From an uncultured Bacteroidales bacterium (GTDB lineage Bacteria; Bacteroidota; Bacteroidia; Bacteroidales; Paludibacteraceae), in the NCBI GenBank assembly GCA_902778935.1, contig CACYZT010000004.1, positions 1 to 64,000 of the forward strand: 64,000 nt of DNA. Direction: 5' to 3'. Below, piece after piece: positions 1-64,000 of this stretch; within the stretch, counting starts at the first letter, position 1; every line of letters begins with the position of its first letter. A program made the position numbers and the translations under genes. Under the pieces are notes generated by a model. That model saw nothing but the letters and a program-made list of their open reading frames with translations, was not told where the DNA came from and did no database searches.

Positions 1-189
1 GTCAATGAAAGAGGTATGGTCGAGTTTGACCTGTTGCTCAAACGTGATGAAATCGTCCACATGCTCGATGCCGAAAACCTCGGTCAGGAGCGTTGTCCAG
101 AAGATTTGGCTATCGCCTTTCTCGTAGCCCTTTCCCGCCCATCGTTCTACGAACTCTTTGGCGGCTTTCTGCTGTTGGATAGTATTCAT
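1..189 (-). CDS. MmeI-like (type IIG) DNA methyltransferase/restriction enzyme, 5' part only
   Basis: The first 63 codons of a minus-strand gene lie here; the rest is beyond the left edge. The ATG is the complement of 187-189. The peptide begins MNTIQQQKAAKEFVERWAGK and contains YEKGDSQIFW near residues 22-31 and EQQVKLDHTSFID at 51-63. This matches the N-terminal domain of the class I SAM-dependent DNA methyltransferases of the MmeI type, large single-chain enzymes that methylate and cleave DNA. Family assignment rests on this short N-terminus only; no catalytic motif is visible. A well-formed promoter precedes it, so it is the first gene of its unit. It could also be a methylase-only member of the family. 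Confidence 0.72.
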   Translation of the reverse strand, partial: MNTIQQQKAAKEFVERWAGKGYEKGDSQIFWTTLLTEVFGIEHVDDFITFEQQVKLDHTSFID

Positions 190-223
190 GGTCTGTAAAT
201 TGTGCGTTAAACCTTTGCGGGTG

Positions 224-255
224 CAAAGGTACAACTTTTTTCTGAATTACGCAAA
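224..255 (-). promoter_or_regulatory. Bacteroidota-type promoter of the MmeI-like gene
   Basis: On the minus strand a TTTG box (252-255) is followed after 20 bases by TACCTTTG (224-231). This is the classical -33/-7 pair of Bacteroidota. The start codon is 35 bases downstream of the -7 box. Confidence 0.75.
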
Positions 256-296
256 ATAAATTCAAAGATTTTTTTTGCGAAGGGACAAAAGGGCAT

Positions 297-323
297 AAAA
301 AAACGCAGCCTGGAAGGACTGCG
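297..323 (-). terminator. Rho-independent terminator after the transposase-like gene
   Basis: Minus-strand hairpin with CGCAG/CTGCG outer stem and CCT/AGG inner stem, followed by seven T (complement of A297-303). It ends the operon that begins with the PASTA gene. Confidence 0.7.
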
Positions 324-330
324 TAATCCC

Positions 331-358
331 GAATTAAATTCAGACGGAACCAACGGAG
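331..358. repeat. Short palindromic repeat E, copy 1 (abuts the transposase-like stop codon)
   Basis: The 28-base element ends directly against the stop codon of the transposase-like gene (359-361). A copy with one mismatch in the aligned part lies inside the same gene at 969-1000. The core includes AATTCAGACGGAACCAACGG. Copy 2 forms the full palindrome GTCTGAATTTAATTCAGAC; copy 1 keeps only half of it. Confidence 0.75.
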
Positions 359-1378
359 TTATAATTCGTAACATATCTCTTCCGCCATCTTGTTCATCTC
401 TACGCATTCGGGGCGAGTGACGTGGTGTTTGGCGGGATCGTACTCCCACGGGGAGAGAATGAGAACGCGACCGGCGGCAACGGCATCAAACAGGCTGTCT
501 TGCGGTTTGTAATAATCCCGGAACCCATTGTCTGCGATATAGATGAACGGCAGGCCTTCTTTGAGCAATACTTCCATCACCATTTGCTCGTACTTGCTGA
601 TAAACGGCGATACCATCACGGTTCCTTGGCGAGCTGCCCACACACAGCTGTTCATGTAGTCTCGGAGTTGTTTGTTATCGCCATGTTTTTCGGCATTCTC
701 CACCCATATACTACGCACATGAACAGGCATGTGTTGCGCTCGTTGCAACAAATCGATATTTCCCACACCGCAGTATGTTTGCCCGGCAATCTCAATCCCC
801 TCCTGCACACGGAAAAACTCCGGCATTAAGCGCTTGGTTGCGAGGCGTTGGGGATTCATCTGAACGTAATGAATCATCGTTTGGAGCTGACCTTTATGGG
901 ACATGGGGCGGATGAACGGCATCTCGGTGAAGATAGGTGATTGATATGCCTTCTCTTCGTCCTTTTTGTCTGAATTTAATTCAGACGGAACCAACGGAGT
1001 CTCCTTGGTGATTGTGTATTCGCGTCCTATTTTCTTAACGCCCTGCCATAGTCCGCGGATGACGGTCTTGATGCTTTTGGTTTGCGGTTTGGTGACGTAG
1101 TAGATGACGTGGAGATGATCGGGCATCAAGCAGTGCTGGATGACGCGTATATCCGGATAAAAATGGTTAATACGTAGCGCTTCCTCTGTTACCTCGTCTC
1201 CCAACTTCGTCCGCTGTATCCATGCTTTTGCCGGATTGTTCTCAGGAATAACCAACTCCCCCAACAACGGCTCACGAGTGGGTATTGTTAATGTGACATG
1301 GTAAATACCGACGCCTTTCCATGCTTCGCCGGATTGTTGCCAATGCCATTTCTCGTTTTTCATTTTGGGTGCAATCAT
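359..1378 (-). CDS. REP-associated tyrosine transposase-like protein (Y1 HUH family) with C-terminal extension
   Basis: 339 residues from an ATG at 1376-1378, nine bases after the AraC gene stop; a longer reading frame upstream overlaps that gene and is not needed. GVGIYHVTLTI (22-32) opens the Y1 transposase fold, MPDHLHVIYYV (85-95) holds the HUH metal-binding pair H88/H90, and HYVQMNPQRL (170-179) carries the likely catalytic Tyr171. Family members nick and move single-stranded hairpin DNA; RAYTs in particular act on REP palindromes. Residues from about 190 form an extension not needed for the HUH fold, with VSPFISKYEQ and VLILSPWEYDP blocks. Residues 127-137 (TPLVPSELNSD) are encoded by a palindromic repeat whose second copy abuts the stop codon. 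No insertion-sequence ends are visible, so it looks like a domesticated or RAYT-type gene. The catalytic roles are inferred from family knowledge. Confidence 0.78.
   Translation of the reverse strand: MIAPKMKNEKWHWQQSGEAWKGVGIYHVTLTIPTREPLLGELVIPENNPAKAWIQRTKLGDEVTEEALRINHFYPDIRVIQHCLMPDHLHVIYYVTKPQTKSIKTVIRGLWQGVKKIGREYTITKETPLVPSELNSDKKDEEKAYQSPIFTEMPFIRPMSHKGQLQTMIHYVQMNPQRLATKRLMPEFFRVQEGIEIAGQTYCGVGNIDLLQRAQHMPVHVRSIWVENAEKHGDNKQLRDYMNSCVWAARQGTVMVSPFISKYEQMVMEVLLKEGLPFIYIADNGFRDYYKPQDSLFDAVAAGRVLILSPWEYDPAKHHVTRPECVEMNKMAEEICYEL
969..1000. repeat. Short palindromic repeat E, copy 2, in frame inside the transposase-like gene
   Basis: Begins with the near-perfect palindrome GTCTGAATTTAATTCAGAC and continues into GGAACCAACGGAGT. 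It encodes about eleven residues that sit between the HUH half and the tyrosine half of the protein. See the copy at 331-358. Confidence 0.8.
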
Positions 1379-1386
1379 GTCCGATT

Positions 1387-2097
1387 CTACTTCCATTCGC
1401 TGGGGTTGAGGCCGGTTTCGCGGGTAAAAACACGGGTAAAGATAGTGGGCGAGGAGAAGCCGCATTGCTCGGATATCTCCTGTATTTTCATCTGCGGATG
1501 TTCGTGCAAGAGCCGCTTCGCTTCTTCGACGCGGTAACGGGTGACGAGCTGATAGAACGAACAATCATACTCGGTTTTGATGAAGCGGCTGAGGTAGGTT
1601 CTGTTAAGCGGCAAGACCTGCTGCAAGTCATGGAGCTGGAAGTCAGGATTGCGGTAAGGCTTTTCGGCATCCATCCATTCTTCGAGCATAGCCTTGTCCG
1701 GCACCTCGGTAGGATAAAGGAGAAGGAGCCAACCGAACACGCAGGCGACGACGATAGTAAGGCTCGAGAAGGTGGTTGTACCCACGCGCATAATGGTAGG
1801 CGTGACGGTCTGAGTCAATACAAACAATATGATTTCCCATACGCCCCAAACGACGAGGATTTTCGCCCACAACCGGCGTACAGCGACTCCTTTATGGTGA
1901 ATAAGACACAAAACGGCGCCATAGAAACATATCACGACGGAAGCAACGCTCATCGCGGGATTGATGTACATATCGAAGACCTCTTCAGGTATATATCGCG
2001 ACAGCCAAGCGCTGAGCACAATCACTCCAAGGAGGATGAAGCCAAAGCCAAACTCCGCCTTATAATCGAGCCAAATATCGTGTAATCTCCTTTTCAT
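1387..2097 (-). CDS. Membrane-anchored AraC-family transcriptional regulator (short paralogue)
   Basis: 236 residues. The N-terminal half holds about four hydrophobic segments (near 17-35, 47-66, 78-98, 106-127). The C-terminal half, from about 135, is an AraC/XylS double helix-turn-helix with LQQVLPLNRTYLSRFIK and QEISEQCGFSSPTIFTRVF and the family ending GLNPSEWK. It is a clear paralogue of the 381-residue gene at 10290-11435, which has about seven membrane segments; relative to that gene, roughly three segments are missing here. It lies between rluD (13-base gap) and the transposase-like gene (8-base gap), so probably shares their mRNA. Such hybrid proteins are inferred to bind DNA from the membrane; ligand and targets are unknown. 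Confidence 0.85.
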   Translation of the reverse strand: MKRRLHDIWLDYKAEFGFGFILLGVIVLSAWLSRYIPEEVFDMYINPAMSVASVVICFYGAVLCLIHHKGVAVRRLWAKILVVWGVWEIILFVLTQTVTPTIMRVGTTTFSSLTIVVACVFGWLLLLYPTEVPDKAMLEEWMDAEKPYRNPDFQLHDLQQVLPLNRTYLSRFIKTEYDCSFYQLVTRYRVEEAKRLLHEHPQMKIQEISEQCGFSSPTIFTRVFTRETGLNPSEWK

Positions 2098-2110
2098 AAC
2101 GCACGCTCTA

Positions 2111-3151
2111 TTATGAATTGAGTGTATTGGGTTCGTATGCCCGCCATTTGTTGATGAGCGCGGTCATATCTTCGGGCCATTGGCTATCGAAGAACATGCG
2201 TTCGCCGGTACGGGGATGGGTAAAGCCGAGCGTTTTGGCATGCAGCGCCTGGCGCGGACAGAGGGCGAAGCAGTTCTCGATATACTGGCGGTATTTCTGT
2301 GTGCGGAGTCCTTTGAGGATTTCGCAGCCTCCGTATTTATCATCGGCGAAGAGCGGATGTCCGATATGCTTCATGTGTACGCGTATCTGATGGGTACGTC
2401 CGGTCTCGAGCCGGCACTCGACGAGGGTGACATAAGGGAACTGCTCGAGCACTCGCCAGTGCGTGACCGCCTCTTTCGCCTGCGGACAGTCCTCGAGGTC
2501 CCAAACGCGGTAGATAGTGCGGTCGCGGTTATCCCGCGCCAAGGCTCCTTCAATCGTGCCGCTCTGCTCCTTGAACGTACCCCATACGAGCGCGTTATAG
2601 GTGCGCTCGGTGGTATGGTCGAAGAACTGACGGGCGAGGTGGGCTTTCGCTTCGGGCGTCTTGGCAACGAGGAGCAAACCGGAGGTGTCCTTGTCGATAC
2701 GATGGACGAGACCGATGTCGGGATCATTGATATTGACGATTGGACGATTGGCGAAAGGCGAATGCTCGAAATGCCAGGCGAGGGCATGGAGGAGGGTGTG
2801 CTCATAGTTACCATGACCGGGATGGACGACGAGTCCGGCGGGTTTGTTCACCACCAGCAGATCATCGTCCTCATAGACGATATCGAGCGGTATGTTCTCC
2901 GGCGTGATGGTGAAGTCATGGGGTTCATGGTCGAGCAGGACCTGTATGACATCGCCGGGTTTGACGCGGTAGTTGGATGCGACCGCTTTTCCGTTCGCCC
3001 ACACGTTCCCCGCGTCCGCAGCCGTCTGGATACGGTTTCGGCTGGTGTTGGTCATGTGCTCGGCAAGGTATTTGTCTATGCGTTCTTTGCCTTGCCCCTT
3101 GTCCACCTCACAGCGCCAACGCTCAAAAAGGAGATCAGAACCATCCATCAT
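2111..3151 (-). CDS. rluD: RluA-family 23S rRNA pseudouridine synthase (RluD-like)
   Basis: 346 residues. An S4 RNA-binding domain (about 16-75, with RIDKYLAEHMTNTSRNRIQ) precedes the pseudouridine synthase domain. HRIDKDTSGLLLVAK at 150-164 contains the catalytic Asp153, and RLETGRTHQIRVHM is the second family signature. Members isomerise uridines in helix 69 of 23S rRNA; which uridines here is not shown. The start overlaps the upstream PASTA gene by 17 bases, implying co-translation; ATG codons at 3149-3151 and 3146-3148 are both possible. Residues 131-145 (SPFANRPIVNINDPD) are encoded by a GATTGAC/GATTGGAC-type repeat seen elsewhere in the window, an in-frame insertion candidate. Confidence 0.92.
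   Translation of the reverse strand: MMDGSDLLFERWRCEVDKGQGKERIDKYLAEHMTNTSRNRIQTAADAGNVWANGKAVASNYRVKPGDVIQVLLDHEPHDFTITPENIPLDIVYEDDDLLVVNKPAGLVVHPGHGNYEHTLLHALAWHFEHSPFANRPIVNINDPDIGLVHRIDKDTSGLLLVAKTPEAKAHLARQFFDHTTERTYNALVWGTFKEQSGTIEGALARDNRDRTIYRVWDLEDCPQAKEAVTHWRVLEQFPYVTLVECRLETGRTHQIRVHMKHIGHPLFADDKYGGCEILKGLRTQKYRQYIENCFALCPRQALHAKTLGFTHPRTGERMFFDSQWPEDMTALINKWRAYEPNTLNS
2731..2753. repeat. Degenerate GATTGAC-type repeat inside rluD
   Basis: TATTGACGATTGGACGATTG, the same unit as the arrays at 24125-24171 and 29252-29286. It is in frame in rluD and encodes part of a loop upstream of the catalytic motif. Short enough that chance similarity cannot be excluded. Confidence 0.5.
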
Positions 3152-3959
3152 CTTCGGGTTCGTTATTAGGTGCGCTTATCGCGGCTTTCTCCATATCGGC
3201 GGACAGTTTGAGCGCCACCGTTTCGCCCTCGAGCAGTTTTTCTCCGGCAGCAGGTATCTGTTGATAGACATACTGCGTGACGCCTTCTTCTTCGGGTTCG
3301 TCGTAGGTCACGGCACCGACCGTCAGCCTATGGCTGAGGAGGAAACTACGCGCATCCTGGAGCGTGAGTCCGATGACACTCGGCACTTCCACTTGTTCGG
3401 TACCCCGCCCGAAACCGACCACCAGACGTACCTTGCTTCCCACGGCGAGTTTCTCTCCGGGCTGCACACTCACGCCATTATACTTAACATCGAGCACGAG
3501 GTCGCGATAGGTCGAAGGCTCGTAGTCATAGACACTATCGACGCGCAAGCCCAGTCCGAGAAGGGTTGTCTCCGCCTGGCGGTAACTCATGTCCTGGAGG
3601 TTGGGCATAGCGACCTGCCGTTTGGTGGTAGCGTTAATCGTCACATAGACGGCTCTGCCGTTCTTGGCATGGCTGTTAGGTTTCGGGTCCTGCTCCACGA
3701 TGGTACCAAAAGGCACTTTGTCCGAATAGGTAGAGTCGATGACAACAAGGACGAGTCCCTGCTCCGCCAAGATAGGTTGCGCCTCCTCGCACACGATACC
3801 GCGCACATCCGCCACTTCCACCTCCTGACCATGCTGCGTATAGCCGCGCAACCAGATAGCGAGAAAAACCAGAATGAGCGCTAACACGACACCCGCCAGA
3901 ACGACATTCCACCCCACAAACTTGAGGTCAGATTTATCAAAAAAGCCTGATTTCTTCAT
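3135..3959 (-). CDS. PASTA-domain membrane protein
   Basis: 274 residues: short cytoplasmic N-terminus, one membrane helix (about 18-40, VVLAGVVLALILVFLAIWL), then three PASTA domains (about 45-110, 112-183, 186-255), each with a Y/V-rich VPxVxGLTxxxA-like core such as VPSVIGLTLQDARSFLL. PASTA domains bind peptidoglycan fragments or serve as extracytoplasmic spacers. There is no kinase domain, unlike PknB/Stk1. First gene of an operon continuing into rluD (17-base overlap), an arrangement known in Bacteroidetes. Its promoter (3980-4011) interlocks with the divergent promoter of the small lipoprotein. Confidence 0.9.
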   Translation of the reverse strand: MKKSGFFDKSDLKFVGWNVVLAGVVLALILVFLAIWLRGYTQHGQEVEVADVRGIVCEEAQPILAEQGLVLVVIDSTYSDKVPFGTIVEQDPKPNSHAKNGRAVYVTINATTKRQVAMPNLQDMSYRQAETTLLGLGLRVDSVYDYEPSTYRDLVLDVKYNGVSVQPGEKLAVGSKVRLVVGFGRGTEQVEVPSVIGLTLQDARSFLLSHRLTVGAVTYDEPEEEGVTQYVYQQIPAAGEKLLEGETVALKLSADMEKAAISAPNNEPEDDGWF

Positions 3960-3979
3960 AATTTGCTAAATTTATTGTG

Positions 3980-4011
3980 CAAAATTACAATTTTTTTTGC
4001 ATATATCCAAA
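3980..4011 (-). promoter_or_regulatory. Promoter of the PASTA-rluD operon
   Basis: Minus-strand TTTG (4008-4011), 20-base spacer, TAATTTTG (3980-3987). It overlaps the plus-strand promoter at 3996-4027 by 16 bases. Confidence 0.75.
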
Positions 4012-4027
4012 AAAAGCAGTACTTTTG
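3996..4027 (+). promoter_or_regulatory. Promoter of the small Cys-rich lipoprotein gene
   Basis: TTTG (3996-3999), 20-base spacer, TACTTTTG (4020-4027). The expected transcript carries an A-rich leader of about 70 bases before the ATG at 4102. Confidence 0.75.
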
Positions 4028-4101
4028 CATCGTTTTTCGCAAAAAAAGCGAATAAAACAAAAAAAAATAAAGCTTTATTAACTAAAAAACTTTTTGAAAC
4101 A

Positions 4102-4257
4102 ATGAAAAAAATGCTTGTAATTGCAGCTGTTGCATTCGTAGCAATGAGCTGCTGCGGCAAAAAGAGCTGCGACAAAAAATGCTGCCAGGACTCTTGCTGC
4201 CAGGACACCGTAGAGGTAGTTGAGGCTGTAGAGGCAGCTGAGGTAGTTGCTGAGTAA
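4102..4257 (+). CDS. Small Cys-rich putative lipoprotein
   Basis: 51 residues starting MKKMLVIAAVAFVAMSCCGK: a lysine start, hydrophobic core and lipobox-like VAMSC with Cys17, so probably exported and lipidated. The mature part has eight cysteines, two of them at 17-18, and a tandem duplication CCQDS/CCQDT (a 13-15-base direct repeat in the DNA), followed by a Val/Glu/Ala-rich acidic tail VEVVEAVEAAEVV. The start was chosen over an in-frame ATG at 3997 because that one lies upstream of the predicted transcript start. I recognise no family. Metal binding or a surface redox role is possible but unproven. It has its own promoter and terminator. Confidence 0.75.
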   Translation: MKKMLVIAAVAFVAMSCCGKKSCDKKCCQDSCCQDTVEVVEAVEAAEVVAE

Positions 4258-4294
4258 TCGAAACAATCTTTCGATTAAGGTACAAGACCTAAAA

Positions 4295-4325
4295 AGAAGC
4301 GACGCAAATGCGCCGCTTCTTTTTT
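4295..4325. terminator. Bidirectional terminator between the small lipoprotein and gpmI
   Basis: Hairpin AAGAAGCG...CGCTTCTT with GCG-rich inner stem, preceded by A-run and followed by T-run, so it can stop transcription from both convergent units. Confidence 0.85.
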
Positions 4326-4353
4326 GCTATTATTGAACGAAAACCGGTACTCA

Positions 4354-5889
4354 TCAATCGAAAATAAGATTCTTTCCGGTCATTTCCTTAGGCTGCTCAA
4401 TGCCCATGATATGGCAGAGGGACGGAGCGACATCGGCGAGGATACCGTTTTCCACGCGCGCGCTCGTATGTTCCTTACTGATATAAACGAAGGGAACAGG
4501 GTTGAGCGAGTGGGCGGTGTTCGGCGTACCATCGGGATTGATAGCGTTGTCGCAGTTACCATGGTCGGCGATGACGATGATCTCATAGCCGTTGTCGAGC
4601 GCTGCTTCAATCACTTTGTTCGAGCACTCGTCGATTGTCCTGACGGCTTTCTCGATAGCCTCATAGACGCCGGTATGGCCGACCATGTCGCCATTCGCGA
4701 AATTGAGGGTGATATAATCGTACTTCTGCGTCTTGATAGCCGCTACAAGCGCGTCCGTCACTTCGGGAGCAGACATCTCCGGTTTCATATCGTATGTCGG
4801 CACTTTCGGACTCGGAATAAGGATACGCTCCTCACCCGGATACTCGGCTTCACGGCCGCCATTGAAGAAGAAGGTGACATGGGCGAACTTCTCCGTCTCG
4901 GCGATACGGAGCTGCTTGAGCCCCAGTTTGCTGACCACCTCACCTAAGGTATTCTTCACATTCTCTTTGGGATAGAGGACATGCAGGCCCTTGAAGGAGG
5001 AGTCATAGGGCGTCATGCAGAAATAGTGCAAGCCGGGTATGGTCTTCATGCCTTGCTCCGGCATATCCTGCTGGGTGAGGACAATCGTGATTTCCTTCGC
5101 GCGGTCGTTACGATAATTGAAGAAGATAACGACATCCCCTTCGGCGATACGTCCGTCACAGCCGGCATTGACCAGCGGCTCCATGAACTCATCGGTGTCC
5201 TTATGCTCCTCGGTGTGGCGGTCATAGCAACCCTGCACAGCCGCCACCATATCCGTCTCCTGACGACCGACGCCATTGACGAGTTGGTCATACGCCACCT
5301 TGATGCGCTCCCAGCGTTTGTCACGGTCCATGGCATAGAAACGACCGATGATAGAAGCGATATGCGCACCGTTGGCATCGCATACCTTCTGCAGGTCAGC
5401 GATGAATCCCTTACCGCTACGCGGGTCGGTATCGCGGCCATCCATGAAGCAGTGTACGAAAGTCTTGTCCGCTACACCGTACTCCTTGGCTATCTCGACA
5501 AGTTTGAACAGATGGTCGAGGGACGAGTGTACGCCGCCATTGGAGCACAAACCCATGATATGGAGTTTCTTGCCGGCAGTCTGCGCAGCCTTGTATGCCG
5601 CGATGATCTCCGGATTACTCATGATGGAGTTGTCGCGGATAGAACGGTTGATTTTCACGAGGTCCTGATAGACGACACGTCCGGCACCGATATTGAGGTG
5701 TCCCACTTCGGAGTTACCCATCTGTCCGTCGGGCAGACCTACGTTCTCGCCGCTCGCCTGGAGCTGCGAGTGAGGATATTTAGCCAACAGCGCATCCCAG
5801 TGCGGCGTCGGCGTGACGCTGATGACATCGGCTTTACTCTTGTTGCCGATTCCCCAGCCATCCAAAATCATTAATAATGCTTTACTCAT
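4354..5889 (-). CDS. gpmI: 2,3-bisphosphoglycerate-independent phosphoglycerate mutase
   Basis: 511 residues, the usual length of the family. It interconverts 3- and 2-phosphoglycerate in glycolysis and gluconeogenesis using two Mn2+. [12 protein letters not shown] (7-18) supplies metal ligand Asp10, and [17 protein letters not shown] (55-71) supplies the phospho-accepting Ser60. [10 protein letters not shown] and [10 protein letters not shown] complete the alkaline-phosphatase-like site. The start MSKALLM (ATG at 5887-5889) fits the family; in-frame upstream codons fall inside smpB. It overlaps the smpB end by 8 bases, so it is the last gene of a CNNM-smpB-gpmI operon ending at the terminator 4295-4325. 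Confidence 0.96.
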
Positions 5890-6346
5890 ATATACGTTTT
5901 TTAAGTTGGTCCATTTGTCGTTTGTCATCGGCTTCGCGGAGTGACTGACGTTTGTCATAGGTGTGCTTACCCTGGCAAACGGCTATCTCCATTTTGGCGA
6001 GGCCCTTATCGTTGATGAATAATTCGAGAGGAATGATGGTTTTTCCCGTCTCTTTGGTAGCACGCTCTATCTTACGGATTTCGCGTCGCTGAAGCAGCAG
6101 TTTGCGGTCGCGCTTGACTTCATGGTTGGCGTACGAACCGAAACGGTACTCGGCTATGTGCATCTGCTTGACGTACATCTCGCCATGCTCGACAGCACAA
6201 TAGGAATCCACCAGCGAGGCCTTGCCTTCGCGGATGGATTTAATCTCCGTACCGAAGAGTTGAATACCCGCCGTATAACGGTCAAGAATGATGTATTCAA
6301 ACTTCGCTTTCTTGTTCAGAATCCGTATGTTGCTCTTCAACTTCAT
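5882..6346 (-). CDS. smpB: SsrA (tmRNA)-binding protein SmpB
   Basis: 154 residues; brings tmRNA to stalled ribosomes for trans-translation. [20 protein letters not shown] (11-30), [19 protein letters not shown] and the basic tail [18 protein letters not shown] are diagnostic. The start [13 protein letters not shown] (6344-6346) is preferred; an ATG four codons upstream (6358) is possible. Either start lies inside the end of the CNNM gene (50-base overlap), suggesting translational coupling. It overlaps gpmI by 8 bases. Confidence 0.95.
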
Positions 6347-7400
6347 CTTTTTTAACATCGACTCTCTTATACTTCTTCTGTCTCTGCTCCCAGCGCTCGC
6401 GTGCATACTGCTGCATATCGATGACGGTATCGTTCTCATCGATGATCTCGAGACCGAAAATAGTCTCAATAATATCCTCGAGCGTAAGAATACCGACGAA
6501 CATACCATACTCGTCGATGACCTGCGCTATCTGGCTCTTCTGCTTGAGCATGGAGTCAAAGATAGTTCCAAGGGTGAGGTCCTGGTCAAACGCGGGTAGC
6601 GGTCGTTTGATACCGCCGAGCGTCTTGCGGAAATGGTCCTCGGTCAATTCCTCCAGCGCATCATTGCGCAACACATAGCCGGTGATATACTCCGGCGCGG
6701 TAGGGTTATAAAGCGGGATACGCGAGAAATGGTCGTATTCATCGGAGTCATAGTAGGCACGGAGCGTCATGTTCTCCGGAGCTATTTTCGCCACGACGCG
6801 GGGCGTCATGACATCATAGGCATGAATAGAATCAAGCCTCATGAGATTGGAGAAAATCTTATTCTCATCCTCGTCCACCACGCCTTCTTCTTCACCCACA
6901 TTGACCATCGCCAGCACTTCTTCCCGACTGACAGAAGGGTCGTCCTCGTTATCCGGCACCATGCGAGAGATTAATTCGACAAGCAATACCAACGGATAGA
7001 GCACAAAAATCAGCACCCTGATAATACGCGCGGTGATACCCATCAGTTCACGCCAATAGGTTGTGCCGATTACCTTGGGAATAATCTCTCCGAAGAAAAG
7101 GATGAGGATAGTGGTCAGGGCGGACATAAGTCCGAACCATTTCGAGCCGAAGACAGCCGTCACCTGCATTCCCACACCGGCAGCACCGATAGTGTTAGCG
7201 ATCGTATTCAGCGACAAGATAGCAGCCAAAGGACGACTCGTATCCTCCTTGTAACTGCGCATCAGCTTGGCGGGCGCATACCCTTCTTCCTCACGCAAAT
7301 TGATATAACTGAGCGATGTGGACATCAGCACCGATTCGAGCACCGAACAGATGAAACTGACGGCCATCGCACCTAATAAAAACAACAAAAGTAGTCCCAT
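6297..7400 (-). CDS. CNNM/CorC-family membrane protein with CBS domains (hemolysin-like, GldE-type)
   Basis: 367 residues from ATG 7398-7400. A CNNM domain with about four membrane helices (4-25, 58-78, 82-100, 117-140; includes FFGEIIPKVIGTTY) is followed by a CBS pair (about 185-310, MTPRVVAKI ... QIAQVIDEYGMFVGILTLEDIIE) and a short acidic tail. Relatives are implicated in Mg2+/Co2+ efflux, and in Bacteroidetes the GldE lipoprotein partner of gliding/T9SS is of this architecture. The usual C-terminal CorC/HlyC domain is absent or very short, as the protein ends soon after the CBS pair. First gene of the unit; promoter 7418-7449. Confidence 0.88.
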   Translation of the reverse strand: MGLLLLFLLGAMAVSFICSVLESVLMSTSLSYINLREEEGYAPAKLMRSYKEDTSRPLAAILSLNTIANTIGAAGVGMQVTAVFGSKWFGLMSALTTILILFFGEIIPKVIGTTYWRELMGITARIIRVLIFVLYPLVLLVELISRMVPDNEDDPSVSREEVLAMVNVGEEEGVVDEDENKIFSNLMRLDSIHAYDVMTPRVVAKIAPENMTLRAYYDSDEYDHFSRIPLYNPTAPEYITGYVLRNDALEELTEDHFRKTLGGIKRPLPAFDQDLTLGTIFDSMLKQKSQIAQVIDEYGMFVGILTLEDIIETIFGLEIIDENDTVIDMQQYARERWEQRQKKYKRVDVKKDEVEEQHTDSEQESEV

Positions 7401-7417
7401 AATGTACAAATTGTGTG

Positions 7418-7449
7418 CAAAATTACAATTTTTTTTGGATATGTGCAAA
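7418..7449 (-). promoter_or_regulatory. Promoter of the CNNM-smpB-gpmI operon
   Basis: Minus-strand TTTG (7446-7449), 20 bases, TAATTTTG (7418-7425). It interlocks with the plus-strand promoter at 7434-7465. Only 17 bases separate the -7 box from the ATG, so the leader is about 10 bases. Confidence 0.75.
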
Positions 7450-7465
7450 AAAAGTAGTACTTTTG
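7434..7465 (+). promoter_or_regulatory. Promoter of the DUF5606-Nif3-zinc-ribbon operon
   Basis: TTTG (7434-7437), 20 bases, TACTTTTG (7458-7465), overlapping the divergent promoter by 16 bases. Confidence 0.75.
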
Positions 7466-7505
7466 TAGCCGATTTTGTAAAATTGTCAACTGAAACTACT
7501 AAAAT

Positions 7506-7928
7506 ATGTTAAAAAACATCCTTGCGATTACCGGAAAACCGGGTTTGTATAAGTTAGTGAGTCGCGGCAACAATATGCTGATTGTGGAGAGTCTGGTGGA
7601 CGGCAAACGTATGCCGACCTACGCGCGTGACAAAATCGTAGCGCTGAGTGACGTCTCGATGTTCACGGATGCGGACGATGTATCTCTGAGCGAAGTGCTG
7701 ACCAACGCCGGTAAGAAAGAAGGACTGAAAGCAGTGGAGATGGATCCGAAGAAAGCGAGCAACGCCGAGTTGCAGGCTTGGTTCGACGAGGTGCTGCCCA
7801 ACTGGGATCGCGACCGCGTCTATCCATCGGATATCCGCAAGCTTATCCAATGGTACAACATCCTCATTCACGCCGGCATCACCGACTTCACGATAGAAGA
7901 AGAGGCGGCGGAAGAGGAAGCGAAATAA
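7506..7928 (+). CDS. DUF5606 family protein
   Basis: 140 residues. The N-terminus MLKNILAITGKPGLYKLVSR and RMPTYARDKIVALSDVSMF are characteristic of DUF5606, a conserved Bacteroidota family of unknown function. The middle (75-110, WFDEVLPNWDRDRVYPSDIRKL) is predicted helical, and the tail is acidic (EEEAAEEEAK). No signal peptide, so cytoplasmic. It is followed without a gap by the Nif3-like gene, a typical neighbourhood for this family. Confidence 0.88.
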   Translation: MLKNILAITGKPGLYKLVSRGNNMLIVESLVDGKRMPTYARDKIVALSDVSMFTDADDVSLSEVLTNAGKKEGLKAVEMDPKKASNAELQAWFDEVLPNWDRDRVYPSDIRKLIQWYNILIHAGITDFTIEEEAAEEEAK

Positions 7929-8705
7929 GTGCTCTTAAGAGCCATACTCGATAGCATAGAATCTGTAGCGCCACGGAGTGCCCAGGAGGAATGGGATAAC
8001 TCGGGAATGCAGGTAGGTGACACAGGACGCGATGTAAGCTCCGTTCTCTTGACCACAGACGTTACGCCTGATGTGGTCAATGAGGCTGTTATGCTCGGTT
8101 GTCAACTGATCGTGAGTCACCATCCGTTACTTTTCCACGGACTTAAACAAGTATGCGGTCAGAGTCCGCAGGCAGAGGTGGTAGCGATGGCTATCAAACA
8201 CGATATCGCTATCTATTCCGCTCACACGAGTCTGGACAGTGTCCGCGGCGGCATCAACACACGCTTGGCCGACCAATTAGGCATCCGGGATTACCGCTTT
8301 TTAGTTCCGACAGCGGACGGCGAAACGGGTCTGGGCGTCATCGGCCAACTGCAGAAACCGATGGCTTATACCGATTTCATCCGTTTCGTACGCGAGCGTT
8401 TGGATTGCACCTACGTCCGCTACACGCGCGCCGCAAAAGAGCCTGTGCAGACAATCGCTCTGTGCGGAGGTAGCGGAGCCGAGTTCATCGAAACGGCGAT
8501 AGAGCAAGGAGCGGATGTCTATCTGACCGCCGACTGCAAATACCACGAGTTTCAAGATGCAGACGGACGAATAGGACTGATAGACATCGACCATTGGATC
8601 TCCGAGCGTCATGCACGGGATATATTCCGGGATATCCTCTCGCCTCTCGGCGTAGCATGCATCCAAAGCCAAACCGACAAAACACCGATACAAATATATA
8701 AATAA
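7929..8705 (+). CDS. Nif3-like dinuclear metal centre hexameric protein
   Basis: 258 residues; the start is GTG at 7929, immediately after the TAA of DUF5606 (7926-7928), which suggests coupled translation. EEWDNSGMQVGD (20-31), LIVSHHPLLFHG (60-71) and IYSAHTSLDSVRGG hold the conserved His/Asp ligands of the dimetal site. DVYLTADCKYHEF and DHWISE near the C-terminus replace the common D(I/V)xxTGE / GHYxSE forms. Members form toroidal hexamers; GTP cyclohydrolase I type 2 activity is often annotated but unproven. Conserved order with DUF5606 and the zinc-ribbon gene suggests a shared role. Confidence 0.92.
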   Translation: MLLRAILDSIESVAPRSAQEEWDNSGMQVGDTGRDVSSVLLTTDVTPDVVNEAVMLGCQLIVSHHPLLFHGLKQVCGQSPQAEVVAMAIKHDIAIYSAHTSLDSVRGGINTRLADQLGIRDYRFLVPTADGETGLGVIGQLQKPMAYTDFIRFVRERLDCTYVRYTRAAKEPVQTIALCGGSGAEFIETAIEQGADVYLTADCKYHEFQDADGRIGLIDIDHWISERHARDIFRDILSPLGVACIQSQTDKTPIQIYK

Positions 8706-8713
8706 ATAACAAT

Positions 8714-9448
8714 ATGGCAAGAACGAAAGAATTGACAGTAGAGGACAAGCTCAAATACCTCTACGAATTGCAGCAAGTAGATTCGAAAATCGACTCGTTG
8801 CGCATCCTGGCGGGTGAGTTACCGCAGGAAGTGAAGGATATGGCAGACGAAGTGGAAGGTCTGAAAACCCGTCTGGCTAATATCGAGAATGACATCAAAG
8901 AGTGCGAGACGCAGATTTCCGACCACCGTGTACGCACGGAGAACGCGAACGCGTCTATCAGCCGTTACCGCGAGCAGCAGAACACCGTTCGCAACAACCG
9001 CGAGTTCGACAACCTGAACAAGGAAATCGAATACCAGGAACTGGAGATCGAAGCATCGCAACGCAAGATCAAGCACTTCACGGCTGAGTTGGAGGCTCGT
9101 GTAGCAGAGAAAGCGAAGACGACCAAAGACATCGAGGAGCGTACGGTTGATTTGAACCAGAAACGTTCCGAGCTGGACCAGATTCTCGCTGAGACGAAAG
9201 CAGAGACCGAGCAACTTGTACTGCGTGCAGCAGAGCTGGAGAAGAAAATCGACGAGCGTCTGTTAGCCGGTTTCAAGCGTATCCGCAAGAATGCCCGTAA
9301 CGGTCTGGCCGTAGTGAAAGTAGAGCGTGATTCGTGCGGTGGTTGCCACGCCAAAATCCCTGCTCAGCAGCAGCTCGACATCCGTACGCGCAAGAAGATT
9401 ATCGTGTGTGAGTTCTGCGGTAGAATATTAGTAGACCCAGAGATGTAA
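8714..9448 (+). CDS. Coiled-coil protein with C4-type zinc ribbon
   Basis: 244 residues. A long antiparallel coiled coil (about 10-195, rich in Glu/Lys/Arg heptads) precedes a C-terminal zinc ribbon with paired cysteines in CGGCHAKIP and VCEFCGRILVD. Family members occur widely downstream of nif3-like genes; they are proposed to bind nucleic acid or proteins, function unresolved. It follows the Nif3 gene by 8 bases. Its last 50 bases overlap the end of the convergent CPBP gene, so no terminator separates the two. Confidence 0.88.
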   Translation: MARTKELTVEDKLKYLYELQQVDSKIDSLRILAGELPQEVKDMADEVEGLKTRLANIENDIKECETQISDHRVRTENANASISRYREQQNTVRNNREFDNLNKEIEYQELEIEASQRKIKHFTAELEARVAEKAKTTKDIEERTVDLNQKRSELDQILAETKAETEQLVLRAAELEKKIDERLLAGFKRIRKNARNGLAVVKVERDSCGGCHAKIPAQQQLDIRTRKKIIVCEFCGRILVDPEM

Positions 9449-10256
9449 TCACAAGGCTGAGAACGCCTATGTACCATGTTGTGCCGGCACCGAAAGTGTC
9501 GGCATAATTTTTACCCTCTCCCACTCCATCGAGGGCATAATAGGCAATAACCGCCAAGCCGTTGTTCGTAAAATGCATCACCATCGGAATCCACAGACTA
9601 CCCGACCAGACGAAGACATAACCGAACATAGCGCCCATCAACATACGCGGGACGAAACCGAAAAACTGCATGTGGATGGCGGAGAAGATGACAGCTGTCA
9701 CCCATATAGCGACATGCACTCTCGCCTTAGATACTTCACCATCCGTCAGTAATTGCTGGAGCGTACCGCGGAAAGAGAGCTCTTCTGCCAACGCGGGAAG
9801 GAGCGCCATCAGACCGATATTGACAAGAAGCATACCGATGTTATCCGCCTTTAAGAATTGCTCCGTCAGGACCGCGGCCGCATCCTCCATCGCGCGGAGT
9901 CGTTGCTCCAGCGCCGCCATCGAATCGGGCAGTCGGAGCCGGCTATTCAAGTCCGCCAAGAGATTGATAGCAGGAACGGCGCAAACCATTATTCCGACCG
10001 CCAGGATGATGAGTCGGCCATCCGGTTTTCGGTCCATTTGGAGCCAAGCGAAGGGACGATGACGCTCATTCCACATCCATGCGCAGAGGATAGGCGGCAG
10101 AAGGAATGTAGCCAGGGTCTGGACGAACTGAAACCATTTAAGGCTCGCCGTCGTCTGATTACCGCCGCACAGCACCCATGAGCCCATCGCTATGAGCGTG
10201 AGTACCGACATGACGGCTATCCATACCATGATTCGCACCAATATCTTCTTCATCAT
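9399..10256 (-). CDS. CPBP-family intramembrane metalloprotease
   Basis: 285 residues with seven to eight hydrophobic segments. The ABI/CPBP motifs are all present: EELSFRGTLQ (Glu158-Glu159...Arg163), FSAIH (His195) and MVMHFTNNG (His228, Asn232). The Glu/His set builds the active site facing the membrane, as in Rce1. Substrate unknown; bacterial members range from prenyl-protein peptidases to bacteriocin-immunity factors. It lies 33 bases after the AraC gene at 10290-11435 and may be co-transcribed. Its 3' end overlaps the zinc-ribbon gene by 50 bases in the opposite direction. Confidence 0.9.
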   Translation of the reverse strand: MMKKILVRIMVWIAVMSVLTLIAMGSWVLCGGNQTTASLKWFQFVQTLATFLLPPILCAWMWNERHRPFAWLQMDRKPDGRLIILAVGIMVCAVPAINLLADLNSRLRLPDSMAALEQRLRAMEDAAAVLTEQFLKADNIGMLLVNIGLMALLPALAEELSFRGTLQQLLTDGEVSKARVHVAIWVTAVIFSAIHMQFFGFVPRMLMGAMFGYVFVWSGSLWIPMVMHFTNNGLAVIAYYALDGVGEGKNYADTFGAGTTWYIGVLSLVITSLGLLIFYRRTHTR

Positions 10257-10289
10257 TCTATTCGATTTTTGACTGCTTAGGTTGACAGA

Positions 10290-11435
10290 CTATCCTTTCC
10301 ACTCGCTGGGTTTGACTCCTGTCTCGCGGAGGAAAGCGCGTGTGAACATCGTGGGCGACGAGAAACCGCAACGCTCGGCTATGTCCTGCAGTTTGAGTCC
10401 GGGTTGAGCGGCAATGAGTTTTTCCGCTTCCTCAATGCGGAAACGATTCACCCACTGGTAGAACGAACAACCGCACTCGCTGTTGATGAGTTGACTGAGG
10501 TATGTTCTGTTCAACGGCAAGACCTGCTGCAAATCCAAGAGCTGAAAATCAGGACTGAGGTACGGTCTCTGCTCCTTCATCCATGAGTCGAGCATAGCCA
10601 TATTGGCGGTATTCGACAACTCGTCCGTTTTGTCCTCCTCATTCTCCTTGGTGCGCAGACGCGTCCATGGGTCGGGACGATAGAGCACACGCTCGGTGGT
10701 ATAAGAGAGGATGAGGATAAACGTCAGATTTTGGGTAAACATCCGGTTCGGCACATACCAGAAGACGATGAAATAGAACGCCATTCCGAGGACAAAAAGC
10801 ATCGTCAGATAGCGCACAATCCACTGTACATCGATATCATCCATCGTGGAGAAATTGTCCTCACACCATTGGCGATACTTACGAATATGACGGCATAGCA
10901 TAAGGAAGATAACAAACGGATAAATCATGATGATGTACAGTAAGTTAGCCGGCACAAAATAATCCACAACGCCTAATATAATCATCGGCAGCAGCAATAG
11001 TACCGCTCGCCACCAGTTGAGCCACCCGGGACGCAGAATTTGCGTGGGATAGATGAAGAGCATGAAAGCCAGCAAGTTACCAAAGGTAACGGATGCATTG
11101 AACAGCGGGTCGGACGGCATACCGCCGATAACCCGGATATGCAGTATGAACTCTATTACCCATAGTACCAAATAGAAACATCCCATGGCCAACAAGACGA
11201 TTGCCCATGATCGGCGGATAGTGTTCCGGTCCTCATGGACGAACAAGAGAGCGGCTCCGAACAGGCTGATGACGGATATGCAGATGTATTCCGTCGGATT
11301 GACATAGTTCTCGAACACAGACTCCGGAATAAAGGCTCCCAGCCAATAACTAAGCACCGTGAGCGTAAAAAGCACCACGCCGAAGAAGACCTCCGACCGG
11401 TAATTGAACCAAAGATTTCGAATCATTTGTTTCAT
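10290..11435 (-). CDS. AraC-family regulator with seven-helix membrane domain
   Basis: 381 residues. About seven membrane helices occupy residues 12-235 (15-35, 45-62, 73-95, 110-130, 140-160, 163-180, 205-230). A linker follows, then an AraC DNA-binding domain (275-381, LQQVLPLNRTYLSQLINSE; AERCGFSSPTMFTRAFLRE; ending VKPSEWKG). It is the full-length paralogue of 1387-2097, and the starts align (MKQMIRNLW / MKRRLHDIW). A promoter -7 box ends five bases before the ATG, so the mRNA is predicted leaderless. The likely role is membrane sensing coupled to transcription; ligand and targets are unknown. The CPBP protease gene downstream may be its partner, by position only. Confidence 0.87.
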   Translation of the reverse strand: MKQMIRNLWFNYRSEVFFGVVLFTLTVLSYWLGAFIPESVFENYVNPTEYICISVISLFGAALLFVHEDRNTIRRSWAIVLLAMGCFYLVLWVIEFILHIRVIGGMPSDPLFNASVTFGNLLAFMLFIYPTQILRPGWLNWWRAVLLLLPMIILGVVDYFVPANLLYIIMIYPFVIFLMLCRHIRKYRQWCEDNFSTMDDIDVQWIVRYLTMLFVLGMAFYFIVFWYVPNRMFTQNLTFILILSYTTERVLYRPDPWTRLRTKENEEDKTDELSNTANMAMLDSWMKEQRPYLSPDFQLLDLQQVLPLNRTYLSQLINSECGCSFYQWVNRFRIEEAEKLIAAQPGLKLQDIAERCGFSSPTMFTRAFLRETGVKPSEWKG

Positions 11436-11439
11436 GCTG

Positions 11440-11471
11440 CAAAGTTACTGCTTTTTTTCGAAACATGCAAA
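11440..11471 (-). promoter_or_regulatory. Promoter of the 7-TM AraC regulator gene (leaderless mRNA predicted)
   Basis: TTTG (11468-11471), 20 bases, TAACTTTG (11440-11447). The ATG occupies 11433-11435, about where transcription should start. Confidence 0.7.
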
Positions 11472-11571
11472 TAAAAATGAGATATTCTTTAACTTTCGCA
11501 AACCAAATCACACATTTGGGCAGCAAAAAGGCGTAAATTGACAACAATTTATGCAAGCAAGATTCGTTTTT

Positions 11572-11614
11572 TTACCAATTTATTTGGTAATTCAAAATAT
11601 TTGTTGTACCTTTG
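11572..11614 (+). promoter_or_regulatory. yhcH-glgB promoter with overlapping inverted repeat
   Basis: TTTG (11583-11586), 20 bases, TACCTTTG (11607-11614). A perfect 7-base inverted repeat TTACCAA/TTGGTAA (11572-11578 and 11584-11590, 5-base centre) covers the -33 box, which is where a repressor site would be expected. Confidence 0.65.
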
Positions 11615-11648
11615 TAGCCAAATTTGACATTAACCAAAATTAAGATAT

Positions 11649-12104
11649 ATGATACTTGACAAATTAGAGAACGCTGATTGGTATTACGACAGCGTACCGG
11701 GACTTAAAGAATTCATGAAATTCTACAATGAGAATGACCTTGAGGAAATGCCGGCATGCAAGATTTTTCTGGACGGCAAGGACCTGTTTGTAAACATCGT
11801 GGACTTCAAGGGCAAAGAGGAGTCTAAATGCCGGATGGAGGCACACAGGGACTATCTGGATATTCAAATTCCGTTAGGCGATGACGAAGTGATGGGATGG
11901 AAAGCGCAAGTGGATTGCCAGGAGGTGACACAAGAGTACGATGAGGGCAAGGACGTAGAGTTCTACGGCGATAAAGCGACCGCCAAGTTTACCGTTCCTG
12001 CCGGCCATTTCGCTGTGTTCTTCCCTACCGACGCTCACCAACCGGGTATTGCTCCGGGCAAAGAGTACCGCAAACTGATTGTTAAGGCAAAGGTTAATTG
12101 TTAA
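11649..12104 (+). CDS. YhcH/YjgK/YiaL family protein (DUF386)
   Basis: 151 residues, the normal family length. MILDKLENADWYYDSVPGL, RMEAHRDYLDIQIPLGDDE and FAVFFPTDAHQPGIA carry the conserved His/Glu/Asp residues of a cupin-like barrel. E. coli YhcH (NanQ) accelerates anomerisation of sialic acid, and other members associate with beta-galactosidase or sugar operons. Here it leads a unit with glgB and nagB, so a role on amino sugars is plausible but inferred. Its promoter carries a candidate operator. The stop codon merges into a GTTAA-type repeat that fills the whole gap to glgB. Confidence 0.9.
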   Translation: MILDKLENADWYYDSVPGLKEFMKFYNENDLEEMPACKIFLDGKDLFVNIVDFKGKEESKCRMEAHRDYLDIQIPLGDDEVMGWKAQVDCQEVTQEYDEGKDVEFYGDKATAKFTVPAGHFAVFFPTDAHQPGIAPGKEYRKLIVKAKVNC

Positions 12105-12139
12105 GCCGTTAAACTGTTAAATCGTTAAATTGTTATACC
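12100..12139. repeat. Five-unit 8-base repeat filling the yhcH-glgB gap
   Basis: Five consecutive 8-base units of the form GTTAANNN (the last GTTATACC) run from the yhcH stop codon to the base before the glgB ATG. A shorter copy is at 17464-17484. Confidence 0.85.
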
Positions 12140-14230
12140 ATGGCAACAAAGAAAGCTGAACAAACACAACATTTAGGAATCGTGGAGCACGACCCGTATC
12201 TGCAGCCCTATGAGGATGCGCTGAGGGCACGTGCCGACTATGCGGTTCGCAAAGAACAAGAGCTCACGGGCGGTAAGTCGTTAGCCGACTGGGCAAGCGG
12301 ATATCTCTATTTCGGTCTGCACCATGTGAAGGGCGAATGGGTGCTTCGCGAGTGGGCACCGAACGCCACCGCTATCTATATCAAAGGCGACATGAACGGA
12401 TGGCAGAAGGACGAGAACTACCGTCTGCAGCCGAAGGAGAACGGCGTTTGGGAAGCCAAGCTGCCGGAAGAAGCGCTCAAGCACGGTCAGTACTACCGTT
12501 TGCTGGTAGAGTGGAACGGCGGATGGGGTGAGCGCATCCCGAGTTATGTACGTCGCGTGGTACAGGACGACCAGACGAAGATTTTCTCCGCCCAGGTTTG
12601 GGACGAGCCGGAATATGAATGGAAGAACAGAAAACCCCACCCGACCTCCCCACAAGGGAGGAGAAAGAGCAACGAAGCTTTGTACATTTACGAGTGCCAT
12701 ATCGGCATGAGTTCGGAGCAGGAGAAAGTGAACAGCTACGAGGAGTTCCGCCGTGACGTGTTGCCGCGTATTGTCAAGTTAGGCTATAACTGCGTGCAAA
12801 TCATGGCCATTCAGGAGCACCCGTATTACGGCAGTTTCGGATACCATGTATCCAATTTCTTTGCCGCCAGCAGTCGTTTCGGTACGCCTAATGAGTTGAA
12901 AGCGCTGATAGACGATATCCACGGTCATGGCATGCACGTCATCATGGACCTGGTACACAGTCATGCAGTAAAGAACGAGCTCGAAGGCCTCGGAAACTTC
13001 GACGGCACGGGATATCAGTATTTCCACGACGGTGGTCGTCGCGAGCATCCGGCATGGGACAGTCTATGCTTCAACTACGGCAAGAACGAAGTGCTGCATT
13101 TCCTGCTGAGTAACTGCAAATTCTGGATAGACGAATATGATTTCGACGGATTCCGCTTCGACGGCGTGACCAGTATGATTTACCGCAGTCACGGTTTGGG
13201 CGAGGACTTCAACGGTTATCCGAGTTATTTCAACGGAAACGAAGACGGCGATGCGCTAATGTATCTGACGTTGGCAAACAAGGTTATTCACGAGGTCAAA
13301 CCGGAGGCAATCACTATCGCCGAAGAGATGTCCGGCATGCCCGGATTGGCAGCCCCGATAGAAGACGGCGGTGTGGGCTTCGACTATCGTTTGGCGATGG
13401 GTATCCCTGATTTCTGGATTAAGTATATCAAGGAAGTGAAGGACGAGGACTGGAAAGCCGGTCATATCCTATACGAGATGACCAACCGTCGTGAGGACGA
13501 GAAGACCATCAGTTATGCCGAGAGTCACGACCAGGCACTCGTGGGCGACAAGACGATTATCTTCCGTCTCGTGGACTCCGATATGTATTGGCATTTCGAG
13601 CATGGCCACTCGACCTACATGGCAGACCGCGGCATAGCGCTGCATAAGATGATAAGACTTATCACGGCTTCGACTATCAACGGCGGTTATCTCAACTTTA
13701 TGGGCAATGAGTTCGGTCATCCGGAATGGATTGATTTCCCGCGTGAGGGTAACGGCTGGAGTTATAAGTATGCCCGCCGTCAATGGAGTCTGGTGGACAA
13801 TCCGGACTATTTCTTCGCGGACCTCAACCGTTTCGACGAGGCGATGATTCATCTGCTCCGCGAACATCTGTTGGTTCAAAATCCGACAGCGGAGGAGAAG
13901 CGCTATCACGTAGGCAAACATCTGCCTTGGGTGATGAAATGGTGGGACAACGAAGGCGACCAGGTTGTGGCATACCAGCGCGGCGAGTTGCTGTTTATAT
14001 TCAACTGGAACGGCACGAAATCATTCTCTGACTACGGTATGCTGGTGCCGGAAGGCAAGTACCAGGTAGTGCTCAACACCGACGCTAAAGAGTTCGCAGG
14101 CTTTGGTTTAGCCGACGACAGCGTAGAGCATTTCACCCAGCACGACCCGCTCTATGAGAAAGACGGTAAGGGATGGCTGAAGATGTACCTGCCTGCCCGC
14201 AGCGCAGTCGTACTGAAAAGAACAGATTAA
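12140..14230 (+). CDS. glgB: 1,4-alpha-glucan branching enzyme (GH13, eukaryote-like subfamily)
   Basis: 696 residues; makes alpha-1,6 branches in glycogen. An N-terminal CBM48 (about 55-155, GLHHVKGEWVLREWAPNA) precedes the GH13 barrel with region I IMDLVHSHA (268-276), region II GFRFDGVTSM with nucleophile Asp341, region III ITIAEEMSG with acid/base Glu395 and region IV ESHDQ with Asp464; an all-beta C-domain ends the protein. The layout resembles the eukaryotic-type (GH13_8) enzymes found in many Bacteroidetes. Residues 164-177 (KPHPTSPQGRRKS) are encoded by a G/C-rich palindromic repeat inserted in frame in the linker before YIYECHIGM. No glgA or glgP lies in the window. Confidence 0.95.
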   Translation: MATKKAEQTQHLGIVEHDPYLQPYEDALRARADYAVRKEQELTGGKSLADWASGYLYFGLHHVKGEWVLREWAPNATAIYIKGDMNGWQKDENYRLQPKENGVWEAKLPEEALKHGQYYRLLVEWNGGWGERIPSYVRRVVQDDQTKIFSAQVWDEPEYEWKNRKPHPTSPQGRRKSNEALYIYECHIGMSSEQEKVNSYEEFRRDVLPRIVKLGYNCVQIMAIQEHPYYGSFGYHVSNFFAASSRFGTPNELKALIDDIHGHGMHVIMDLVHSHAVKNELEGLGNFDGTGYQYFHDGGRREHPAWDSLCFNYGKNEVLHFLLSNCKFWIDEYDFDGFRFDGVTSMIYRSHGLGEDFNGYPSYFNGNEDGDALMYLTLANKVIHEVKPEAITIAEEMSGMPGLAAPIEDGGVGFDYRLAMGIPDFWIKYIKEVKDEDWKAGHILYEMTNRREDEKTISYAESHDQALVGDKTIIFRLVDSDMYWHFEHGHSTYMADRGIALHKMIRLITASTINGGYLNFMGNEFGHPEWIDFPREGNGWSYKYARRQWSLVDNPDYFFADLNRFDEAMIHLLREHLLVQNPTAEEKRYHVGKHLPWVMKWWDNEGDQVVAYQRGELLFIFNWNGTKSFSDYGMLVPEGKYQVVLNTDAKEFAGFGLADDSVEHFTQHDPLYEKDGKGWLKMYLPARSAVVLKRTD
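12634..12664. repeat. G/C-rich palindromic repeat in frame inside glgB
   Basis: CCTCCC (12645-12650) and GGGAGG (12656-12661) form a perfect 6-base stem with a 5-base loop, flanked by CCCCACCCGA. It encodes HPTSPQGRR, residues foreign to the family at this linker. Elements translating as PHPxSPxGR are common scattered repeats in Bacteroidetes genomes (from memory). Confidence 0.7.
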
Positions 14231-14249
14231 AAATTAAAAAATAAAAACA

Positions 14250-15059
14250 ATGCGAGTAATTATTGAACCATCGTATGACCTGCTGAGCCAGTGGGCTGCG
14301 AATTATGTAGCAAAACGAATCAATGAGTTTGAGCCCAAAGAGGGTAAGCCGTTTGTATTAGGTCTTCCGACCGGCAGTTCGCCTCTGGGTATGTACAAAG
14401 CCCTGATTGCGCTGAACAAAGCAGGCAAAGTGTCCTTCCGTAATGTAGTGACGTTCAACATGGACGAGTATGTCAACCTGCCGGAAGAGCACCCCGAGAG
14501 CTATCACAGCTTCATGTGGAATAATTTCTTCAGCCATATCGACATCCGCAAGGAGAACGTCAATATCCTGAATGGTAACGCAGAGGACCTCGTAGCCGAG
14601 TGCGCGCGTTACGAAGAGAAAATCAAAAATATCGGTGGCATTCACCTGTTCCTCGGCGGTATCGGTCCGGACGGACATATCGCCTTCAACGAGCCGGGTT
14701 CGTCTCTATCCAGCCGTACGCGCAAGAAAGAGCTGACGACCGACACCATCATCGCTAACAGCCGATTCTTCGACAACGACGTGAATAAAGTGCCGAAGAC
14801 AGCTCTTACAGTCGGTGTAGGAACGGTTATGGACGCCAAAGAGGTGCTGATTATGGTGAACGGTCATAACAAAGCACGTGCTCTCCAGCATGCGATCGAG
14901 GAGCCTATCAGCCATATGTGGACCGTTTCTGCGCTCCAGATGCACCAACACGGCATCATCGTCTGCGACGAGGCTGCTTGCGAGGAACTCAAACTCGGTA
15001 CATTCAAGTATTTCAAGGATATCGAGAAAAATAATCTTGATCCGAAAACACTGTTGTAA
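14250..15059 (+). CDS. nagB: Glucosamine-6-phosphate deaminase
   Basis: 269 residues, standard for NagB, which converts glucosamine-6-phosphate to fructose-6-phosphate and ammonia. [17 protein letters not shown] (37-53), [11 protein letters not shown] with catalytic Asp72, and [20 protein letters not shown] are diagnostic. It ends LDPKTLL with TAATG overlapping the cysS start by one base. Together with yhcH it points to amino-sugar catabolism feeding glycolysis, while glgB stores the surplus; the metabolic link is inferred. Confidence 0.96.
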
Positions 15060-16522
15060 TGTTAGAAATATATAATTCATTAACACGATTTAAAGAAACA
15101 TTCAAACCACTACACGAGGGACACGTAGGCATGTATGTCTGCGGTCCCACCGTGTATGGGGATGCCCATCTGGGTCACGCACGTCCCGCGATTACGTTTG
15201 ACCTGCTATTCCGTTATCTGCAGTATTTAGGTTATAAGGTGCGCTACGTACGCAACATCACGGATGTCGGTCACCTTGAGCACGATGCGGATGAGGGAGA
15301 GGACAAGATAGCCAAGAAAGCGCGACTCGAGCAACTCGAGCCGATGGAGGTGGTGCAGTTCTATACCAACCGCTATCATCGCGACATGGCTGCGCTTAAT
15401 GTTCTGCCGCCTTCGATAGAACCGCACGCTTCGGGACATATCATCGAGCAGATTGCGTTTGTACAGAAGATATTGGACAAAGGCTATGCGTACGTGTCCA
15501 ACGGTTCGGTCTATATGGACGTAGAGAAATACGCCAAGGACTATCCGTACGGCAAGCTCTCCGGACGTAACCTCAATGACATCGTTACAGAGACCCGCGA
15601 GTTGGACGGACAGGAAGAGAAGAAGCACAGTTATGACTTCGCGTTATGGAAGAAAGCGGCGCCGGAGCATATCATGCACTGGCCTTCGCCTTGGTCGGAA
15701 GGATTCCCCGGATGGCACATGGAGTGCTCCACGATGGGCACGAAGTATCTGGGTGAACAATTCGATATCCACGGCGGTGGTCTGGACCTTATCTTCCCGC
15801 ACCACGAGGCAGAGATAGCGCAGAGTTGTGCGGCTTTGGGACACGAATCCGTTCACTACTGGATGCACAACAACATGATTACCATCGCCGGTAAGAAGAT
15901 GGGTAAGAGTTATAACAACTTCATCACACTGGAGCAGTTCTTCACGGGCAACCATCCTCTGTTGAGCAAGCCTTTCGGTCCGATGGTTATTCGATTCTTC
16001 ATCCTGCAGGCGCACTACCGCTCGACGGTTGACTTCTCTTCCGAGGCTCTCGAAGCGGCAGAGAAAGGACTGCAACGTATGCAGGAAGCTTATGCCAGAT
16101 TGCAGAAATTGCAAGCAGGTAAGGAGACGACGGTAGAAGTAGCAGGTCTGCGCCAACGCTGCCAAGAGGCGATGGATGACGATCTCAATACACCGTTTGT
16201 GATTGCCGCTCTGTTTGACAGCACACGCGCCATCAATACTGTATGGGACGGTAAGGGTTCTATCAGCGAGGCCGACCTCAAAGAGTTGCGAGATATATGG
16301 AAGACCTACGCCATCGATATCCTCGGCCTGCGGCTGGAGGCAGAAGACGGAGCCAACGCCAACGCCAAAGCTTTCTCCGGTGCGATTGACCTGCTGCTCG
16401 GTATTCGTCTGCAAGCCAAGCAGAACAAAGACTGGGCTACCTCCGACAAGATTCGTAACGAATTGACGGCACTCGGATTCCAAATCAAAGACACCAAAGA
16501 CGGCTTCGAATGGAGTATTTGA
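15059..16522 (+). CDS. cysS: Cysteinyl-tRNA synthetase
   Basis: 487 residues, class I synthetase. [18 protein letters not shown] (26-43) has zinc ligand Cys28 and the HIGH-type HLGH (37-40). GWHMECSTM and HHEAEIAQS supply the other zinc ligands, and KKMGKS is the KMSKS loop. The C-terminal helical and mixed domain (about 360-487) binds the tRNA. The start overlaps the nagB stop by one base, and the end overlaps the DUF5715 gene by 13 bases. Confidence 0.97.
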
Positions 16523-17241
16523 GAGAACTCTGGGAAAAATGCAACAAGAATGTTGTTGTCGGTATTATCGTATGCTTTCTGGCGTATTTTTGTATCAATG
16601 CGATGGTGCGATGTGCGCGGGAGAAGGACGAAAAGCATTCTGCCGTAGAAGATACCATCGTGGAAGACAGCTTAGTTTGGTATCCCGGTCGGACATTCAG
16701 CTATAAGCTAAAATTCAACGACCTGCATGCCAAACAGCATGCCGTCGCCTCGCAAATCGGTTTGTCTCGTCCTCCGAAGGACCGTGCAGACGCCGCCTCG
16801 ATGCGTAAGCAGCTGGTGGAACTGAAAACGAACGAGAACTATATCGTTGACAGCCTGACGCACTCGGTGCCGTACTTGATTCCTTCGGCGAAGCGCGAAC
16901 TGGACGCCATCGGGGAAGAATGGGCGGATATATTAAAACGTAACGGATTGCCTCATTACCGATTCTACGTCACCTCGGTGCTACGCACGCAGGAAGATAT
17001 CAAATACCTGCAAAAGAGCGGCAATATCAATTCCGTCACACAGAGTTGTCATTGTTATGGCACGACGTTTGACATCGCGTACATGCGATATGATAAGGTA
17101 ACGCGCACGCGCGAATACATGCACGAAGACAATCTCAAATTAGTGTTGGGCCAAGTACTACTCAACCATCAGCGGGCGGATAAGATATACGTCAAATACG
17201 AAGCGAAGCAGAGTTGCTTCCATATCACAGTGCGAAAATGA
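16510..17241 (+). CDS. DUF5715 family protein, likely M15-type peptidase fold
   Basis: 243 residues with an N-terminal membrane anchor (about 15-32) after a short basic segment, so probably periplasmic and inner-membrane bound. The region [10 protein letters not shown] (179-188) fits SxHxxGxxxD, the zinc-binding motif of M15 (VanY/DacA-type) D,D-peptidases. CFHITV with His238 could be the third ligand. Known only as DUF5715 in Bacteroidota, so peptidoglycan cleavage is inferred from the motif. Overlaps cysS by 13 bases and is the last gene of the yhcH-cysS run. A hairpin with T-rich tail follows. Confidence 0.8.
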
Positions 17242-17245
17242 GAAA

Positions 17246-17276
17246 CGAGCTTAACGGCCCGTTTTCTTTTTCTCTT
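17246..17276 (+). terminator. Likely terminator after DUF5715 gene
   Basis: AAACGAGC and GGCCCGTTT pair with one mismatch around a small loop; TCTTTTTCTC follows. It overlaps the 3' end of the convergent small membrane-protein gene. Confidence 0.5.
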
Positions 17277-17460
17277 CTTTCTCGCATACTTCCATTAAGG
17301 CGCATGCCGAGCAGTTCTCCTGCGCAGTTTGTTCGGGAGGACAGTCATCTGCGGTCTTTTGACTTTCGTCTTTCGATTTCCGGGCTTTGATGCGTTCATT
17401 GACCTCAATGAGCGTCACGATGACCGCCGCCATGATAATAAATGCGAGAAGTGCTTTCAT
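17251..17460 (-). CDS. Small membrane protein with Cys-containing tail
   Basis: 69 residues: one membrane helix (2-20, MKALLAFIIMAAVIVTLIEV), a basic stretch (RIKARKSK) and a tail with cysteines at DDCPPE and ENCSACALMEVCEK. I recognise no family; the NCSACxxxxxC arrangement could hold a metal or disulfides. It lies 35 bases after parE on the same strand, with a GTTAA-type repeat between, and is the last gene of the DUF975-cca-parE unit. Supported by position, a plausible start and convergent packing, not by homology. Confidence 0.6.
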   Translation of the reverse strand: MKALLAFIIMAAVIVTLIEVNERIKARKSKDESQKTADDCPPEQTAQENCSACALMEVCEKEEKKKTGR

Positions 17461-17463
17461 AAT

Positions 17464-17484
17464 GTTAAGCTGTTAAATTGTAAA
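17464..17484. repeat. GTTAA-type 8-base repeat, short copy
   Basis: GTTAAGCT then GTTAAATT then a decayed unit, between parE and the small membrane-protein gene. Same type as 12100-12139. Confidence 0.6.
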
Positions 17485-17495
17485 ACATTAGATTG

Positions 17496-19409
17496 CTAAT
17501 CCTCGAAGTCCTCCACACGGTCTTCCTCGATAACGAGATTATCGATGATGAACTGCTGGCGCTCCGTGGTGTTCTTGCCCATGTAATAAGCGAGCAACTC
17601 ATTCACCGCATCTTCCTTACGCAGCGTGACCTGGTCCAGACGAATACCGGCACCGATAAAGCCCTTGAACTCATCGGGAGAAATCTCTCCCAGTCCTTTG
17701 AATCGCGTTATCTCCGGCGTCTTGATTTTGGCAATCGCTTTCTGACGTTCCTCTTCGGAATAGCAGTAGATGGTCTGGTTCTTATCCTTGACGCGGAAGA
17801 GAGGCGTCTGAAGAATATAGACGTGTCCTTTCTTGACCAGATCGGGAAAGAACTGGAGGAAGAAGGTCAACATCAGCAGACGGATGTGCATACCATCCAC
17901 ATCGGCATCGGTAGCGATGATGACTTTATTGTAACGCAACTCATCCAGTCCGTCTTCAATATTGAGCGCTGACTGGAGGCAGTTGAACTCCTCGTTCTCA
18001 TAGACCACAGATTTGCTTAACCCGTAGCAGTTGAGCGGTTTGCCTCGCAGCGAGAACACAGCCTGGGTGCGGACGTCACGGCTCTTGGTAATACTGCCCG
18101 AAGCAGACAAACCCTCAGTAATGAAGATGCAAGACTCCAGCCGCAAGTCATCGTCTGCATCCTTGGCACTCTTCACCGGTTTAGTATCATTGAGGTGGAT
18201 TTGACAGTCGCGCAACTTAGGATTGTTGACGAGGTTTTTCTTCGCTCGTTCGCGTGCTGCTTTGGTCACGCCGGCTATCGCCTTGCGCTCTTTCTCGCTG
18301 TCCTGAATCTTTTGCAGCATAATCTCCACGGTCTGCGGATTCTTATGCAGGTAGTTGTCGAGTTGCTGCTTGACGAAGTCATTGACGAATTTGTTAACGC
18401 TCACACCTCCGGTAGGCGACATATCTTTGGAGCCAAGCTTAACTTTGGTTTGGCTCTCGAAGACCGGTTCTTCAACATTGATGGCTATCGCTCCCACCAC
18501 CCCGTTTCGGATGTCTGCGAGTTCCTGATTCTTGTTAAAAAATTCCTTGATGGTACGTCCTATAGCCTCGCGGTAAGCAGCCTGGTGCGTACCTCCCTGG
18601 ATGGTATGCTGGCCATTGACGAAAGAATAATACTCATCGCCATTCTGGTCGGTATGGGTAAGTGCAATCTCAATATCATCGCCCTTGAGGTGGATAATCG
18701 GATAGAGGGGCTCGATGGTCATATTCTCCGTCAGCAGGTCAAGCAGACCATTACGGGAAACGAATTTCTTGCCGTTATACGAGAGCGTGAGACCGGTATT
18801 GAGGTAAGCGTAGTTCCGCAGCAGTTCCTCGATATAGTCATCGCGGAAACGGTAGTTCTCAAAAAGCCCTTTGCTATCATCGGGTACGAACTCGATAATC
18901 GTACCGCGTTTCTCCGGACCGTTATAATCGAGGATGCCGGTGTCCTTGGTTAGCTTACCTTGTGCGAACTCAGCACGGCGCATCTTGCCCTCGCGGTAGG
19001 ACTCCACGGCGAAGAACGAAGAGAGCGCATTCACAGCTTTGGTACCGACTCCATTGAGACCAACGGATTTCTTGAAAGCTTTGCTATCATATTTACCGCC
19101 GGTATTGAGGACGCTGACCACCTCGACCAACTTTCCTAAGGGTATGCCTCGTCCATAGTCGCGCACGCGGACACGTCCATCAGCCACTTCCACCTCTATC
19201 AGCTTACCTTCGCCCATACGGAACTCATCGATGGAGTTGTCAATACTCTCCTTGATAAGCACATATATACCGTCATCGGAGTGACTGCCGTCGCCGAGTT
19301 TACCGATATACATACCCGGACGACGCCGGATATGCTCCATGTCATCAAGGTGAATAATGTTCTCTTCTCCGTATTCCACGGGCGCTACATTCAGTTCTTC
19401 GTCTATCAT
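17496..19409 (-). CDS. parE: DNA topoisomerase IV subunit B
   Basis: 637 residues. A GHKL ATPase domain ([36 protein letters not shown]) is followed by a transducer and a TOPRIM domain ([13 protein letters not shown] and [14 protein letters not shown]). The EGLSASGS form of the TOPRIM motif is usual in Bacteroidetes ParE. With ParC it decatenates sister chromosomes. Its partner parC is not in the window, although in many Bacteroidetes it lies nearby. Eleven bases downstream of cca. Confidence 0.95.
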
Positions 19410-19420
19410 CGTTTATCTAT

Positions 19421-20839
19421 TTATCGTAATCCTTTTTCCTCTGCAATTTTCATCAAGTATTCTTTCGCCGCGTTGTACTCATTAGGGATGATACCGTCGA
19501 GGATGGCATCCTTAATGGCCGCTTTCAGTTCTCCAACCAGCGAACAGGGCTCGAGGTGGAACATCTCCATGATCTCATCGCCCATGATAGGCGGCTGAAA
19601 ATTCCGGATACGGTCTCGTTCCTCCAGTTCCACCATCTTTTGCCGAACGAGTTGGTAGTTCTGGTGGTATCGTGCTTTTTTCTCTTCGTTGCGACTGGTG
19701 ATGTCGGCATCGCAGAGCAGCATGAGGTCGTCTATGTCATCTCCGGCCTCGAAGAGCAGACGCCGTACAGCGCTGTCCGTCACAGTGTCCTCTATCAGGT
19801 TAATCGGCCGCATGTGGAGGTCTACCATCTTTTTCACATACTCCATCTTCTCATTCAGCGGCATTTTCATCTTCGCAAAGATTTTCGGCACCATCTTTGC
19901 ACCGATATAGTTATGGTTGCGGAATGTCCAACCTGCTTGCGGGTCCCATGCTTTGCTTCTCGGCTTACCGATATCGTGCAGCAAGGCAGCCCACCGAAGC
20001 CATAAACCACCGCCAGACTCCGCCACATTATCCAGCACCTTTAGGGTATGGTAGAATACATCCTTGTGCCCGCGTCCATCTTTCACTTCGATACCTTTGA
20101 GCGCAGCAAGTTCGGGGAAGATAAGCGGCAACAGTCCAGTCTTATCCAGCAGAATCCAGCCCTCCGAAGGACGACGACTCAGCATAATCTTATTCAACTC
20201 CTCGTCTATCCGCTCACGTGTGATGATTTCGATTCGCTGTTTGTTGCGCTCAATAGCATCGAAAGTCTCGCCATCGAGGTTAAAGCCCAACTGCGTAGCA
20301 AAACGGATAGCACGCATCATGCGCAACGGGTCGTCGGAGAAAGTGATATCAGGGTCAAGGGGCGTACGGATGATGCAGCGCTCCAGATCTCCGATGCCGT
20401 CGAATGGGTCGAGCAGTTCGCCATAACGCGCTTTATTGAGGCAAATCGCCATGGCGTTAATCGTGAAGTCGCGGCGATTCTGGTCCTCCTGCAGCGTGCC
20501 GTCTTCCACGATGGGATTACGACTATCGTGCTGATAACTCTCCCGCCGCGCGCCGACGAACTCCAACTCCAGGTCTCCTTTTTTGACTTGCGCCGTGCCG
20601 TAGGTCTTGAATACCGAGAGACGGGCACCCTTCCCTAACCGCTTCGCTACCGTCTCCGCCAACAGAATACCCGAACCGACCACCACTATATCTATGTCAT
20701 CCGACGGACGATGCAGAAACAGATCCCGCACCCATCCGCCGATGACGTAACACTCCAAGCCCAAACGGTCGGCTTCCTCGCCGACCATCCGTAATACAGG
20801 GTTCTCTATTTGCTTATTATTCAGCAGGTTTGTCTGCAT
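19421..20839 (-). CDS. cca: CCA tRNA nucleotidyltransferase / poly(A) polymerase-like with HD domain
   Basis: 472 residues from MQTNLLNNKQ; the ATG at 20837-20839 overlaps the upstream DUF975 gene by 23 bases. GGWVRD (34-39) and DDIDIVVVG (47-55) with metal-binding Asp48/Asp50 form the class II nucleotidyltransferase site; DQNRRDFTINAMA and a tRNA-binding helical region follow. An HD domain (about 245-360, LLHDIGKPR) suggests phosphohydrolase activity. It adds or repairs the 3' CCA, and the tRNA in this window does not encode CCA, so this enzyme is needed. Confidence 0.94.
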   Translation of the reverse strand: MQTNLLNNKQIENPVLRMVGEEADRLGLECYVIGGWVRDLFLHRPSDDIDIVVVGSGILLAETVAKRLGKGARLSVFKTYGTAQVKKGDLELEFVGARRESYQHDSRNPIVEDGTLQEDQNRRDFTINAMAICLNKARYGELLDPFDGIGDLERCIIRTPLDPDITFSDDPLRMMRAIRFATQLGFNLDGETFDAIERNKQRIEIITRERIDEELNKIMLSRRPSEGWILLDKTGLLPLIFPELAALKGIEVKDGRGHKDVFYHTLKVLDNVAESGGGLWLRWAALLHDIGKPRSKAWDPQAGWTFRNHNYIGAKMVPKIFAKMKMPLNEKMEYVKKMVDLHMRPINLIEDTVTDSAVRRLLFEAGDDIDDLMLLCDADITSRNEEKKARYHQNYQLVRQKMVELEERDRIRNFQPPIMGDEIMEMFHLEPCSLVGELKAAIKDAILDGIIPNEYNAAKEYLMKIAEEKGLR

Positions 20840-21476
20840 ATTCGGCTTTGATATCCTCGTAGAAATGCGCATAGGAGGTATATTGGTACGGCGTCAGCCA
20901 GAGGAAACCGATACCCAATGTGAGCACACAGAGCAAAGCCCATCCGAGGAAAGTCAGTTCGAGCACGAATAGTTGCCATTTATGTCCGCGCATCATCATA
21001 CGGCTGGTCTTGAGCACATCGCGAACGCCCATATCGGGGTTGTCATGGATGATGAAGGGCACGAGACTATATGCCAAAGACAAAATAACAGCACCGATGA
21101 AAAGGGTAGGAATGGCTATCAGCATAACCAGTACCACTATCAGCAAACCGCTCAGCACATATTTCGACCAGTGGGCAGCAAAATCCTTGAACAACGAAGC
21201 CAAGTAACTGTCCTCCGGCGTTTCACCACGAGAATAGACGAGCAACAAATTACAGAAGGCGAAATACAGAGGTACAGTCAGAAGCATTGCCGCCAATAGT
21301 TGCATACCGGAACCATAGGGCACCAGCCATAGCATATCGAACAGTGTGCTGATGAAAGACGGAGTCTCGCATGCAAAGGCAATTAAACCAATCAACAGCA
21401 TCAACAATGCCATTTCGTTCCAGCGACCCTTGAGGGTCTCGCGTGCTTGAGCACGATACTCAGAATACATTTTCAT
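20817..21476 (-). CDS. DUF975 family integral membrane protein
   Basis: 219 residues starting MKMYSEYRAQARETLKGRWN, the typical DUF975 opening (helix before the first membrane segment). Five to six hydrophobic segments follow (24-45, 60-78, 105-128, 132-152, 175-200). VRDVLKTSRMMMRGHKWQLF is a conserved cytoplasmic loop. Function unknown. The start (ATG 21474-21476) was chosen because the promoter -7 box lies at 21509-21516, excluding the upstream in-frame ATG. First gene of the cca-parE unit. Confidence 0.85.
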   Translation of the reverse strand: MKMYSEYRAQARETLKGRWNEMALLMLLIGLIAFACETPSFISTLFDMLWLVPYGSGMQLLAAMLLTVPLYFAFCNLLLVYSRGETPEDSYLASLFKDFAAHWSKYVLSGLLIVVLVMLIAIPTLFIGAVILSLAYSLVPFIIHDNPDMGVRDVLKTSRMMMRGHKWQLFVLELTFLGWALLCVLTLGIGFLWLTPYQYTSYAHFYEDIKAEYADKPAE

Positions 21477-21508
21477 AATCGCAAATAAGTATTTTTTGTT
21501 TGACGCTA

Positions 21509-21540
21509 CAAAATTACTGCTTTTTTTGCATATATGCAAA
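21509..21540 (-). promoter_or_regulatory. Promoter of the DUF975-cca-parE operon
   Basis: TTTG (21537-21540), 20 bases, TAATTTTG (21509-21516). Confidence 0.75.
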
Positions 21541-21557
21541 TTTTTTGAATGCTTTTT

Positions 21558-21589
21558 CTTGCATGTGTGAGAAAAAAGCAGTAATTTTG
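21558..21589 (+). promoter_or_regulatory. Promoter of the M13 peptidase gene
   Basis: CTTG (21558-21561), 20 bases, TAATTTTG (21582-21589). Back to back with the minus promoter but not overlapping it. Confidence 0.65.
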
Positions 21590-21629
21590 CAGTCGCAAAT
21601 GAATTTGCAACCACAAAAAAACAAACAAT

Positions 21630-23648
21630 ATGAGAAAACTAATTTTTACGCTGGCAGCAATGACGCTTATGACAACAGCATGCACTACAAAACAACAAAC
21701 AACCGGTATTGACCTCGCCAATCTGGACACTACGGCAGTACCGCAGAATGATTTCTACCAATTCGCCTGCGGCGGATGGATGGCTAACAATCCTCTGACT
21801 CCCGAATACAGCCGTTTCGGTTCCTTCGACAAACTCGGACTACAAAACCTGGAGCAGGTGAACGGACTGATTCAGGATATCGCCGCCAAGAAACACCCGC
21901 AGGGTTCAATTGCGCAGAAAATCGGCGATATCTATAATCTCGCGATGGACACCGCCCGTCGTGACCAGGAGGGTATTGCGCCCGTGCAGAAAATCCTCGA
22001 TGAAATCGAAGCCATCAGCACTCGCGAGGAGCTCTCCGCCACGCTCGGCAAAGCAATGGATTATCAACTGTGGGCCATGTATGTCGATGCCGATGCGATG
22101 AACAGTTCCATGAACATCATGAATGAGTATCAAGCCGGTTTCTCGCTTGGAGAGAAAGAATATTACCTCGATGAAGACGAGCACACGCGCTCGATACGCG
22201 AGGCGTATGTAGCATACGTAGAAAAGATGTTCGGTTTGTTCGGTTTCGACCATGCAGCCGAGCGTGCGCAGACAGTATTGCGTCTGGAGACACGTCTGGC
22301 AAAAGCCGCATACAGCAATGTGGAGCTACGTGACCCGCAGCGCAACTACAACAAGATGTCGCTGGACGAACTGCAGACGCTCGTACCGCAGGTGGACTGG
22401 AAAGTCTATTTTACAGCTCTGGGCGTAGAGTTGGACAGCATCTCCATTGGTCAGATTCCTCATCTGCAGGAAGCCGGTAAGATGTTAGCCGATGAACCGC
22501 TGGAAGACCTGAAGACGCTCTTCGCATGGCAAGCCATCGAAGGAGCCGCCTCCTACCTGACGACAGAGATATACATGACGAGTTTTGATTTCTACGGCAA
22601 GGTGCTGTCCGGCACCGAAGAGCCAAGACCGCTTTGGAAACGCGCCGTGAGCATCGTAAACGGTACGTTAGGCGAAGCCGTGGGACAGATGTACGTAAAG
22701 AAATACTTCCCAGAAGAGAACAAAGCACGTATGTTAGCCCTCGTACATAACCTGCAGAAAGCACTCGGCATTCGTATTGAGAACCTCGAATGGATGTCCC
22801 GCGAGACGAAAGACAAAGCAATAGAGAAACTGAACGCCATGACCATCAAAATCGGTTATCCCGACACATGGCGCGACTACAGCAAACTAGACATTAACGC
22901 AGAGGATACGTACTACGCCAACCTGCAGCGTGCCGCAAAATTCGAGCAAGAATATAGCCTCAGCTTCCTTGGTAAGCCTGTAGATAAAGCGAAATGGTAT
23001 ATGACTCCGCAGACCGTGAATGCGTACTACAACCCGTCAAGCAATGAGATTTGCTTCCCGGCAGGTATTCTTCAATATCCGTTCTTCGACATGAGCGCCG
23101 ATGATGCATTCAATTACGGAGCAATCGGTGTGGTTATAGGACATGAGATGACGCACGGATTCGATGACCAAGGCTGCCAGTTTGACAAAGACGGCAACAT
23201 GGTCAACTGGTGGACAGCAGAAGACAAGGCTGCTTTTGATGCCCGCACGAAAGTGATGGAAGAGGCATTCAACCGTATCGAGGTTGCTCCCGGCGTACAC
23301 GCCAACGGTGCCTTCACATTAGGCGAGAACATCGCTGACCATGGCGGTTTACAGGTATCGTATTTAGCGTTCTGCCTGAACGAAGAGAGCAAGCCGGAAG
23401 CAAAGCGTCTGGGCGTCCGCGACGGTTTTAGCCCTGCACAGCGCTTCTTCCTCGCATACGCCAATGTATGGGCAGGAAACATCCGTCCGGAGGAAATCCT
23501 CCAGCGTACGAAATCCGATCCCCACTCGCTCGGCCGCTGGCGTGTGAACGGCGCTCTGCCGCAGATTAACGCATGGTACGAAGCATGGAACGTGACGGAA
23601 GAGAGTCCGATGTACATCAAACCGGAAGACCGAGTGTCGATTTGGTAA
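21630..23648 (+). CDS. M13-family (neprilysin/PepO-like) zinc metallopeptidase lipoprotein
   Basis: 672 residues. The signal peptide ends in LMTTAC with Cys18, a lipobox, so the mature enzyme is periplasmic or outer-membrane attached. The large helical N-domain (NDFYQFACGGWMANNPLTPE at 40-59) and catalytic domain are complete: GHEMTHGFDDQG with His505, Glu506, His509, GENIADHGG with zinc ligand Glu566, and NAYYNPSSNEICFPAGIL for substrate backbone binding. The family cleaves oligopeptides. Monocistronic: own promoter and a terminator at 23650-23685. Confidence 0.95.
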   Translation: MRKLIFTLAAMTLMTTACTTKQQTTGIDLANLDTTAVPQNDFYQFACGGWMANNPLTPEYSRFGSFDKLGLQNLEQVNGLIQDIAAKKHPQGSIAQKIGDIYNLAMDTARRDQEGIAPVQKILDEIEAISTREELSATLGKAMDYQLWAMYVDADAMNSSMNIMNEYQAGFSLGEKEYYLDEDEHTRSIREAYVAYVEKMFGLFGFDHAAERAQTVLRLETRLAKAAYSNVELRDPQRNYNKMSLDELQTLVPQVDWKVYFTALGVELDSISIGQIPHLQEAGKMLADEPLEDLKTLFAWQAIEGAASYLTTEIYMTSFDFYGKVLSGTEEPRPLWKRAVSIVNGTLGEAVGQMYVKKYFPEENKARMLALVHNLQKALGIRIENLEWMSRETKDKAIEKLNAMTIKIGYPDTWRDYSKLDINAEDTYYANLQRAAKFEQEYSLSFLGKPVDKAKWYMTPQTVNAYYNPSSNEICFPAGILQYPFFDMSADDAFNYGAIGVVIGHEMTHGFDDQGCQFDKDGNMVNWWTAEDKAAFDARTKVMEEAFNRIEVAPGVHANGAFTLGENIADHGGLQVSYLAFCLNEESKPEAKRLGVRDGFSPAQRFFLAYANVWAGNIRPEEILQRTKSDPHSLGRWRVNGALPQINAWYEAWNVTEESPMYIKPEDRVSIW

Positions 23649-23649
23649 C

Positions 23650-23685
23650 AAAAAAAATGGAGGCCTGATGGTCTCCGTTTTTTTT
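23650..23685. terminator. Bidirectional terminator after M13 peptidase / HIT genes
   Basis: GGAGGCC (23659-23665), TGAT loop, GGTCTCC (23670-23676), one G-T pair, with A8 before and T8 after. Confidence 0.85.
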
Positions 23686-23689
23686 GACT

Positions 23690-23716
23690 TTGGCTATTAG
23701 CTATTGGCTGTTAGCC
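23690..23716. repeat. Period-7 repeat (TGGCTAT type) at the HIT gene end
   Basis: Units TGGCTAT, TAGCTAT, TGGCTGT, TAGCC follow each other, running into the HIT stop codon (23711-23713). The same type occurs inside miaB at 25651-25692, and a related TGGTGAT type is in tsaB at 29602-29640. Confidence 0.8.
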
Positions 23717-24121
23717 TTTCTTCTCGATAGCCTCTGCAATCGAGTTGGCGATGATAGCCATCTCCTCAGCAGGCAAGGATAGTTTTGGATTGGAGAAGAG
23801 CATGTCTTTCTCCGAATTCATTGGGACTAAATGCACATGCACATGGTTTACCTCCATACCCAAGACAGCTACACCTACACGTTTGCACCCCGTGGCTGCT
23901 TTGATGCCCCGAGCCACTTTGGCAGCAAAGGTCATCAGAGATTGGAGTTGCTCGTCCGAGAGGTCGAAGATATAGTCCGCCTCCGGCTCTGCGAGTTTGG
24001 GAACAACGAGTGTGTGGCCCTTCACAAGCGGATTGATATCGAGGAACGCGTAGTTCTTATCATCCTCTGCTACTTTGTAGCTCGGAATCTCGCCTTTGAT
24101 GATTTTCGTAAAGATAGTCAT
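23711..24121 (-). CDS. HIT-family (HINT-like) nucleotide hydrolase
   Basis: 136 residues. TIFTKIIKGEIPSYKVAED (2-20) and NHVHVHLVPM contain the histidine triad His-x-His-x-His whose middle His attacks the alpha-phosphate of AMP-lysine or AMP-amide substrates. Cytoplasmic. It follows greA by 50 bases, all of which are a GATTGAC-type repeat. Confidence 0.95.
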   Translation of the reverse strand: MTIFTKIIKGEIPSYKVAEDDKNYAFLDINPLVKGHTLVVPKLAEPEADYIFDLSDEQLQSLMTFAAKVARGIKAATGCKRVGVAVLGMEVNHVHVHLVPMNSEKDMLFSNPKLSLPAEEMAIIANSIAEAIEKKG

Positions 24122-24124
24122 GGT

Positions 24125-24171
24125 GATTGACGATTGGACGATTGACGATGGACGATTTGACGATTGACGAT
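24125..24171. repeat. GATTGAC/GATTGGAC array filling the greA-HIT gap
   Basis: Alternating 7- and 8-base units (GATTGAC, GATTGGAC, GATGGAC, GATTTGAC) occupy the whole intergenic space from the HIT start to the greA stop. Bases 24125-24159 are identical over 35 bases to 29252-29286 inside tsaB. Confidence 0.9.
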
Positions 24172-24642
24172 TTAGAGAGATATTTCCAGGATTTCAAACT
24201 CCATCATACCTGCGGGTACTTGTACTTGCGCGATCTCACCCACTTTCTTACCGAGCAAACCTTTCGCTATCGGCGTAGTGACGGATATCTTTCCTTCCGC
24301 AATATTCGCTTCTCCTTCGGTCACGATTTGGAATACTTTCTCCATGCCGTTGCTTTTCATGCGTACGCGCACTTTGGTCAGAATCTGCACTTCGTCGGTA
24401 CGAATATCGGAAGCATCGAGCACACGTGCATCCATAAGACGAGCCTTCAGTTGCGCAATCTTAGTCTCGAGCACTCCTTGTGCCTCTTTGGCGGCATCAT
24501 ACTCTGCGTTTTCACTTAAATCACCCTTCTCACGCGCTTCTGCAATAGCGTCAATGATACGCGGGCGCTCCACAGTCTCCAACTGCTGGAGCTCCTCTTT
24601 TAGTTTTTTCAGACCTTCTTCGGTCATATACGTTACTGCCAT
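24172..24642 (-). CDS. greA: Transcription elongation factor GreA
   Basis: 156 residues. An N-terminal coiled coil (about 1-75) has the tip acidic pair in REKGDLSENAEYDAAKEAQG, and the C-terminal FKBP-like domain ends with GMMEFEILEISL. It stimulates RNA polymerase to cleave backtracked transcripts. A 35-residue ORF precedes it by 15 bases on the same transcript, behind a structured leader. Confidence 0.97.
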   Translation of the reverse strand: MAVTYMTEEGLKKLKEELQQLETVERPRIIDAIAEAREKGDLSENAEYDAAKEAQGVLETKIAQLKARLMDARVLDASDIRTDEVQILTKVRVRMKSNGMEKVFQIVTEGEANIAEGKISVTTPIAKGLLGKKVGEIAQVQVPAGMMEFEILEISL

Positions 24643-24657
24643 AATATAGATAGTGTA

Positions 24658-24765
24658 TTAAAATTTACGGTTTAGCAGTTCGCCGGCGATGATAGCCTTG
24701 CGAACCTCATCCATATCCGTCATGTCCGGAATCAGGATATCGCTATTTTGTTTTTCGTCATTCAT
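24658..24765 (-). CDS. 35-residue ORF upstream of greA
   Basis: ATG at 24763-24765, stop at 24658-24660. The peptide starts MNDEKQNSDILIPDMTDMDE and ends AIIAGELLNRKF. It is acidic at the N-terminus, amphipathic helical in the second half, and has no signal. Promoter, leader and 15-base spacing to greA support translation. It may be a small conserved protein or a leader peptide. I cannot name a family; too short for composition tests. Confidence 0.55.
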   Translation of the reverse strand: MNDEKQNSDILIPDMTDMDEVRKAIIAGELLNRKF

Positions 24766-24770
24766 AATAA

Positions 24771-24867
24771 AAATAAGGCATACGCCTTGTGCGGTTTAAT
24801 GGACAGAACTCTGTCTTTTTTCTTAAAAACGAAAGGAAACTTCACAGCCTCCTTTCGCCATTAAACC
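24771..24867 (-). ncRNA. Structured leader RNA ahead of the 35-aa ORF and greA
   Basis: A perfect 10-base inverted repeat (GGTTTAATGG 24793-24802 / CCATTAAACC 24858-24867) closes two inner hairpins: CGAAAGGA/TCCTTTCG (24830-24837 / 24850-24857) and GACAG/CTGTC (24802-24806 / 24811-24815). On the transcript they are followed by AAGGC-GTAT-GCCTT (24775-24788) and ATTTTTATT directly before the ORF start. The layout resembles a three-way junction plus terminator-like hairpin, that is, a possible riboswitch or attenuator. No match to a known class is recognised. Confidence 0.55.
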
Positions 24868-24901
24868 TAAACCTTAACTATGAAAATTTTTGTTTTCGGT
24901 A

Positions 24902-24933
24902 CAAAAGTACTGCTTTTATTTGACATGAGCAAA
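24902..24933 (-). promoter_or_regulatory. Promoter of the leader RNA-greA-HIT unit
   Basis: TTTG (24930-24933), 20 bases, TACTTTTG (24902-24909). Gives a leader of about 130 bases before the 35-aa ORF. Confidence 0.75.
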
Positions 24934-24961
24934 TATTTTTGCAAAAAAATGCTTATTTTGT

Positions 24962-26362
24962 TTATTTTTCTACTATTTTGCCCCTTAAAGTGGCAGCAGA
25001 GGCTTCCAAAACCTGCACTTGGACAACATCTCCTATCTTTTGATTAGAGCGCGGGAAAACGACTGTTTTGTACTGTTCTGTCCGTCCGTACATATCGTCA
25101 CGGCTCCGCTTGGAGAAGCCTTCCACCAGCACTTCTACGGTCTTTCCTATCTCGCGTTGGTTAGACTCGAGCGAGAGTTGGTTTTGCAGCGCGATAATCT
25201 CATTGAGGCGGCGCACTTTCTCTTCCTCGGGGATATTATCCGGCAGATGCTTATGAGCATAGGTCCCGGGACGCTCCGAATACTTGAACATAAACGCACT
25301 ATCAAAACCCACCTCACGCATCAGACTAAGCGTCTGCGCATGGTCCTCCAGTGTCTCGTCATGAAAACCGCAGAAGATATCGGTACTAATGGCAGCAGTA
25401 GGCAAGATACGCCGAATAGCGGCAATGCGGTCCAAGTACCATTCACGCGTGTATTTACGGTTCATCAGTTTGAGGATATGGTTCGAACCCGACTGTACCG
25501 CCAGATGGATGAACTTACATAGATTCTTATGGCGACTGATAGCTTCGAGCGTCTTGTCTGACATATCTTTGGGATGGCTGGTAGTGAACCGTATTCGCAT
25601 ATCCGGCACGGCGTCCGCCACTATCTCCAGCAGGTCGGCAAAGTCGATGGCGGCTGTTGGCTCTTGGCTGTTTGCTATTGGCTGATAGCGATAGGAGTTG
25701 ACATTCTGGCCGAGGAGGGTTACTTCCTTGTAGCCGCGGGATTGAAGGTCCTTGACTTCATTGAGGATGGACTCCACATCCCGGCTGCGCTCACGACCGC
25801 GCGTATATGGCACCACACAATACGAGCAGAAATTATTGCAGCCACGCATAATAGACACAAAACCGCTGATGGAGCGACCTATACGCGCCGGTATAATCTG
25901 ACGATAGGTCTCCGTGGTACTCAACTCCACATTCATCGCCTTATGTCCTTGTTTGCATTGCGCCAAGAGATTAGGGATATCCAGATAGGCATCCGGACCG
26001 GCTACAAAATCCACACCGTATCGGTCAATCAACTCTTGTCCCATTCGCTCGGCCATGCAACCGATGACGCCGACAATAGCCCGCTGAGCGGGCTGACCGG
26101 CTTCGCCTGCATGACCGCTATGCTGAAAAACCGCTTCGCTGAAAGACCGCTTCGCTAAAAGACTTTTCAGTTCGCGGAGGCGGGCACCGACTTTCTGCTC
26201 GGCGTTATCGCGGATGGAGCAGGTATTGAGCAAAATGATATCTGCGTCCTCCCAATGCTCAGTCATTTCAGCATCCGTAGTCTGCATAATAGCCGATACT
26301 ACTTCGCTGTCCGCGACGTTCATTTGGCAGCCGTATGTCTCAATATAAAATTTTTTTGCCAT
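24962..26362 (-). CDS. miaB: tRNA-2-methylthio-N6-dimethylallyladenosine synthase (radical SAM)
   Basis: 466 residues from ATG 26360-26362. The UPF0004 domain has [4Fe-4S] ligands Cys11, Cys48 and Cys102 (YGCQMN, LNTCSI, GCMAER). The radical-SAM cluster is CNNFCSYC (175-182), and a TRAM domain ends the protein. It adds a methylthio group to i6A37 of tRNAs. Two stretches are encoded by repeat DNA and look like in-frame insertions: about 71-95 (KRSFSEAVFQHSGHAGEAGQ and following), between the second and third cluster ligands, and about 225-238 (YQPIANSQEPTAA). The cluster ligands are intact, so the enzyme is probably functional. Confidence 0.95.
   Translation of the reverse strand: MAKKFYIETYGCQMNVADSEVVSAIMQTTDAEMTEHWEDADIILLNTCSIRDNAEQKVGARLRELKSLLAKRSFSEAVFQHSGHAGEAGQPAQRAIVGVIGCMAERMGQELIDRYGVDFVAGPDAYLDIPNLLAQCKQGHKAMNVELSTTETYRQIIPARIGRSISGFVSIMRGCNNFCSYCVVPYTRGRERSRDVESILNEVKDLQSRGYKEVTLLGQNVNSYRYQPIANSQEPTAAIDFADLLEIVADAVPDMRIRFTTSHPKDMSDKTLEAISRHKNLCKFIHLAVQSGSNHILKLMNRKYTREWYLDRIAAIRRILPTAAISTDIFCGFHDETLEDHAQTLSLMREVGFDSAFMFKYSERPGTYAHKHLPDNIPEEEKVRRLNEIIALQNQLSLESNQREIGKTVEVLVEGFSKRSRDDMYGRTEQYKTVVFPRSNQKIGDVVQVQVLEASAATLRGKIVEK
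25651..25692. repeat. Period-7 repeat (TGGCTNT type) in frame inside miaB
   Basis: Units TGGCTCT, TGGCTGT, TTGCTAT, TGGCTGA, TAGCGAT at 7-base period. Encodes YQPIANSQEPTAA in the loop after GQNVNSYR. Confidence 0.75.
26079..26163. repeat. Mini-hairpin array in frame inside miaB
   Basis: Successive roughly 16-base units, each a tiny hairpin plus a GA-rich linker: CCCGCTGAGCGGG + CTGA, CGGCTTCGCCTG, CCGCTATGCTGAAAAA, CCGCTTCGCTGAAAGA, CCGCTTCGCTAAAAGA. They encode SFSEAV-containing sequence between two Fe-S ligands. A unit shared with tsaB (GCTTCGCTGAAAGAC) is at 29478-29492. Confidence 0.8.
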
Positions 26363-26366
26363 AATA

Positions 26367-26398
26367 TTTGCATATTTCAAAAAAAAGTAGTACCTTTG
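26367..26398 (+). promoter_or_regulatory. tRNA-Pro promoter
   Basis: TTTG (26367-26370), 20 bases, TACCTTTG (26391-26398), 27 bases before the mature tRNA. Confidence 0.75.
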
Positions 26399-26425
26399 CA
26401 CCCGCTTTCGAAAAAACGAGAGCGA

Positions 26426-26499
26426 CGGGGAGTGGCGCAGCCCGGTAGCGCAACGGTCTGGGGGACCGGAGGTCGCGTGTTCGAATCACGTCTCCCCGA
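26426..26499 (+). tRNA. tRNA-Pro (anticodon GGG)
   Basis: 74 bases with a complete cloverleaf: acceptor CGGGGAG/CTCCCCG, D stem GCGC/GCGC with AGCCCGGTA loop, anticodon loop CTGGGGG giving GGG, variable AGGTC, and T arm with GTTCGAATC. The outermost anticodon-stem pair (27-43) reads A-G, a mismatch. CCA is not encoded (ACGA follows). Own promoter; a terminator follows at 26502-26531. Confidence 0.93.
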
Positions 26500-26501
26500 C
26501 G

Positions 26502-26531
26502 AAAAAGGATGGTCTTCGGCCGTCCTTTTTT
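26502..26531. terminator. Terminator of tRNA-Pro, also facing porW
   Basis: A5, GGATGGTC, TTCG loop, GCCGTCC, T6. Symmetric, so it can also end the porW unit on the minus strand. Confidence 0.85.
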
Positions 26532-26558
26532 GGTAGACGGATTCCAACACGCGGGTAA

Positions 26559-29207
26559 TTATTGGGCAGTGATTAAAGGCAGGTTAACTTCGGTTACTGC
26601 CTTTAATTGTATTCCAAGGAGCACAGCCTGCATATCGGGATTGTTCTGAATCAAATCGAGCCACCACTCCGCTTCATCCATATCTGCAAAGCCGCTCACG
26701 CGCAAAGCACATGTCTGCCCGAAGACCGGCATCTTCTGCAAGTCGAAATCACGAATGAGGAACTGGGAGAAGTTAAACAACGCCACTTCATAGAGTAGGT
26801 CATTGAGTGCCTGTTCGTCTTCTTTAGGCAAGATGAGCAATACGACAGAGGGTTGCTTACGGTCTTCGCTCCACTGCTGTTCCATTGCGGTAGAATCCGT
26901 TTGTTCGGTCTCTTCCGTCTGATTACGCAGTTCTGCCAGATCGCCTGTAGAGCCACCTTTCTGGCTCTCCATACCCTGCCCCATCATCGCGAGCATATCT
27001 TTTGCCATCGAACCCAGTTCAGAGGAGCCATACCGGTTCACGAGGTCCCGAAGTTCAGCGACGAACGCCTCTTGTCCTTCCGTACGGGCCACCGAAATGG
27101 CATTGAGGAAGAGGAAACGCGGCATCAAGCGGCTCTGCGGGTACTCTGCTTCCGCATACAGCTTGTTCGCTTTGACGGCTGCATACTCGCCTTGGGTATA
27201 AGCCGTATAGGTAGCCGAATAGAGCGAGTCCTGCTCGTCCAACATCTTCCGCATGCGGGCGATATATGCTTCATCATGGCGCAATGCGCGAAGTTCCATA
27301 TCTTCGTTTATAGCAAGCACAGAGGGATGCGTTCCCCATTTCGACTGCAAGAGCCGAAGTGTCTCAGCTGCCAAGGATTCGTCCTCCAGGCGGTCAAGGT
27401 AGATATAATAGAGCGCTACGAGCGCTTCGCGCCAGAGACTATCGCTGATGGCGAAGTCTTCATCGGTACGCGGTATTTGCTGAAGGTAATATCCGGGTTT
27501 GTGATTATCGGTCTCCAGCACGACGGGAGCCACCTGTTGTGCAGAGTCCGCGACAGCCGTTGTATCGGACAAGTCGGACTCTTCGGATGAGTCAGAAGAC
27601 TCCTCCATCGAAGCGGTTACCTGTTTATTCTTTCGGCGCCAGTTGTCCTCCAGCGGACGATTACCCCAACGGCGCCTCCATTCCTGCTGTCCCTGCTTGA
27701 CGAGCTGCGGATTATAGAAATACCATTCGCCTTTCTGTCCACCACCGCCACCTAACATATTGGCTGTATTGACACTTCTCAGTCCATCGTCGCCACGCGC
27801 CAGTTCACGCGCCAACTGCGCCTGTTCCACCGAATCGGCTTTCTCTTGGGCTATGAGGTCAGCGATTATCTTCTCCACGATAGCGAGTTGCTGCTCTTCG
27901 GTCATTTGGCTGAGCCGCTGTAGCGAATCTTGCAATTGCGCCTGAGAATAAGCCACAATGAGTTCGTCAAGCACCTCGGAGCGCTTCTGGATACGCGCAT
28001 AGTCATTGTGCTCCGCCGTAAGAATAGTAACCGCTTCGCGATAGCAAGGCTGGGCATGCACATAATCACGCATATCATAGTATATATCTCCTGCACGAAC
28101 GAGTACTTCCGCCTTGGCAGTACCCGCCTGCGTGGATTCGGCAATCGCTTTCTCATACATCTCCAGTGCGAGGACAGTATCCTTCTCACGCATGTAGATA
28201 TTACCCATCGCACCGTATATGCGGTCGAGACGGTCTTTGAACTTAGACTGCTTGGTCATCGTCTTGAGTTGGCGGAGCGAGTTACGTCCACCCAATTCCG
28301 CTATACGGATGCGGGCATTGAACTCCATCTCATTCGGCGGCGCCATCCGTACCACGGATTTATACGACTGCAGCGCCTCGTCACGCCGATCGTCCTTCTC
28401 ATAGAGTTGCCCGAGAACATAAGCAAAACGCGGGCGGTATATCTTCCGCTTCTCATACGGCAGCGCCAGTTTGACAAAGGGAATGGCCTCCCGGTAGTGC
28501 TCGCCCTTGAGCAATACATCCGCTTTGACGGCAGAATAGAGTTTGGCATGCTTACGACTAAGCGCATCTATCTGCACCCGATTGAGCATATCCTCCGCTT
28601 CGTACTGCCAGTCCATCTCGGCATACGCCCGTGCAATCCACAGTTGACATTGCGCAATCATATCCGCATCGTTCTGATAATGACGGATGATATAATTGAA
28701 GGTACTGACGGCACCGAGGAAATCACCTTTATGAAACTCCGCTTCGCCGAGTCTCATCCATGCCATACTCATCGCAGGATTGAACTCTTCGGATTGCAGC
28801 CATAGTTTGTATTTAGGATCGTTCGCCTTTTTAGGGTCTCGTTTCGGTTTCGCCTTGATAGAGTGCAATTTGATGCACTTACGGCATTTCTCAATCGTTC
28901 TATCCATCTGCGATTTGGAAGCCTCCGCGGCTTTATGGTTAGAAACGGGATAGAGATAGAGCACTCGGCTGTAGTCATCGGTATTAGCATCCCGAATAGC
29001 CTTGAGACCATCTTCATACGCCACATTCCCATTGTAAAGGATATTGTACTTCACCTTCGTCTTATGGAACGAACGGCTCGCCGCTGTATTCTTCTGCGTA
29101 GAGCAGGAGGAGGCCATTATCGCCAAGAAAGCGATAATAACTGAATATTGGAGATTTGAGATTGAACAATATTTACTTAAGGCCTTTAACATGGCTCTGA
29201 GCAGCAA
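26559..29207 (-). CDS. porW: Type IX secretion system periplasmic lipoprotein PorW/SprE
   Basis: 882 residues. A signal peptide ends with lipobox MASSC (Cys35). KVKYNILYNGNVAYEDGLKA (51-70) and the block around 490-525 with GEWYFYNPQLVKQGQQEWRR then WGNRPLEDNWRR are signatures of PorW/SprE. Between them are TPR repeats (about 145-420). A disordered Ser/Asp/Glu-rich stretch (about 530-560) and a C-terminal domain follow. PorW links the PorK/N ring to the SOV translocon in the type IX secretion system. It overlaps tsaB by 35 bases at the first ATG (a second ATG at 29190-29192 is possible) and is the last gene of the unit that begins with the barrel at 39724. Confidence 0.88.
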   Translation of the reverse strand: MLLRAMLKALSKYCSISNLQYSVIIAFLAIMASSCSTQKNTAASRSFHKTKVKYNILYNGNVAYEDGLKAIRDANTDDYSRVLYLYPVSNHKAAEASKSQMDRTIEKCRKCIKLHSIKAKPKRDPKKANDPKYKLWLQSEEFNPAMSMAWMRLGEAEFHKGDFLGAVSTFNYIIRHYQNDADMIAQCQLWIARAYAEMDWQYEAEDMLNRVQIDALSRKHAKLYSAVKADVLLKGEHYREAIPFVKLALPYEKRKIYRPRFAYVLGQLYEKDDRRDEALQSYKSVVRMAPPNEMEFNARIRIAELGGRNSLRQLKTMTKQSKFKDRLDRIYGAMGNIYMREKDTVLALEMYEKAIAESTQAGTAKAEVLVRAGDIYYDMRDYVHAQPCYREAVTILTAEHNDYARIQKRSEVLDELIVAYSQAQLQDSLQRLSQMTEEQQLAIVEKIIADLIAQEKADSVEQAQLARELARGDDGLRSVNTANMLGGGGGQKGEWYFYNPQLVKQGQQEWRRRWGNRPLEDNWRRKNKQVTASMEESSDSSEESDLSDTTAVADSAQQVAPVVLETDNHKPGYYLQQIPRTDEDFAISDSLWREALVALYYIYLDRLEDESLAAETLRLLQSKWGTHPSVLAINEDMELRALRHDEAYIARMRKMLDEQDSLYSATYTAYTQGEYAAVKANKLYAEAEYPQSRLMPRFLFLNAISVARTEGQEAFVAELRDLVNRYGSSELGSMAKDMLAMMGQGMESQKGGSTGDLAELRNQTEETEQTDSTAMEQQWSEDRKQPSVVLLILPKEDEQALNDLLYEVALFNFSQFLIRDFDLQKMPVFGQTCALRVSGFADMDEAEWWLDLIQNNPDMQAVLLGIQLKAVTEVNLPLITAQ

Positions 29208-29946
29208 TGAATTCTTTGAGGTAATATGGTTCGTAATAGGCCAAATCTACCGATTGACGATTGGACGATTGACGATGGACGATTTGTTCGGCAAGCACAC
29301 CTACATAGCGGGCTTCCGGGACAATGTCGGGAATATAGTGCCAGTCCGGGTTCGTGAGAACCGATTGGCATTTGGCGGCGCCGTCGCCAAAGAAGAATAC
29401 AGACCGTCCTTCGGACTGACAGAATACAGACCCAGGTTGACCTGCTGACAGACCAAGGTTGACCTGCTGACAGACTGCTTCGCTGAAAGACTCTTCATTC
29501 TCGACCACGACAGCTTTTACTTCGCTGAGAGGATGCAGGTCCATATCGTATAAAGCAGTATAAACCTCCATACGGCGGGCATCGATGAGAGGGAGAAGGA
29601 GTGGTGATTGGTCATTGGTGATTGGTAATTTGTCTTTGGCAGCTGCACAGAGGACCTGAAGTGTAGGCACGGGGATAAGCGGGACATTGAGTCCATAGCA
29701 CAATCCTTTGGCCGTAGAGGTACCGATACGCAGACCGGTATAACTGCCCGGTCCCTCGGAGAGCCCTACTGCATCGATAGAGAGAGACTGCTGCTTGGCA
29801 AAGTGCAGCAGTTCCTCTATATAGAGAGGTAGCAATCGTGCGTGATTGCTACCTTCGAGGCATATACATTGCTTGAGCGGCTTGCCGTCTTTACAGACCG
29901 CTGCCGAACAAACAGATGTACTCGTTTCAATACATAATACTATCAT
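29173..29946 (-). CDS. tsaB: tRNA threonylcarbamoyladenosine biosynthesis protein TsaB
   Basis: 257 residues, longer than usual. CIETSTSVCSAAV (5-17) and GLSEGPGSYTGLRIGTSTAK (61-80) define the ASKHA fold of TsaB, partner of TsaD in t6A37 synthesis. Three stretches are encoded by repeat DNA: about 102-116 (KDKLPITNDQSPLL, period-7 repeat), 152-184 (FSEAVCQQVNLGLSAGQ and following, mini-hairpin array) and 220-235 (QIVHRQSSNRQSV, GATTGAC array identical to the greA-HIT gap). Three different repeat families in one small conserved gene is striking. The N-terminal half needed for fold and TsaD contact is intact, so activity is plausible. It starts 3 bases after the end of the 1116-residue cargo gene. 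Confidence 0.93.
   Translation of the reverse strand: MIVLCIETSTSVCSAAVCKDGKPLKQCICLEGSNHARLLPLYIEELLHFAKQQSLSIDAVGLSEGPGSYTGLRIGTSTAKGLCYGLNVPLIPVPTLQVLCAAAKDKLPITNDQSPLLLPLIDARRMEVYTALYDMDLHPLSEVKAVVVENEESFSEAVCQQVNLGLSAGQPGSVFCQSEGRSVFFFGDGAAKCQSVLTNPDWHYIPDIVPEARYVGVLAEQIVHRQSSNRQSVDLAYYEPYYLKEFIAAQSHVKGLK
29252..29286. repeat. GATTGAC array in frame inside tsaB
   Basis: 35 bases identical to 24125-24159, here coding for residues around 220-232 of TsaB. Confidence 0.9.
29397..29494. repeat. Mini-hairpin / TGACAGA array in frame inside tsaB
   Basis: Units consist of a small hairpin followed by TGACAGA: GTCCTTCGGAC, CAGGTTGACCTG (twice), then GCTTCGC plus GAAAGAC. Bases 29426-29453 are identical over 28 bases to 39922-39949 in the intergenic array. 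Confidence 0.88.
29602..29640. repeat. Period-7 repeat (TGGTNAT type) in frame inside tsaB
   Basis: TGGTGAT, TGGTCAT, TGGTGAT, TGGTAAT, TTGTCTT in sequence. Encodes KLPITNDQSP on the minus strand. Confidence 0.85.
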
Positions 29947-29949
29947 CTA

Positions 29950-32900
29950 TTATCTCACCATTACATGATGGATGGTACGACTGTCATTGCCCTGGAGGAC
30001 AAGGAGGAAGTAACCCGTTATACCCGGCGCAACGATATCGGAATTGTCATAGGTATCGGTATGATGTACCCGTCCAAGCATATCCACCCATGTGGCAGTA
30101 CCTTTGCCTTGTACGTGCATTGGTGCGGATAGCGGTACGAGCGAAGGCAGATCCGCTATCTCTGCCGGCACAGCCGTAGGAATGAACGGACAGGTAAAGA
30201 GTTTGACACCATCATTACGCGTCAGCAACGCCGTATATTCACTGCCGAACTGGAGTTTGTTACCCATGCCGGCATAGTAGTTGAAGTCAATAGCTCCTTC
30301 GATAGGCAGTCCACCGAGATACCACTGCACGGAATCGAACTGATAGCCTCCGTTATAATCCGCATTGCGGATAGCGAGCACGTCATTCCAGCGCTGGGTG
30401 ATGACATCCTTGGAGTAATTCATCGTAACCGTGAACGGAATGGTGACGCTGAACTCCGGCATCGAATCCACCAAGAGCAGGGTACCATTATACACATTAG
30501 GATAGATATCATCGAGCGGCAGGTCAGTCTGATAGTGTCCTTTCTTCTGCATACCATTGATGAGGGTATCGCCTATCTCAGGGCTTGAGAAGGAATAGGA
30601 GGCACGGAGACTCCGTCCACGTGCTATATCATAGATGATAGAAAGGACAGGATCACCTTCGCACAACACGTATGCCTGGTTAGGCATAGAGGCTATGAGG
30701 GACTCATAAATCTCGAGATTAAGCACCCACGTGGAGTCACAATTGGTAGGCGAAGGAACGGTATCGACCATGGTCTTCGTATCCACGCCATAGGTGCGGC
30801 CATGATAGGTAAACGGCAGGCTCTCGGGGAGCAGCATCGTATCCTCGTAGATACGGAGCGGCTCAATGAGCTTGAGATAGAGGATACTATCACAAGATGT
30901 CTCGGCATTGAAGAGCACGATGGAGTCCAGTCCGTAGTCATGATAAGCCGTGTCGGGCTTCTCGGGCCATACATATCCGGCTTTGCGGTCCGCATCGCAG
31001 AGTACCATCGTCGTCGTATCACGCGTTGCGCCCAGCGGGTCAAGATGCAGACTATAGGTCAACTCATCATCGCAGGTACCGCAGGTCACACGCAGTTTGA
31101 CTTGGTAATCACCTCCCGCACTCGGGAAATTGAATGTCGGTTTCACTTCATTCGAATAGATGGACGTGCTATCCTTCATATTCAGCACTTCCCATTCGTA
31201 ATACTCAATATGATAAGCTTCGCTCTTAGAAGTATCACCCGTCACGTGGTCGATCTCCTGTACCCAAGACTGCGAAGCATCAAAGGAATAGGTATATTTC
31301 TCTTCCTTACAGTTCATCTTGCGGCGGGGCTTGCTTATCTTAGCAATCGGGTTGGTAGCCAGCGTAGAAGCATAGAGGGAGAAATAGCAGGTACTATCCT
31401 GGACGAACATACAATCGACCACATAGAGGCTGTCATCCTGCAAACCTGCCACATAGTGCTGACCACGGCCCAAAACATACTGCTCAGGTACGGAACCATT
31501 CTTACGACGATATTTCTCGCTGGAGGCATACATCCACCGGTATTCAAATCCGTCGGGAGCATCAAACTCGGGGTTGATCTCACCGCACTTCATTCCCTTT
31601 AGTTTACCATCGGAGCAACCGAGAGTGAAGTAGGCATATCCGCAGTGCGCCGAATACGTACAGTCGTGCGTAGTTAAACGTGCTGTAATCGTCTTGCCGG
31701 CATACTCTTTCTTTTTGAGATTGACACCGACCGTGGTCCACTCTTTCCAAACCATCGGTTCGTATCCTTCCTGGGCAGGCGTCAAATGCCATCCCTGCTC
31801 AGCAGCACCAGGCAGGAGGGTTGAGCCATTGAATACATCATTACAGTTAAAGTCCGCTTTTCCGCAGTCGCCTATTGAGACGCCATTAATAAGAATATCC
31901 AATTTGAATCGCGGGTTGGCAGCTGCTATCTGGTGGCCCGGCGCTTCCAGAACCGGCAAGTACTTAAGCAAAAGAACCGGATGCTTGATAGTATCCACCT
32001 CGAAGGAGAACTCTATACGCTCTGCTTGATTGCCGGCTTCCCAGTTACCCAAACGCACGGATGCAAATTCGCCATCAGGAATGGTTTTCGCCAAGTTACC
32101 GGTACGCGGGTCTCTCTCATTGCGATTGAAATGGAGCGTATGACGGCTACCACCACTGGACGGACCTTTGTCCACCGGAGCCACCACACGGAAATCATTA
32201 AACACATCCGCGTCCTCATCCGGCGACGAGTTATTCACATAACAAACCGCATTATTGAGATTCAGATAGTCCACACAGAGTTCATCGGGATAATAGATGA
32301 GAATGGACTCAATCGTTTTGAGACTATAGAAATTATCATCGCATTTAGCACGCACCACGAAGTCCGCCTGTCCGATAGGCAAAGAGGGGAAATGATAAGT
32401 CGTATCCGCCACGATGTATGGACCGAACCATGCTCCGGCACCATCATTGGCATCATAGCAATATGCGCTGACCTCATATTCAGCGGTGGTGCCTTTCCAC
32501 GACAAATCCACGGATTTGCCATTGGGAGTAATGACCAGATTGGTAGGCGCATCACAAGGAGGAACATCCGATATATTGATGTTATCAACCACTGCACCCG
32601 GCTGCTGAGCAGGGTAAGTACCGTTACTCCAAGCGAAAGCAAGGTAGTGGGGCGTACCGTCACACTTATTACCCGGAAGATAAGCCACGCACTGATGCCA
32701 TGTAGAAGCACCGCTGAGGCACTCCATATTCGCCACATACGGCTCGAGGTCAATCACCTCGATATAATCCTGGTCATAGGTTGAAGGTATATATCGGTTG
32801 TAGTTGTTACTGGACATCACCCGAACAGAGTCACCTGTAACCGGCTTCGTCATCGGAATCCATAACAAGTATAAGCCCTCGTAGTTGATTTCGGAGGAAC

Positions 32901-33300
32901 CACCACCTTCAGCCTGCTTCTGGATGATACCATTACCACCGGCTTGATAGTCGAAGAAAATGGTATAATTGCCGGTCATCGGATCCAGCGTAAGCGTATC
33001 GTAGGCGAAGACCCATGTACCTTTGTTGTCATACTGAGCCTTGTCTCCATTGGTGGATATATACAGACCGTTCGCTCCATTACGACCATTCTGTCCTGGC
33101 GCACCGATATACCACTTGTTCGCCAACTTGCTATACACACTACCTGTAGCCGGATTGATTTTCCAGCGCGCACGCTGAGCCTCAGACTCAAAATCACAGG
33201 TGTACTTCAGCGTAGCTTGCACAGGCGCAGCCCAAACCAAGGCTGCCGCTATAACTATTTGAACCAATCGTTTCATATTCATAGGCTTGTTATTATTCAA
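29950..33300 (-). CDS. T9SS-secreted multidomain surface protein (paralogue of the next gene)
   Basis: 1116 residues. The signal peptide ends AAPVQA (about 30); ATGs at residues 1, 7 and 9 are all possible. An N-terminal jelly-roll-like domain (LKYTCDFESEAQRARWKINP) is followed by an Fn3-like domain (about 240-325), a second jelly-roll (PDGEFASVRLGNWEAGNQAE ... CGYAYFTLGC), a PKD-like domain (YSFDASQSWVQE ... GGDYQVKLRVTC), and repeats with TxxxCDSILYLKL. The end, with WVDMLGRV, IVAPGITGYFLLVLQG and HHVMVR, fits a T9SS type A sorting domain. It is probably exported across the outer membrane and attached or released. Paralogue of 33293-36520; the start overlaps that gene's stop by 8 bases. Confidence 0.82.
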   Translation of the reverse strand: MNNNKPMNMKRLVQIVIAAALVWAAPVQATLKYTCDFESEAQRARWKINPATGSVYSKLANKWYIGAPGQNGRNGANGLYISTNGDKAQYDNKGTWVFAYDTLTLDPMTGNYTIFFDYQAGGNGIIQKQAEGGGSSEINYEGLYLLWIPMTKPVTGDSVRVMSSNNYNRYIPSTYDQDYIEVIDLEPYVANMECLSGASTWHQCVAYLPGNKCDGTPHYLAFAWSNGTYPAQQPGAVVDNINISDVPPCDAPTNLVITPNGKSVDLSWKGTTAEYEVSAYCYDANDGAGAWFGPYIVADTTYHFPSLPIGQADFVVRAKCDDNFYSLKTIESILIYYPDELCVDYLNLNNAVCYVNNSSPDEDADVFNDFRVVAPVDKGPSSGGSRHTLHFNRNERDPRTGNLAKTIPDGEFASVRLGNWEAGNQAERIEFSFEVDTIKHPVLLLKYLPVLEAPGHQIAAANPRFKLDILINGVSIGDCGKADFNCNDVFNGSTLLPGAAEQGWHLTPAQEGYEPMVWKEWTTVGVNLKKKEYAGKTITARLTTHDCTYSAHCGYAYFTLGCSDGKLKGMKCGEINPEFDAPDGFEYRWMYASSEKYRRKNGSVPEQYVLGRGQHYVAGLQDDSLYVVDCMFVQDSTCYFSLYASTLATNPIAKISKPRRKMNCKEEKYTYSFDASQSWVQEIDHVTGDTSKSEAYHIEYYEWEVLNMKDSTSIYSNEVKPTFNFPSAGGDYQVKLRVTCGTCDDELTYSLHLDPLGATRDTTTMVLCDADRKAGYVWPEKPDTAYHDYGLDSIVLFNAETSCDSILYLKLIEPLRIYEDTMLLPESLPFTYHGRTYGVDTKTMVDTVPSPTNCDSTWVLNLEIYESLIASMPNQAYVLCEGDPVLSIIYDIARGRSLRASYSFSSPEIGDTLINGMQKKGHYQTDLPLDDIYPNVYNGTLLLVDSMPEFSVTIPFTVTMNYSKDVITQRWNDVLAIRNADYNGGYQFDSVQWYLGGLPIEGAIDFNYYAGMGNKLQFGSEYTALLTRNDGVKLFTCPFIPTAVPAEIADLPSLVPLSAPMHVQGKGTATWVDMLGRVHHTDTYDNSDIVAPGITGYFLLVLQGNDSRTIHHVMVR

Positions 33301-36300
33301 CTATCATTGTTTGGGCTTGTGTTTCGCCCTGTGTATTAACAGATTTGATGATATAGACACCGGGTTGGGCAGGAGCAATCAAAGAAGTGTATCCCTGCTG
33401 CATATCAAAGGTGCTATAGAGTTGACCGGACATGGTGTAATACCAAACGGTAGTCGGATACGCCATATACATCGGTATGCGCTTTCCTCCCGTGACAAGC
33501 GTCGGGAAGGGCGTCTGGTCTTCGTGGTGAACCGGCTGTATCGGGCATGTAGTAATCGTAACACCATCAGCGCGCGTGAGCTCTACATAATAGTACGAAT
33601 TCTCATCGAGCGGCTGATAGAGATAGGAGTGGTTCTCGCCCAAGAGCGGCATACCGTCTTTATACCATTGGTAAGCCGTGAACTCAAAGCCGCCGTTGTA
33701 TTTCGGGCTGAGCAGCGTGAGCACATCATTCCATTTCTGCTCGACTATCGAGCTGCGATAGCGCACATCAATGGTACGTGTGAAGGTATGAGTACCACAG
33801 CAGAACTGATAATAGGTGAATGTAGCGGTATAACTACCCGGTGTGATATCCGCAGGATACGGGATATTCACTTCGCTCACATTCGTATAGATGACCGTGT
33901 CACGGAGCTCCGGCGTAGAGAAGGAGATAGAGAGGCTATCAAACACACCCTTGTCTATCATCAGCGGGATATAGAGATTCTGCTCATCTGCACACGCATA
34001 AGGCACGGTATCGAGCGACTGCTTGATACGCTCATTGACGGTAAGCGTCAGATAGATAGCGCTATCGCAATCATGGACGGTCTTGAGCATAATGAGGTAA
34101 TCATCCAGCGGTGTATTGTATTTGACGCCATTAATGATGAGCGACTGGTCATCACAAATAGAGTCATGGCGGTGGATATCCTTAATCTCAGGATACGCAT
34201 CCAGATAGAGAATCGAGATAGAGTCACAGCCGGCTCCATTGATATAGCGTCCCACATAGACGGTATCGGTATTAAACCACTGGTCGTCAAACTTGATGGA
34301 GTTCTCCGGGCAAGTAGAATAATAGAACCTCGTCGTATCCGAAAGGATTGAAGGCACAACGATGGTATCCACACGTGTACTATCGCAGGCATTCTCCGCA
34401 CCTATATAGCAAGTCATCGTCACTTCGATGGAGTCGCCTGCATTCGGACATGTATATTTCGGATTGGTAGCTGTACTCTCTCTCAAATCATTATCTGACA
34501 ATCTACGGAATCTCCAATACCAATCCTGACATGGTTCGTTAGTATGATGCTCGTATCCATCATATTTATTCATGACATGCGAGGTATTCTTGAAAGACAG
34601 AACACTCTTACACTCCTCCTTCACATTGTTGAATGAATATTCCGGCACCGGGAAACGCGGTGCGGAGAGTGTACTAATTTCGAAATAGCAGGACGGTTCT
34701 TCCACAAAGCTCACACGGCAAGTATATGTATGACGGCTGGCATCCACGATGAGTTCGCGCTCATGACTGACCGTATCGCCCAACTCGTTGTACCAAGCAT
34801 AGGCAAATCCCTCCGGTGCATAGCAGGTGATGGAAGCATCATTACCGCAGTTATTGGTCTCGATATGCGCGTTCACGCAATCAACGGTAAAGTAAGCATA
34901 GCCGAAGTGTCCACTTGCAACACAGTCCATGGTGGTAAAGCGCACCTTGATGGTCTGACCATGATAGGGCATGAGGTTCACACCTACCGTGGTCCAATCC
35001 TTCCATGCTACGGTAACATTACCGCCCTCCGTAGGATCGGGATTAGGAACATTAACAATAGTCCATCCGGCATCCACTGCATCCGAATAGGTAAAGTGCG
35101 CCTGTCCACAAGAAGCATCAATCAGCTGATCATTCTGGTCCAGCACTTCCATTCTAAACTCCGGTTCCCCAGAATGCCCCGGATCCTCCAGCACAACGGC
35201 ATATTTAATAAGCAAGATACCCTGGTAAACCGAGTCAACCGTAATCTCGTACGTAATGGACTCTGCTTCAGATCCATCCCTCCAGTTACCGAGACGCACG
35301 GATGCCAAAGCTCCGTCAGGCACCGTATGTAATCCGTTAGCTGTTGCGGGGTCCAACTCATTCGGATCCACATGCAATGTATGTCGGCTTTCAATCGCGC
35401 CCGGTCCAAAATCCAATATTCCTATATTATCATACGGAGAAACCGTTCCCGACGGATAACTACCATAGGTACATACCACATTCGGGCTATGGAGATCGAC
35501 ATAATTGACACAGTGATTTTCAGGACAATAAACCAGAATCATCGGCTTATACACATAACTGGTAATCAAATCGCCCTGAGAGGTAGAGAGCCGGGCACGT
35601 ACACGCACATCATAAGTACCCTCAACGATACGAGTGAGAATATATGAGCACTGCGTACCATTCTTTGAGAACCCTTCTTCTCCAATCGTTATTCCGTGTG
35701 CCTTCTGCCATGTAGGAGCACCTATCTTTCGCCATTCTACATCGAAATCCGTCAGACCGCTTTCCCAAGTAACAATCATGGTAGAGTCCTCGCAATGCGG
35801 CAGTCCCTCCACATTGGTGGGCTTTTTGATATTCGCCGAGTTAATCTGCACATTATCAATAGCTATACTCGAATGGCGGAGACTATCCTCACGATTGGCA
35901 TTCACCCATATAAAGACAATCGCACAAGGCATAGACGCCACCATAGAGCCTATATTGAGCTCATTCGAAGCAGACACATTAAGCCAACGCGGACTACCAC
36001 ACACAAAACGCTCACGGGAGGTACCAAGCTGCTCACATACGTTAATCACATCACCGGCGAGACGTCCCGTAGAAGTGGATGTGGGTGATAAAATCTTATT
36101 GATATCGTAATAATTGGTTGCCTGTGTATTGTTAATCAGCATTTGCTCCGGACAAACCATCACATAGAGTTTGGAGTTCGCCGTATCGCCTTCTCCCATC
36201 CAATCAAAACTGAGGTCATAGTGACCAGCGGACGGGAATTTATACCGCAAATATGAAACCACAATATTCGGATTGGAACCATACACGGGGTTCGCGTTAT

Positions 36301-36520
36301 CGGAAGATATATACAACGAGCGTTTGCCTTCGCTACGCGCCGCCGTTCCAATCATCCATTTATCTGTAGAAGTACCGGCATGGTAGTTTAACACCCAAGC
36401 CGACAAGTCTTCACTCTCCTCAAAACTACATTCATACGGCACACCGGTAGCCACAGTGGACTGCGACCATGCTAAGATGGCCGTCAAGAGTAGGCAATAT
36501 GTCAGTAATATGCGTTTCAT
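33293..36520 (-). CDS. T9SS-secreted multidomain surface protein
   Basis: 1075 residues with a signal peptide (MKRILLTYCLLLTAILAWSQ). The domain order mirrors its downstream neighbour: jelly-roll (GVPYECSFEESEDLSAWVLN), Fn3-like (about 240-320), second jelly-roll (PDGALASVRLGNWRDGSEAE; FGYAYFTVDC), PKD-like region and CDSI repeats (NGAGCDSISILYLDAYPEI; VHDCDSAIYLTLTV). The C-terminus, with WYYTMSGQL, IAPAQPGVYIIKSVN and QAQTMIVE, fits a type A sorting domain. No catalytic motif is visible, so an adhesin or matrix role is inferred. It overlaps the OmpA-like gene by one base and the downstream paralogue by 8 bases. Confidence 0.82.
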   Translation of the reverse strand: MKRILLTYCLLLTAILAWSQSTVATGVPYECSFEESEDLSAWVLNYHAGTSTDKWMIGTAARSEGKRSLYISSDNANPVYGSNPNIVVSYLRYKFPSAGHYDLSFDWMGEGDTANSKLYVMVCPEQMLINNTQATNYYDINKILSPTSTSTGRLAGDVINVCEQLGTSRERFVCGSPRWLNVSASNELNIGSMVASMPCAIVFIWVNANREDSLRHSSIAIDNVQINSANIKKPTNVEGLPHCEDSTMIVTWESGLTDFDVEWRKIGAPTWQKAHGITIGEEGFSKNGTQCSYILTRIVEGTYDVRVRARLSTSQGDLITSYVYKPMILVYCPENHCVNYVDLHSPNVVCTYGSYPSGTVSPYDNIGILDFGPGAIESRHTLHVDPNELDPATANGLHTVPDGALASVRLGNWRDGSEAESITYEITVDSVYQGILLIKYAVVLEDPGHSGEPEFRMEVLDQNDQLIDASCGQAHFTYSDAVDAGWTIVNVPNPDPTEGGNVTVAWKDWTTVGVNLMPYHGQTIKVRFTTMDCVASGHFGYAYFTVDCVNAHIETNNCGNDASITCYAPEGFAYAWYNELGDTVSHERELIVDASRHTYTCRVSFVEEPSCYFEISTLSAPRFPVPEYSFNNVKEECKSVLSFKNTSHVMNKYDGYEHHTNEPCQDWYWRFRRLSDNDLRESTATNPKYTCPNAGDSIEVTMTCYIGAENACDSTRVDTIVVPSILSDTTRFYYSTCPENSIKFDDQWFNTDTVYVGRYINGAGCDSISILYLDAYPEIKDIHRHDSICDDQSLIINGVKYNTPLDDYLIMLKTVHDCDSAIYLTLTVNERIKQSLDTVPYACADEQNLYIPLMIDKGVFDSLSISFSTPELRDTVIYTNVSEVNIPYPADITPGSYTATFTYYQFCCGTHTFTRTIDVRYRSSIVEQKWNDVLTLLSPKYNGGFEFTAYQWYKDGMPLLGENHSYLYQPLDENSYYYVELTRADGVTITTCPIQPVHHEDQTPFPTLVTGGKRIPMYMAYPTTVWYYTMSGQLYSTFDMQQGYTSLIAPAQPGVYIIKSVNTQGETQAQTMIVE

Positions 36521-38757
36521 CAGAATACTTGCTCAATATCTTCTCCGTCCGTACCGGTGATGACGAACTCTACACGACGGTTGAGCTGTCGTCCTTCTTC
36601 GGTATCGTTATCCGCTACAAACTCACGCTCACCCTTACCTTCGGCGGTCATACGCTCGGGCGCTACGCCACGCTTGATAAGGTCCGCACGTACGGCGTTA
36701 GCACGACCCTCGGAGAGAATCTGGTTCGCCTCATCCGAACCCACAGCATCGGTGTGACCGGTGATATGGATAGTAACAGAGGGGTTGAGCAGCAAGAACT
36801 CAGCGAGGTCAGCCATCGCCTGCTCAGACTGCGGGAGGATATAGGTCTTGTTCGTCGCGAAGAAGAGGTTCTCAATCTTGACTTTGATACCTTCCTTGAT
36901 ATGCTGCATATAGAGGTCGAAGGTGTCACGCACGAAATGGAGCGTATCATCCTTCGGCATATAGCCTGTTCCCGTCAAATGGGCGATATAATCACCCTCG
37001 GTCAGCGGCGTCTCGATGAATCCGTCATCCGAAGACTGCGCGGCATAGAGCACCGTGGTATCGGAGAGAGTGGTCAGACGAACGGCAGCCTCGATAGGTT
37101 GGCGTGTCTCCACATCATAGATATTCATACAGAGCGTGTAGATAATCGGCGCAGGAATACGCTCCATCGGCAGACGGAGGGTATCGAACGTAAACTCCTC
37201 GACCGTCTGGATAACTGTATCAGACGGGAAATAGCCATTCTTGGTAGCCGAGATACGGTATTGACCGGCAGCGAAACGTCCCTGCAAGAGGCCCTGACGG
37301 TTGGTATTTTTCTGCATGGTCTTGCCGGTCTCGACATTGGTAATCTCGACCGCTGCTCCATTAAGGGCAAGAGCCGTCTGCTCATCATACATAAAGACAC
37401 CCATACGCGGCGTAGGAGCCTTCGGATAGGGCTGTGTATATTTCTTGTGTCTCGGCAGTTCAAACCAAACCGCTATCTTTGCACCCACAAGGAAGGGGTT
37501 CACTTTAGCATTCACCGCAGATGAAGTAGAGAGGGCCGAGTTCGTCGGGAAATTCAGCGGGTTTGAATCCTCCATCATCACGGTAGGGATATCTATCGTT
37601 GCGGTAGGTGATTTGCGGTCAGGAGCCGGCGAGGGGCTAAGGGAATTCAACAAGCCATAGTCAGCAAAGAGCGATACGCGCAGTTTCGGCGTAGCGTCAA
37701 TCCACCGGTCGAGGTTGACACCTATCTCTGCACTTGCAGCGAGATTAAGTCCAAACTTAACAGACGTAGAAGGACGGTCAAGCGCTTGGTCGGTCACGAG
37801 CGTATGATTATACATATCGGTCATGCCGGCGATGAGCTCTTTATCTTCAATCGTAGTTGTGAAGGTACCACTGAGGGTAGATTTGCCCATAACGCCCATG
37901 CCGGCTTTGATACCAGCCTGCCAGAACAAAGGCACTTTCTTGAGCTCCATACCGAAGAGCAACGGAATCTGGGCGAAACCGCCAATGAGCTTGTCGTTCA
38001 GGGGATTGAAGAGATAATTATAGGTCATCTTATCGCCATAAGGCTGCATGCCATAGGAGAGAGCAAACGAACCATTATCCTGATTATAGATACCCATGAC
38101 GGAGTTATAGAACGTGAACTCGGCACCCACGGTCATCAAGAACTGACGATAGCGGAGCTGGTAACCCAGACCGAAGCCGCCTCCGACAAAACCTTTGTCT
38201 TTGTTCTTAAAGCCCGTCGGGTTGAGTCCCTCCGCGGCCGGTGCCTGATAATTGATACCGGAGGTGAAGAGATTGGAATAACCGACGAGCCCCCAGAAGC
38301 CGAGACGGTGCGCTATATCGCGCTCGTTATAGGCATTGGCTTTAGCATTGGCCTTGTCAATAGCCGCTATCTGCTCGAGGTATTGCTCTTTCTCCTCCGC
38401 CGCCGAGAGATTATTGCCGGTTGAAGACTTCGCCACGGAAGCCGTAGCAGGTTTAGCCTGCTGCGTTTTCGAGGGCTGAGCCTTCGCCTGCTGTCTCTGC
38501 TTCTGCTTAGCAGCCTGAGCCCGCGCCTGCTCTTTTTTCTTCTGAGCAGCCGCTTTCTCACGCTCTTTGGCAGCTTTGGCTTTAGCCTTCTCGCGTTCTT
38601 TGGCCTTTTTAGCCTTCTCTTTCTCTCTCTGCGCTTTAGCTTTCGCCTTAGCATCTACGGCATACAGAGCCGCTACGCTGTTATCTACTACGGAAGCCAG
38701 GGGAGCTACTGTAGCCATGCCCATGGCAAGGAGCAATATGTAGATGATTCGTTTCAT
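36520..38757 (-). CDS. OmpA-family outer-membrane/peptidoglycan-linking protein with Lys/Ala-rich linker
   Basis: 745 residues. A signal peptide-like start is followed by a very basic Lys/Ala/Arg/Glu stretch (about 36-105, KAKAQREKEKAKKAKEREK-like, likely a long helix). A beta-barrel-like domain (about 150-450, ending VWFELPRHKKY) resembles the barrel protein encoded just upstream. Two PEGA/CarboxypepD-like domains follow (GVFMYDEQTALALNGAAVEI; YDVETRQPIEAAVRLT), then an OmpA domain (about 635-745, ITGHTDAVGSDEANQILSEG with the Asp and Arg that grip diaminopimelate). Probably fixes the surface apparatus to peptidoglycan. Four bases after the barrel gene. Confidence 0.85.
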   Translation of the reverse strand: MKRIIYILLLAMGMATVAPLASVVDNSVAALYAVDAKAKAKAQREKEKAKKAKEREKAKAKAAKEREKAAAQKKKEQARAQAAKQKQRQQAKAQPSKTQQAKPATASVAKSSTGNNLSAAEEKEQYLEQIAAIDKANAKANAYNERDIAHRLGFWGLVGYSNLFTSGINYQAPAAEGLNPTGFKNKDKGFVGGGFGLGYQLRYRQFLMTVGAEFTFYNSVMGIYNQDNGSFALSYGMQPYGDKMTYNYLFNPLNDKLIGGFAQIPLLFGMELKKVPLFWQAGIKAGMGVMGKSTLSGTFTTTIEDKELIAGMTDMYNHTLVTDQALDRPSTSVKFGLNLAASAEIGVNLDRWIDATPKLRVSLFADYGLLNSLSPSPAPDRKSPTATIDIPTVMMEDSNPLNFPTNSALSTSSAVNAKVNPFLVGAKIAVWFELPRHKKYTQPYPKAPTPRMGVFMYDEQTALALNGAAVEITNVETGKTMQKNTNRQGLLQGRFAAGQYRISATKNGYFPSDTVIQTVEEFTFDTLRLPMERIPAPIIYTLCMNIYDVETRQPIEAAVRLTTLSDTTVLYAAQSSDDGFIETPLTEGDYIAHLTGTGYMPKDDTLHFVRDTFDLYMQHIKEGIKVKIENLFFATNKTYILPQSEQAMADLAEFLLLNPSVTIHITGHTDAVGSDEANQILSEGRANAVRADLIKRGVAPERMTAEGKGEREFVADNDTEEGRQLNRRVEFVITGTDGEDIEQVF

Positions 38758-38761
38758 GCGA

Positions 38762-39724
38762 TTATTGTTTTATGTTTTGGTTTCCACCACGTATGCGGTA
38801 GTTACGATCGACTTTGTAGTAATCATAGACATAGGACTTGCCATGACGCGGCAACTCGAATGCTACAGTATATTTGATACCTATATTGAAATTTCGGAAT
38901 GTTTTGCCGTCCGCCAGGTTACTGGTGATAAGCGGCTGAACATAGAACTGCACGCCTTGGTCGGGCGTCTCGCGATATTCAAAGATTGGACTTCCGCCCG
39001 AGCCGGTATGAAGATTGAGCAGACCGAAATCCACAAAACCCGCCAGATACATGCGTACTTTATCGGGATTGATACGGAACTGCTTATGCTTAAACATGTG
39101 ATTGATACGTCCACCTATCTCGACATGCGCCATGACATTCATATTCCACTTAAGGGGCATAACGCCGCTGGAGGTAGTCTGCCCGCTACTGAACTGATGG
39201 TTAATCATATCATAGAAATCATCGTAGTACTTGTCATACTCGCCATAAGTAGTAAAGACCGAGGTAGAGGAAGTGGAGCCATAGAAACTCATCGACACTT
39301 TCGGACCCACCATGAAATAGAACCGTCCCCACTCGCCACCGAAGAGCACGGGGATATTGAGATTGACCATGTGGGAGAGGTCACGGGCTTTATCCACGCG
39401 GACATGCATATCAAAGATCTGTCCTTCGGTATCCTTCATCGGGATAGACTCATCAACCTTAGCAATACGGTTCACATTGAGCTCATACATACCCTCCACA
39501 CCGAGGGAGAAGAGGAAATGATTGTACAGCAAGCGATAGTCGGCACCGATATTGGTATTCATACCGGCCGCAGCGGGCTGTTCGGGTATATTATGGAGCA
39601 GCGCAGAGTAGCCCAAATCGCCATGGAGGGATATGAAATTATAGAGCTCCGGATTGAGCCTCGTTTGAGCGCTTGCGCATACGCATATAAGCGTCAAAAA
39701 TAATATAGAAACGCCTCTTCTCAC
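38762..39724 (-). CDS. Outer-membrane beta-barrel protein
   Basis: 320 residues with signal peptide (GVSILFLTLICVCASAQT). Alternating aromatic/hydrophobic strands (LNIPVLFGGEWGRFYFMVGP; MAHVEIGGRINHMF; YLAGFVDFGLLNL) suggest a barrel. The end TVAFELPRHGKSYVYDYY parallels the barrel part of the OmpA-like protein (AVWFELPRHKKY), so the two likely share ancestry. First gene of the T9SS cargo unit; promoter 39759-39790. It could be a PorP-type or generic Omp barrel; not resolved. Confidence 0.75.
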   Translation of the reverse strand: MRRGVSILFLTLICVCASAQTRLNPELYNFISLHGDLGYSALLHNIPEQPAAAGMNTNIGADYRLLYNHFLFSLGVEGMYELNVNRIAKVDESIPMKDTEGQIFDMHVRVDKARDLSHMVNLNIPVLFGGEWGRFYFMVGPKVSMSFYGSTSSTSVFTTYGEYDKYYDDFYDMINHQFSSGQTTSSGVMPLKWNMNVMAHVEIGGRINHMFKHKQFRINPDKVRMYLAGFVDFGLLNLHTGSGGSPIFEYRETPDQGVQFYVQPLITSNLADGKTFRNFNIGIKYTVAFELPRHGKSYVYDYYKVDRNYRIRGGNQNIKQ

Positions 39725-39758
39725 AGACTATTTGCTACAATTATACGCATTTGAGCGG

Positions 39759-39790
39759 CAAAGGTACTGCTTTTTTCGCAAATATGCAAA
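39759..39790 (-). promoter_or_regulatory. Promoter of the barrel-OmpA-cargo-tsaB-porW unit
   Basis: TTTG (39787-39790), 20 bases, TACCTTTG (39759-39766). Confidence 0.75.
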
Positions 39791-39856
39791 TTTTTGCTAC
39801 ATTTTCGCTATTTTTTTTGCATTTTGCTATGTTTTTGTGCTAAAAGCAAGCGTGAT

Positions 39857-39952
39857 GACCGTCCTACGGACTGACAGACCGTTACACTGACAGACCACTG
39901 CGTTGACAGACCGCTGCGCTGACAGACCCAGGTTGACCTGCTGACAGACTGC
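39857..39952. repeat. Intergenic mini-hairpin / TGACAGA array
   Basis: Six units: GTCCTACGGAC, GTTACAC, ACTGCGT, GCTGCGC, CAGGTTGACCTG and a final partial, each followed by TGACAGA(C). The CAGGTTGACCTG part is identical over 28 bases to the in-gene copy in tsaB. It lies between a promoter and the terminator of the giant gene, in the 317-base gap 39725-40041. Nothing else coding is seen in that gap. Confidence 0.88.
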
Positions 39953-39962
39953 TAAGATGCAA

Positions 39963-40000
39963 GAAAAACAGAAAGGGCCGCCGGATGGCAGCCCCTTCTG
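39963..40000 (-). terminator. Terminator of the 2609-residue adhesin gene
   Basis: Minus-strand hairpin CAGAA/TTCTG extended through GGGC/GCCC and GCC/GGC with two mismatches, followed by TTTTTCTT. Confidence 0.85.
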
Positions 40001-40041
40001 TAGTGCACAGACCGGATGGTCTATGCTATTGGCGCATGTAA

Positions 40042-43000
40042 TTACTCACGCGGGTCAGCAACTTTCTTACCCTCAGCGCTGTACCACTCATCATTGATGA
40101 CGATGTAGAGTACATCGCGGTAGAGTACCTTATGAACATTCTCACCGTCTCCGAAGATATTGTCAATACCTTGAGCCTTGTTGATAGTGAGTTCAAGAAC
40201 GAGTACTGCATCACAGTGTACACCCTCTACGAGTGCGGTGTCGGAATAAACACCAGGCTCTGTACCGAGGTCATAGAATATCGGCGATTCGCCTTCAACA
40301 TACTGTGCCTGATAGGTGTACGGCAGGTCGCTCTCGCTGATAACCTCAGCTACGAAGATGGTATCTTCCGGCTCGTAGATGCTCAACTCAAGTTTCGCAA
40401 TACTATCACATCCGTAGATTGACTGCAGCGTTACCGAGTAGATACCAGCCTGGGTGTACTCCTGACCATTCCACTCGAAGCTATCACCTTGACAGATGGT
40501 ATCTTTATCAGCAATGATAGAGAGTGTATCCTGCGGAGCAGCAACAATCAGCAGAAGCGATTCGATACTATCGCAGCCAGCTACACTGATGAGTGTGTCA
40601 TAGTACATACCCGATACATTGTAGCTATTGCCGCGCCACGTGTATGCATCGCCCTCGCAGATAGTAGCCTCCTCGGGTTCTCCGAGAACGGTACACATCG
40701 GCAGTGTAGCGAAGGAGTAAACAGAGCTCCAAGCGCTGTAGTCACCATCGCCGCAGTTAGCGCGAACATATACATAATAGGTAGTTTCTGCATTGAGGTT
40801 TGCCAACTCGTACGGGTTCGACAGAGCGTCAATAGCGCCTAACGAATCCGGCTCGAGAGAAGCATCGGTGCTGATAGCAATCTGCCAAGCATCCTGCTCT
40901 GCACTACCATTCGTCCAGCTGAGCGTAGCGGAACGCGGCATGATATTGGATGCAGCGACAGCAGAAGGCTGGTCGCAGGTCTTTATTACTACACTGAAGT
41001 TATCGAATGCAGCAGGCGGGTTGGTACCGCTGGAGGAATCGTCTCTCCAGAGAACAACCACCTTGTACTGACCAGCTTCCACCTCAACAGCTACTTTCTT
41101 GGTTTGCCAATCCTCAGCGTTGTTGAGTGCCTGACCGCCATCCAAAGCGATCCAGCCCTCAGGCAGTGCAGAATAGGTCAAGCCCGTCGGAAGTTCTGTA
41201 GAAGCAACCAGCTCAGCATCAGCAGGAACAAGGATAACACGTATGAAATCCCACATGTTGTCTGTCGTGAATCCTTCACCCTTACATCTCCAGTCATACG
41301 AGAAGACGTACTTCGCAGACTCGTCAATCGTGATAGCCTTGGTAGCAAATACCGTTGAAGCAATATTGTTGGTATATGCATTGGTTATACCACCATCATT
41401 GGAGATATAGAGCGCATGCGTACCTTCACCGCTATGAGCAGCCGTATCTACAACCCATGCGTTAATACGATCACCATTGATGAGCAACCAGTTGTTACCA
41501 TTCTCGAAGTTGTCCGCGAACGGAACAGCCACCGGAAGTTGCAGTGTGCTGAAGCTCAATATGCTCGACCAGACGCTATCCGGAGCACAAGCAGGCTGAA
41601 CCTGTACCTTGTACGTCTTACCATCAGCCAGACCATTCAGTTCGAACGGCATACCAATGTTGAGCGTATCAATCCAGGTCGTATCTGCCGTGTAACGGAG
41701 ATTGAATGCATTGAGACCATACGCATTCCAGCTCAGAGTAACAGCATGGTAGTCCACGCTATCCACCTTGAGGTCAGTCGGAGTCTCGCACTCACTTACC
41801 GTCTTGAACGACTTGAGGTCGGTCCATCTACCGAAGTCACCTTCGCCGCAGTTAGCGCGTACGTACATGTAATAGGTGGTTTCTGCCTCAAGGCCGGAGA
41901 GCAGGAACGGAATCGTATCGGCATCAATCAGCGTAGAGAGCGTATCGGGCTTGAAGTTAGCAATCGTATCGATAGCAATCTGCCATGCCGTCTGCGTCGA
42001 ATCGGTGAGCGCCCAGCTTACGAGAGCCGAATGAGCGAGAATGTCAGAAACATTGAGGCTCTTCAACTTCAAGCAAGTCGGAACGATATCCAGCGATACA
42101 TTGTCGATATGGATATTGTTGTCTCCACCAGAAATTGTAGATTCACCGTAGAAAGCAATCTGAACATACTGATTATCGTAAGCACTGAGGCTGATAGCCA
42201 CCGGCTCACCTTCTGCCGAGCATGCGATATTGTTATATACATACTCCGAACCAGCGTTATCCCACTTACGGAGGATAGTCCAAGAAGCACCCTCATCGGT
42301 AGAAACCAATACGATGAACTTGTCATCCTTCTGCTGAGCTGTATCCACCGGAGCCAAGGTACCCGAGTACTTAGTCAAAGCCATGTCGAAGGTCAGTTGG
42401 TTGTTGGTAGTCAACAGAACTTTCGGGGTTACCAGCCACTTGTAGCAGCTTGTACCATAGATATTGGAACGTGCATGACTATCAAATACGCCATTGTATG
42501 TACCAAATGCCCAATTGGTAGCGGTAGTAAGCGTTACGGTCGTATCCGGTTGCAAGAGGCCTGAATACATCTTCCAATCAGCCGGCGAAGCGTCGAATTT
42601 CTCCTCGAACGGAACACTGAACTCTGTCTTGAAGGTATAAACAGAAGACCAAGCGGTCTCGTCGCAAATCGGCTGAACACGTACCTTGTACGAAGTAGAA
42701 GGCTCCAGATTGTTGATAACGAACGGCATAGTTACATGCATAGTATCCACAAAGATGGAGGAATCCGCCGTGTAATAACGTACGTTGAAGGAATCAACAC
42801 CGAATGTATTCCAACTAATCTTAGCTGAGGATACCGTAATCTCGCTTGCAGCCAATCCGGTCGGTTTCTGGCAGCTCTTGGCCGTCTTGAAATTCTTGAC
42901 AGCGGACCACTTGCTGAAGTCACCCTCGCCGCAGTTAGCACGAACAGCGAAGTAATACTTCTTATTAGCAACCAGACCGGTAAACTCGTACGGCATCGAA

Positions 43001-46000
43001 GTTACATCAATCAGCGTAACGGAATCCGGTACGTTCTTCGCAATCGTATCGATAGCAATCTGCCAAGCAGTTTGGGTCGAGTCTGCGATAGTCCAGAATA
43101 CCTTAGCCGAAGCATCGGTAATCGTAGAATCCGGAACGAGAATGTTCTCTACAGCAAGACAAGTAATCTTGCTGATGCTGAAGTTATCGATAGCAGCAGG
43201 CGGTTGTGTACCACCGGAGTTATCATTTCTCCAAACAAATACCACATTGTACTCACCCTCCTCGATTGCGATATCAGCCGTAGTATAAGTAGCCCATGCA
43301 GTGCTGAGGTTGAGTTTGCTACCGCCATCCAGCGCAATCCAGCCATCAGGCACAGACGTAGTGGTCAGACCAGAAGGCAGCGAAGTTCCAGCCTCCAGGT
43401 TATACGATGCAGGAATGAGAGCCACACGGATGTAGTCAAAGGTGCTCTCGCCATTCGCAATCCAATCGTATTGGAAGTTATATACACCATTATCGAAGGC
43501 AAATGCCTTGGATGCATAAACCACATTACTTCCACTTACGGTATAAGCATGGTGTGCACCGCCATCGTTAGAGATATAAAGCGCGTGGTTACCTGCGCCA
43601 TTATGAGCAGCAGTATCCACAACCCAAGCATTGGTAAGCGTACCATTGGTGAGCAGCCAAGTGTTCGCGCCCTCGAAGTCATCCGCAAACGGAAGAGCAG
43701 CAGGGAGCTGCGATGTACGGAACGGTATAGAAATGCTTGCACTAACGCTGGTACCACAGTTTTTACGCAGATAGAATACATACTCCGTCATCGACTCCAG
43801 GCCCTCAACGAGAACGGAATCAGCATCTACATCGAGATATGCATCGGCAGCAGGCTCGGCAGCCGTAGCAAGTGCTACCGCATACTTCCAAGCGCCGCTC
43901 TGCTCATTGGTCCATTTGAACTTAGCGGATGTAGCTTTGACAGCCGCCAGAGCAAGACCTTCCGGCTCCTCGCAATCAGGAATCTCATCCACTACGATAT
44001 CGTCGATATGTACAGCACGATAAGACGAAGTTGATGCCGGCATCATGATAGCAATATACTTGCCAGAACCAATATAGGAATTGAACTTAATCGTATATTG
44101 TTCATACGCTGTTGAAGCCGGACTAATCGTATCAATAGCCACGAAAGTAGCCGCACTATCCGGATCGCTCATGACACCCACATAGAATGTAGCGTCATAC
44201 GAAGACGAATACTTGCTTGCATAAAGTTTGATACGCAGGCCGCTGAGATTATCCATCTCCGGCAGAATAGCGTATTGGTCCGCAATGGTGGTAACAGCCG
44301 TGCTGCTGTAATACGAATAGAACTTAAGCGAGTTAGAACCGCTATTCGCATACGATGCGCCGCTATAAACCAACGGATATTTATTATACGTAGTATTCGT
44401 GCCCTCATTGAGGTAATTCCAGCAGAGCGGCATCACATGCGTTGCAGTAGAAGCGCCTTCTACCGCATCGAAGTTCTCCGCGAACGGATAGGAACTGATT
44501 ACTCCACACTCGGTAGCCACGGTAGCCGCAGCGCTAAACTCACTAATAGAAGCGGAGTCAGCCGGGTCACACCAAGCAGCCACGCGTACGCTGTAAATCG
44601 TAGCAGGCTCGAGACCGGCAATGATATACGGATTCGTCTTTACAGAATCAGCCACATACGACCACTCCTCATCGGCTTTCTTCTTGTACTGAATCATCCA
44701 GTACTGCTCCGGACCGACAGCCTCCCATGCTACCTGCACAGAATTAGCCGTTGCGCTATCTGCAGGAGCAACGATATTAATCGGCTTCAAGCAATCAGGA
44801 ACCTCATGTACGGAAACATTATCCAAGAAGATAGCACCACTACCATAGTTAGCATTTGCAAAGAACTGGATCATGATAGTGTTACCCGTATAGGCATCCA
44901 GACTAATCGTCACCGGCGTGAAGTCACCCGGGTCGGAATAGCTGGTTCCGGTAGAGGTCTTACCATAGGTGGGAGCCAAAGCATTCCAAGACATGCCTCC
45001 GTCAACAGATACCTTCACCGTCATGTCGCCGCAGTTAGCGGTATGCGCGTAGTCGAAGGTCAACTCGCAATCTACACCGGTCGGCAACTCAATAAGCGGC
45101 GTGTTGATAAGCGCTGCACCAGACGATACATAGTAGTTATACATACGCGACATCTTGTTGCCACCATACGCATAAACACCCCAAACATACCCCGGATAAG
45201 TATCAAGAGTAGAGGTAGAAGAAGCAGAGTTGTCCCAGTATGTAGGAACTGTTTCCGCTGTCATATCTTCAAAATCAACCGTCCAAGGAATTTGCTCAGG
45301 CAGACGGAAGGTAGTGAAGTTACGCGCGAGAATCTCACTCTTGCTTTCGCCACAGGACTTACGCAGGAAGAATGTATAGTTGGTCTCCGGCGACAGGGTA
45401 TCGATAGTCAGCGTATGAGCGCTGCCACTTTCGAAGGAAGCCGGAATTGAATCAAGGGCGGCATCAACCAAGAGAGCATACTCCCATGTAGCACCTTCCT
45501 CTTCATCCCAAGCGAAGTTAGCCGAAGTAGCCGAGACACCTAATACATCCAAGGTAAGCGGTTTCGCACAAGAAGGAATGTAATCAATTAACAGGTTGTC
45601 GATATGGAGGAGGTTATCTCCCACACCTTCGGAACCAACTGTTGATTCACCATAGAAAGCGAGCAGAACCGTTTCGCCGGCATAAGCACTGAGGTCGATG
45701 AGAACCGTTTGACCGGCGGCCGAGCAAGCGATATTATCGAACGCATCCGCCGAGCTGACATTATCACGCAGATAAATCTGCTCCCATGAAATACCATTAT
45801 CCAGCGAGAGAAGAACAACGAACTTATCGTCATCCTGCTCACCGGCAGTAACCGGGGTAAGGGTTCCTTCAAACTTGGTCAATGCCATATCGAAGGTCAA
45901 CTGTACATCCGTATCCAAGAGGATAGCCGGAGATACGACCCAATACTTACAAGCTGTACCATAGATATTGAGTGCGAGGTGGTAATCGGTAGCGGTAAAG

Positions 46001-47871
46001 ACACCACTTCCCTGACCTACTGCCCAACCTTTAGTCACAGGCTCGAGAACAGAGTCACCATTGAAAATACCATCGAGGTCACCATAGAAACGTTTCCAAT
46101 CGGAAGGAAGTCCATCATTGTAACCCTCAGCAAACGGGATGCCTGCAAAGGTTTTGAAGGTAGCCGGTTTAGAGTATCTACTGGTGTCGCCGGCGATCGG
46201 GTCGCAGACAGCAGCCACCTGTACATCATAATCCGTATAAGCCTCCAGACCGGTAAGCGTGAACGGATTGGACGAAGCGTCCACGGTATTCCATTCGGTC
46301 TCTGCGCTCTTCTTGTACTGGAGCACCCATGCGGTCTCTGCCGTATTGGCAGTCCAAGAGATTTGGAGCGCATTCTGGGTTGCATTCAGCAACTCGAGGT
46401 CCGTCGGTTTCAAACAAGTCGGGATGTAGTCAATAAGCACATTTCCTACGTGGATATCATTATCTCCACCCGAAACAGTGGACTCACCGTAGAAAGCAAT
46501 CTGAATCGCCTGGCCATTGTAAGCCGAGAGATCCAGCGTTACCTCATCGCCCTCCGGCGAGATGTCATCATAGACACGCGCAGAGCCGGCATTGTCCCAT
46601 TGCTCAAGGATAGCCCATGTAGCACCGCCATCCGTAGAAACAAGCACTACGAACTTATCATCAGCCTGATTACCCTTGTTGTCAATCGGGTTCTGGCTGT
46701 TGAAATCGGTTAACGCTACCTGGAAGGTAAGTTCGGCATTTCCGTCAAGAGGGATAGCCGGGCTGACAATCCAATGCTTGCAATTTTCTCCATAGAGGTT
46801 CATGTACGCGTGGGATCCACCCAGCACACCGTTTCTTGCACCGAAGTTCCAATAACCACCGGTGGTGTACGGCGTACCCGCCATCACGCTGCTCAACAGA
46901 CCAGTGTACTTGGTCCATCCGCAAGTCGATGCGCCTAATGTCTCTGCATAAGGAAGACCGATAGCCGTTTGGAAAGAAACCGATCTCCAACCACTGAGGA
47001 TAGCACCACATACACTCTGCACGCGAGCCTGATAAGCCGTGTTCGGCTCAAGGTTGGTAAGCGTAGCCGTCAGCAATGTAGTACCTTCGAGCAGCGAAGT
47101 CCAAACGGTGTCAGCCGATTTCTTGTACTCTACGTTGTACACACCGCTACCTTCTGCCCAAGAGAGGGTGATACCATGCGAAGTGGTATCGGAAGCTGCG
47201 ATAGTCGGTTTGTCACAAGTCGGGCCACCGCCTCCGGCAGAGAAACAGAACTGCATGTTCGGGCGATATGAAGTTGTCGAACTTGAAGCCGTTGTAACAC
47301 CGTTGACTACGCTGATTTGGTCAGGCGACGAGGTGTCATTCGTGCTGTACCGCACCATACCTGTCGCAGATGTTTGCAGGAAGCGTGAACCACTGGCGTA
47401 GTACGTTTCGGACGAAGCATAATTCATGTACACTGCCACTACCAAGTTACCACCTTCGTAAGCAAACGGTGTTTCGAGGTCAATAACAAACCATTCCTCA
47501 CTGTTGTCAAAGGTTACTTCCGTAGCAGAAAGAACTTCCTCAAACCCGTCAGTCACATACGCGCTTGACAAGTTCTCAGCATCGGTATTGGCCATGTAGA
47601 TTGTGATGGTACGTGTCGTCGATTGTGCATCATTGTAAGCAAATGCAATACTCGTGATGTTACCATTGTCATGATCAATCTCATCCGCCAAATAAAGCTG
47701 CTGCGAATAACTGTTGTGATACCAAGTGGCGATTGGGACATAGTAGACACTTGCCGCGGTACCGGTACCGATTACCTGGCAATCGTCCTGAGCCATTACC
47801 ACTTGCGGCACGCCGAGACAGCAGAGTACCACCATCAACAGGAATGCCCACTTTTGAGTAATTTTTCTCAT
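40042..47871 (-). CDS. Giant secreted adhesin with alternating Fn3 and choice-of-anchor J (cleaved-adhesin) modules
   Basis: 2609 residues; signal peptide ends near PQVVMAQ. After a roughly 200-residue N-terminal domain come about ten fibronectin-III domains and about seven MAM-like jelly-roll modules (for example DDKFVVLLSLDNGISWEQI ... LLAFYGESTV). Two Cys-rich CDSI repeats (ICEGDAYTWRGNSYNVSGMY; ICQGDSFEWNGQEYTQAGIY) and a C-terminal tail with YRDVLYIVINDEWYSAEGKK follow. Modules repeat closely: NAWVVDTAAH and DSTQTAWQIAIDTIA each occur twice, showing internal duplication. The tail is nearly the same as in the 3298-residue protein and looks like a surface-sorting signal. Likely T9SS cargo, inferred. 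Own promoter and terminator. Confidence 0.88.
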   Translation of the reverse strand: MRKITQKWAFLLMVVLCCLGVPQVVMAQDDCQVIGTGTAASVYYVPIATWYHNSYSQQLYLADEIDHDNGNITSIAFAYNDAQSTTRTITIYMANTDAENLSSAYVTDGFEEVLSATEVTFDNSEEWFVIDLETPFAYEGGNLVVAVYMNYASSETYYASGSRFLQTSATGMVRYSTNDTSSPDQISVVNGVTTASSSTTSYRPNMQFCFSAGGGGPTCDKPTIAASDTTSHGITLSWAEGSGVYNVEYKKSADTVWTSLLEGTTLLTATLTNLEPNTAYQARVQSVCGAILSGWRSVSFQTAIGLPYAETLGASTCGWTKYTGLLSSVMAGTPYTTGGYWNFGARNGVLGGSHAYMNLYGENCKHWIVSPAIPLDGNAELTFQVALTDFNSQNPIDNKGNQADDKFVVLVSTDGGATWAILEQWDNAGSARVYDDISPEGDEVTLDLSAYNGQAIQIAFYGESTVSGGDNDIHVGNVLIDYIPTCLKPTDLELLNATQNALQISWTANTAETAWVLQYKKSAETEWNTVDASSNPFTLTGLEAYTDYDVQVAAVCDPIAGDTSRYSKPATFKTFAGIPFAEGYNDGLPSDWKRFYGDLDGIFNGDSVLEPVTKGWAVGQGSGVFTATDYHLALNIYGTACKYWVVSPAILLDTDVQLTFDMALTKFEGTLTPVTAGEQDDDKFVVLLSLDNGISWEQIYLRDNVSSADAFDNIACSAAGQTVLIDLSAYAGETVLLAFYGESTVGSEGVGDNLLHIDNLLIDYIPSCAKPLTLDVLGVSATSANFAWDEEEGATWEYALLVDAALDSIPASFESGSAHTLTIDTLSPETNYTFFLRKSCGESKSEILARNFTTFRLPEQIPWTVDFEDMTAETVPTYWDNSASSTSTLDTYPGYVWGVYAYGGNKMSRMYNYYVSSGAALINTPLIELPTGVDCELTFDYAHTANCGDMTVKVSVDGGMSWNALAPTYGKTSTGTSYSDPGDFTPVTISLDAYTGNTIMIQFFANANYGSGAIFLDNVSVHEVPDCLKPINIVAPADSATANSVQVAWEAVGPEQYWMIQYKKKADEEWSYVADSVKTNPYIIAGLEPATIYSVRVAAWCDPADSASISEFSAAATVATECGVISSYPFAENFDAVEGASTATHVMPLCWNYLNEGTNTTYNKYPLVYSGASYANSGSNSLKFYSYYSSTAVTTIADQYAILPEMDNLSGLRIKLYASKYSSSYDATFYVGVMSDPDSAATFVAIDTISPASTAYEQYTIKFNSYIGSGKYIAIMMPASTSSYRAVHIDDIVVDEIPDCEEPEGLALAAVKATSAKFKWTNEQSGAWKYAVALATAAEPAADAYLDVDADSVLVEGLESMTEYVFYLRKNCGTSVSASISIPFRTSQLPAALPFADDFEGANTWLLTNGTLTNAWVVDTAAHNGAGNHALYISNDGGAHHAYTVSGSNVVYASKAFAFDNGVYNFQYDWIANGESTFDYIRVALIPASYNLEAGTSLPSGLTTTSVPDGWIALDGGSKLNLSTAWATYTTADIAIEEGEYNVVFVWRNDNSGGTQPPAAIDNFSISKITCLAVENILVPDSTITDASAKVFWTIADSTQTAWQIAIDTIAKNVPDSVTLIDVTSMPYEFTGLVANKKYYFAVRANCGEGDFSKWSAVKNFKTAKSCQKPTGLAASEITVSSAKISWNTFGVDSFNVRYYTADSSIFVDTMHVTMPFVINNLEPSTSYKVRVQPICDETAWSSVYTFKTEFSVPFEEKFDASPADWKMYSGLLQPDTTVTLTTATNWAFGTYNGVFDSHARSNIYGTSCYKWLVTPKVLLTTNNQLTFDMALTKYSGTLAPVDTAQQKDDKFIVLVSTDEGASWTILRKWDNAGSEYVYNNIACSAEGEPVAISLSAYDNQYVQIAFYGESTISGGDNNIHIDNVSLDIVPTCLKLKSLNVSDILAHSALVSWALTDSTQTAWQIAIDTIANFKPDTLSTLIDADTIPFLLSGLEAETTYYMYVRANCGEGDFGRWTDLKSFKTVSECETPTDLKVDSVDYHAVTLSWNAYGLNAFNLRYTADTTWIDTLNIGMPFELNGLADGKTYKVQVQPACAPDSVWSSILSFSTLQLPVAVPFADNFENGNNWLLINGDRINAWVVDTAAHSGEGTHALYISNDGGITNAYTNNIASTVFATKAITIDESAKYVFSYDWRCKGEGFTTDNMWDFIRVILVPADAELVASTELPTGLTYSALPEGWIALDGGQALNNAEDWQTKKVAVEVEAGQYKVVVLWRDDSSSGTNPPAAFDNFSVVIKTCDQPSAVAASNIMPRSATLSWTNGSAEQDAWQIAISTDASLEPDSLGAIDALSNPYELANLNAETTYYVYVRANCGDGDYSAWSSVYSFATLPMCTVLGEPEEATICEGDAYTWRGNSYNVSGMYYDTLISVAGCDSIESLLLIVAAPQDTLSIIADKDTICQGDSFEWNGQEYTQAGIYSVTLQSIYGCDSIAKLELSIYEPEDTIFVAEVISESDLPYTYQAQYVEGESPIFYDLGTEPGVYSDTALVEGVHCDAVLVLELTINKAQGIDNIFGDGENVHKVLYRDVLYIVINDEWYSAEGKKVADPRE

Positions 47872-47946
47872 AAGCTTTTGGATTTAATTAAACAATAAAA
47901 AACAAACTATTTCATTATAGTTATTCCAAAATAAACAATTTGCCTG

Positions 47947-47978
47947 CAAAAGTACAAAAAGTTTTCGATATGTGCAAA
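47947..47978 (-). promoter_or_regulatory. Promoter of the 2609-residue adhesin gene
   Basis: TTTG (47975-47978), 20 bases, TACTTTTG (47947-47954). Confidence 0.75.
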
Positions 47979-48172
47979 TAAATTTAAGAAAAAGTAACAA
48001 AATGTATCATTTTTGCAAAATAAAGATTGCAAAATGACATTATCATTAACCTCGATTAGTCACAGGTGGAATTAACCGCGCTTCGACTGCATTACGGCTG
48101 CAGGTAAGAGGCATTACGGTGGCATCTCGGAGGCAATGGCTAGTCAAATTCTTTTTTTCTATGATTTAGAAC

Positions 48173-48205
48173 GAGAAAAGACGCCCATGAAGGACGTCTT
48201 TTCTC
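48173..48205 (-). terminator. Terminator of the 3298-residue adhesin gene
   Basis: Long stem GAGAAAAGACG/CGTCTTTTCTC with extra CC/GG pairs around a small loop. The U-tract is inside the stem rather than after it, so efficiency is uncertain. Confidence 0.65.
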
Positions 48206-48222
48206 GTAGTCAGTGAGAAACG

Positions 48223-51200
48223 CTATTTGCGGGGATCAGCGACTTTCTTACCTTCGGCATTGTACCACTCATCATTGAGGATGATGTAGAGGTTGTCGCG
48301 GTAGATAAGTTTGCGTGCTCCGGCAGCGTTCTCATCGGAGATATTGTCGATATCTTGCGTCTGGATAATTCTGAGCCTATGAACCAGAATGGTCACACAG
48401 TTCTCTCCCTCCACACGCACGGTATCGGAATACGTACCCGGTGCTGTGCCAACAGGGTAGTAAATAGGAGCCTGACCCGGCACATACGGATGGTCTTCGT
48501 TCACATAGGTGTACGGGAGTTCGCTTGTCAAGACGCTTGCTGAGACTTTAATGGTATCCTCGGTCTTGTAATAAGAGAGGACGAGTGTCTCGATACTATC
48601 GCATCCCGCAGCCGAAACGAGCGTATCGCGGAAGATACCGGCACGGTTGTACATCTTATCATTCCACCAATAGGTCTCACCCGGGCAGAGGGAAACGATT
48701 TCATCTTCGGCGTAAGCACGCGGAGTGACATAGAGATGGAGGGTAACGATACTATCGCATCCATAGACCATAGTCTGCAGTTTACGACGGTATGTACCGG
48801 TGGTCTCTTTATCAGCAAAGTTGATATCGGAATAGGTATCGCCCTGGCAGATAGTATCCGCGAACTCCGTCTCCGGCGTCGGGAAGACCTCAATCTCTAC
48901 TGCATAGACAGAGTCACGTGCTCCAGACGCAGCCTCTTCGGTAGAAGCATAGTAACAAGTCGGGAAGGAATGGATACCCGGTTCGATATCATCCCCCGGA
49001 ATGACTATGTCGCCAATCTGGATATCCTCGTATTGGCAAGCCGAGGTATATTCAGAGGTCTTGTCGAAGTAAGCGAAACGCGCGTTATCCACATGGATAG
49101 CGATACCGGTATTGGAGTTCGTAACCGCTTCACGATAGAAACCGATACGCACATGCTTACCGGCATATTGCGCGAGCGAATAGCGCACCTTCATACCCGT
49201 GGAAGGAATATCACGGAGCTGCATACCTTCCGGATTGGTATTCTGCCATTTAGCAAGGATATTCTCGCTCTTCCAGGTAGCACCGCCATCATCGGAAAGG
49301 ATAATCATGAAGTAATAATCATCCTTCATATCACTCTCGGCAGCGGGATTAGCCGCAGGCATGTGGCTGGTGTTACAAGCCGTGAGCGCCACATCGAGCG
49401 AGAAGTGAACACTATCCTCCATCGGCAGATAGATACTCGGCGTAATCATCCAGTGATAATCGTCATAGTATCCCGGAGCCACATAGTGCGAACCCGGCAG
49501 ACCAAATCCGGTAGCCGAACGAGAGAATCCATAGGAGTTGTTTCCGCTCGACACAGGAATCATGCTATCCACAACCAAAGAAGCAGGATTGGTACTAAAG
49601 ATCCATTCGTTGGAAACATTCTTGGCAAAATCGTCCAGATAGAACGGACTACGTGCGGTAGTGAAGGATGCTTTACGCGAGAAGCTGCTCTCTCCCTTGG
49701 TTTCGTCACATACAGCCTGAACACGCCAATAATACGGAGTCAGGCTCTTCAATTCGGTAACGGTGTACGGATTGGTATAAACGGTATCGTAGAACGCGAA
49801 AGCACCATCGTCCGCGAAGTACGGGTCCGTAGAAACCTGCAGGACAAACGCCTGTGCCTCATCCGCCTCCCAAGCGAGGGTAGCATCATACGCACCGGTA
49901 TTGATAACCTCCAGATTCTTCGGATCCTTACACTCCTGACGACGCATGAAAGCGATATCGTCAATCCATATATAGTCGTTGTTCTTGCGCGTGTTATCTC
50001 CCTTCTCATAGAACGAAGTCATGAGTACAACATACGGACCGGCAGCTCCTGTGAGTTCCACTTTCATGGGCTGGTAGAGCCAGTTATTAGCCGGAGTAGC
50101 CACATCAGAAGCAGCAATCGAGCCATCATAGGTAACGGTATCGAGCGGCACGAAAGTAGCGGTATCGGTCGGGTCGGTCATTGTACCCACCACAATCGAT
50201 TTCGAATACGAAGCACCGGTATAGGAAGTAACCACCTTACCCGTAGAAGCGCTGACGAACGCAGGACGCATCCAGAAGGTAATCTGCAGGGTATCGAGCG
50301 CCTCCACATCCATTGCAGGCAGCGCAATATAGGGCTGATAGGAAGCGGAGAAACTACCTCTCATCGCTACCGCGAAAGAGTCCGTGCGGCTATACCGATA
50401 GGCTTCGGTATTGGGCTGGTTGAACGGATCATAGGTAGCCGATTTCCATTTAGCCTGCATCGCATCGCTATAGGTCCAGCAGAGCGACTGCTTGTAGAGC
50501 GGTTGCCCCGGGATATTCGTCCATCCGTCTTCCAACTCGAATCCGCATGTATAATCCGGATTGATGGCTACACACTCTGTAGCGAAATTCACGAAGAGCG
50601 AAGGCTGGGTATTGTTCGTCAAGTCAGTTTGGTAAACATACCACTGGTACGAGGAGCCGGACACAAGATCTGTAAGTACATACGATGTTCCCGCAACGGT
50701 ATCACGCTTAATCAGCTCATCTCCCGTAGCATTGGATACAACAACTACGGACGACAAGTCAGGATGTCTTACGGTCCATGACAAGCGAGCAGATGTAGCT
50801 GTGATATCCGTGGTGTGCGCTCTTGACGGAGCGAACAAGGTGTTGCCCACCGGCTTGACAGCCAGGTCATCCAAGAAGAAGAGTCCCGGAGCCGGCTGGA
50901 AGAGAACAATATACTTACCCTTCGCTCCCTCCAATGGCAACTGCATCAATTCCCAATAACGGAGACCTGTGGTATCATTGTTGACATTGTCACTTGCCGT
51001 GAGATGGGTCTGACGATAGGTCAATGTATCGATGACCTCCAATGTGCTGAAGTCGTGCGGGTCAGATAGTGTACCTACTACGATGGATTGGCTGTATGCC
51101 TCACTCAGATAGTTAGCATTCGCAATCATACCGCGAACAGACTCCGTCGGATGGGTCTCATCATAATTAGCGAAGCAACGACCGTAGAACTCAATCATCA

Positions 51201-54200
51201 TATTATTCAGATTCGTCCCCAGTTCCGGCAGAACGAGATAGGAATTGAAGTATTCCGGACTGGTATATACACGCAGCGCTTGGCTGTCGTTACGTCCCGT
51301 CTCAAAATGACGCTCACCGTACGCATCGAGCGTAGCGAAGTAGTTATAGCCCTTCGGCTGCATCAACCACTGGTATCCGTCAACCGGCATCGAATAGGTA
51401 ACGCCGGTGGTGAAGCAAGCCGGTTTGAAGTATGCCGTGTCCGCAGGAACAGCCTGTAGGACATCGTTCTGCTCCCACTCATACGGGTCATCGAAGTCCC
51501 AAACGAACTCACCGTTAGCATCCGGTTTCAATGCCAGACAAAGGGTACGGAAATTCAGTTTGGTAGTAGTGACATAGGTTGTATCTTCTGCTTTTGCAGC
51601 CAGAACAGCCGTATAGTCCGTTCTCGGATTGAGATTCTTCACTACCAGTTCCGACTCGGTCAGGTTGAGATACTCAGCCACCGTATCAAGCAACTGCTCT
51701 TCATTGCGCGTGGTGATATACAAATTCCACGGACCGCCAATCTTCGCCCACTCAACCGTAGCCTGCGAACCCTCAGCAACGATATTCTCAAGCGAAACGA
51801 GATTGATACCATTAGGCTTATCAATCGTCACATCATCGATATAAATCGAAGCGGTATTGAGCGGTTGATGCGGCATGTGGATTACCATTTGCTTGGTAGC
51901 CATCGTAGTTGAATCCACATCGAGCGTGAAATACTGGTAGAGATAATGATTGGACGCATTCGCCACATCGGATGCCGTCAGAGAATCCAAGCGCACATAC
52001 GCCAACACCTTATAGGTGTCGAAATTGGTATTCTTGTCAATCGTACCAATCTCGAGAATACTATTATAGGAAGACATCGGCTTCATACTCTGAGCGTCCA
52101 AATAGCCCGCACGTGCTTTGAAACTGAAGGAACGATCCTTCGGTTCACCAATCGGCGGGAAGATGACATAGCCTCCGTAGTAACTGCCGGACGAGAACAT
52201 GCAGAGCGCACCTCTACCGGTATGTGCATACAGATTGGAAACCGTATTCTCGAGACTATACGGATAATAGCCATAGGATGTGGTCGGATAGCCGATTGTG
52301 TCACGACCCGTCTCAAGAGCCGGATGGATATAATAGTTATCCGAAGCGGAGTACTGGCTGCGCTCCCACTGCTCGGATTTCTCAAAGCCGAAGAGGTAAC
52401 TGTCCTTATAATAGAACTGGGTTGTCACTTTCAGCGGCTCTTTGATCCACGGGCTATTGCCATCGGGTTCGCCACAGTTGGTACGCGCGTATATATAATA
52501 GGAGGTAGCAGGCTCGAGACCGGTAATCACTACATCTACCGAATCGGTAGGAATGAGCGTAGCCGTTTTTTCCAGATAAGCATTGATATCCCTTATCTTC
52601 GCACGAACCGAATCCGGAATAACTGCATATTCCCAATGAATATTTTCTTCCTTGGTCGGAATAATCTGGAAGTGCGCAGTAGTAGCATCCGTTCCGAGCG
52701 ATCTAAGTTTCGGCGCATGGCAGAGCGACTCAATCGCCAGGCTGACATTATCCAAATAGATATCACTTTCAGTAGGAGTGGTTACACCTACTATACCGGA
52801 CGAGAAAGCCAGATAATCACCGGCGAGGTCAAAATCCGCCAGTGTTATCTCGTAATGGCTGAATGTGGACGAACCGGTCAACGGGAATGACTGCAGCGTC
52901 ACGAAGGTTGTCGGGTCATTAGGATCACTCATTGTACCGACATGGAGTGTAGCCGATGAAGCAGAGGTACTCCATGTGCGGGCATCAAACGCCAATTGCA
53001 AGTCTTGAAGCGAAGCATCCACTTTCGGAACAACCACAAAGGAACCGTTACTGCCCGTTGAATAGACATCGATAGCTTTGGTACCATTGTTCGAGACCTC
53101 CTCCAACTTCGGCCAAGAAGAAGAGGGGCTCGTATTACCCATAACCCAACAGCCGAGGTTCTTGCCCAAATCATAGCTTTCGAAATCTTCATAGAACGGA
53201 ACAGGCACACCCTTCGTAGTAGGACACTCGGTACGAATCGAAGCATAGAGCATGGAGATAGCCGTGCTGTCGCCCTCTTCACAGATACCCTGGGCATAGA
53301 CATAATAGTTGGTAGCCGGTTGCATATTCGTCAAACGGATATGAGAGGAGTGGTCCACAATCGAATCCACCAGATAATCGTACGACGGTTTCTCTTCATC
53401 CGTCAGAGCGATATCGGAAACGAGCATGCGGTATCTATCCTGATAACCTTTCCAGCTGACAACAGCACTATTCTCACCGACACTATCGACTGTGAAAGAC
53501 GCAATAGGACGGCACTTAGGAATGAGTTCAACCGATATCTCGGACAGGTACGCATAGTTAGTGACGCCAAACTCAGAGAGGAACATGACATTTCTACCCA
53601 TCTCTCCCAAGAAGTCACCGTCATAATTATCGAAGCCGACGCTATACGGATTCCAAACTCCCGACTCAAATGTGACGGTATCCACAGCCACAAAAGTATT
53701 GAGGTCAGACGGATCGGTAACCACACCTACGATAATCTGGCTGTTATACGACGAGTATCCACGCCCCCAGAACGATACCTGGAATTTGTTAATCGTATCA
53801 CCAACCGCCAATTCCGGCATGATAGCGTACGCACCGACATACATGGACGACGAAGTGACATTATCATACAGTCTAAGGTAGTTGTTACCCTTATGCATGA
53901 ATGTAGTTGAGTTATCCACATAAGGAATATAAGACGAAGAAGCACCGGAAGTCTTGTTGCCCACCATCCAGCACGGCAATTCGCCCGAGGTACCGGTGGT
54001 ATAACCTTCCGCCTCGGAGAAAGTAATCGTGCCCAAAGCCTTCGGTGTAACAGCCGCACAAGGCGTGGAGAACGAGAGAGTATTCCAACGCGAGAAGATG
54101 GAATCGCAGAATGCCGCTGTAGCAACATAATACTTAGTAGCACTCTCCAGCCCCGGTACCACTTGCGAGCGACCGCTTTCCAAATGGTTGTAAACAACGA

Positions 54201-57200
54201 CAGAATCGGGTAACGCATACGTAGGCGAGAGCAACGAATCGGGGTCAATATACACCGTTGTCACGAGCAACTGCCAGTCCGTATCCGTTGTACGAAGACC
54301 GGAAGCGATACGTACGCTCGACTCGGTCACTTCCGAATAACTCGGCTTGGTGGCAGGACAGAGAACAGAGCTGAAGGACACATCATCCAGATATACATAA
54401 TCGCTCGTCCTCATACGTCCACGCCATGCTATATGCTTGGCTCCGGCCGGAATACGCGCCTCATACGCACTCAAATCAAAGGACGACTTTGTCAACTCAG
54501 CACTAGAGCCTCTACCAACCACTGAATCCAGTGCCACAAAAGTGCTCAAATCCAGCGGATCGGTCATCACACCGAGTACACAGTATTCGGTTGACAATGA
54601 TGCGCCGGAAGAGAAGGAAACAATGATTGAAGACAAGGAGTCACAATCGATCTCCGGCGAAGCAGCCCATGAAGTACAAGAAGACTGGTGGAGATACAAT
54701 ATCTTCGAGCCACCATGAGTGGTAACATAGGGCATCGAAGTAACAGAGGTACCGGTTGTCCCGACCGTCCAGCAATCAGGAACTGATTCTAACGCATAAC
54801 TCTCGAATGTTTCTTTATTGGGCAGAGCGGGATTCAATGCTTCGCAAGCCGTATGTATCCGGAATGTCACATAGGTGCTATCGCCACAGAGAGCACGGAG
54901 ATATACTTCATAGGAAGAACTCGGCTCCAGACCCTGCAGATTATAGGATTTGCCGGTGATGACCGTTTCATCAAGGAACGTATGCGAAGTTGCATCCAAC
55001 ACCTTGATACCCCATTGATTATTACGCGATTCACCGCTCCAAGCGAACTCTACATTGTTAGCACCCACGTATGTCAACTTGATGTCATAAGCATCAATAC
55101 AAGTAGGATCCACCAGGCCGACATTGTCAATCAGCACGCTGCTATTCATACGCAGCGGACCTACACCGGTAGTAAACACGATATTGTCATGGACGAGATC
55201 ATAATCGGAGAGCAGCAGACGCACCTTCGTAATCTCACTACTAGCCGGAATATTAATGGTATCAAACGGCACAAACGAATTGTAATCATCAATATTCATT
55301 ATCGTACCGACATACAAGACGGACGCAGAAGACGTTGAATACGAGCGTGCATCAAACGCAAGCATCATATTCGACAAGCTTCCCTCAACAGCCGGCATCA
55401 TTGCCAGCGAGCGATGGGTGGAACCATACGAATAGAGATAAAGCTGCTTGCCGCTCGTAGCACCAGATGTCGGTGTATAAATTTGCGGATATCCGGTTCC
55501 GATATAATCCCTTAGCTCCCAACAACCGGCAGAGGTACCCGAATAATTCTCAAAATTCTCATGATACGGGAACGAATAGGTAGGACAGGGTGTCGTAAAC
55601 GGAATCTCCGTCCACCATGCCGCATCGCCGTAACAAACAGTACGTACATAGAAGTAATAGGTCGTCTGCGGCGTCAAGCCTCCAAATCCAAATCTCGGAG
55701 CAACAGACGGGTTGTCCCATGTTACAGTATCGGCATATACCACCGAACCCAAAGTCTTGATTTCCGAGAAGGGTTTGTCTTTCTGCGCGGTCGTCAAGGC
55801 ATTTCTGGAGATAACCACCTCCCACATATCCGCAGAAGATATATTCCAGTACGAGGTGATAGAATCCGCCTCTACATCCAGATCCACTCCGGAAGGCGGA
55901 ACACACTCCGAGAGACGCTCTACACGCAGCTCATCGATATAGTTGATGGTGTTCTTACTCATATTCATCACATCATCCCAAACGATAGCGATAACACCAT
56001 CCGGACCACTGTAGTTCTCGAAGTTCGCATAACACATCGTATAACCCGTTGTGCTAAGCATGAAATCAGCTACCTTATGGAATGTGTTGATATCCATCGG
56101 GTTGGTCATCACACCCAGAGAAGCATGCGATTGCGAGAAAGTGGTGCTCCCACTGAGGAAGAACTTCACTTGCAGCGTATCCAAACCTTCCACCATCGGC
56201 AAGGTAATCCACGAATCAGCACCGGCGGTCTTATTGAGGAAGAGACAGCCCGAGCCCTTATACACATTCGCCGAACTCAAGCCCGGATATTTCGGGTCAT
56301 TACCGAAGATACCCAAGCCTGTAGGATAATAAGTAGTACCCGTACCTATTCTGTATCGTCCGGAAGCGGACTCAAAATCAAAGGAGAACGGTACGTCGCG
56401 TTTCGAAGCAATCGTGACGAACGGATAGCGGTATGACCACTCTGTGCCTTGCGCTTTCACATAAACATAGTATGGACGATTCCAACTATGGTCCGCCTCC
56501 AAGCCCGTACAATGGTAACTATTGGTGTTCACCGTAGCCTGCGCCACTATAGCTGCAGCATCAGGGTTAGACGGATCTACCTCTGCATTGGTGACGAGCA
56601 CGTTATAGGATGACGCATTGCCTTCCCATGCTATATCGGCATAGACATCACGCGGGTTGACGCTGATCTTGGTAACCTTGTTAACCGCCGGTTTGTACTC
56701 AATCGTCACATCATCGATGTAGAAGAGGTTCTGACGGTCAAAATCACTCACGAATGCCACATACGCGCCATGACCCGTATAGGAACCAAGATCCACGATA
56801 TTCTCCTGGAAGGTCTTGTTTCCCCATACAGAAACTGTATCTACAGGTACGAAGGTAGTGATATCCTCCGGATCAGTCATCACACCCACGATGATACTAC
56901 GCGCATAGTTACGACCGGTGTATATATAGACCGTACTCCAGAAACGCACCTGACACTGGTTGAGCGAGAAGAGTGCCTTCGTAGTATCGGCAATAGCCGG
57001 AGTAGCCATGAAGACATATTTATCCGCCGGTATGACGGTAGAAGGGTTCGTAGCACCCGAGAAAATTGCACACGGGGTCTTGTCCAACGAATAGTAAGCA
57101 CGCTGCGAAGCGCTGGTCATATTCGTATTGATATACGGGTTTTTATTACCCGTATTACTACCCCATGCCCATTCAGGATCACGCTGAATATCCTCCGTTC

Positions 57201-58119
57201 CTACAGGCACCGTAAAATTATACGAGTAAGGTATTTGTTTCGTTGGACGAACGCGGAAGCCGAACGGACCATCTTTAGACAATTCGCTGCTCCAGATACT
57301 TGTTTCGTTCTCACACAACGAACGAATATATACCAGATAAAACTCATCGGACTCAAGTGTGATATCATAGTTCTGCTGCAATCCGCTGATTAATCCGTGG
57401 AATACGATAGACTCCACCGGAGCATCATCAATCATATTCGGATCAATCGTATCCTTGCTGACCACCAGTTCGAAGAAGTTAGCATCCCAGCTGGCCACCC
57501 AAGATATATTTACCTTGTTGGCACCCTTGTTATTGACGATAATGTCATGCGGCACGGTACACTCCGGTGCTGAACGCAGTTTCACGCTATCCAGCACGAT
57601 ACCACGGCCGAGATTATCTTTACCCTCAAAGGCAATCTGATAGGTCTCGTTTACCTCCGGCAACTCCAGATTGACACGCTGCCAGTTAGCCGAAGCGGTG
57701 CTATATTCCGCCAGTTGTTTCCATTTGGATTTAGCACCCGTGCGATAGAGCACACGTAGCGTATCGCGATCTGCTGTCCATTTCGGATTTGCATACCAAA
57801 AGGACAACTCCGGCTGATAAATCTTACTTGGACGAAGGTCCATAACCTTGCTGACCAGACGCGTTACATAACCCTGGGTCTCACCCGTGGTATTACGCAA
57901 ATACGCACGCTTGGTACCCTGCTTCACCGTATTCGGATATGAAAGGCCGTCATTGACATCCTCCACCATCCACGGTGTGTTACCCTCCGCGAATTCCTGC
58001 GTCCAAACGCTGTCCTGAATACCATTCTCAAAGCCGTCATCGATAATGATGGTCTGGGCATTGAGGCTCATTGATGCAGCCATCACGGCTACGAACAACA
58101 TGAGTAGATGTTTCTTCAT
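48223..58119 (-). CDS. Giant secreted adhesin with ten Fn3 and about eleven jelly-roll modules
   Basis: 3298 residues from MKKHLLMLFVAVMAASMSLN (ATG 58117-58119); the longer in-frame start at 58167 would add 16 residues in front of the signal peptide. An initial MAM-like domain (DDGFENGIQDSVWTQEF) is followed by ten Fn3 domains alternating with jelly-roll modules containing phrases such as VGTMSDPNDPTTFV and IYLDNVSL. Two CDSI repeats (ICQGDTYSDINF; LCPGETYWWNDKMYNRAGIF) and the tail YRDNLYIILNDEWYNAEGKK complete it. It shares architecture and tail with the 2609-residue protein but not module sequences closely. At about 9.9 kb it is the largest gene in the window. Expected to be a T9SS-dependent surface adhesin; no enzyme motif is seen. 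Confidence 0.88.
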   Translation of the reverse strand: MKKHLLMLFVAVMAASMSLNAQTIIIDDGFENGIQDSVWTQEFAEGNTPWMVEDVNDGLSYPNTVKQGTKRAYLRNTTGETQGYVTRLVSKVMDLRPSKIYQPELSFWYANPKWTADRDTLRVLYRTGAKSKWKQLAEYSTASANWQRVNLELPEVNETYQIAFEGKDNLGRGIVLDSVKLRSAPECTVPHDIIVNNKGANKVNISWVASWDANFFELVVSKDTIDPNMIDDAPVESIVFHGLISGLQQNYDITLESDEFYLVYIRSLCENETSIWSSELSKDGPFGFRVRPTKQIPYSYNFTVPVGTEDIQRDPEWAWGSNTGNKNPYINTNMTSASQRAYYSLDKTPCAIFSGATNPSTVIPADKYVFMATPAIADTTKALFSLNQCQVRFWSTVYIYTGRNYARSIIVGVMTDPEDITTFVPVDTVSVWGNKTFQENIVDLGSYTGHGAYVAFVSDFDRQNLFYIDDVTIEYKPAVNKVTKISVNPRDVYADIAWEGNASSYNVLVTNAEVDPSNPDAAAIVAQATVNTNSYHCTGLEADHSWNRPYYVYVKAQGTEWSYRYPFVTIASKRDVPFSFDFESASGRYRIGTGTTYYPTGLGIFGNDPKYPGLSSANVYKGSGCLFLNKTAGADSWITLPMVEGLDTLQVKFFLSGSTTFSQSHASLGVMTNPMDINTFHKVADFMLSTTGYTMCYANFENYSGPDGVIAIVWDDVMNMSKNTINYIDELRVERLSECVPPSGVDLDVEADSITSYWNISSADMWEVVISRNALTTAQKDKPFSEIKTLGSVVYADTVTWDNPSVAPRFGFGGLTPQTTYYFYVRTVCYGDAAWWTEIPFTTPCPTYSFPYHENFENYSGTSAGCWELRDYIGTGYPQIYTPTSGATSGKQLYLYSYGSTHRSLAMMPAVEGSLSNMMLAFDARSYSTSSASVLYVGTIMNIDDYNSFVPFDTINIPASSEITKVRLLLSDYDLVHDNIVFTTGVGPLRMNSSVLIDNVGLVDPTCIDAYDIKLTYVGANNVEFAWSGESRNNQWGIKVLDATSHTFLDETVITGKSYNLQGLEPSSSYEVYLRALCGDSTYVTFRIHTACEALNPALPNKETFESYALESVPDCWTVGTTGTSVTSMPYVTTHGGSKILYLHQSSCTSWAASPEIDCDSLSSIIVSFSSGASLSTEYCVLGVMTDPLDLSTFVALDSVVGRGSSAELTKSSFDLSAYEARIPAGAKHIAWRGRMRTSDYVYLDDVSFSSVLCPATKPSYSEVTESSVRIASGLRTTDTDWQLLVTTVYIDPDSLLSPTYALPDSVVVYNHLESGRSQVVPGLESATKYYVATAAFCDSIFSRWNTLSFSTPCAAVTPKALGTITFSEAEGYTTGTSGELPCWMVGNKTSGASSSYIPYVDNSTTFMHKGNNYLRLYDNVTSSSMYVGAYAIMPELAVGDTINKFQVSFWGRGYSSYNSQIIVGVVTDPSDLNTFVAVDTVTFESGVWNPYSVGFDNYDGDFLGEMGRNVMFLSEFGVTNYAYLSEISVELIPKCRPIASFTVDSVGENSAVVSWKGYQDRYRMLVSDIALTDEEKPSYDYLVDSIVDHSSHIRLTNMQPATNYYVYAQGICEEGDSTAISMLYASIRTECPTTKGVPVPFYEDFESYDLGKNLGCWVMGNTSPSSSWPKLEEVSNNGTKAIDVYSTGSNGSFVVVPKVDASLQDLQLAFDARTWSTSASSATLHVGTMSDPNDPTTFVTLQSFPLTGSSTFSHYEITLADFDLAGDYLAFSSGIVGVTTPTESDIYLDNVSLAIESLCHAPKLRSLGTDATTAHFQIIPTKEENIHWEYAVIPDSVRAKIRDINAYLEKTATLIPTDSVDVVITGLEPATSYYIYARTNCGEPDGNSPWIKEPLKVTTQFYYKDSYLFGFEKSEQWERSQYSASDNYYIHPALETGRDTIGYPTTSYGYYPYSLENTVSNLYAHTGRGALCMFSSGSYYGGYVIFPPIGEPKDRSFSFKARAGYLDAQSMKPMSSYNSILEIGTIDKNTNFDTYKVLAYVRLDSLTASDVANASNHYLYQYFTLDVDSTTMATKQMVIHMPHQPLNTASIYIDDVTIDKPNGINLVSLENIVAEGSQATVEWAKIGGPWNLYITTRNEEQLLDTVAEYLNLTESELVVKNLNPRTDYTAVLAAKAEDTTYVTTTKLNFRTLCLALKPDANGEFVWDFDDPYEWEQNDVLQAVPADTAYFKPACFTTGVTYSMPVDGYQWLMQPKGYNYFATLDAYGERHFETGRNDSQALRVYTSPEYFNSYLVLPELGTNLNNMMIEFYGRCFANYDETHPTESVRGMIANANYLSEAYSQSIVVGTLSDPHDFSTLEVIDTLTYRQTHLTASDNVNNDTTGLRYWELMQLPLEGAKGKYIVLFQPAPGLFFLDDLAVKPVGNTLFAPSRAHTTDITATSARLSWTVRHPDLSSVVVVSNATGDELIKRDTVAGTSYVLTDLVSGSSYQWYVYQTDLTNNTQPSLFVNFATECVAINPDYTCGFELEDGWTNIPGQPLYKQSLCWTYSDAMQAKWKSATYDPFNQPNTEAYRYSRTDSFAVAMRGSFSASYQPYIALPAMDVEALDTLQITFWMRPAFVSASTGKVVTSYTGASYSKSIVVGTMTDPTDTATFVPLDTVTYDGSIAASDVATPANNWLYQPMKVELTGAAGPYVVLMTSFYEKGDNTRKNNDYIWIDDIAFMRRQECKDPKNLEVINTGAYDATLAWEADEAQAFVLQVSTDPYFADDGAFAFYDTVYTNPYTVTELKSLTPYYWRVQAVCDETKGESSFSRKASFTTARSPFYLDDFAKNVSNEWIFSTNPASLVVDSMIPVSSGNNSYGFSRSATGFGLPGSHYVAPGYYDDYHWMITPSIYLPMEDSVHFSLDVALTACNTSHMPAANPAAESDMKDDYYFMIILSDDGGATWKSENILAKWQNTNPEGMQLRDIPSTGMKVRYSLAQYAGKHVRIGFYREAVTNSNTGIAIHVDNARFAYFDKTSEYTSACQYEDIQIGDIVIPGDDIEPGIHSFPTCYYASTEEAASGARDSVYAVEIEVFPTPETEFADTICQGDTYSDINFADKETTGTYRRKLQTMVYGCDSIVTLHLYVTPRAYAEDEIVSLCPGETYWWNDKMYNRAGIFRDTLVSAAGCDSIETLVLSYYKTEDTIKVSASVLTSELPYTYVNEDHPYVPGQAPIYYPVGTAPGTYSDTVRVEGENCVTILVHRLRIIQTQDIDNISDENAAGARKLIYRDNLYIILNDEWYNAEGKKVADPRK

Positions 58120-58178
58120 ATACTTATTGTTTTTATTAATAATTGACCTTTTGCTATAAAAACACAAAGTTTAGGGCG

Positions 58179-58210
58179 CAAAGTTACTCATTTTGCCGAA
58201 TTTATGCAAC
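58179..58210 (-). promoter_or_regulatory. Promoter of the 3298-residue adhesin gene
   Basis: GTTG (58207-58210), 20 bases, TAACTTTG (58179-58186). Leader about 55 bases; supports the ATG at 58119. Confidence 0.65.
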
Positions 58211-58298
58211 TTTTAACACAAAAAAATGCAAAATTAGTGCTTTTTGTAAAGTTAATTTTGCATTTATAGAACAGAAAGAAAGAAAAACTATCTGCTAT

Positions 58299-59063
58299 TT
58301 ACAAGCGCTTATGATAGTGATAACCGTCAAATTTGTTGTCCTCTTCTGAGCTATCAAGACGCTGATGACCACCGAATCGGGAGCGGATAGAAGACCATAG
58401 TTCACCGGGTTCACGCCAGTTGGTTTTCTTCCAATAGAGGATGAGCAGCCAGCCGAAAAGCATACCGCCAAGGTGCGCAAAATGAGCCACATTGTCCGCC
58501 GAGAAACCCGCCACAGAACCAAGTCCGGCGAACAATTCGATAAGCGCATATATTATAACGAACACGCGCGCACGAATAGGAATCGGCACAAACAAGATAT
58601 ACAGCGGCACATCCGGATACAGCCAACCGAAGGCGAACAGGATACCGAAAACGGCTCCGGAAGCTCCGATAGTATTGAGCATTGAGGCATAATGAACAAG
58701 CGCTGCAGAACCATAGACATCACTCATATTGGACAACATCAGCGCCCAAACACACTCCTGAATAACCGCAGCGCCGAGACCGCAGACGAGATAATAAACC
58801 GCGAAGCGTCTCTGCCCCCATTCCTGCTCAATCATCGGACCGAACATCAGCACCGCAAACATATTAAAAAAGATATGGCTGAAGTTCGCGTGAAGGAACA
58901 TATAGGTGAACGGTTGCCACCAATGGAAGGACTGAGCGGAGACATAATGAAGCCCGCATATATTATTCAAATCCCATCCCTGACGCAGCAACACCACGGA
59001 AAGGAAATAGATTAGAAAATTGGCTATCAACAGATAGCGCGTCACTGTTGGTAAATTTCGCAT
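58299..59063 (-). CDS. Rhomboid-family intramembrane serine protease
   Basis: 254 residues, six membrane helices. The fold markers are HANFSHIFFNMFAVLMFG with Asn67, GASGAVFG with nucleophile Ser135 and AHFAHLGG with catalytic His197. It cleaves membrane-protein substrates within or near the bilayer. A hydrophilic tail (about 225-254) follows the last helix. The -7 box TAATTTTG (59072-59079) lies eight bases before the ATG, so the mRNA should be leaderless or nearly so. The substrate is unknown. Confidence 0.93.
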   Translation of the reverse strand: MRNLPTVTRYLLIANFLIYFLSVVLLRQGWDLNNICGLHYVSAQSFHWWQPFTYMFLHANFSHIFFNMFAVLMFGPMIEQEWGQRRFAVYYLVCGLGAAVIQECVWALMLSNMSDVYGSAALVHYASMLNTIGASGAVFGILFAFGWLYPDVPLYILFVPIPIRARVFVIIYALIELFAGLGSVAGFSADNVAHFAHLGGMLFGWLLILYWKKTNWREPGELWSSIRSRFGGHQRLDSSEEDNKFDGYHYHKRL

Positions 59064-59172
59064 AACGAGTGCAAAATTACTGCTTTTTTACGATATAAAC
59101 ACTAAAAAAGTACGCAAAAAGGGTGAAAAACGTACTTTTTTTGCAAAAAATGCATTTTTTTTGCCTAAAATA

Positions 59173-59203
59173 TTTGGTATATAAAGATTTTTTTGTAACT
59201 TTG
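59173..59203 (+). promoter_or_regulatory. HU gene promoter
   Basis: TTTG (59173-59176), 19 bases, TAACTTTG (59196-59203). The leader to the HU ATG is about 170 bases and structured. Confidence 0.7.
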
Positions 59204-59228
59204 CACTCGCGTTCGGCAATTGGTCGCA

Positions 59229-59387
59229 ATGGTCTATACCACTCCGCTAAATAGACGGGCTCCCAATGCCTCCGCTCTCCCCACTGAATGCACTGCGTTA
59301 GCATTCATCGGGGGCCCCAATAAAATAAAACTAAAGGTGAAATTAATAATTCACTTTATTAATAACTTAAAAAACTCATTATTATGA
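59229..59387 (+). CDS. Upstream ORF (52 codons) in the HU leader, stop overlapping the HU start
   Basis: ATG at 59229; peptide begins MVYTTPLNRRAPNASALPTE. The TGA (59385-59387) overlaps the HU ATG as ATGA, the classical coupling arrangement. No signal or family is recognised, and composition turns Ile/Asn/Leu-rich at the end, as expected for AT-rich leader DNA. A regulatory or chance ORF; the leader hairpin at 59260-59323 lies inside it. Confidence 0.35.
   Translation: MVYTTPLNRRAPNASALPTECTALAFIGGPNKIKLKVKLIIHFINNLKNSLL
59260..59323 (+). promoter_or_regulatory. Strong hairpin in the HU 5' leader
   Basis: TGAATGC/GCATTCA, a perfect 7-base stem with a 9-base loop, extended after a 2-base internal loop by CCCC/GGGG. 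Could stabilise the mRNA or regulate HU translation. Confidence 0.55.
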
Positions 59388-59647
59388 ACAAATTAGAACT
59401 GATTAAAGCAGCAGCAGCAAAGGCTGAAGTATCTGCAGCATTGGCAGCAAAAGTTATTGACGCAGCTCTTGAGGCAAGCGTAGAGGCAGTTAAGAAAGGC
59501 GAGGGTCTTCAACTCATTGGTTATGCAACCATTGGTTACGCTCAAAGAGCAGCTCGCAAGGCTAAAAACCCGCGTACCGGTGCTATCGTAAACGTTCCGG
59601 CAAAGAAGGTTGTTAAAATCAAACCGGGTGCTAAATTTGCTCTCTAA
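59384..59647 (+). CDS. hup: HU-family DNA-binding protein
   Basis: 87 residues. It has the alpha-helical dimerisation part (1-45) and the beta-arm region with RKAKNPRTGAIVNVPAKKVV and the ending KPGAKFAL. The arm carries the intercalation-region Pro in KNPRTG. Packages DNA and bends it. Ala-rich N-terminal helix. Highly expressed in other bacteria; here it has a strong promoter, a long structured leader and a strong terminator. Confidence 0.95.
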   Translation: MNKLELIKAAAAKAEVSAALAAKVIDAALEASVEAVKKGEGLQLIGYATIGYAQRAARKAKNPRTGAIVNVPAKKVVKIKPGAKFAL

Positions 59648-59663
59648 TTGGCAATGTAGCTTC

Positions 59664-59702
59664 ACAAACGAGTTGCTCTGCTTAGCGGGCAACTCGTTTT
59701 GT
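59664..59702 (+). terminator. HU gene terminator
   Basis: Perfect 13-base stem ACAAACGAGTTGC/GCAACTCGTTTGT-like (one extra T), 12-base loop, T-run in the 3' arm. Confidence 0.85.
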
Positions 59703-59720
59703 CTGTTTATTTAAAAATAT

Positions 59721-60299
59721 ATGCTAAACATTATTTTATGCGGAGCTCCGGGTAGCGGTAAAGGTACGCAGTCGGAGTTCATTATGAAGCGCTATGGCCT
59801 TCAGCACCTGTCAACGGGCGATGTGCTACGCGCTGAGATTGCGTCCGGAAGCGAATTGGGCAAGCAGATTGATGCCCTCATTTCAAACGGAAACCTTGTG
59901 CCCGACGAGATGATGTACGGGGTGATTGAGAACTATATCGCCAACCTGCCCAAGCACTGCAAAGGTACCATCTTCGACGGCTATCCCCGTACGGTAGCGC
60001 AAGCGGTGGCATTCACTTCGCTGCTCAAGAAATACCACATGGAGGCTATTATGATAGACCTGCTGGTGGACGAGCAACTGTTGATTCAGCGTCTGATAGA
60101 GCGCGGCAAAATAAGCGGTCGTGCGGACGACAACCTCAACACAATCCGTCACCGTATCGCCGTTTATCACAATCAGACCGAACCGATTGCGCATTACTAC
60201 CTGCATCACGGCAACTACCGCTGCGTGAATGGTAACCATAACATGGAGGATGTTTTCCTGCAGATCACGCGCATCATAGACACCGCAACAGAGCAATAA
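59721..60299 (+). CDS. adk: Adenylate kinase
   Basis: 192 residues, the short form lacking a zinc-type [19 protein letters not shown] (5-20) is the P-loop, [11 protein letters not shown] binds [14 protein letters not shown] is the family signature and [12 protein letters not shown] is the short LID. It equilibrates ATP, ADP and AMP. No separate promoter is evident in the 18 bases after the HU terminator; partial read-through is possible. obgE follows after 10 bases. Confidence 0.95.
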
Positions 60300-60309
60300 T
60301 ACGATAACT

Positions 60310-61473
60310 ATGTCAGGCAATTTCATCGACTACGTAAAGATTTACTGCCGCTCGGGTAAGGGCGGAGCAGGATGTATGCACCTTCATCGCGCCAAGTACC
60401 TGCCGAAAGGCGGTCCTGACGGCGGAGACGGCGGTAAAGGCGGGTCGGTGATTCTGCATGGCAACCGCAATCTGTGGACACTGCTGCACCTGAAGTACCA
60501 AAAGCATATCATGGCTACAGACGGAGGCAAAGGTGGTCAGAGTCGTTCGTTCGGCAAGGACGGTGAAGACAAGATCATCGAAGTGCCCTGCGGAACGGTG
60601 GTCTATGACGGCGAGACCGGTGAGTTCATCTGCGAAGTCAAGCATCATGACGAACGCGTGGTGCTACTCAAAGGAGGTCGCGGCGGACTGGGCAACTGGC
60701 ATTTCCGTACGGCGACAAACCAGGCTCCGCGTTATGCGCAGCCCGGCGAACCGGCACAGGAACGCACCGTCATCATGCAGCTCAAAGTACTGGCAGACGT
60801 AGGTTTGGTCGGATTTCCCAATGCCGGCAAGTCCACCTTGCTCAGCGTGGTTTCGGCTGCCAAACCCGAGATAGCGGACTATCCCTTCACAACCCTCACA
60901 CCGCAGTTAGGTATCGTCTCCTACAGGGACGGACGCTCATTCTGCATGGCGGATATACCTGGTATCATCGAAGGTGCCAGCGAAGGCAAAGGACTCGGAC
61001 TGCGTTTCCTCCGCCATATAGAGCGCAACGCGGTCCTGCTCTTCATGGTGCCCGCCACGAGCGAAGATATCGTGAAGGAATACAACATCCTTCTGAACGA
61101 ACTCGAGCAATATAATCCCGAACTGCTGACCAAAGCGCGCATTCTCGCTATTAGCAAATGTGACGCTGTTACGGACAAGGAACTCGATAAAATCAAGAAA
61201 TCCAAGAAACTCCAGAAACTCGACATCCCCGTCGTCTATATCTCATCCGTTGCCGGTACGGGCATTGATGAACTAAAAGACGCCCTTTGGACAGAACTGA
61301 ACAAAGAGCAGAACCAAGTCATCGAAATCAGCCATGCACCGATAGATGTTGCTGTTATCGAACGGGAAGAAGAACCGGAGACGCAGGACGAAGAAGAGCA
61401 CACTATCTATCTCAATGAGGTGGAGGAAGAGTGGGATCTCGACAAATACAAAGGTATCGGATGGGATGAGTAG
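60310..61473 (+). CDS. obgE: Obg/CgtA GTPase (50S ribosome assembly)
   Basis: 387 residues. The glycine-rich Obg fold (1-158; [31 protein letters not shown]) is followed by the G domain with G1 [10 protein letters not shown]3 DIPGIIEGA and G4 SKCD. The C-terminal extension is acidic. Essential GTPase acting in 50S maturation and stress response. Ends overlapping the CLC gene by 8 bases. Confidence 0.97.
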
Positions 61474-63250
61474 CAGTTTCTACGATAGGATGATTGAGTG
61501 GCGGGAACGCCACATCAGCGAGAAGCACCTGGTGCTACTCCTATCCTTTTTCGTAGGTGCTTTCTGTGCGGCTGCGGCGGATATCCTCAAGGGATTTATC
61601 CATTTCATCCAGTGGTTTGTAGAGAACCATCTGATTGCCGGTACGAACACATGGTGGTATCTCATCACGCCGTTCATCGGCATCACCCTGGCGGCACTAT
61701 TCGTCAAATACATCGTCCGTGACGATATCTCGCACGGTATCACGAAGATACTATATGCTATCTCCCAGCGCAAATCGATTATCAAACCGCACAACATGTG
61801 GTCCTCGGTAGTCGGTTCGGGACTGACCATCGGTTTTGGTGGTTCGGTCGGAGCCGAGGCGCCTATCGTACTAACAGGTGCCGCTATCGGTTCGAACCTC
61901 GCCAAGGCTTTCCGCCTTGACCAGAAGACGATGATGCTGATGATTGGTTGCGGTGCTGCCGGTGCTATCGGTGGTATCTTCAAGGCTCCTATCGCCGGTC
62001 TGGTCTTCACGCTGGAAGTGCTGATGATGGACCTGACGATGACGTCCGTTGCGCCGCTTCTTATCTCGTCCGTCACGGCAACAACCATCTCTTACATCCT
62101 CACCGGCACGGACCCCATGTTCCCACTTGACGAGATTGAGCCGTTCATGGTTCAGCGCATCCCATGGTACCTCGTGTTAGGCGCCATCTGCGGACTCGTC
62201 AGCCTCTATTTCACACGGGGTATGAACAAGCTTGAGCAATGGATGAAGCACAAGATCAGCTCCATGTGGCTCAAACTGCTGGTAGGCGGCGCCACCCTGA
62301 GCATGCTCATCTTCCTCTTTCCGCCTTTATACGGCGAGGGATACGATGTCATCCGCCAACTCATCAACGGCGACAGCCTTAGTGCACTGCAATACAGTCC
62401 GTTCGAGCAATACCTATCCATCACCAATCCGCAGATTATCATCGTTGGTTATTTCGCTGCCATCATCTTTGTAAAAATCATCGCCAGCGTTGCGACGAAC
62501 GGTGCCGGTGGCGTAGGAGGTATCTTCGCTCCTTCTCTATTCATGGGAGCCATCACCGGTTTCGTCACTGCACGACTGATGAATATGACGGGTCTTATGG
62601 TGCCGGAAGCGAACTTTGCGTTGGTCGGAATGGCAGGTCTGATGTCCGGCGTGATGCACGCTCCGCTGACGGGTATCTTCCTCATCGCCGAACTGACCGG
62701 CGGCTACCACCTGTTCATGCCGCTGATGATAGTGAGCGTGATTTCGTATCTGACGATTATGCTGTTTGAGCCGCACTCGCTATATGCTATGCGTCTGGCG
62801 CAGAAAGGAGAACTGCTCACGCACAACAAAGATCGTAATGTGCTGACACTGTTGAAGATGGATAGCGTGCTGGAGACCGATTTCGTAACCGTATTCCCAG
62901 AGATGACACTCGGAGAACTGGTCAAAGTCATCTCGCAAAGTCACCGGAACATGTTCCCCGTCATTGACCACGAAGGTCATCTGAAAGGACTGCTGCTGCT
63001 CGACGAAGTACGTAATATCATGTTTCAGCCACGTCTGTACAAACGCTTCACCGTCCAGCAACTGATGACCTCGCCGATGGCTATCCTGCGATTCGATATG
63101 CCGATGGAGAAAGTGATGGAGATATTCGAAGACACCGGTGCATGGAACCTGCCGGTAGTGGATTCCGACCGCCGGTACTTGGGATTCGTCTCCAAATCAA
63201 AGATTTTCAATTCCTACCGCCACGTTCTCGTTCACTTCAGTGAAGAATAA
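61466..63250 (+). CDS. CLC-family chloride channel/transporter with C-terminal CBS domains
   Basis: 594 residues from [12 protein letters not shown] (ATG 61466-61468, overlapping obgE). Ten to twelve membrane helices follow, with [20 protein letters not shown] (about 115-134), [15 protein letters not shown] and the other selectivity segments. The first selectivity motif reads GSVGAEAP rather than GKEGP. Two CBS domains (about 440-594) with [13 protein letters not shown] and [20 protein letters not shown] regulate by nucleotide binding in relatives. The gating or proton-coupling glutamate would need a structure-based alignment. Confidence 0.92.
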
Positions 63251-63257
63251 TTAGCCT

Positions 63258-64000
63258 ATGAAGCGGATTGTCCTCTTACTCACCGGTATCCTCTACGTTG
63301 CTGCATCGATGGCGCAACGTGCAAGTGATTATACCATTAGCGGTTACGTGAGCGATGCGGAAAGCGGAGAGCGGCTGATTGGAGCAACGGTATATGATAC
63401 AGTGACGCACCAAGGAACCGTGACCAACACCGCAGGATTCTACACGCTGACTATTTCCGGAAAAGAAGAGAGTCCCAAAATTGTGCTCGTGGCATCCTAT
63501 GTGGGATATAATGGTGCTATTCGTGAAGTGCAAGGCGGGAGTCAGACCGTTCATTTTGAGTTGACGAGTGCCACCGAGTTGCAGGAAGTGACGGTAAGCG
63601 GTCATCAGTCTGTCTCTGCGCCGGAAAATGTACAGATGAGCGCTATTGAAGTGCCCGTGACGCAGATATTGGCTATTCCTGCTATCGGTGGCGAAGTGGA
63701 TGTGCTGAAAGCCATTCAACTGCTTCCGGGCGTACAAAACGGAGGCGAAGGCAGCGCAGGCCTGTATGTGCGCGGCGGAGGACCGGACGAGAATCTGGTG
63801 ATGCTGGACGGCGCACCGCTATACAATATTAACCATGCCCTTGGTATGTTCTCCGTCTTCAACGCCGATGCCATTAAGAACGTGACGCTCTACAAGGGTA
63901 ATTTCCCGGCACGCTTCGGGTCAAGGCTCAGTTCGGTGATTGACGTTTGGCAGAAAGAGGGAAACAACACCTTCTGGCACGGAGGAATATCGGTAGGTCT
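63258..64000 (+). CDS. TonB-dependent receptor with carboxypeptidase-like domain, 5' part only
   Basis: At least 247 codons, open at the right edge; ATG 63258-63260. A signal peptide (MKRIVLLLTGILYVAASMAQ) precedes a CarboxypepD_reg-like domain (about 27-110, ISGYVSDAESGERLIGATVY) and a plug domain (LKAIQLLPGVQNGGEGSAGL; YVRGGGPDENLVMLDGAPLY; RLSSVIDVWQKEG). Such receptors import large ligands such as siderophores or glycans. The barrel is beyond the edge. No SusD partner can be checked. Eight bases after the CLC gene. Confidence 0.9.
   Translation, partial: MKRIVLLLTGILYVAASMAQRASDYTISGYVSDAESGERLIGATVYDTVTHQGTVTNTAGFYTLTISGKEESPKIVLVASYVGYNGAIREVQGGSQTVHFELTSATELQEVTVSGHQSVSAPENVQMSAIEVPVTQILAIPAIGGEVDVLKAIQLLPGVQNGGEGSAGLYVRGGGPDENLVMLDGAPLYNINHALGMFSVFNADAIKNVTLYKGNFPARFGSRLSSVIDVWQKEGNNTFWHGGISVG

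Follow-up and report, generated by a model that had tools for sequence, protein, structure and literature searches.

Short repeat arrays in spacers and in-frame protein loops of a Paludibacteraceae genus: rapid turnover and possible exchange of short alleles between species

The short tandemly repeated repetitive (STRR) sequences of cyanobacteria are heptanucleotide repeats that use a few fixed unit sequences and lie mostly outside genes. The repeats described here, from an uncultured Bacteroidales bacterium and its congeners, likewise form short dispersed arrays of tandem 7-base units, but the period-7 arrays of our genus sample comprise 57 different units, and just over half of the period-7/8 arrays (32 of 61) are inside ORFs as judged by a crude ORF call. 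Heptanucleotide repeats are found in scattered bacteria, with a mechanism that PMC4679880 treats as unproven; in the Beggiatoaceae genome described there a single unit, TAACTGA, is repeated, most sets are just upstream of start codons, and the same repeats are also reported from five Bacteroidetes. The arrays here differ in having many units, in being located about half the time within ORFs, and in switching alleles.

Several other systems share individual features with these arrays. The Rickettsia palindromic elements are also in-frame inserts in conserved protein genes, but are 105-146 bp long with terminal inverted repeats (PMC2229807), whereas the miaB alleles described below are 18-96 nt long and mostly direct repeats. 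REP sequences mobilised by RAYT proteins are palindromes tagged with GTAG or CGTC (PMC3733652), and the Y1 transposase of such systems has no match in the genome under study (G000) or in its congeners G050 and G134, with two matches in G126. The tandem repeats of Borgs are fast-evolving, recently formed, present in genes and spacers, about half in ORFs and disordered in proteins, as here; their in-ORF units are nearly perfect and divisible by three (PMC9879509), while those of the many ORFs carrying in-frame arrays in this genus are imperfect, with periods of 7, 8, 11 and 16. Constant-size tandem repeats of Bacillus are comparable in having a fixed size, free sequence and several families per species, but their units are 20-21 or 52 nt with the coding ones a separate class (PMC8161180), and those here are of 7 or 8 bases and often in genes. 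Nothing on repeats in this bacterial family appeared among the literature matches listed.

The stretch analysed (the window) is 64,000 nt of contig CACYZT010000004.1 (assembly GCA_902778935.1; Paludibacteraceae), from a 2.18 Mb genome that is 90% complete, and it was compared with a set of 178 genomes of the genus, one per species. The members of this genus are gut bacteria. Spacers and protein loops are filled by period-7/8 arrays with dozens of units, by 16-base hairpin arrays and by a palindromic element. Among the intergenic examples, a TGGCTAT-type period-7 array (23690-23716) separates a peptidase gene from the end of the HIT gene, a GATTGAC/GATTGGAC array (24125-24171) occupies nearly the whole greA-HIT spacer, and a hairpin array (39857-39952) consists of TGACAGACC units each with a small hairpin, mostly of 2-4 pairs with a 3-base loop. 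A strict gap-free detector reports no array in the window, where units of 7 and 8 are mixed. The preliminary description had listed these arrays and eight others, and all are present except that at 17464-17484, a loose repeat seen only by eye and absent from the TRF list; both this segment and 39857-39952 are outside the listed ORFs of at least 100 aa. It had also noted copies identical between distant loci, and indeed the 35 bases of 24125-24159 recur without a mismatch at 29252-29286, as do the 28 bases of 29426-29453 at 39922-39949. Genome-wide, the 34-base form of the GATTGAC type is found at eight places with up to 3 mismatches, compared with none for the pattern read backwards, and the 16-base hairpin unit has 77 copies against 0.

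Repeats in tsaB, miaB, rluD and glgB lie in a few variable loops, which in congeners are filled by a different repeat or a different sequence, or are shorter; each alignment includes G000 as one row, and the differences fall exactly at the repeat sites. In tsaB (reverse strand) there are three in-frame sites: site 3 (29251-29286) holds the GATTGAC-type array whose 35 bases recur in the greA-HIT spacer, site 2 (29397-29496) a hairpin array (29397-29494), and site 1 (29602-29640) a period-7 array; 29 of 30 loci were read and one dropped. An AlphaFold model of TsaB has a mean pLDDT of 82.8, falling below 50 at residues 166-176, within site 2. The rluD gene (2111-3151, reverse strand) has a single in-frame loop (2714-2773) that holds the GATTGAC-type array 2731-2753 and encodes HFEHSPFANRPIVNINDPDI; all 30 loci were read, and the loop is shortened to YFGEKLDMNDPSI in G002, G005 and G030.

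The claim that arrays also sit in frame in glgB needs correction, as the GTTAANNN period-8 array (12100-12139, forward strand) immediately precedes the glgB start codon and overlaps ORF 11649-12104 by its first 5 bases. There is an in-frame insert in glgB (12140-14230), but it is a different repeat, a palindromic element (ACCTCCCC..GGGAGG) in a variable loop at 12626-12679 (forward strand) that encodes NRKPHPTSPQGRRKSNEA. The glgB orthologues differ at this loop (24 of 30 loci given and 23 read, one of which, G048, carries excess upstream sequence). Six congeners have 11 or 12 matches of the palindrome apiece, a count for which only 11 candidates were scored and which may include the glgB match itself. 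In G000, G034 and G058, which have this loop in common, it is identical at 45/54, 44/54 and 50/54 positions, compared with 94-101 of 120 in the flanks, and is thus hardly more alike than its own flanks.

The two miaB loops (reverse strand) are the most informative. Site A (25643-25690) contains a period-7 array (25651-25692) and encodes RYQPIANSQEPTAAID, and site B (26072-26164) contains a 16-base hairpin array (26079-26163) and corresponds to residues 73-94, a stretch represented by 2 residues in the solved chain 7mjv_A. The MiaB model from AlphaFold has moderate quality (mean pLDDT 69.8) and was used solely to mark low confidence at residues 82-91. Orthologues differ at both sites (28 of 30 loci read, two dropped). 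In a larger set of 70 loci, 68 were kept for site A, the two lost rows being open and lacking only the end motif, and 65 for site B, three further rows being cut by the locus edge; all 68 site A and all 65 site B alleles are stop-free, and no frame break was found in the alleles read. The miaB frame thus stays open through both loops, in agreement with the earlier proposal that coding DNA tolerates the arrays.

Period-7 arrays are ~12 times denser in the genus samples than in those of 16 other genera. The genus sample covers 903 kb, includes five own-genome stretches picked for holding hits and congener stretches mostly surrounding one region, and counts near kin separately; it contains 119 arrays of period 7, 27 of period 8, 28 of period 11, 10 of period 9, 5 of period 12 and 4 of period 6, and none of period 5 or 10; the other genera have 4 period-7 arrays in 377 kb. 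At a stricter threshold there are 10 period-7 arrays in 220 kb of own-genome stretches not picked for hits and 39 in 315 kb of congeners, compared with 1 in the 377 kb of other genera and none in one shuffle of each stretch. Period-7 units within one mismatch of each other make up 12.6% of pairs within genomes and 8.0% between genomes, a difference reached in 1 of 300 label shuffles and biased by the stretches picked for hits.

The arrays turn over quickly. At several sites, genomes ~96% alike differ in whether an array is present or in the repeat family to which it belongs. Sister genomes carry different alleles, which supports the recent origin proposed for the repeats. Following the 24 arrays of G063 into G058, in segments 92-98% identical, 14 are the same, 3 are replaced, 1 site is empty and 6 have an unmatched flank, and one repeat family differs in copy number between the two. 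Pooling eight directed comparisons, between which the same sites recur, gives 114 arrays, with 48 the same, 13 replaced, 5 empty, 46 unmatched and 2 with their flanks apart.

In four lineages, a miaB loop allele is absent from the sister species and matches the allele at the same site in a species only ~80% identical, with unmatched flanks. At site B, G144 and its sister G138 are identical in both flanks (30/30 and 30/30) and have different alleles; the G144 allele shares 53 consecutive identical bases with those of G136 and G108, and its flanks match those of G136 at 22/30 and 26/30, for a background of 81% (64 of 65 site B sequences used). At site A, a 51-base allele is present in G058, G136 and G104, and in a more diverged form in G106, with 44 identical bases between G136 and G104, 40 between G058 and G136, and 37 between G058 and G104; alignments of species pairs sharing it are 78-81% identical. 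On the miaB tree this allele needs four changes, and a single clade is rejected (p-AU 2.8e-49; 67 sequences). By comparison, 33-base site A alleles have a mean identity of 65% over 370 pairs of distant species. The 51-base allele is found in 4 of the 178 genomes, once each and at miaB only. These matches suggest that DNA pieces only ~50 bases long may be exchanged between species.

Short-patch replacement without a flanking tract fits the comparison of miaB among genomes, and tsaB gave no clear case, the best being G090 and G062 at site 3 (0.88, for a background of 0.79, among the 20 usable sequences of 29). Exact runs in the conserved miaB body average 24.2 bases against 22.7 after codon shuffling (300 pairs), no clear excess; the control genera have too few pairs of comparable identity for a judgement, and the pattern used yields no segment in 4 of the 20 control loci. 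Of 959 long exact runs between diverged species, compared over longer stretches, 957 are not array-like by the criterion used, and exchange may therefore not be tied to arrays; a tRNA gene accounts for many of the 60 longest, and patches of tsaB, 72-77 bases in length, for some.

Several sources were considered and set aside. Loss of mismatch repair is not indicated, as MutS1 is present in G000 and in 23 of 24 congeners, the exception, G017, being 54% complete. A phage or plasmid origin was rejected: two array stretches (32 and 25 bases) have no exact match in viral contigs, and the 51-base miaB allele has no match in phage or plasmid collections, a search in which the filtering of low-complexity sequence may conceal repeats. 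REP/RAYT machinery was likewise rejected, the own genome having no Y1 transposase match, though G126 has two. The mobile or copy-generating process suggested previously fares unevenly. The data lend no support to a freshly inserting mobile element as the source of the period-7 arrays, because the 51-base allele, the best case, is found only at miaB and is shared without flanks. Support for spread within genomes is mixed: words of 20 bases common to different sites are 12-13 times more frequent within G000 (37/4361) than between genomes (11/16450), but this ratio rested on stretches picked for hits; unselected stretches excluding the window give 2/1322 and 5/9100 (2.8-fold, p 0.22), a non-significant excess, set against an uneven distribution of one repeat family over genomes.

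The reading we favour, with a probability of roughly 0.55, combines repeat growth through slippage, fast replacement of arrays and the exchange of short patches among species, with selection as the filter. Short arrays would arise and change length by replication slippage in tolerant DNA, with a preferred step of ~7 bases, and the array at a given site would give way, time and again, to another. One way for this to happen would be short-patch recombination with DNA from congeneric species, the patch (~40-55 bases) carrying the array and few flanking bases while the rest of the gene stays. Purifying selection would retain only stop-free, frame-keeping changes in tolerant loops or spacers, and at most sites the arrays probably have no function. 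The tsaB, glgB and miaB-body results and the presence of MutS count against this reading. Short-patch double illegitimate recombination would move short patches with little homology. Homology-facilitated illegitimate recombination (PMC6382021) would likewise move short patches and is a candidate here; for Bacillus, that paper describes integration of DNA 17-23% diverged in tracts no longer than 3-4 bases, below the lengths inferred for this genus.

Slippage alone, with each lineage building its own arrays in place and similar alleles in distant species being convergent, would account for the preferred period of 7 and for the change in copy number between G063 and G058, and a survey cited in PMC4679880 found heptanucleotide repeats commonest in most genomes and proposed polymerase slippage; we nonetheless think it unlikely, because species ~80% alike share runs of 53 and 44 identical bases at corresponding sites, the ends being site-specific, and because genomes with segments 92-98% alike can carry different repeat families at a site. 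A non-autonomous mobile element inserting in frame, in the manner of Rickettsia palindromic elements or REP sequences, is likewise unlikely as a general explanation: the switched miaB alleles have neither target duplication nor shared ends by eye, the 51-base allele is confined to miaB, and three of the four genus members searched lack a Y1 transposase match, which 49 of the 81 genomes searched across the family have. The fourth, G126, has two matches, one above the cut-off; these, the dispersed hairpin units and glgB palindromes, and the in-frame arrays in many ORFs speak for such an element, and the hairpin and palindrome families could themselves be of this kind.

The favoured reading also has to be set against ordinary long-tract homologous recombination or old shared polymorphism, with which the 72-77-base tsaB patches agree, as does the right flank of site A in G136, which is unlike that of its kin G108 (22/30). 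Flanks within 30 bases of the miaB alleles are unlike those of the distant species sharing them, and we give this explanation slim odds. Repeats mislead assemblers, and the close named relatives are metagenome-assembled or uncultured, so that an artefact of assembly or binning deserves mention; it is very improbable in view of stop-free miaB alleles, loops that vary in four genes and many genomes, and exact matches at allele edges between species that appear too short for the usual assembly word sizes. A broader proposal is that a process in this genus transfers alleles of ~40-55 bases from one species to the corresponding housekeeping-gene site of another, leaving the flanks behind, and does so frequently enough for loop alleles to switch within a few percent of divergence. 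It would be either unusually active short-patch recombination or a dedicated system acting on repeat-filled sites, and would keep essential enzymes hypervariable at fixed loops; this proposal is tentative and we hold it with more doubt than conviction.

With 178 genomes and fast turnover in well-conserved genes, this genus allows the loss, gain and exchange of arrays to be read base by base. If exchange is confirmed, species that differ by ~20% would be seen to recombine in tracts of close to 50 bases, events that ordinary scans would overlook. The loops also provide a natural experiment that shows which places in housekeeping enzymes can accommodate insertions.

The genome that holds the window spans 2.18 Mb in 41 contigs, with the window lying within contig 4, and it is counted in the genus set of 178 genomes used for comparison. 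Among named relatives, its MiaB is closest to those of uncultured Bacteroidales that bear RUG isolate names; further relatives are named Paludibacteraceae, so the genome probably belongs to that family. MiaB is 87-93% identical to that of the window in 20 of the 21 congeners compared, and alignment puts the repeats where the preliminary description had placed them, in two loops that are the sole variable parts of the protein among congeners. The first, site A, holds a period-7 array and the second, site B, a 16-base hairpin array; site B has 22 residues in the window MiaB versus 2 in the solved chain 7mjv_A, and in other genera it is a short lysine-rich loop (e.g. SLKRKNKKLIV). Five loci from other Bacteroidales MAGs (L177, L178, L206, L211 and L219) seem by eye to carry inserts resembling repeats in at least one of the two MiaB loops. 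The repeats had also been described as in frame, and at miaB this holds: none of the alleles (the loop sequences; 68 at site A, 65 at site B) contains a stop, and their lengths are multiples of three. This search was anchored at both ends in one frame and a frame-broken allele would therefore show as a lost row; the rows that were lost are open or are cut by a locus edge. Read as the reverse complement, 62 of the 65 alleles of site B meet a stop in at least one frame, consistent with selection on orientation.

Alignments of RluD and GlgB give a similar picture: the loop is short in some species (RluD YFGEKLDMNDPSI; GlgB NRGKKLKEKGG), and other species have repeats there that belong to various families. 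In TsaB, four loops hold repeat peptides that differ between species. At the 5' end of tsaB, the congeners G136, G017, G036 and G086 share 72-77 identical bases, the species being 72-74% alike over the compared stretches. The spacer between greA and HIT, viewed by eye at 30 loci, consists mostly of arrays of different families, and is 1-2 bases long in three. By a crude ORF call in the own-genome sample, 32 of 61 period-7/8-class and 11 of 22 hairpin-class arrays lie inside ORFs; because ORFs span 92% of the sequence, arrays are much denser per base outside them. Near the starts of some ORFs, hydrophobic stretches such as LFVLCLLSFALCPAHA are encoded by period-7 arrays of the TTTGTCC and AAATGG types, in three sequence stretches (L068:5659-5690, L068:8585-8619, L071:6238-6266 and L061:494-526); these resemble signal-peptide cores, and re-use of the array is possible. 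The window also has two very long minus-strand ORFs, of 2609 residues (40042-47871) and 3314 residues (48223-58167).

TRF finds 122 merged arrays in 384 kb of the own genome (the window and 16 further stretches, six of which carry matches of the array-family genome search, five having been picked for that reason). When TRF was run again, three period classes accounted for 96 of its 121 arrays: 61 with periods of 7, 8, 14, 15, 21 or 22, 22 with 16, 17, 24 or 25, and 13 with 11. A gap-free detector applied to the genus sample (903 kb), with near kin counted separately, gives 119 period-7 arrays, 27 of period 8, 28 of period 11, 10 of period 9, five of period 12, four of period 6 and none of periods 5 and 10; for 16 other genera in the family, sampled over 377 kb, it gives four of period 7. 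At a stricter threshold there are 39 period-7 arrays in 315 kb of congeners, 10 in 220 kb of own sequence, one in the other genera, none in the window, and none after one shuffle per stretch. Periods divisible by three are not preferred, and the period is therefore not set by coding constraint. The 119 period-7 arrays comprise 57 canonical units. Slippage with a 7-base step, which would both create arrays and resize them, most likely made them; PMC4679880, on heptamer repeats, cites a survey proposing slippage as their source.

Defined by exact matches at its ends (GACAGACC and TGACAGA), the hairpin unit has 77 copies in the own genome, versus none for the reversed pattern. A core of 7 bases is present in 44 copies; their outer pair is G-C in 34 and A-T in 10, and the next is C-G in 31, T-A in 12 and C-C in one; longer cores mostly have 3-4 pairs (three in 7/7 nine-base cores, four in 14/16 eleven-base cores). 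Because the mean outer stem of the 31 distinct cores, 2.6 pairs, is far above that of shuffled cores (0.7; maximum 1.5 in 2000 shuffles), the stems vary jointly on both sides. A palindromic element of ~35 bases, CCCACCC.ACCTCCCC..AAGGGAGG, lies inside glgB (window 12633-12664) and is dispersed in congeners: G058, G033, G040, G017, G020 and G048 each have at least 11 or 12 matches. In G058 a 142-base insertion (L115, about 4660) with long inverted ends (GGTGGAGCGGTGGAGCGG) adjoins a GTGAAAG array and resembles a small hairpin element. G058 also has a tandem duplication of 139 bases next to a tRNA gene (L116, about 12512), and its close relative G063 lacks both.

These two genomes are 92-98% identical by segment. 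Of 24 G063 arrays sought in G058, 14 are the same, three replaced, one empty and six have unmatched flanks; conversely, 28 G058 arrays give 13, four, two and nine. Over eight directed close-kin comparisons (114 arrays) 48 are the same, 13 replaced, five empty, 46 unmatched, and two have flanks apart. At one site a G063 array faces a different G058 array of equal length (34) between flanks scored as 100% identical.

Exchange between species was examined at miaB, across 64 species and 2016 pairs. Six of the 12 pairs with body identity of at least 93% differ strongly at one site. They amount to four lineages, in which the sister that changed is presumably G058, G136 or G106 (site A) or G144 (site B); each of the four switched alleles recurs at the same site in distant species. 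G144 and its sister G138 have different site B alleles between flanks identical at 30/30 positions on both sides, and G144 has 53 consecutive bases in common with G136 and G108, its flanks matching those of G136 at 22/30 and 26/30. At site A, G136, G104 and G058 have 37-44 consecutive bases in common in alignments that are 78-81% identical; the G106 form is more diverged (86% with G136, 92% with G058). A 34-base stretch of this allele, sought with up to three mismatches in the 178 genomes, occurs only in these four, once each, at miaB, and 33-base site A alleles of distant species are far less alike (mean identity 0.65, 370 pairs). In a phylogeny of the miaB body that omits site A, its bootstrap not fully settled and the direction of change unreadable from it, the allele needs four changes, and a single clade is rejected (p-AU 2.8e-49). 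The simplest account of alleles shared without their flanks is that the array at a site would be replaced by a patch of foreign DNA, perhaps through short-patch illegitimate recombination. No enzyme behind the array process was found. In Bacillus, according to PMC6382021, integrated tracts average 130-340 bp when the DNA is about 15% diverged and 3-4 bp when it is 17-23% diverged; the inferred tracts of 40-55 bases fall between these ranges.

One array family is distributed unevenly (38 of the 178 genomes carry its 72 arrays), which supports spread within a genome, although its dispersion index of 2.6 is affected also by genome relatedness and completeness; an unselected within-genome comparison gave no support for such spread of arrays. 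Several results tell against a wider claim of replacement from other species: the allele test on 20 usable tsaB sequences yielded no case comparable to miaB, the palindromic glgB loops of the own genome (G000), G034 and G058 are hardly more similar than their own flanks, and exact runs in the conserved miaB body are hardly longer than with shuffled codons. When longer stretches of diverged species are compared, nearly all of the long exact runs are not array-like; a tRNA gene and the tsaB patch are among them. Exchange may therefore be general rather than array-bound, with the arrays merely exposing it.
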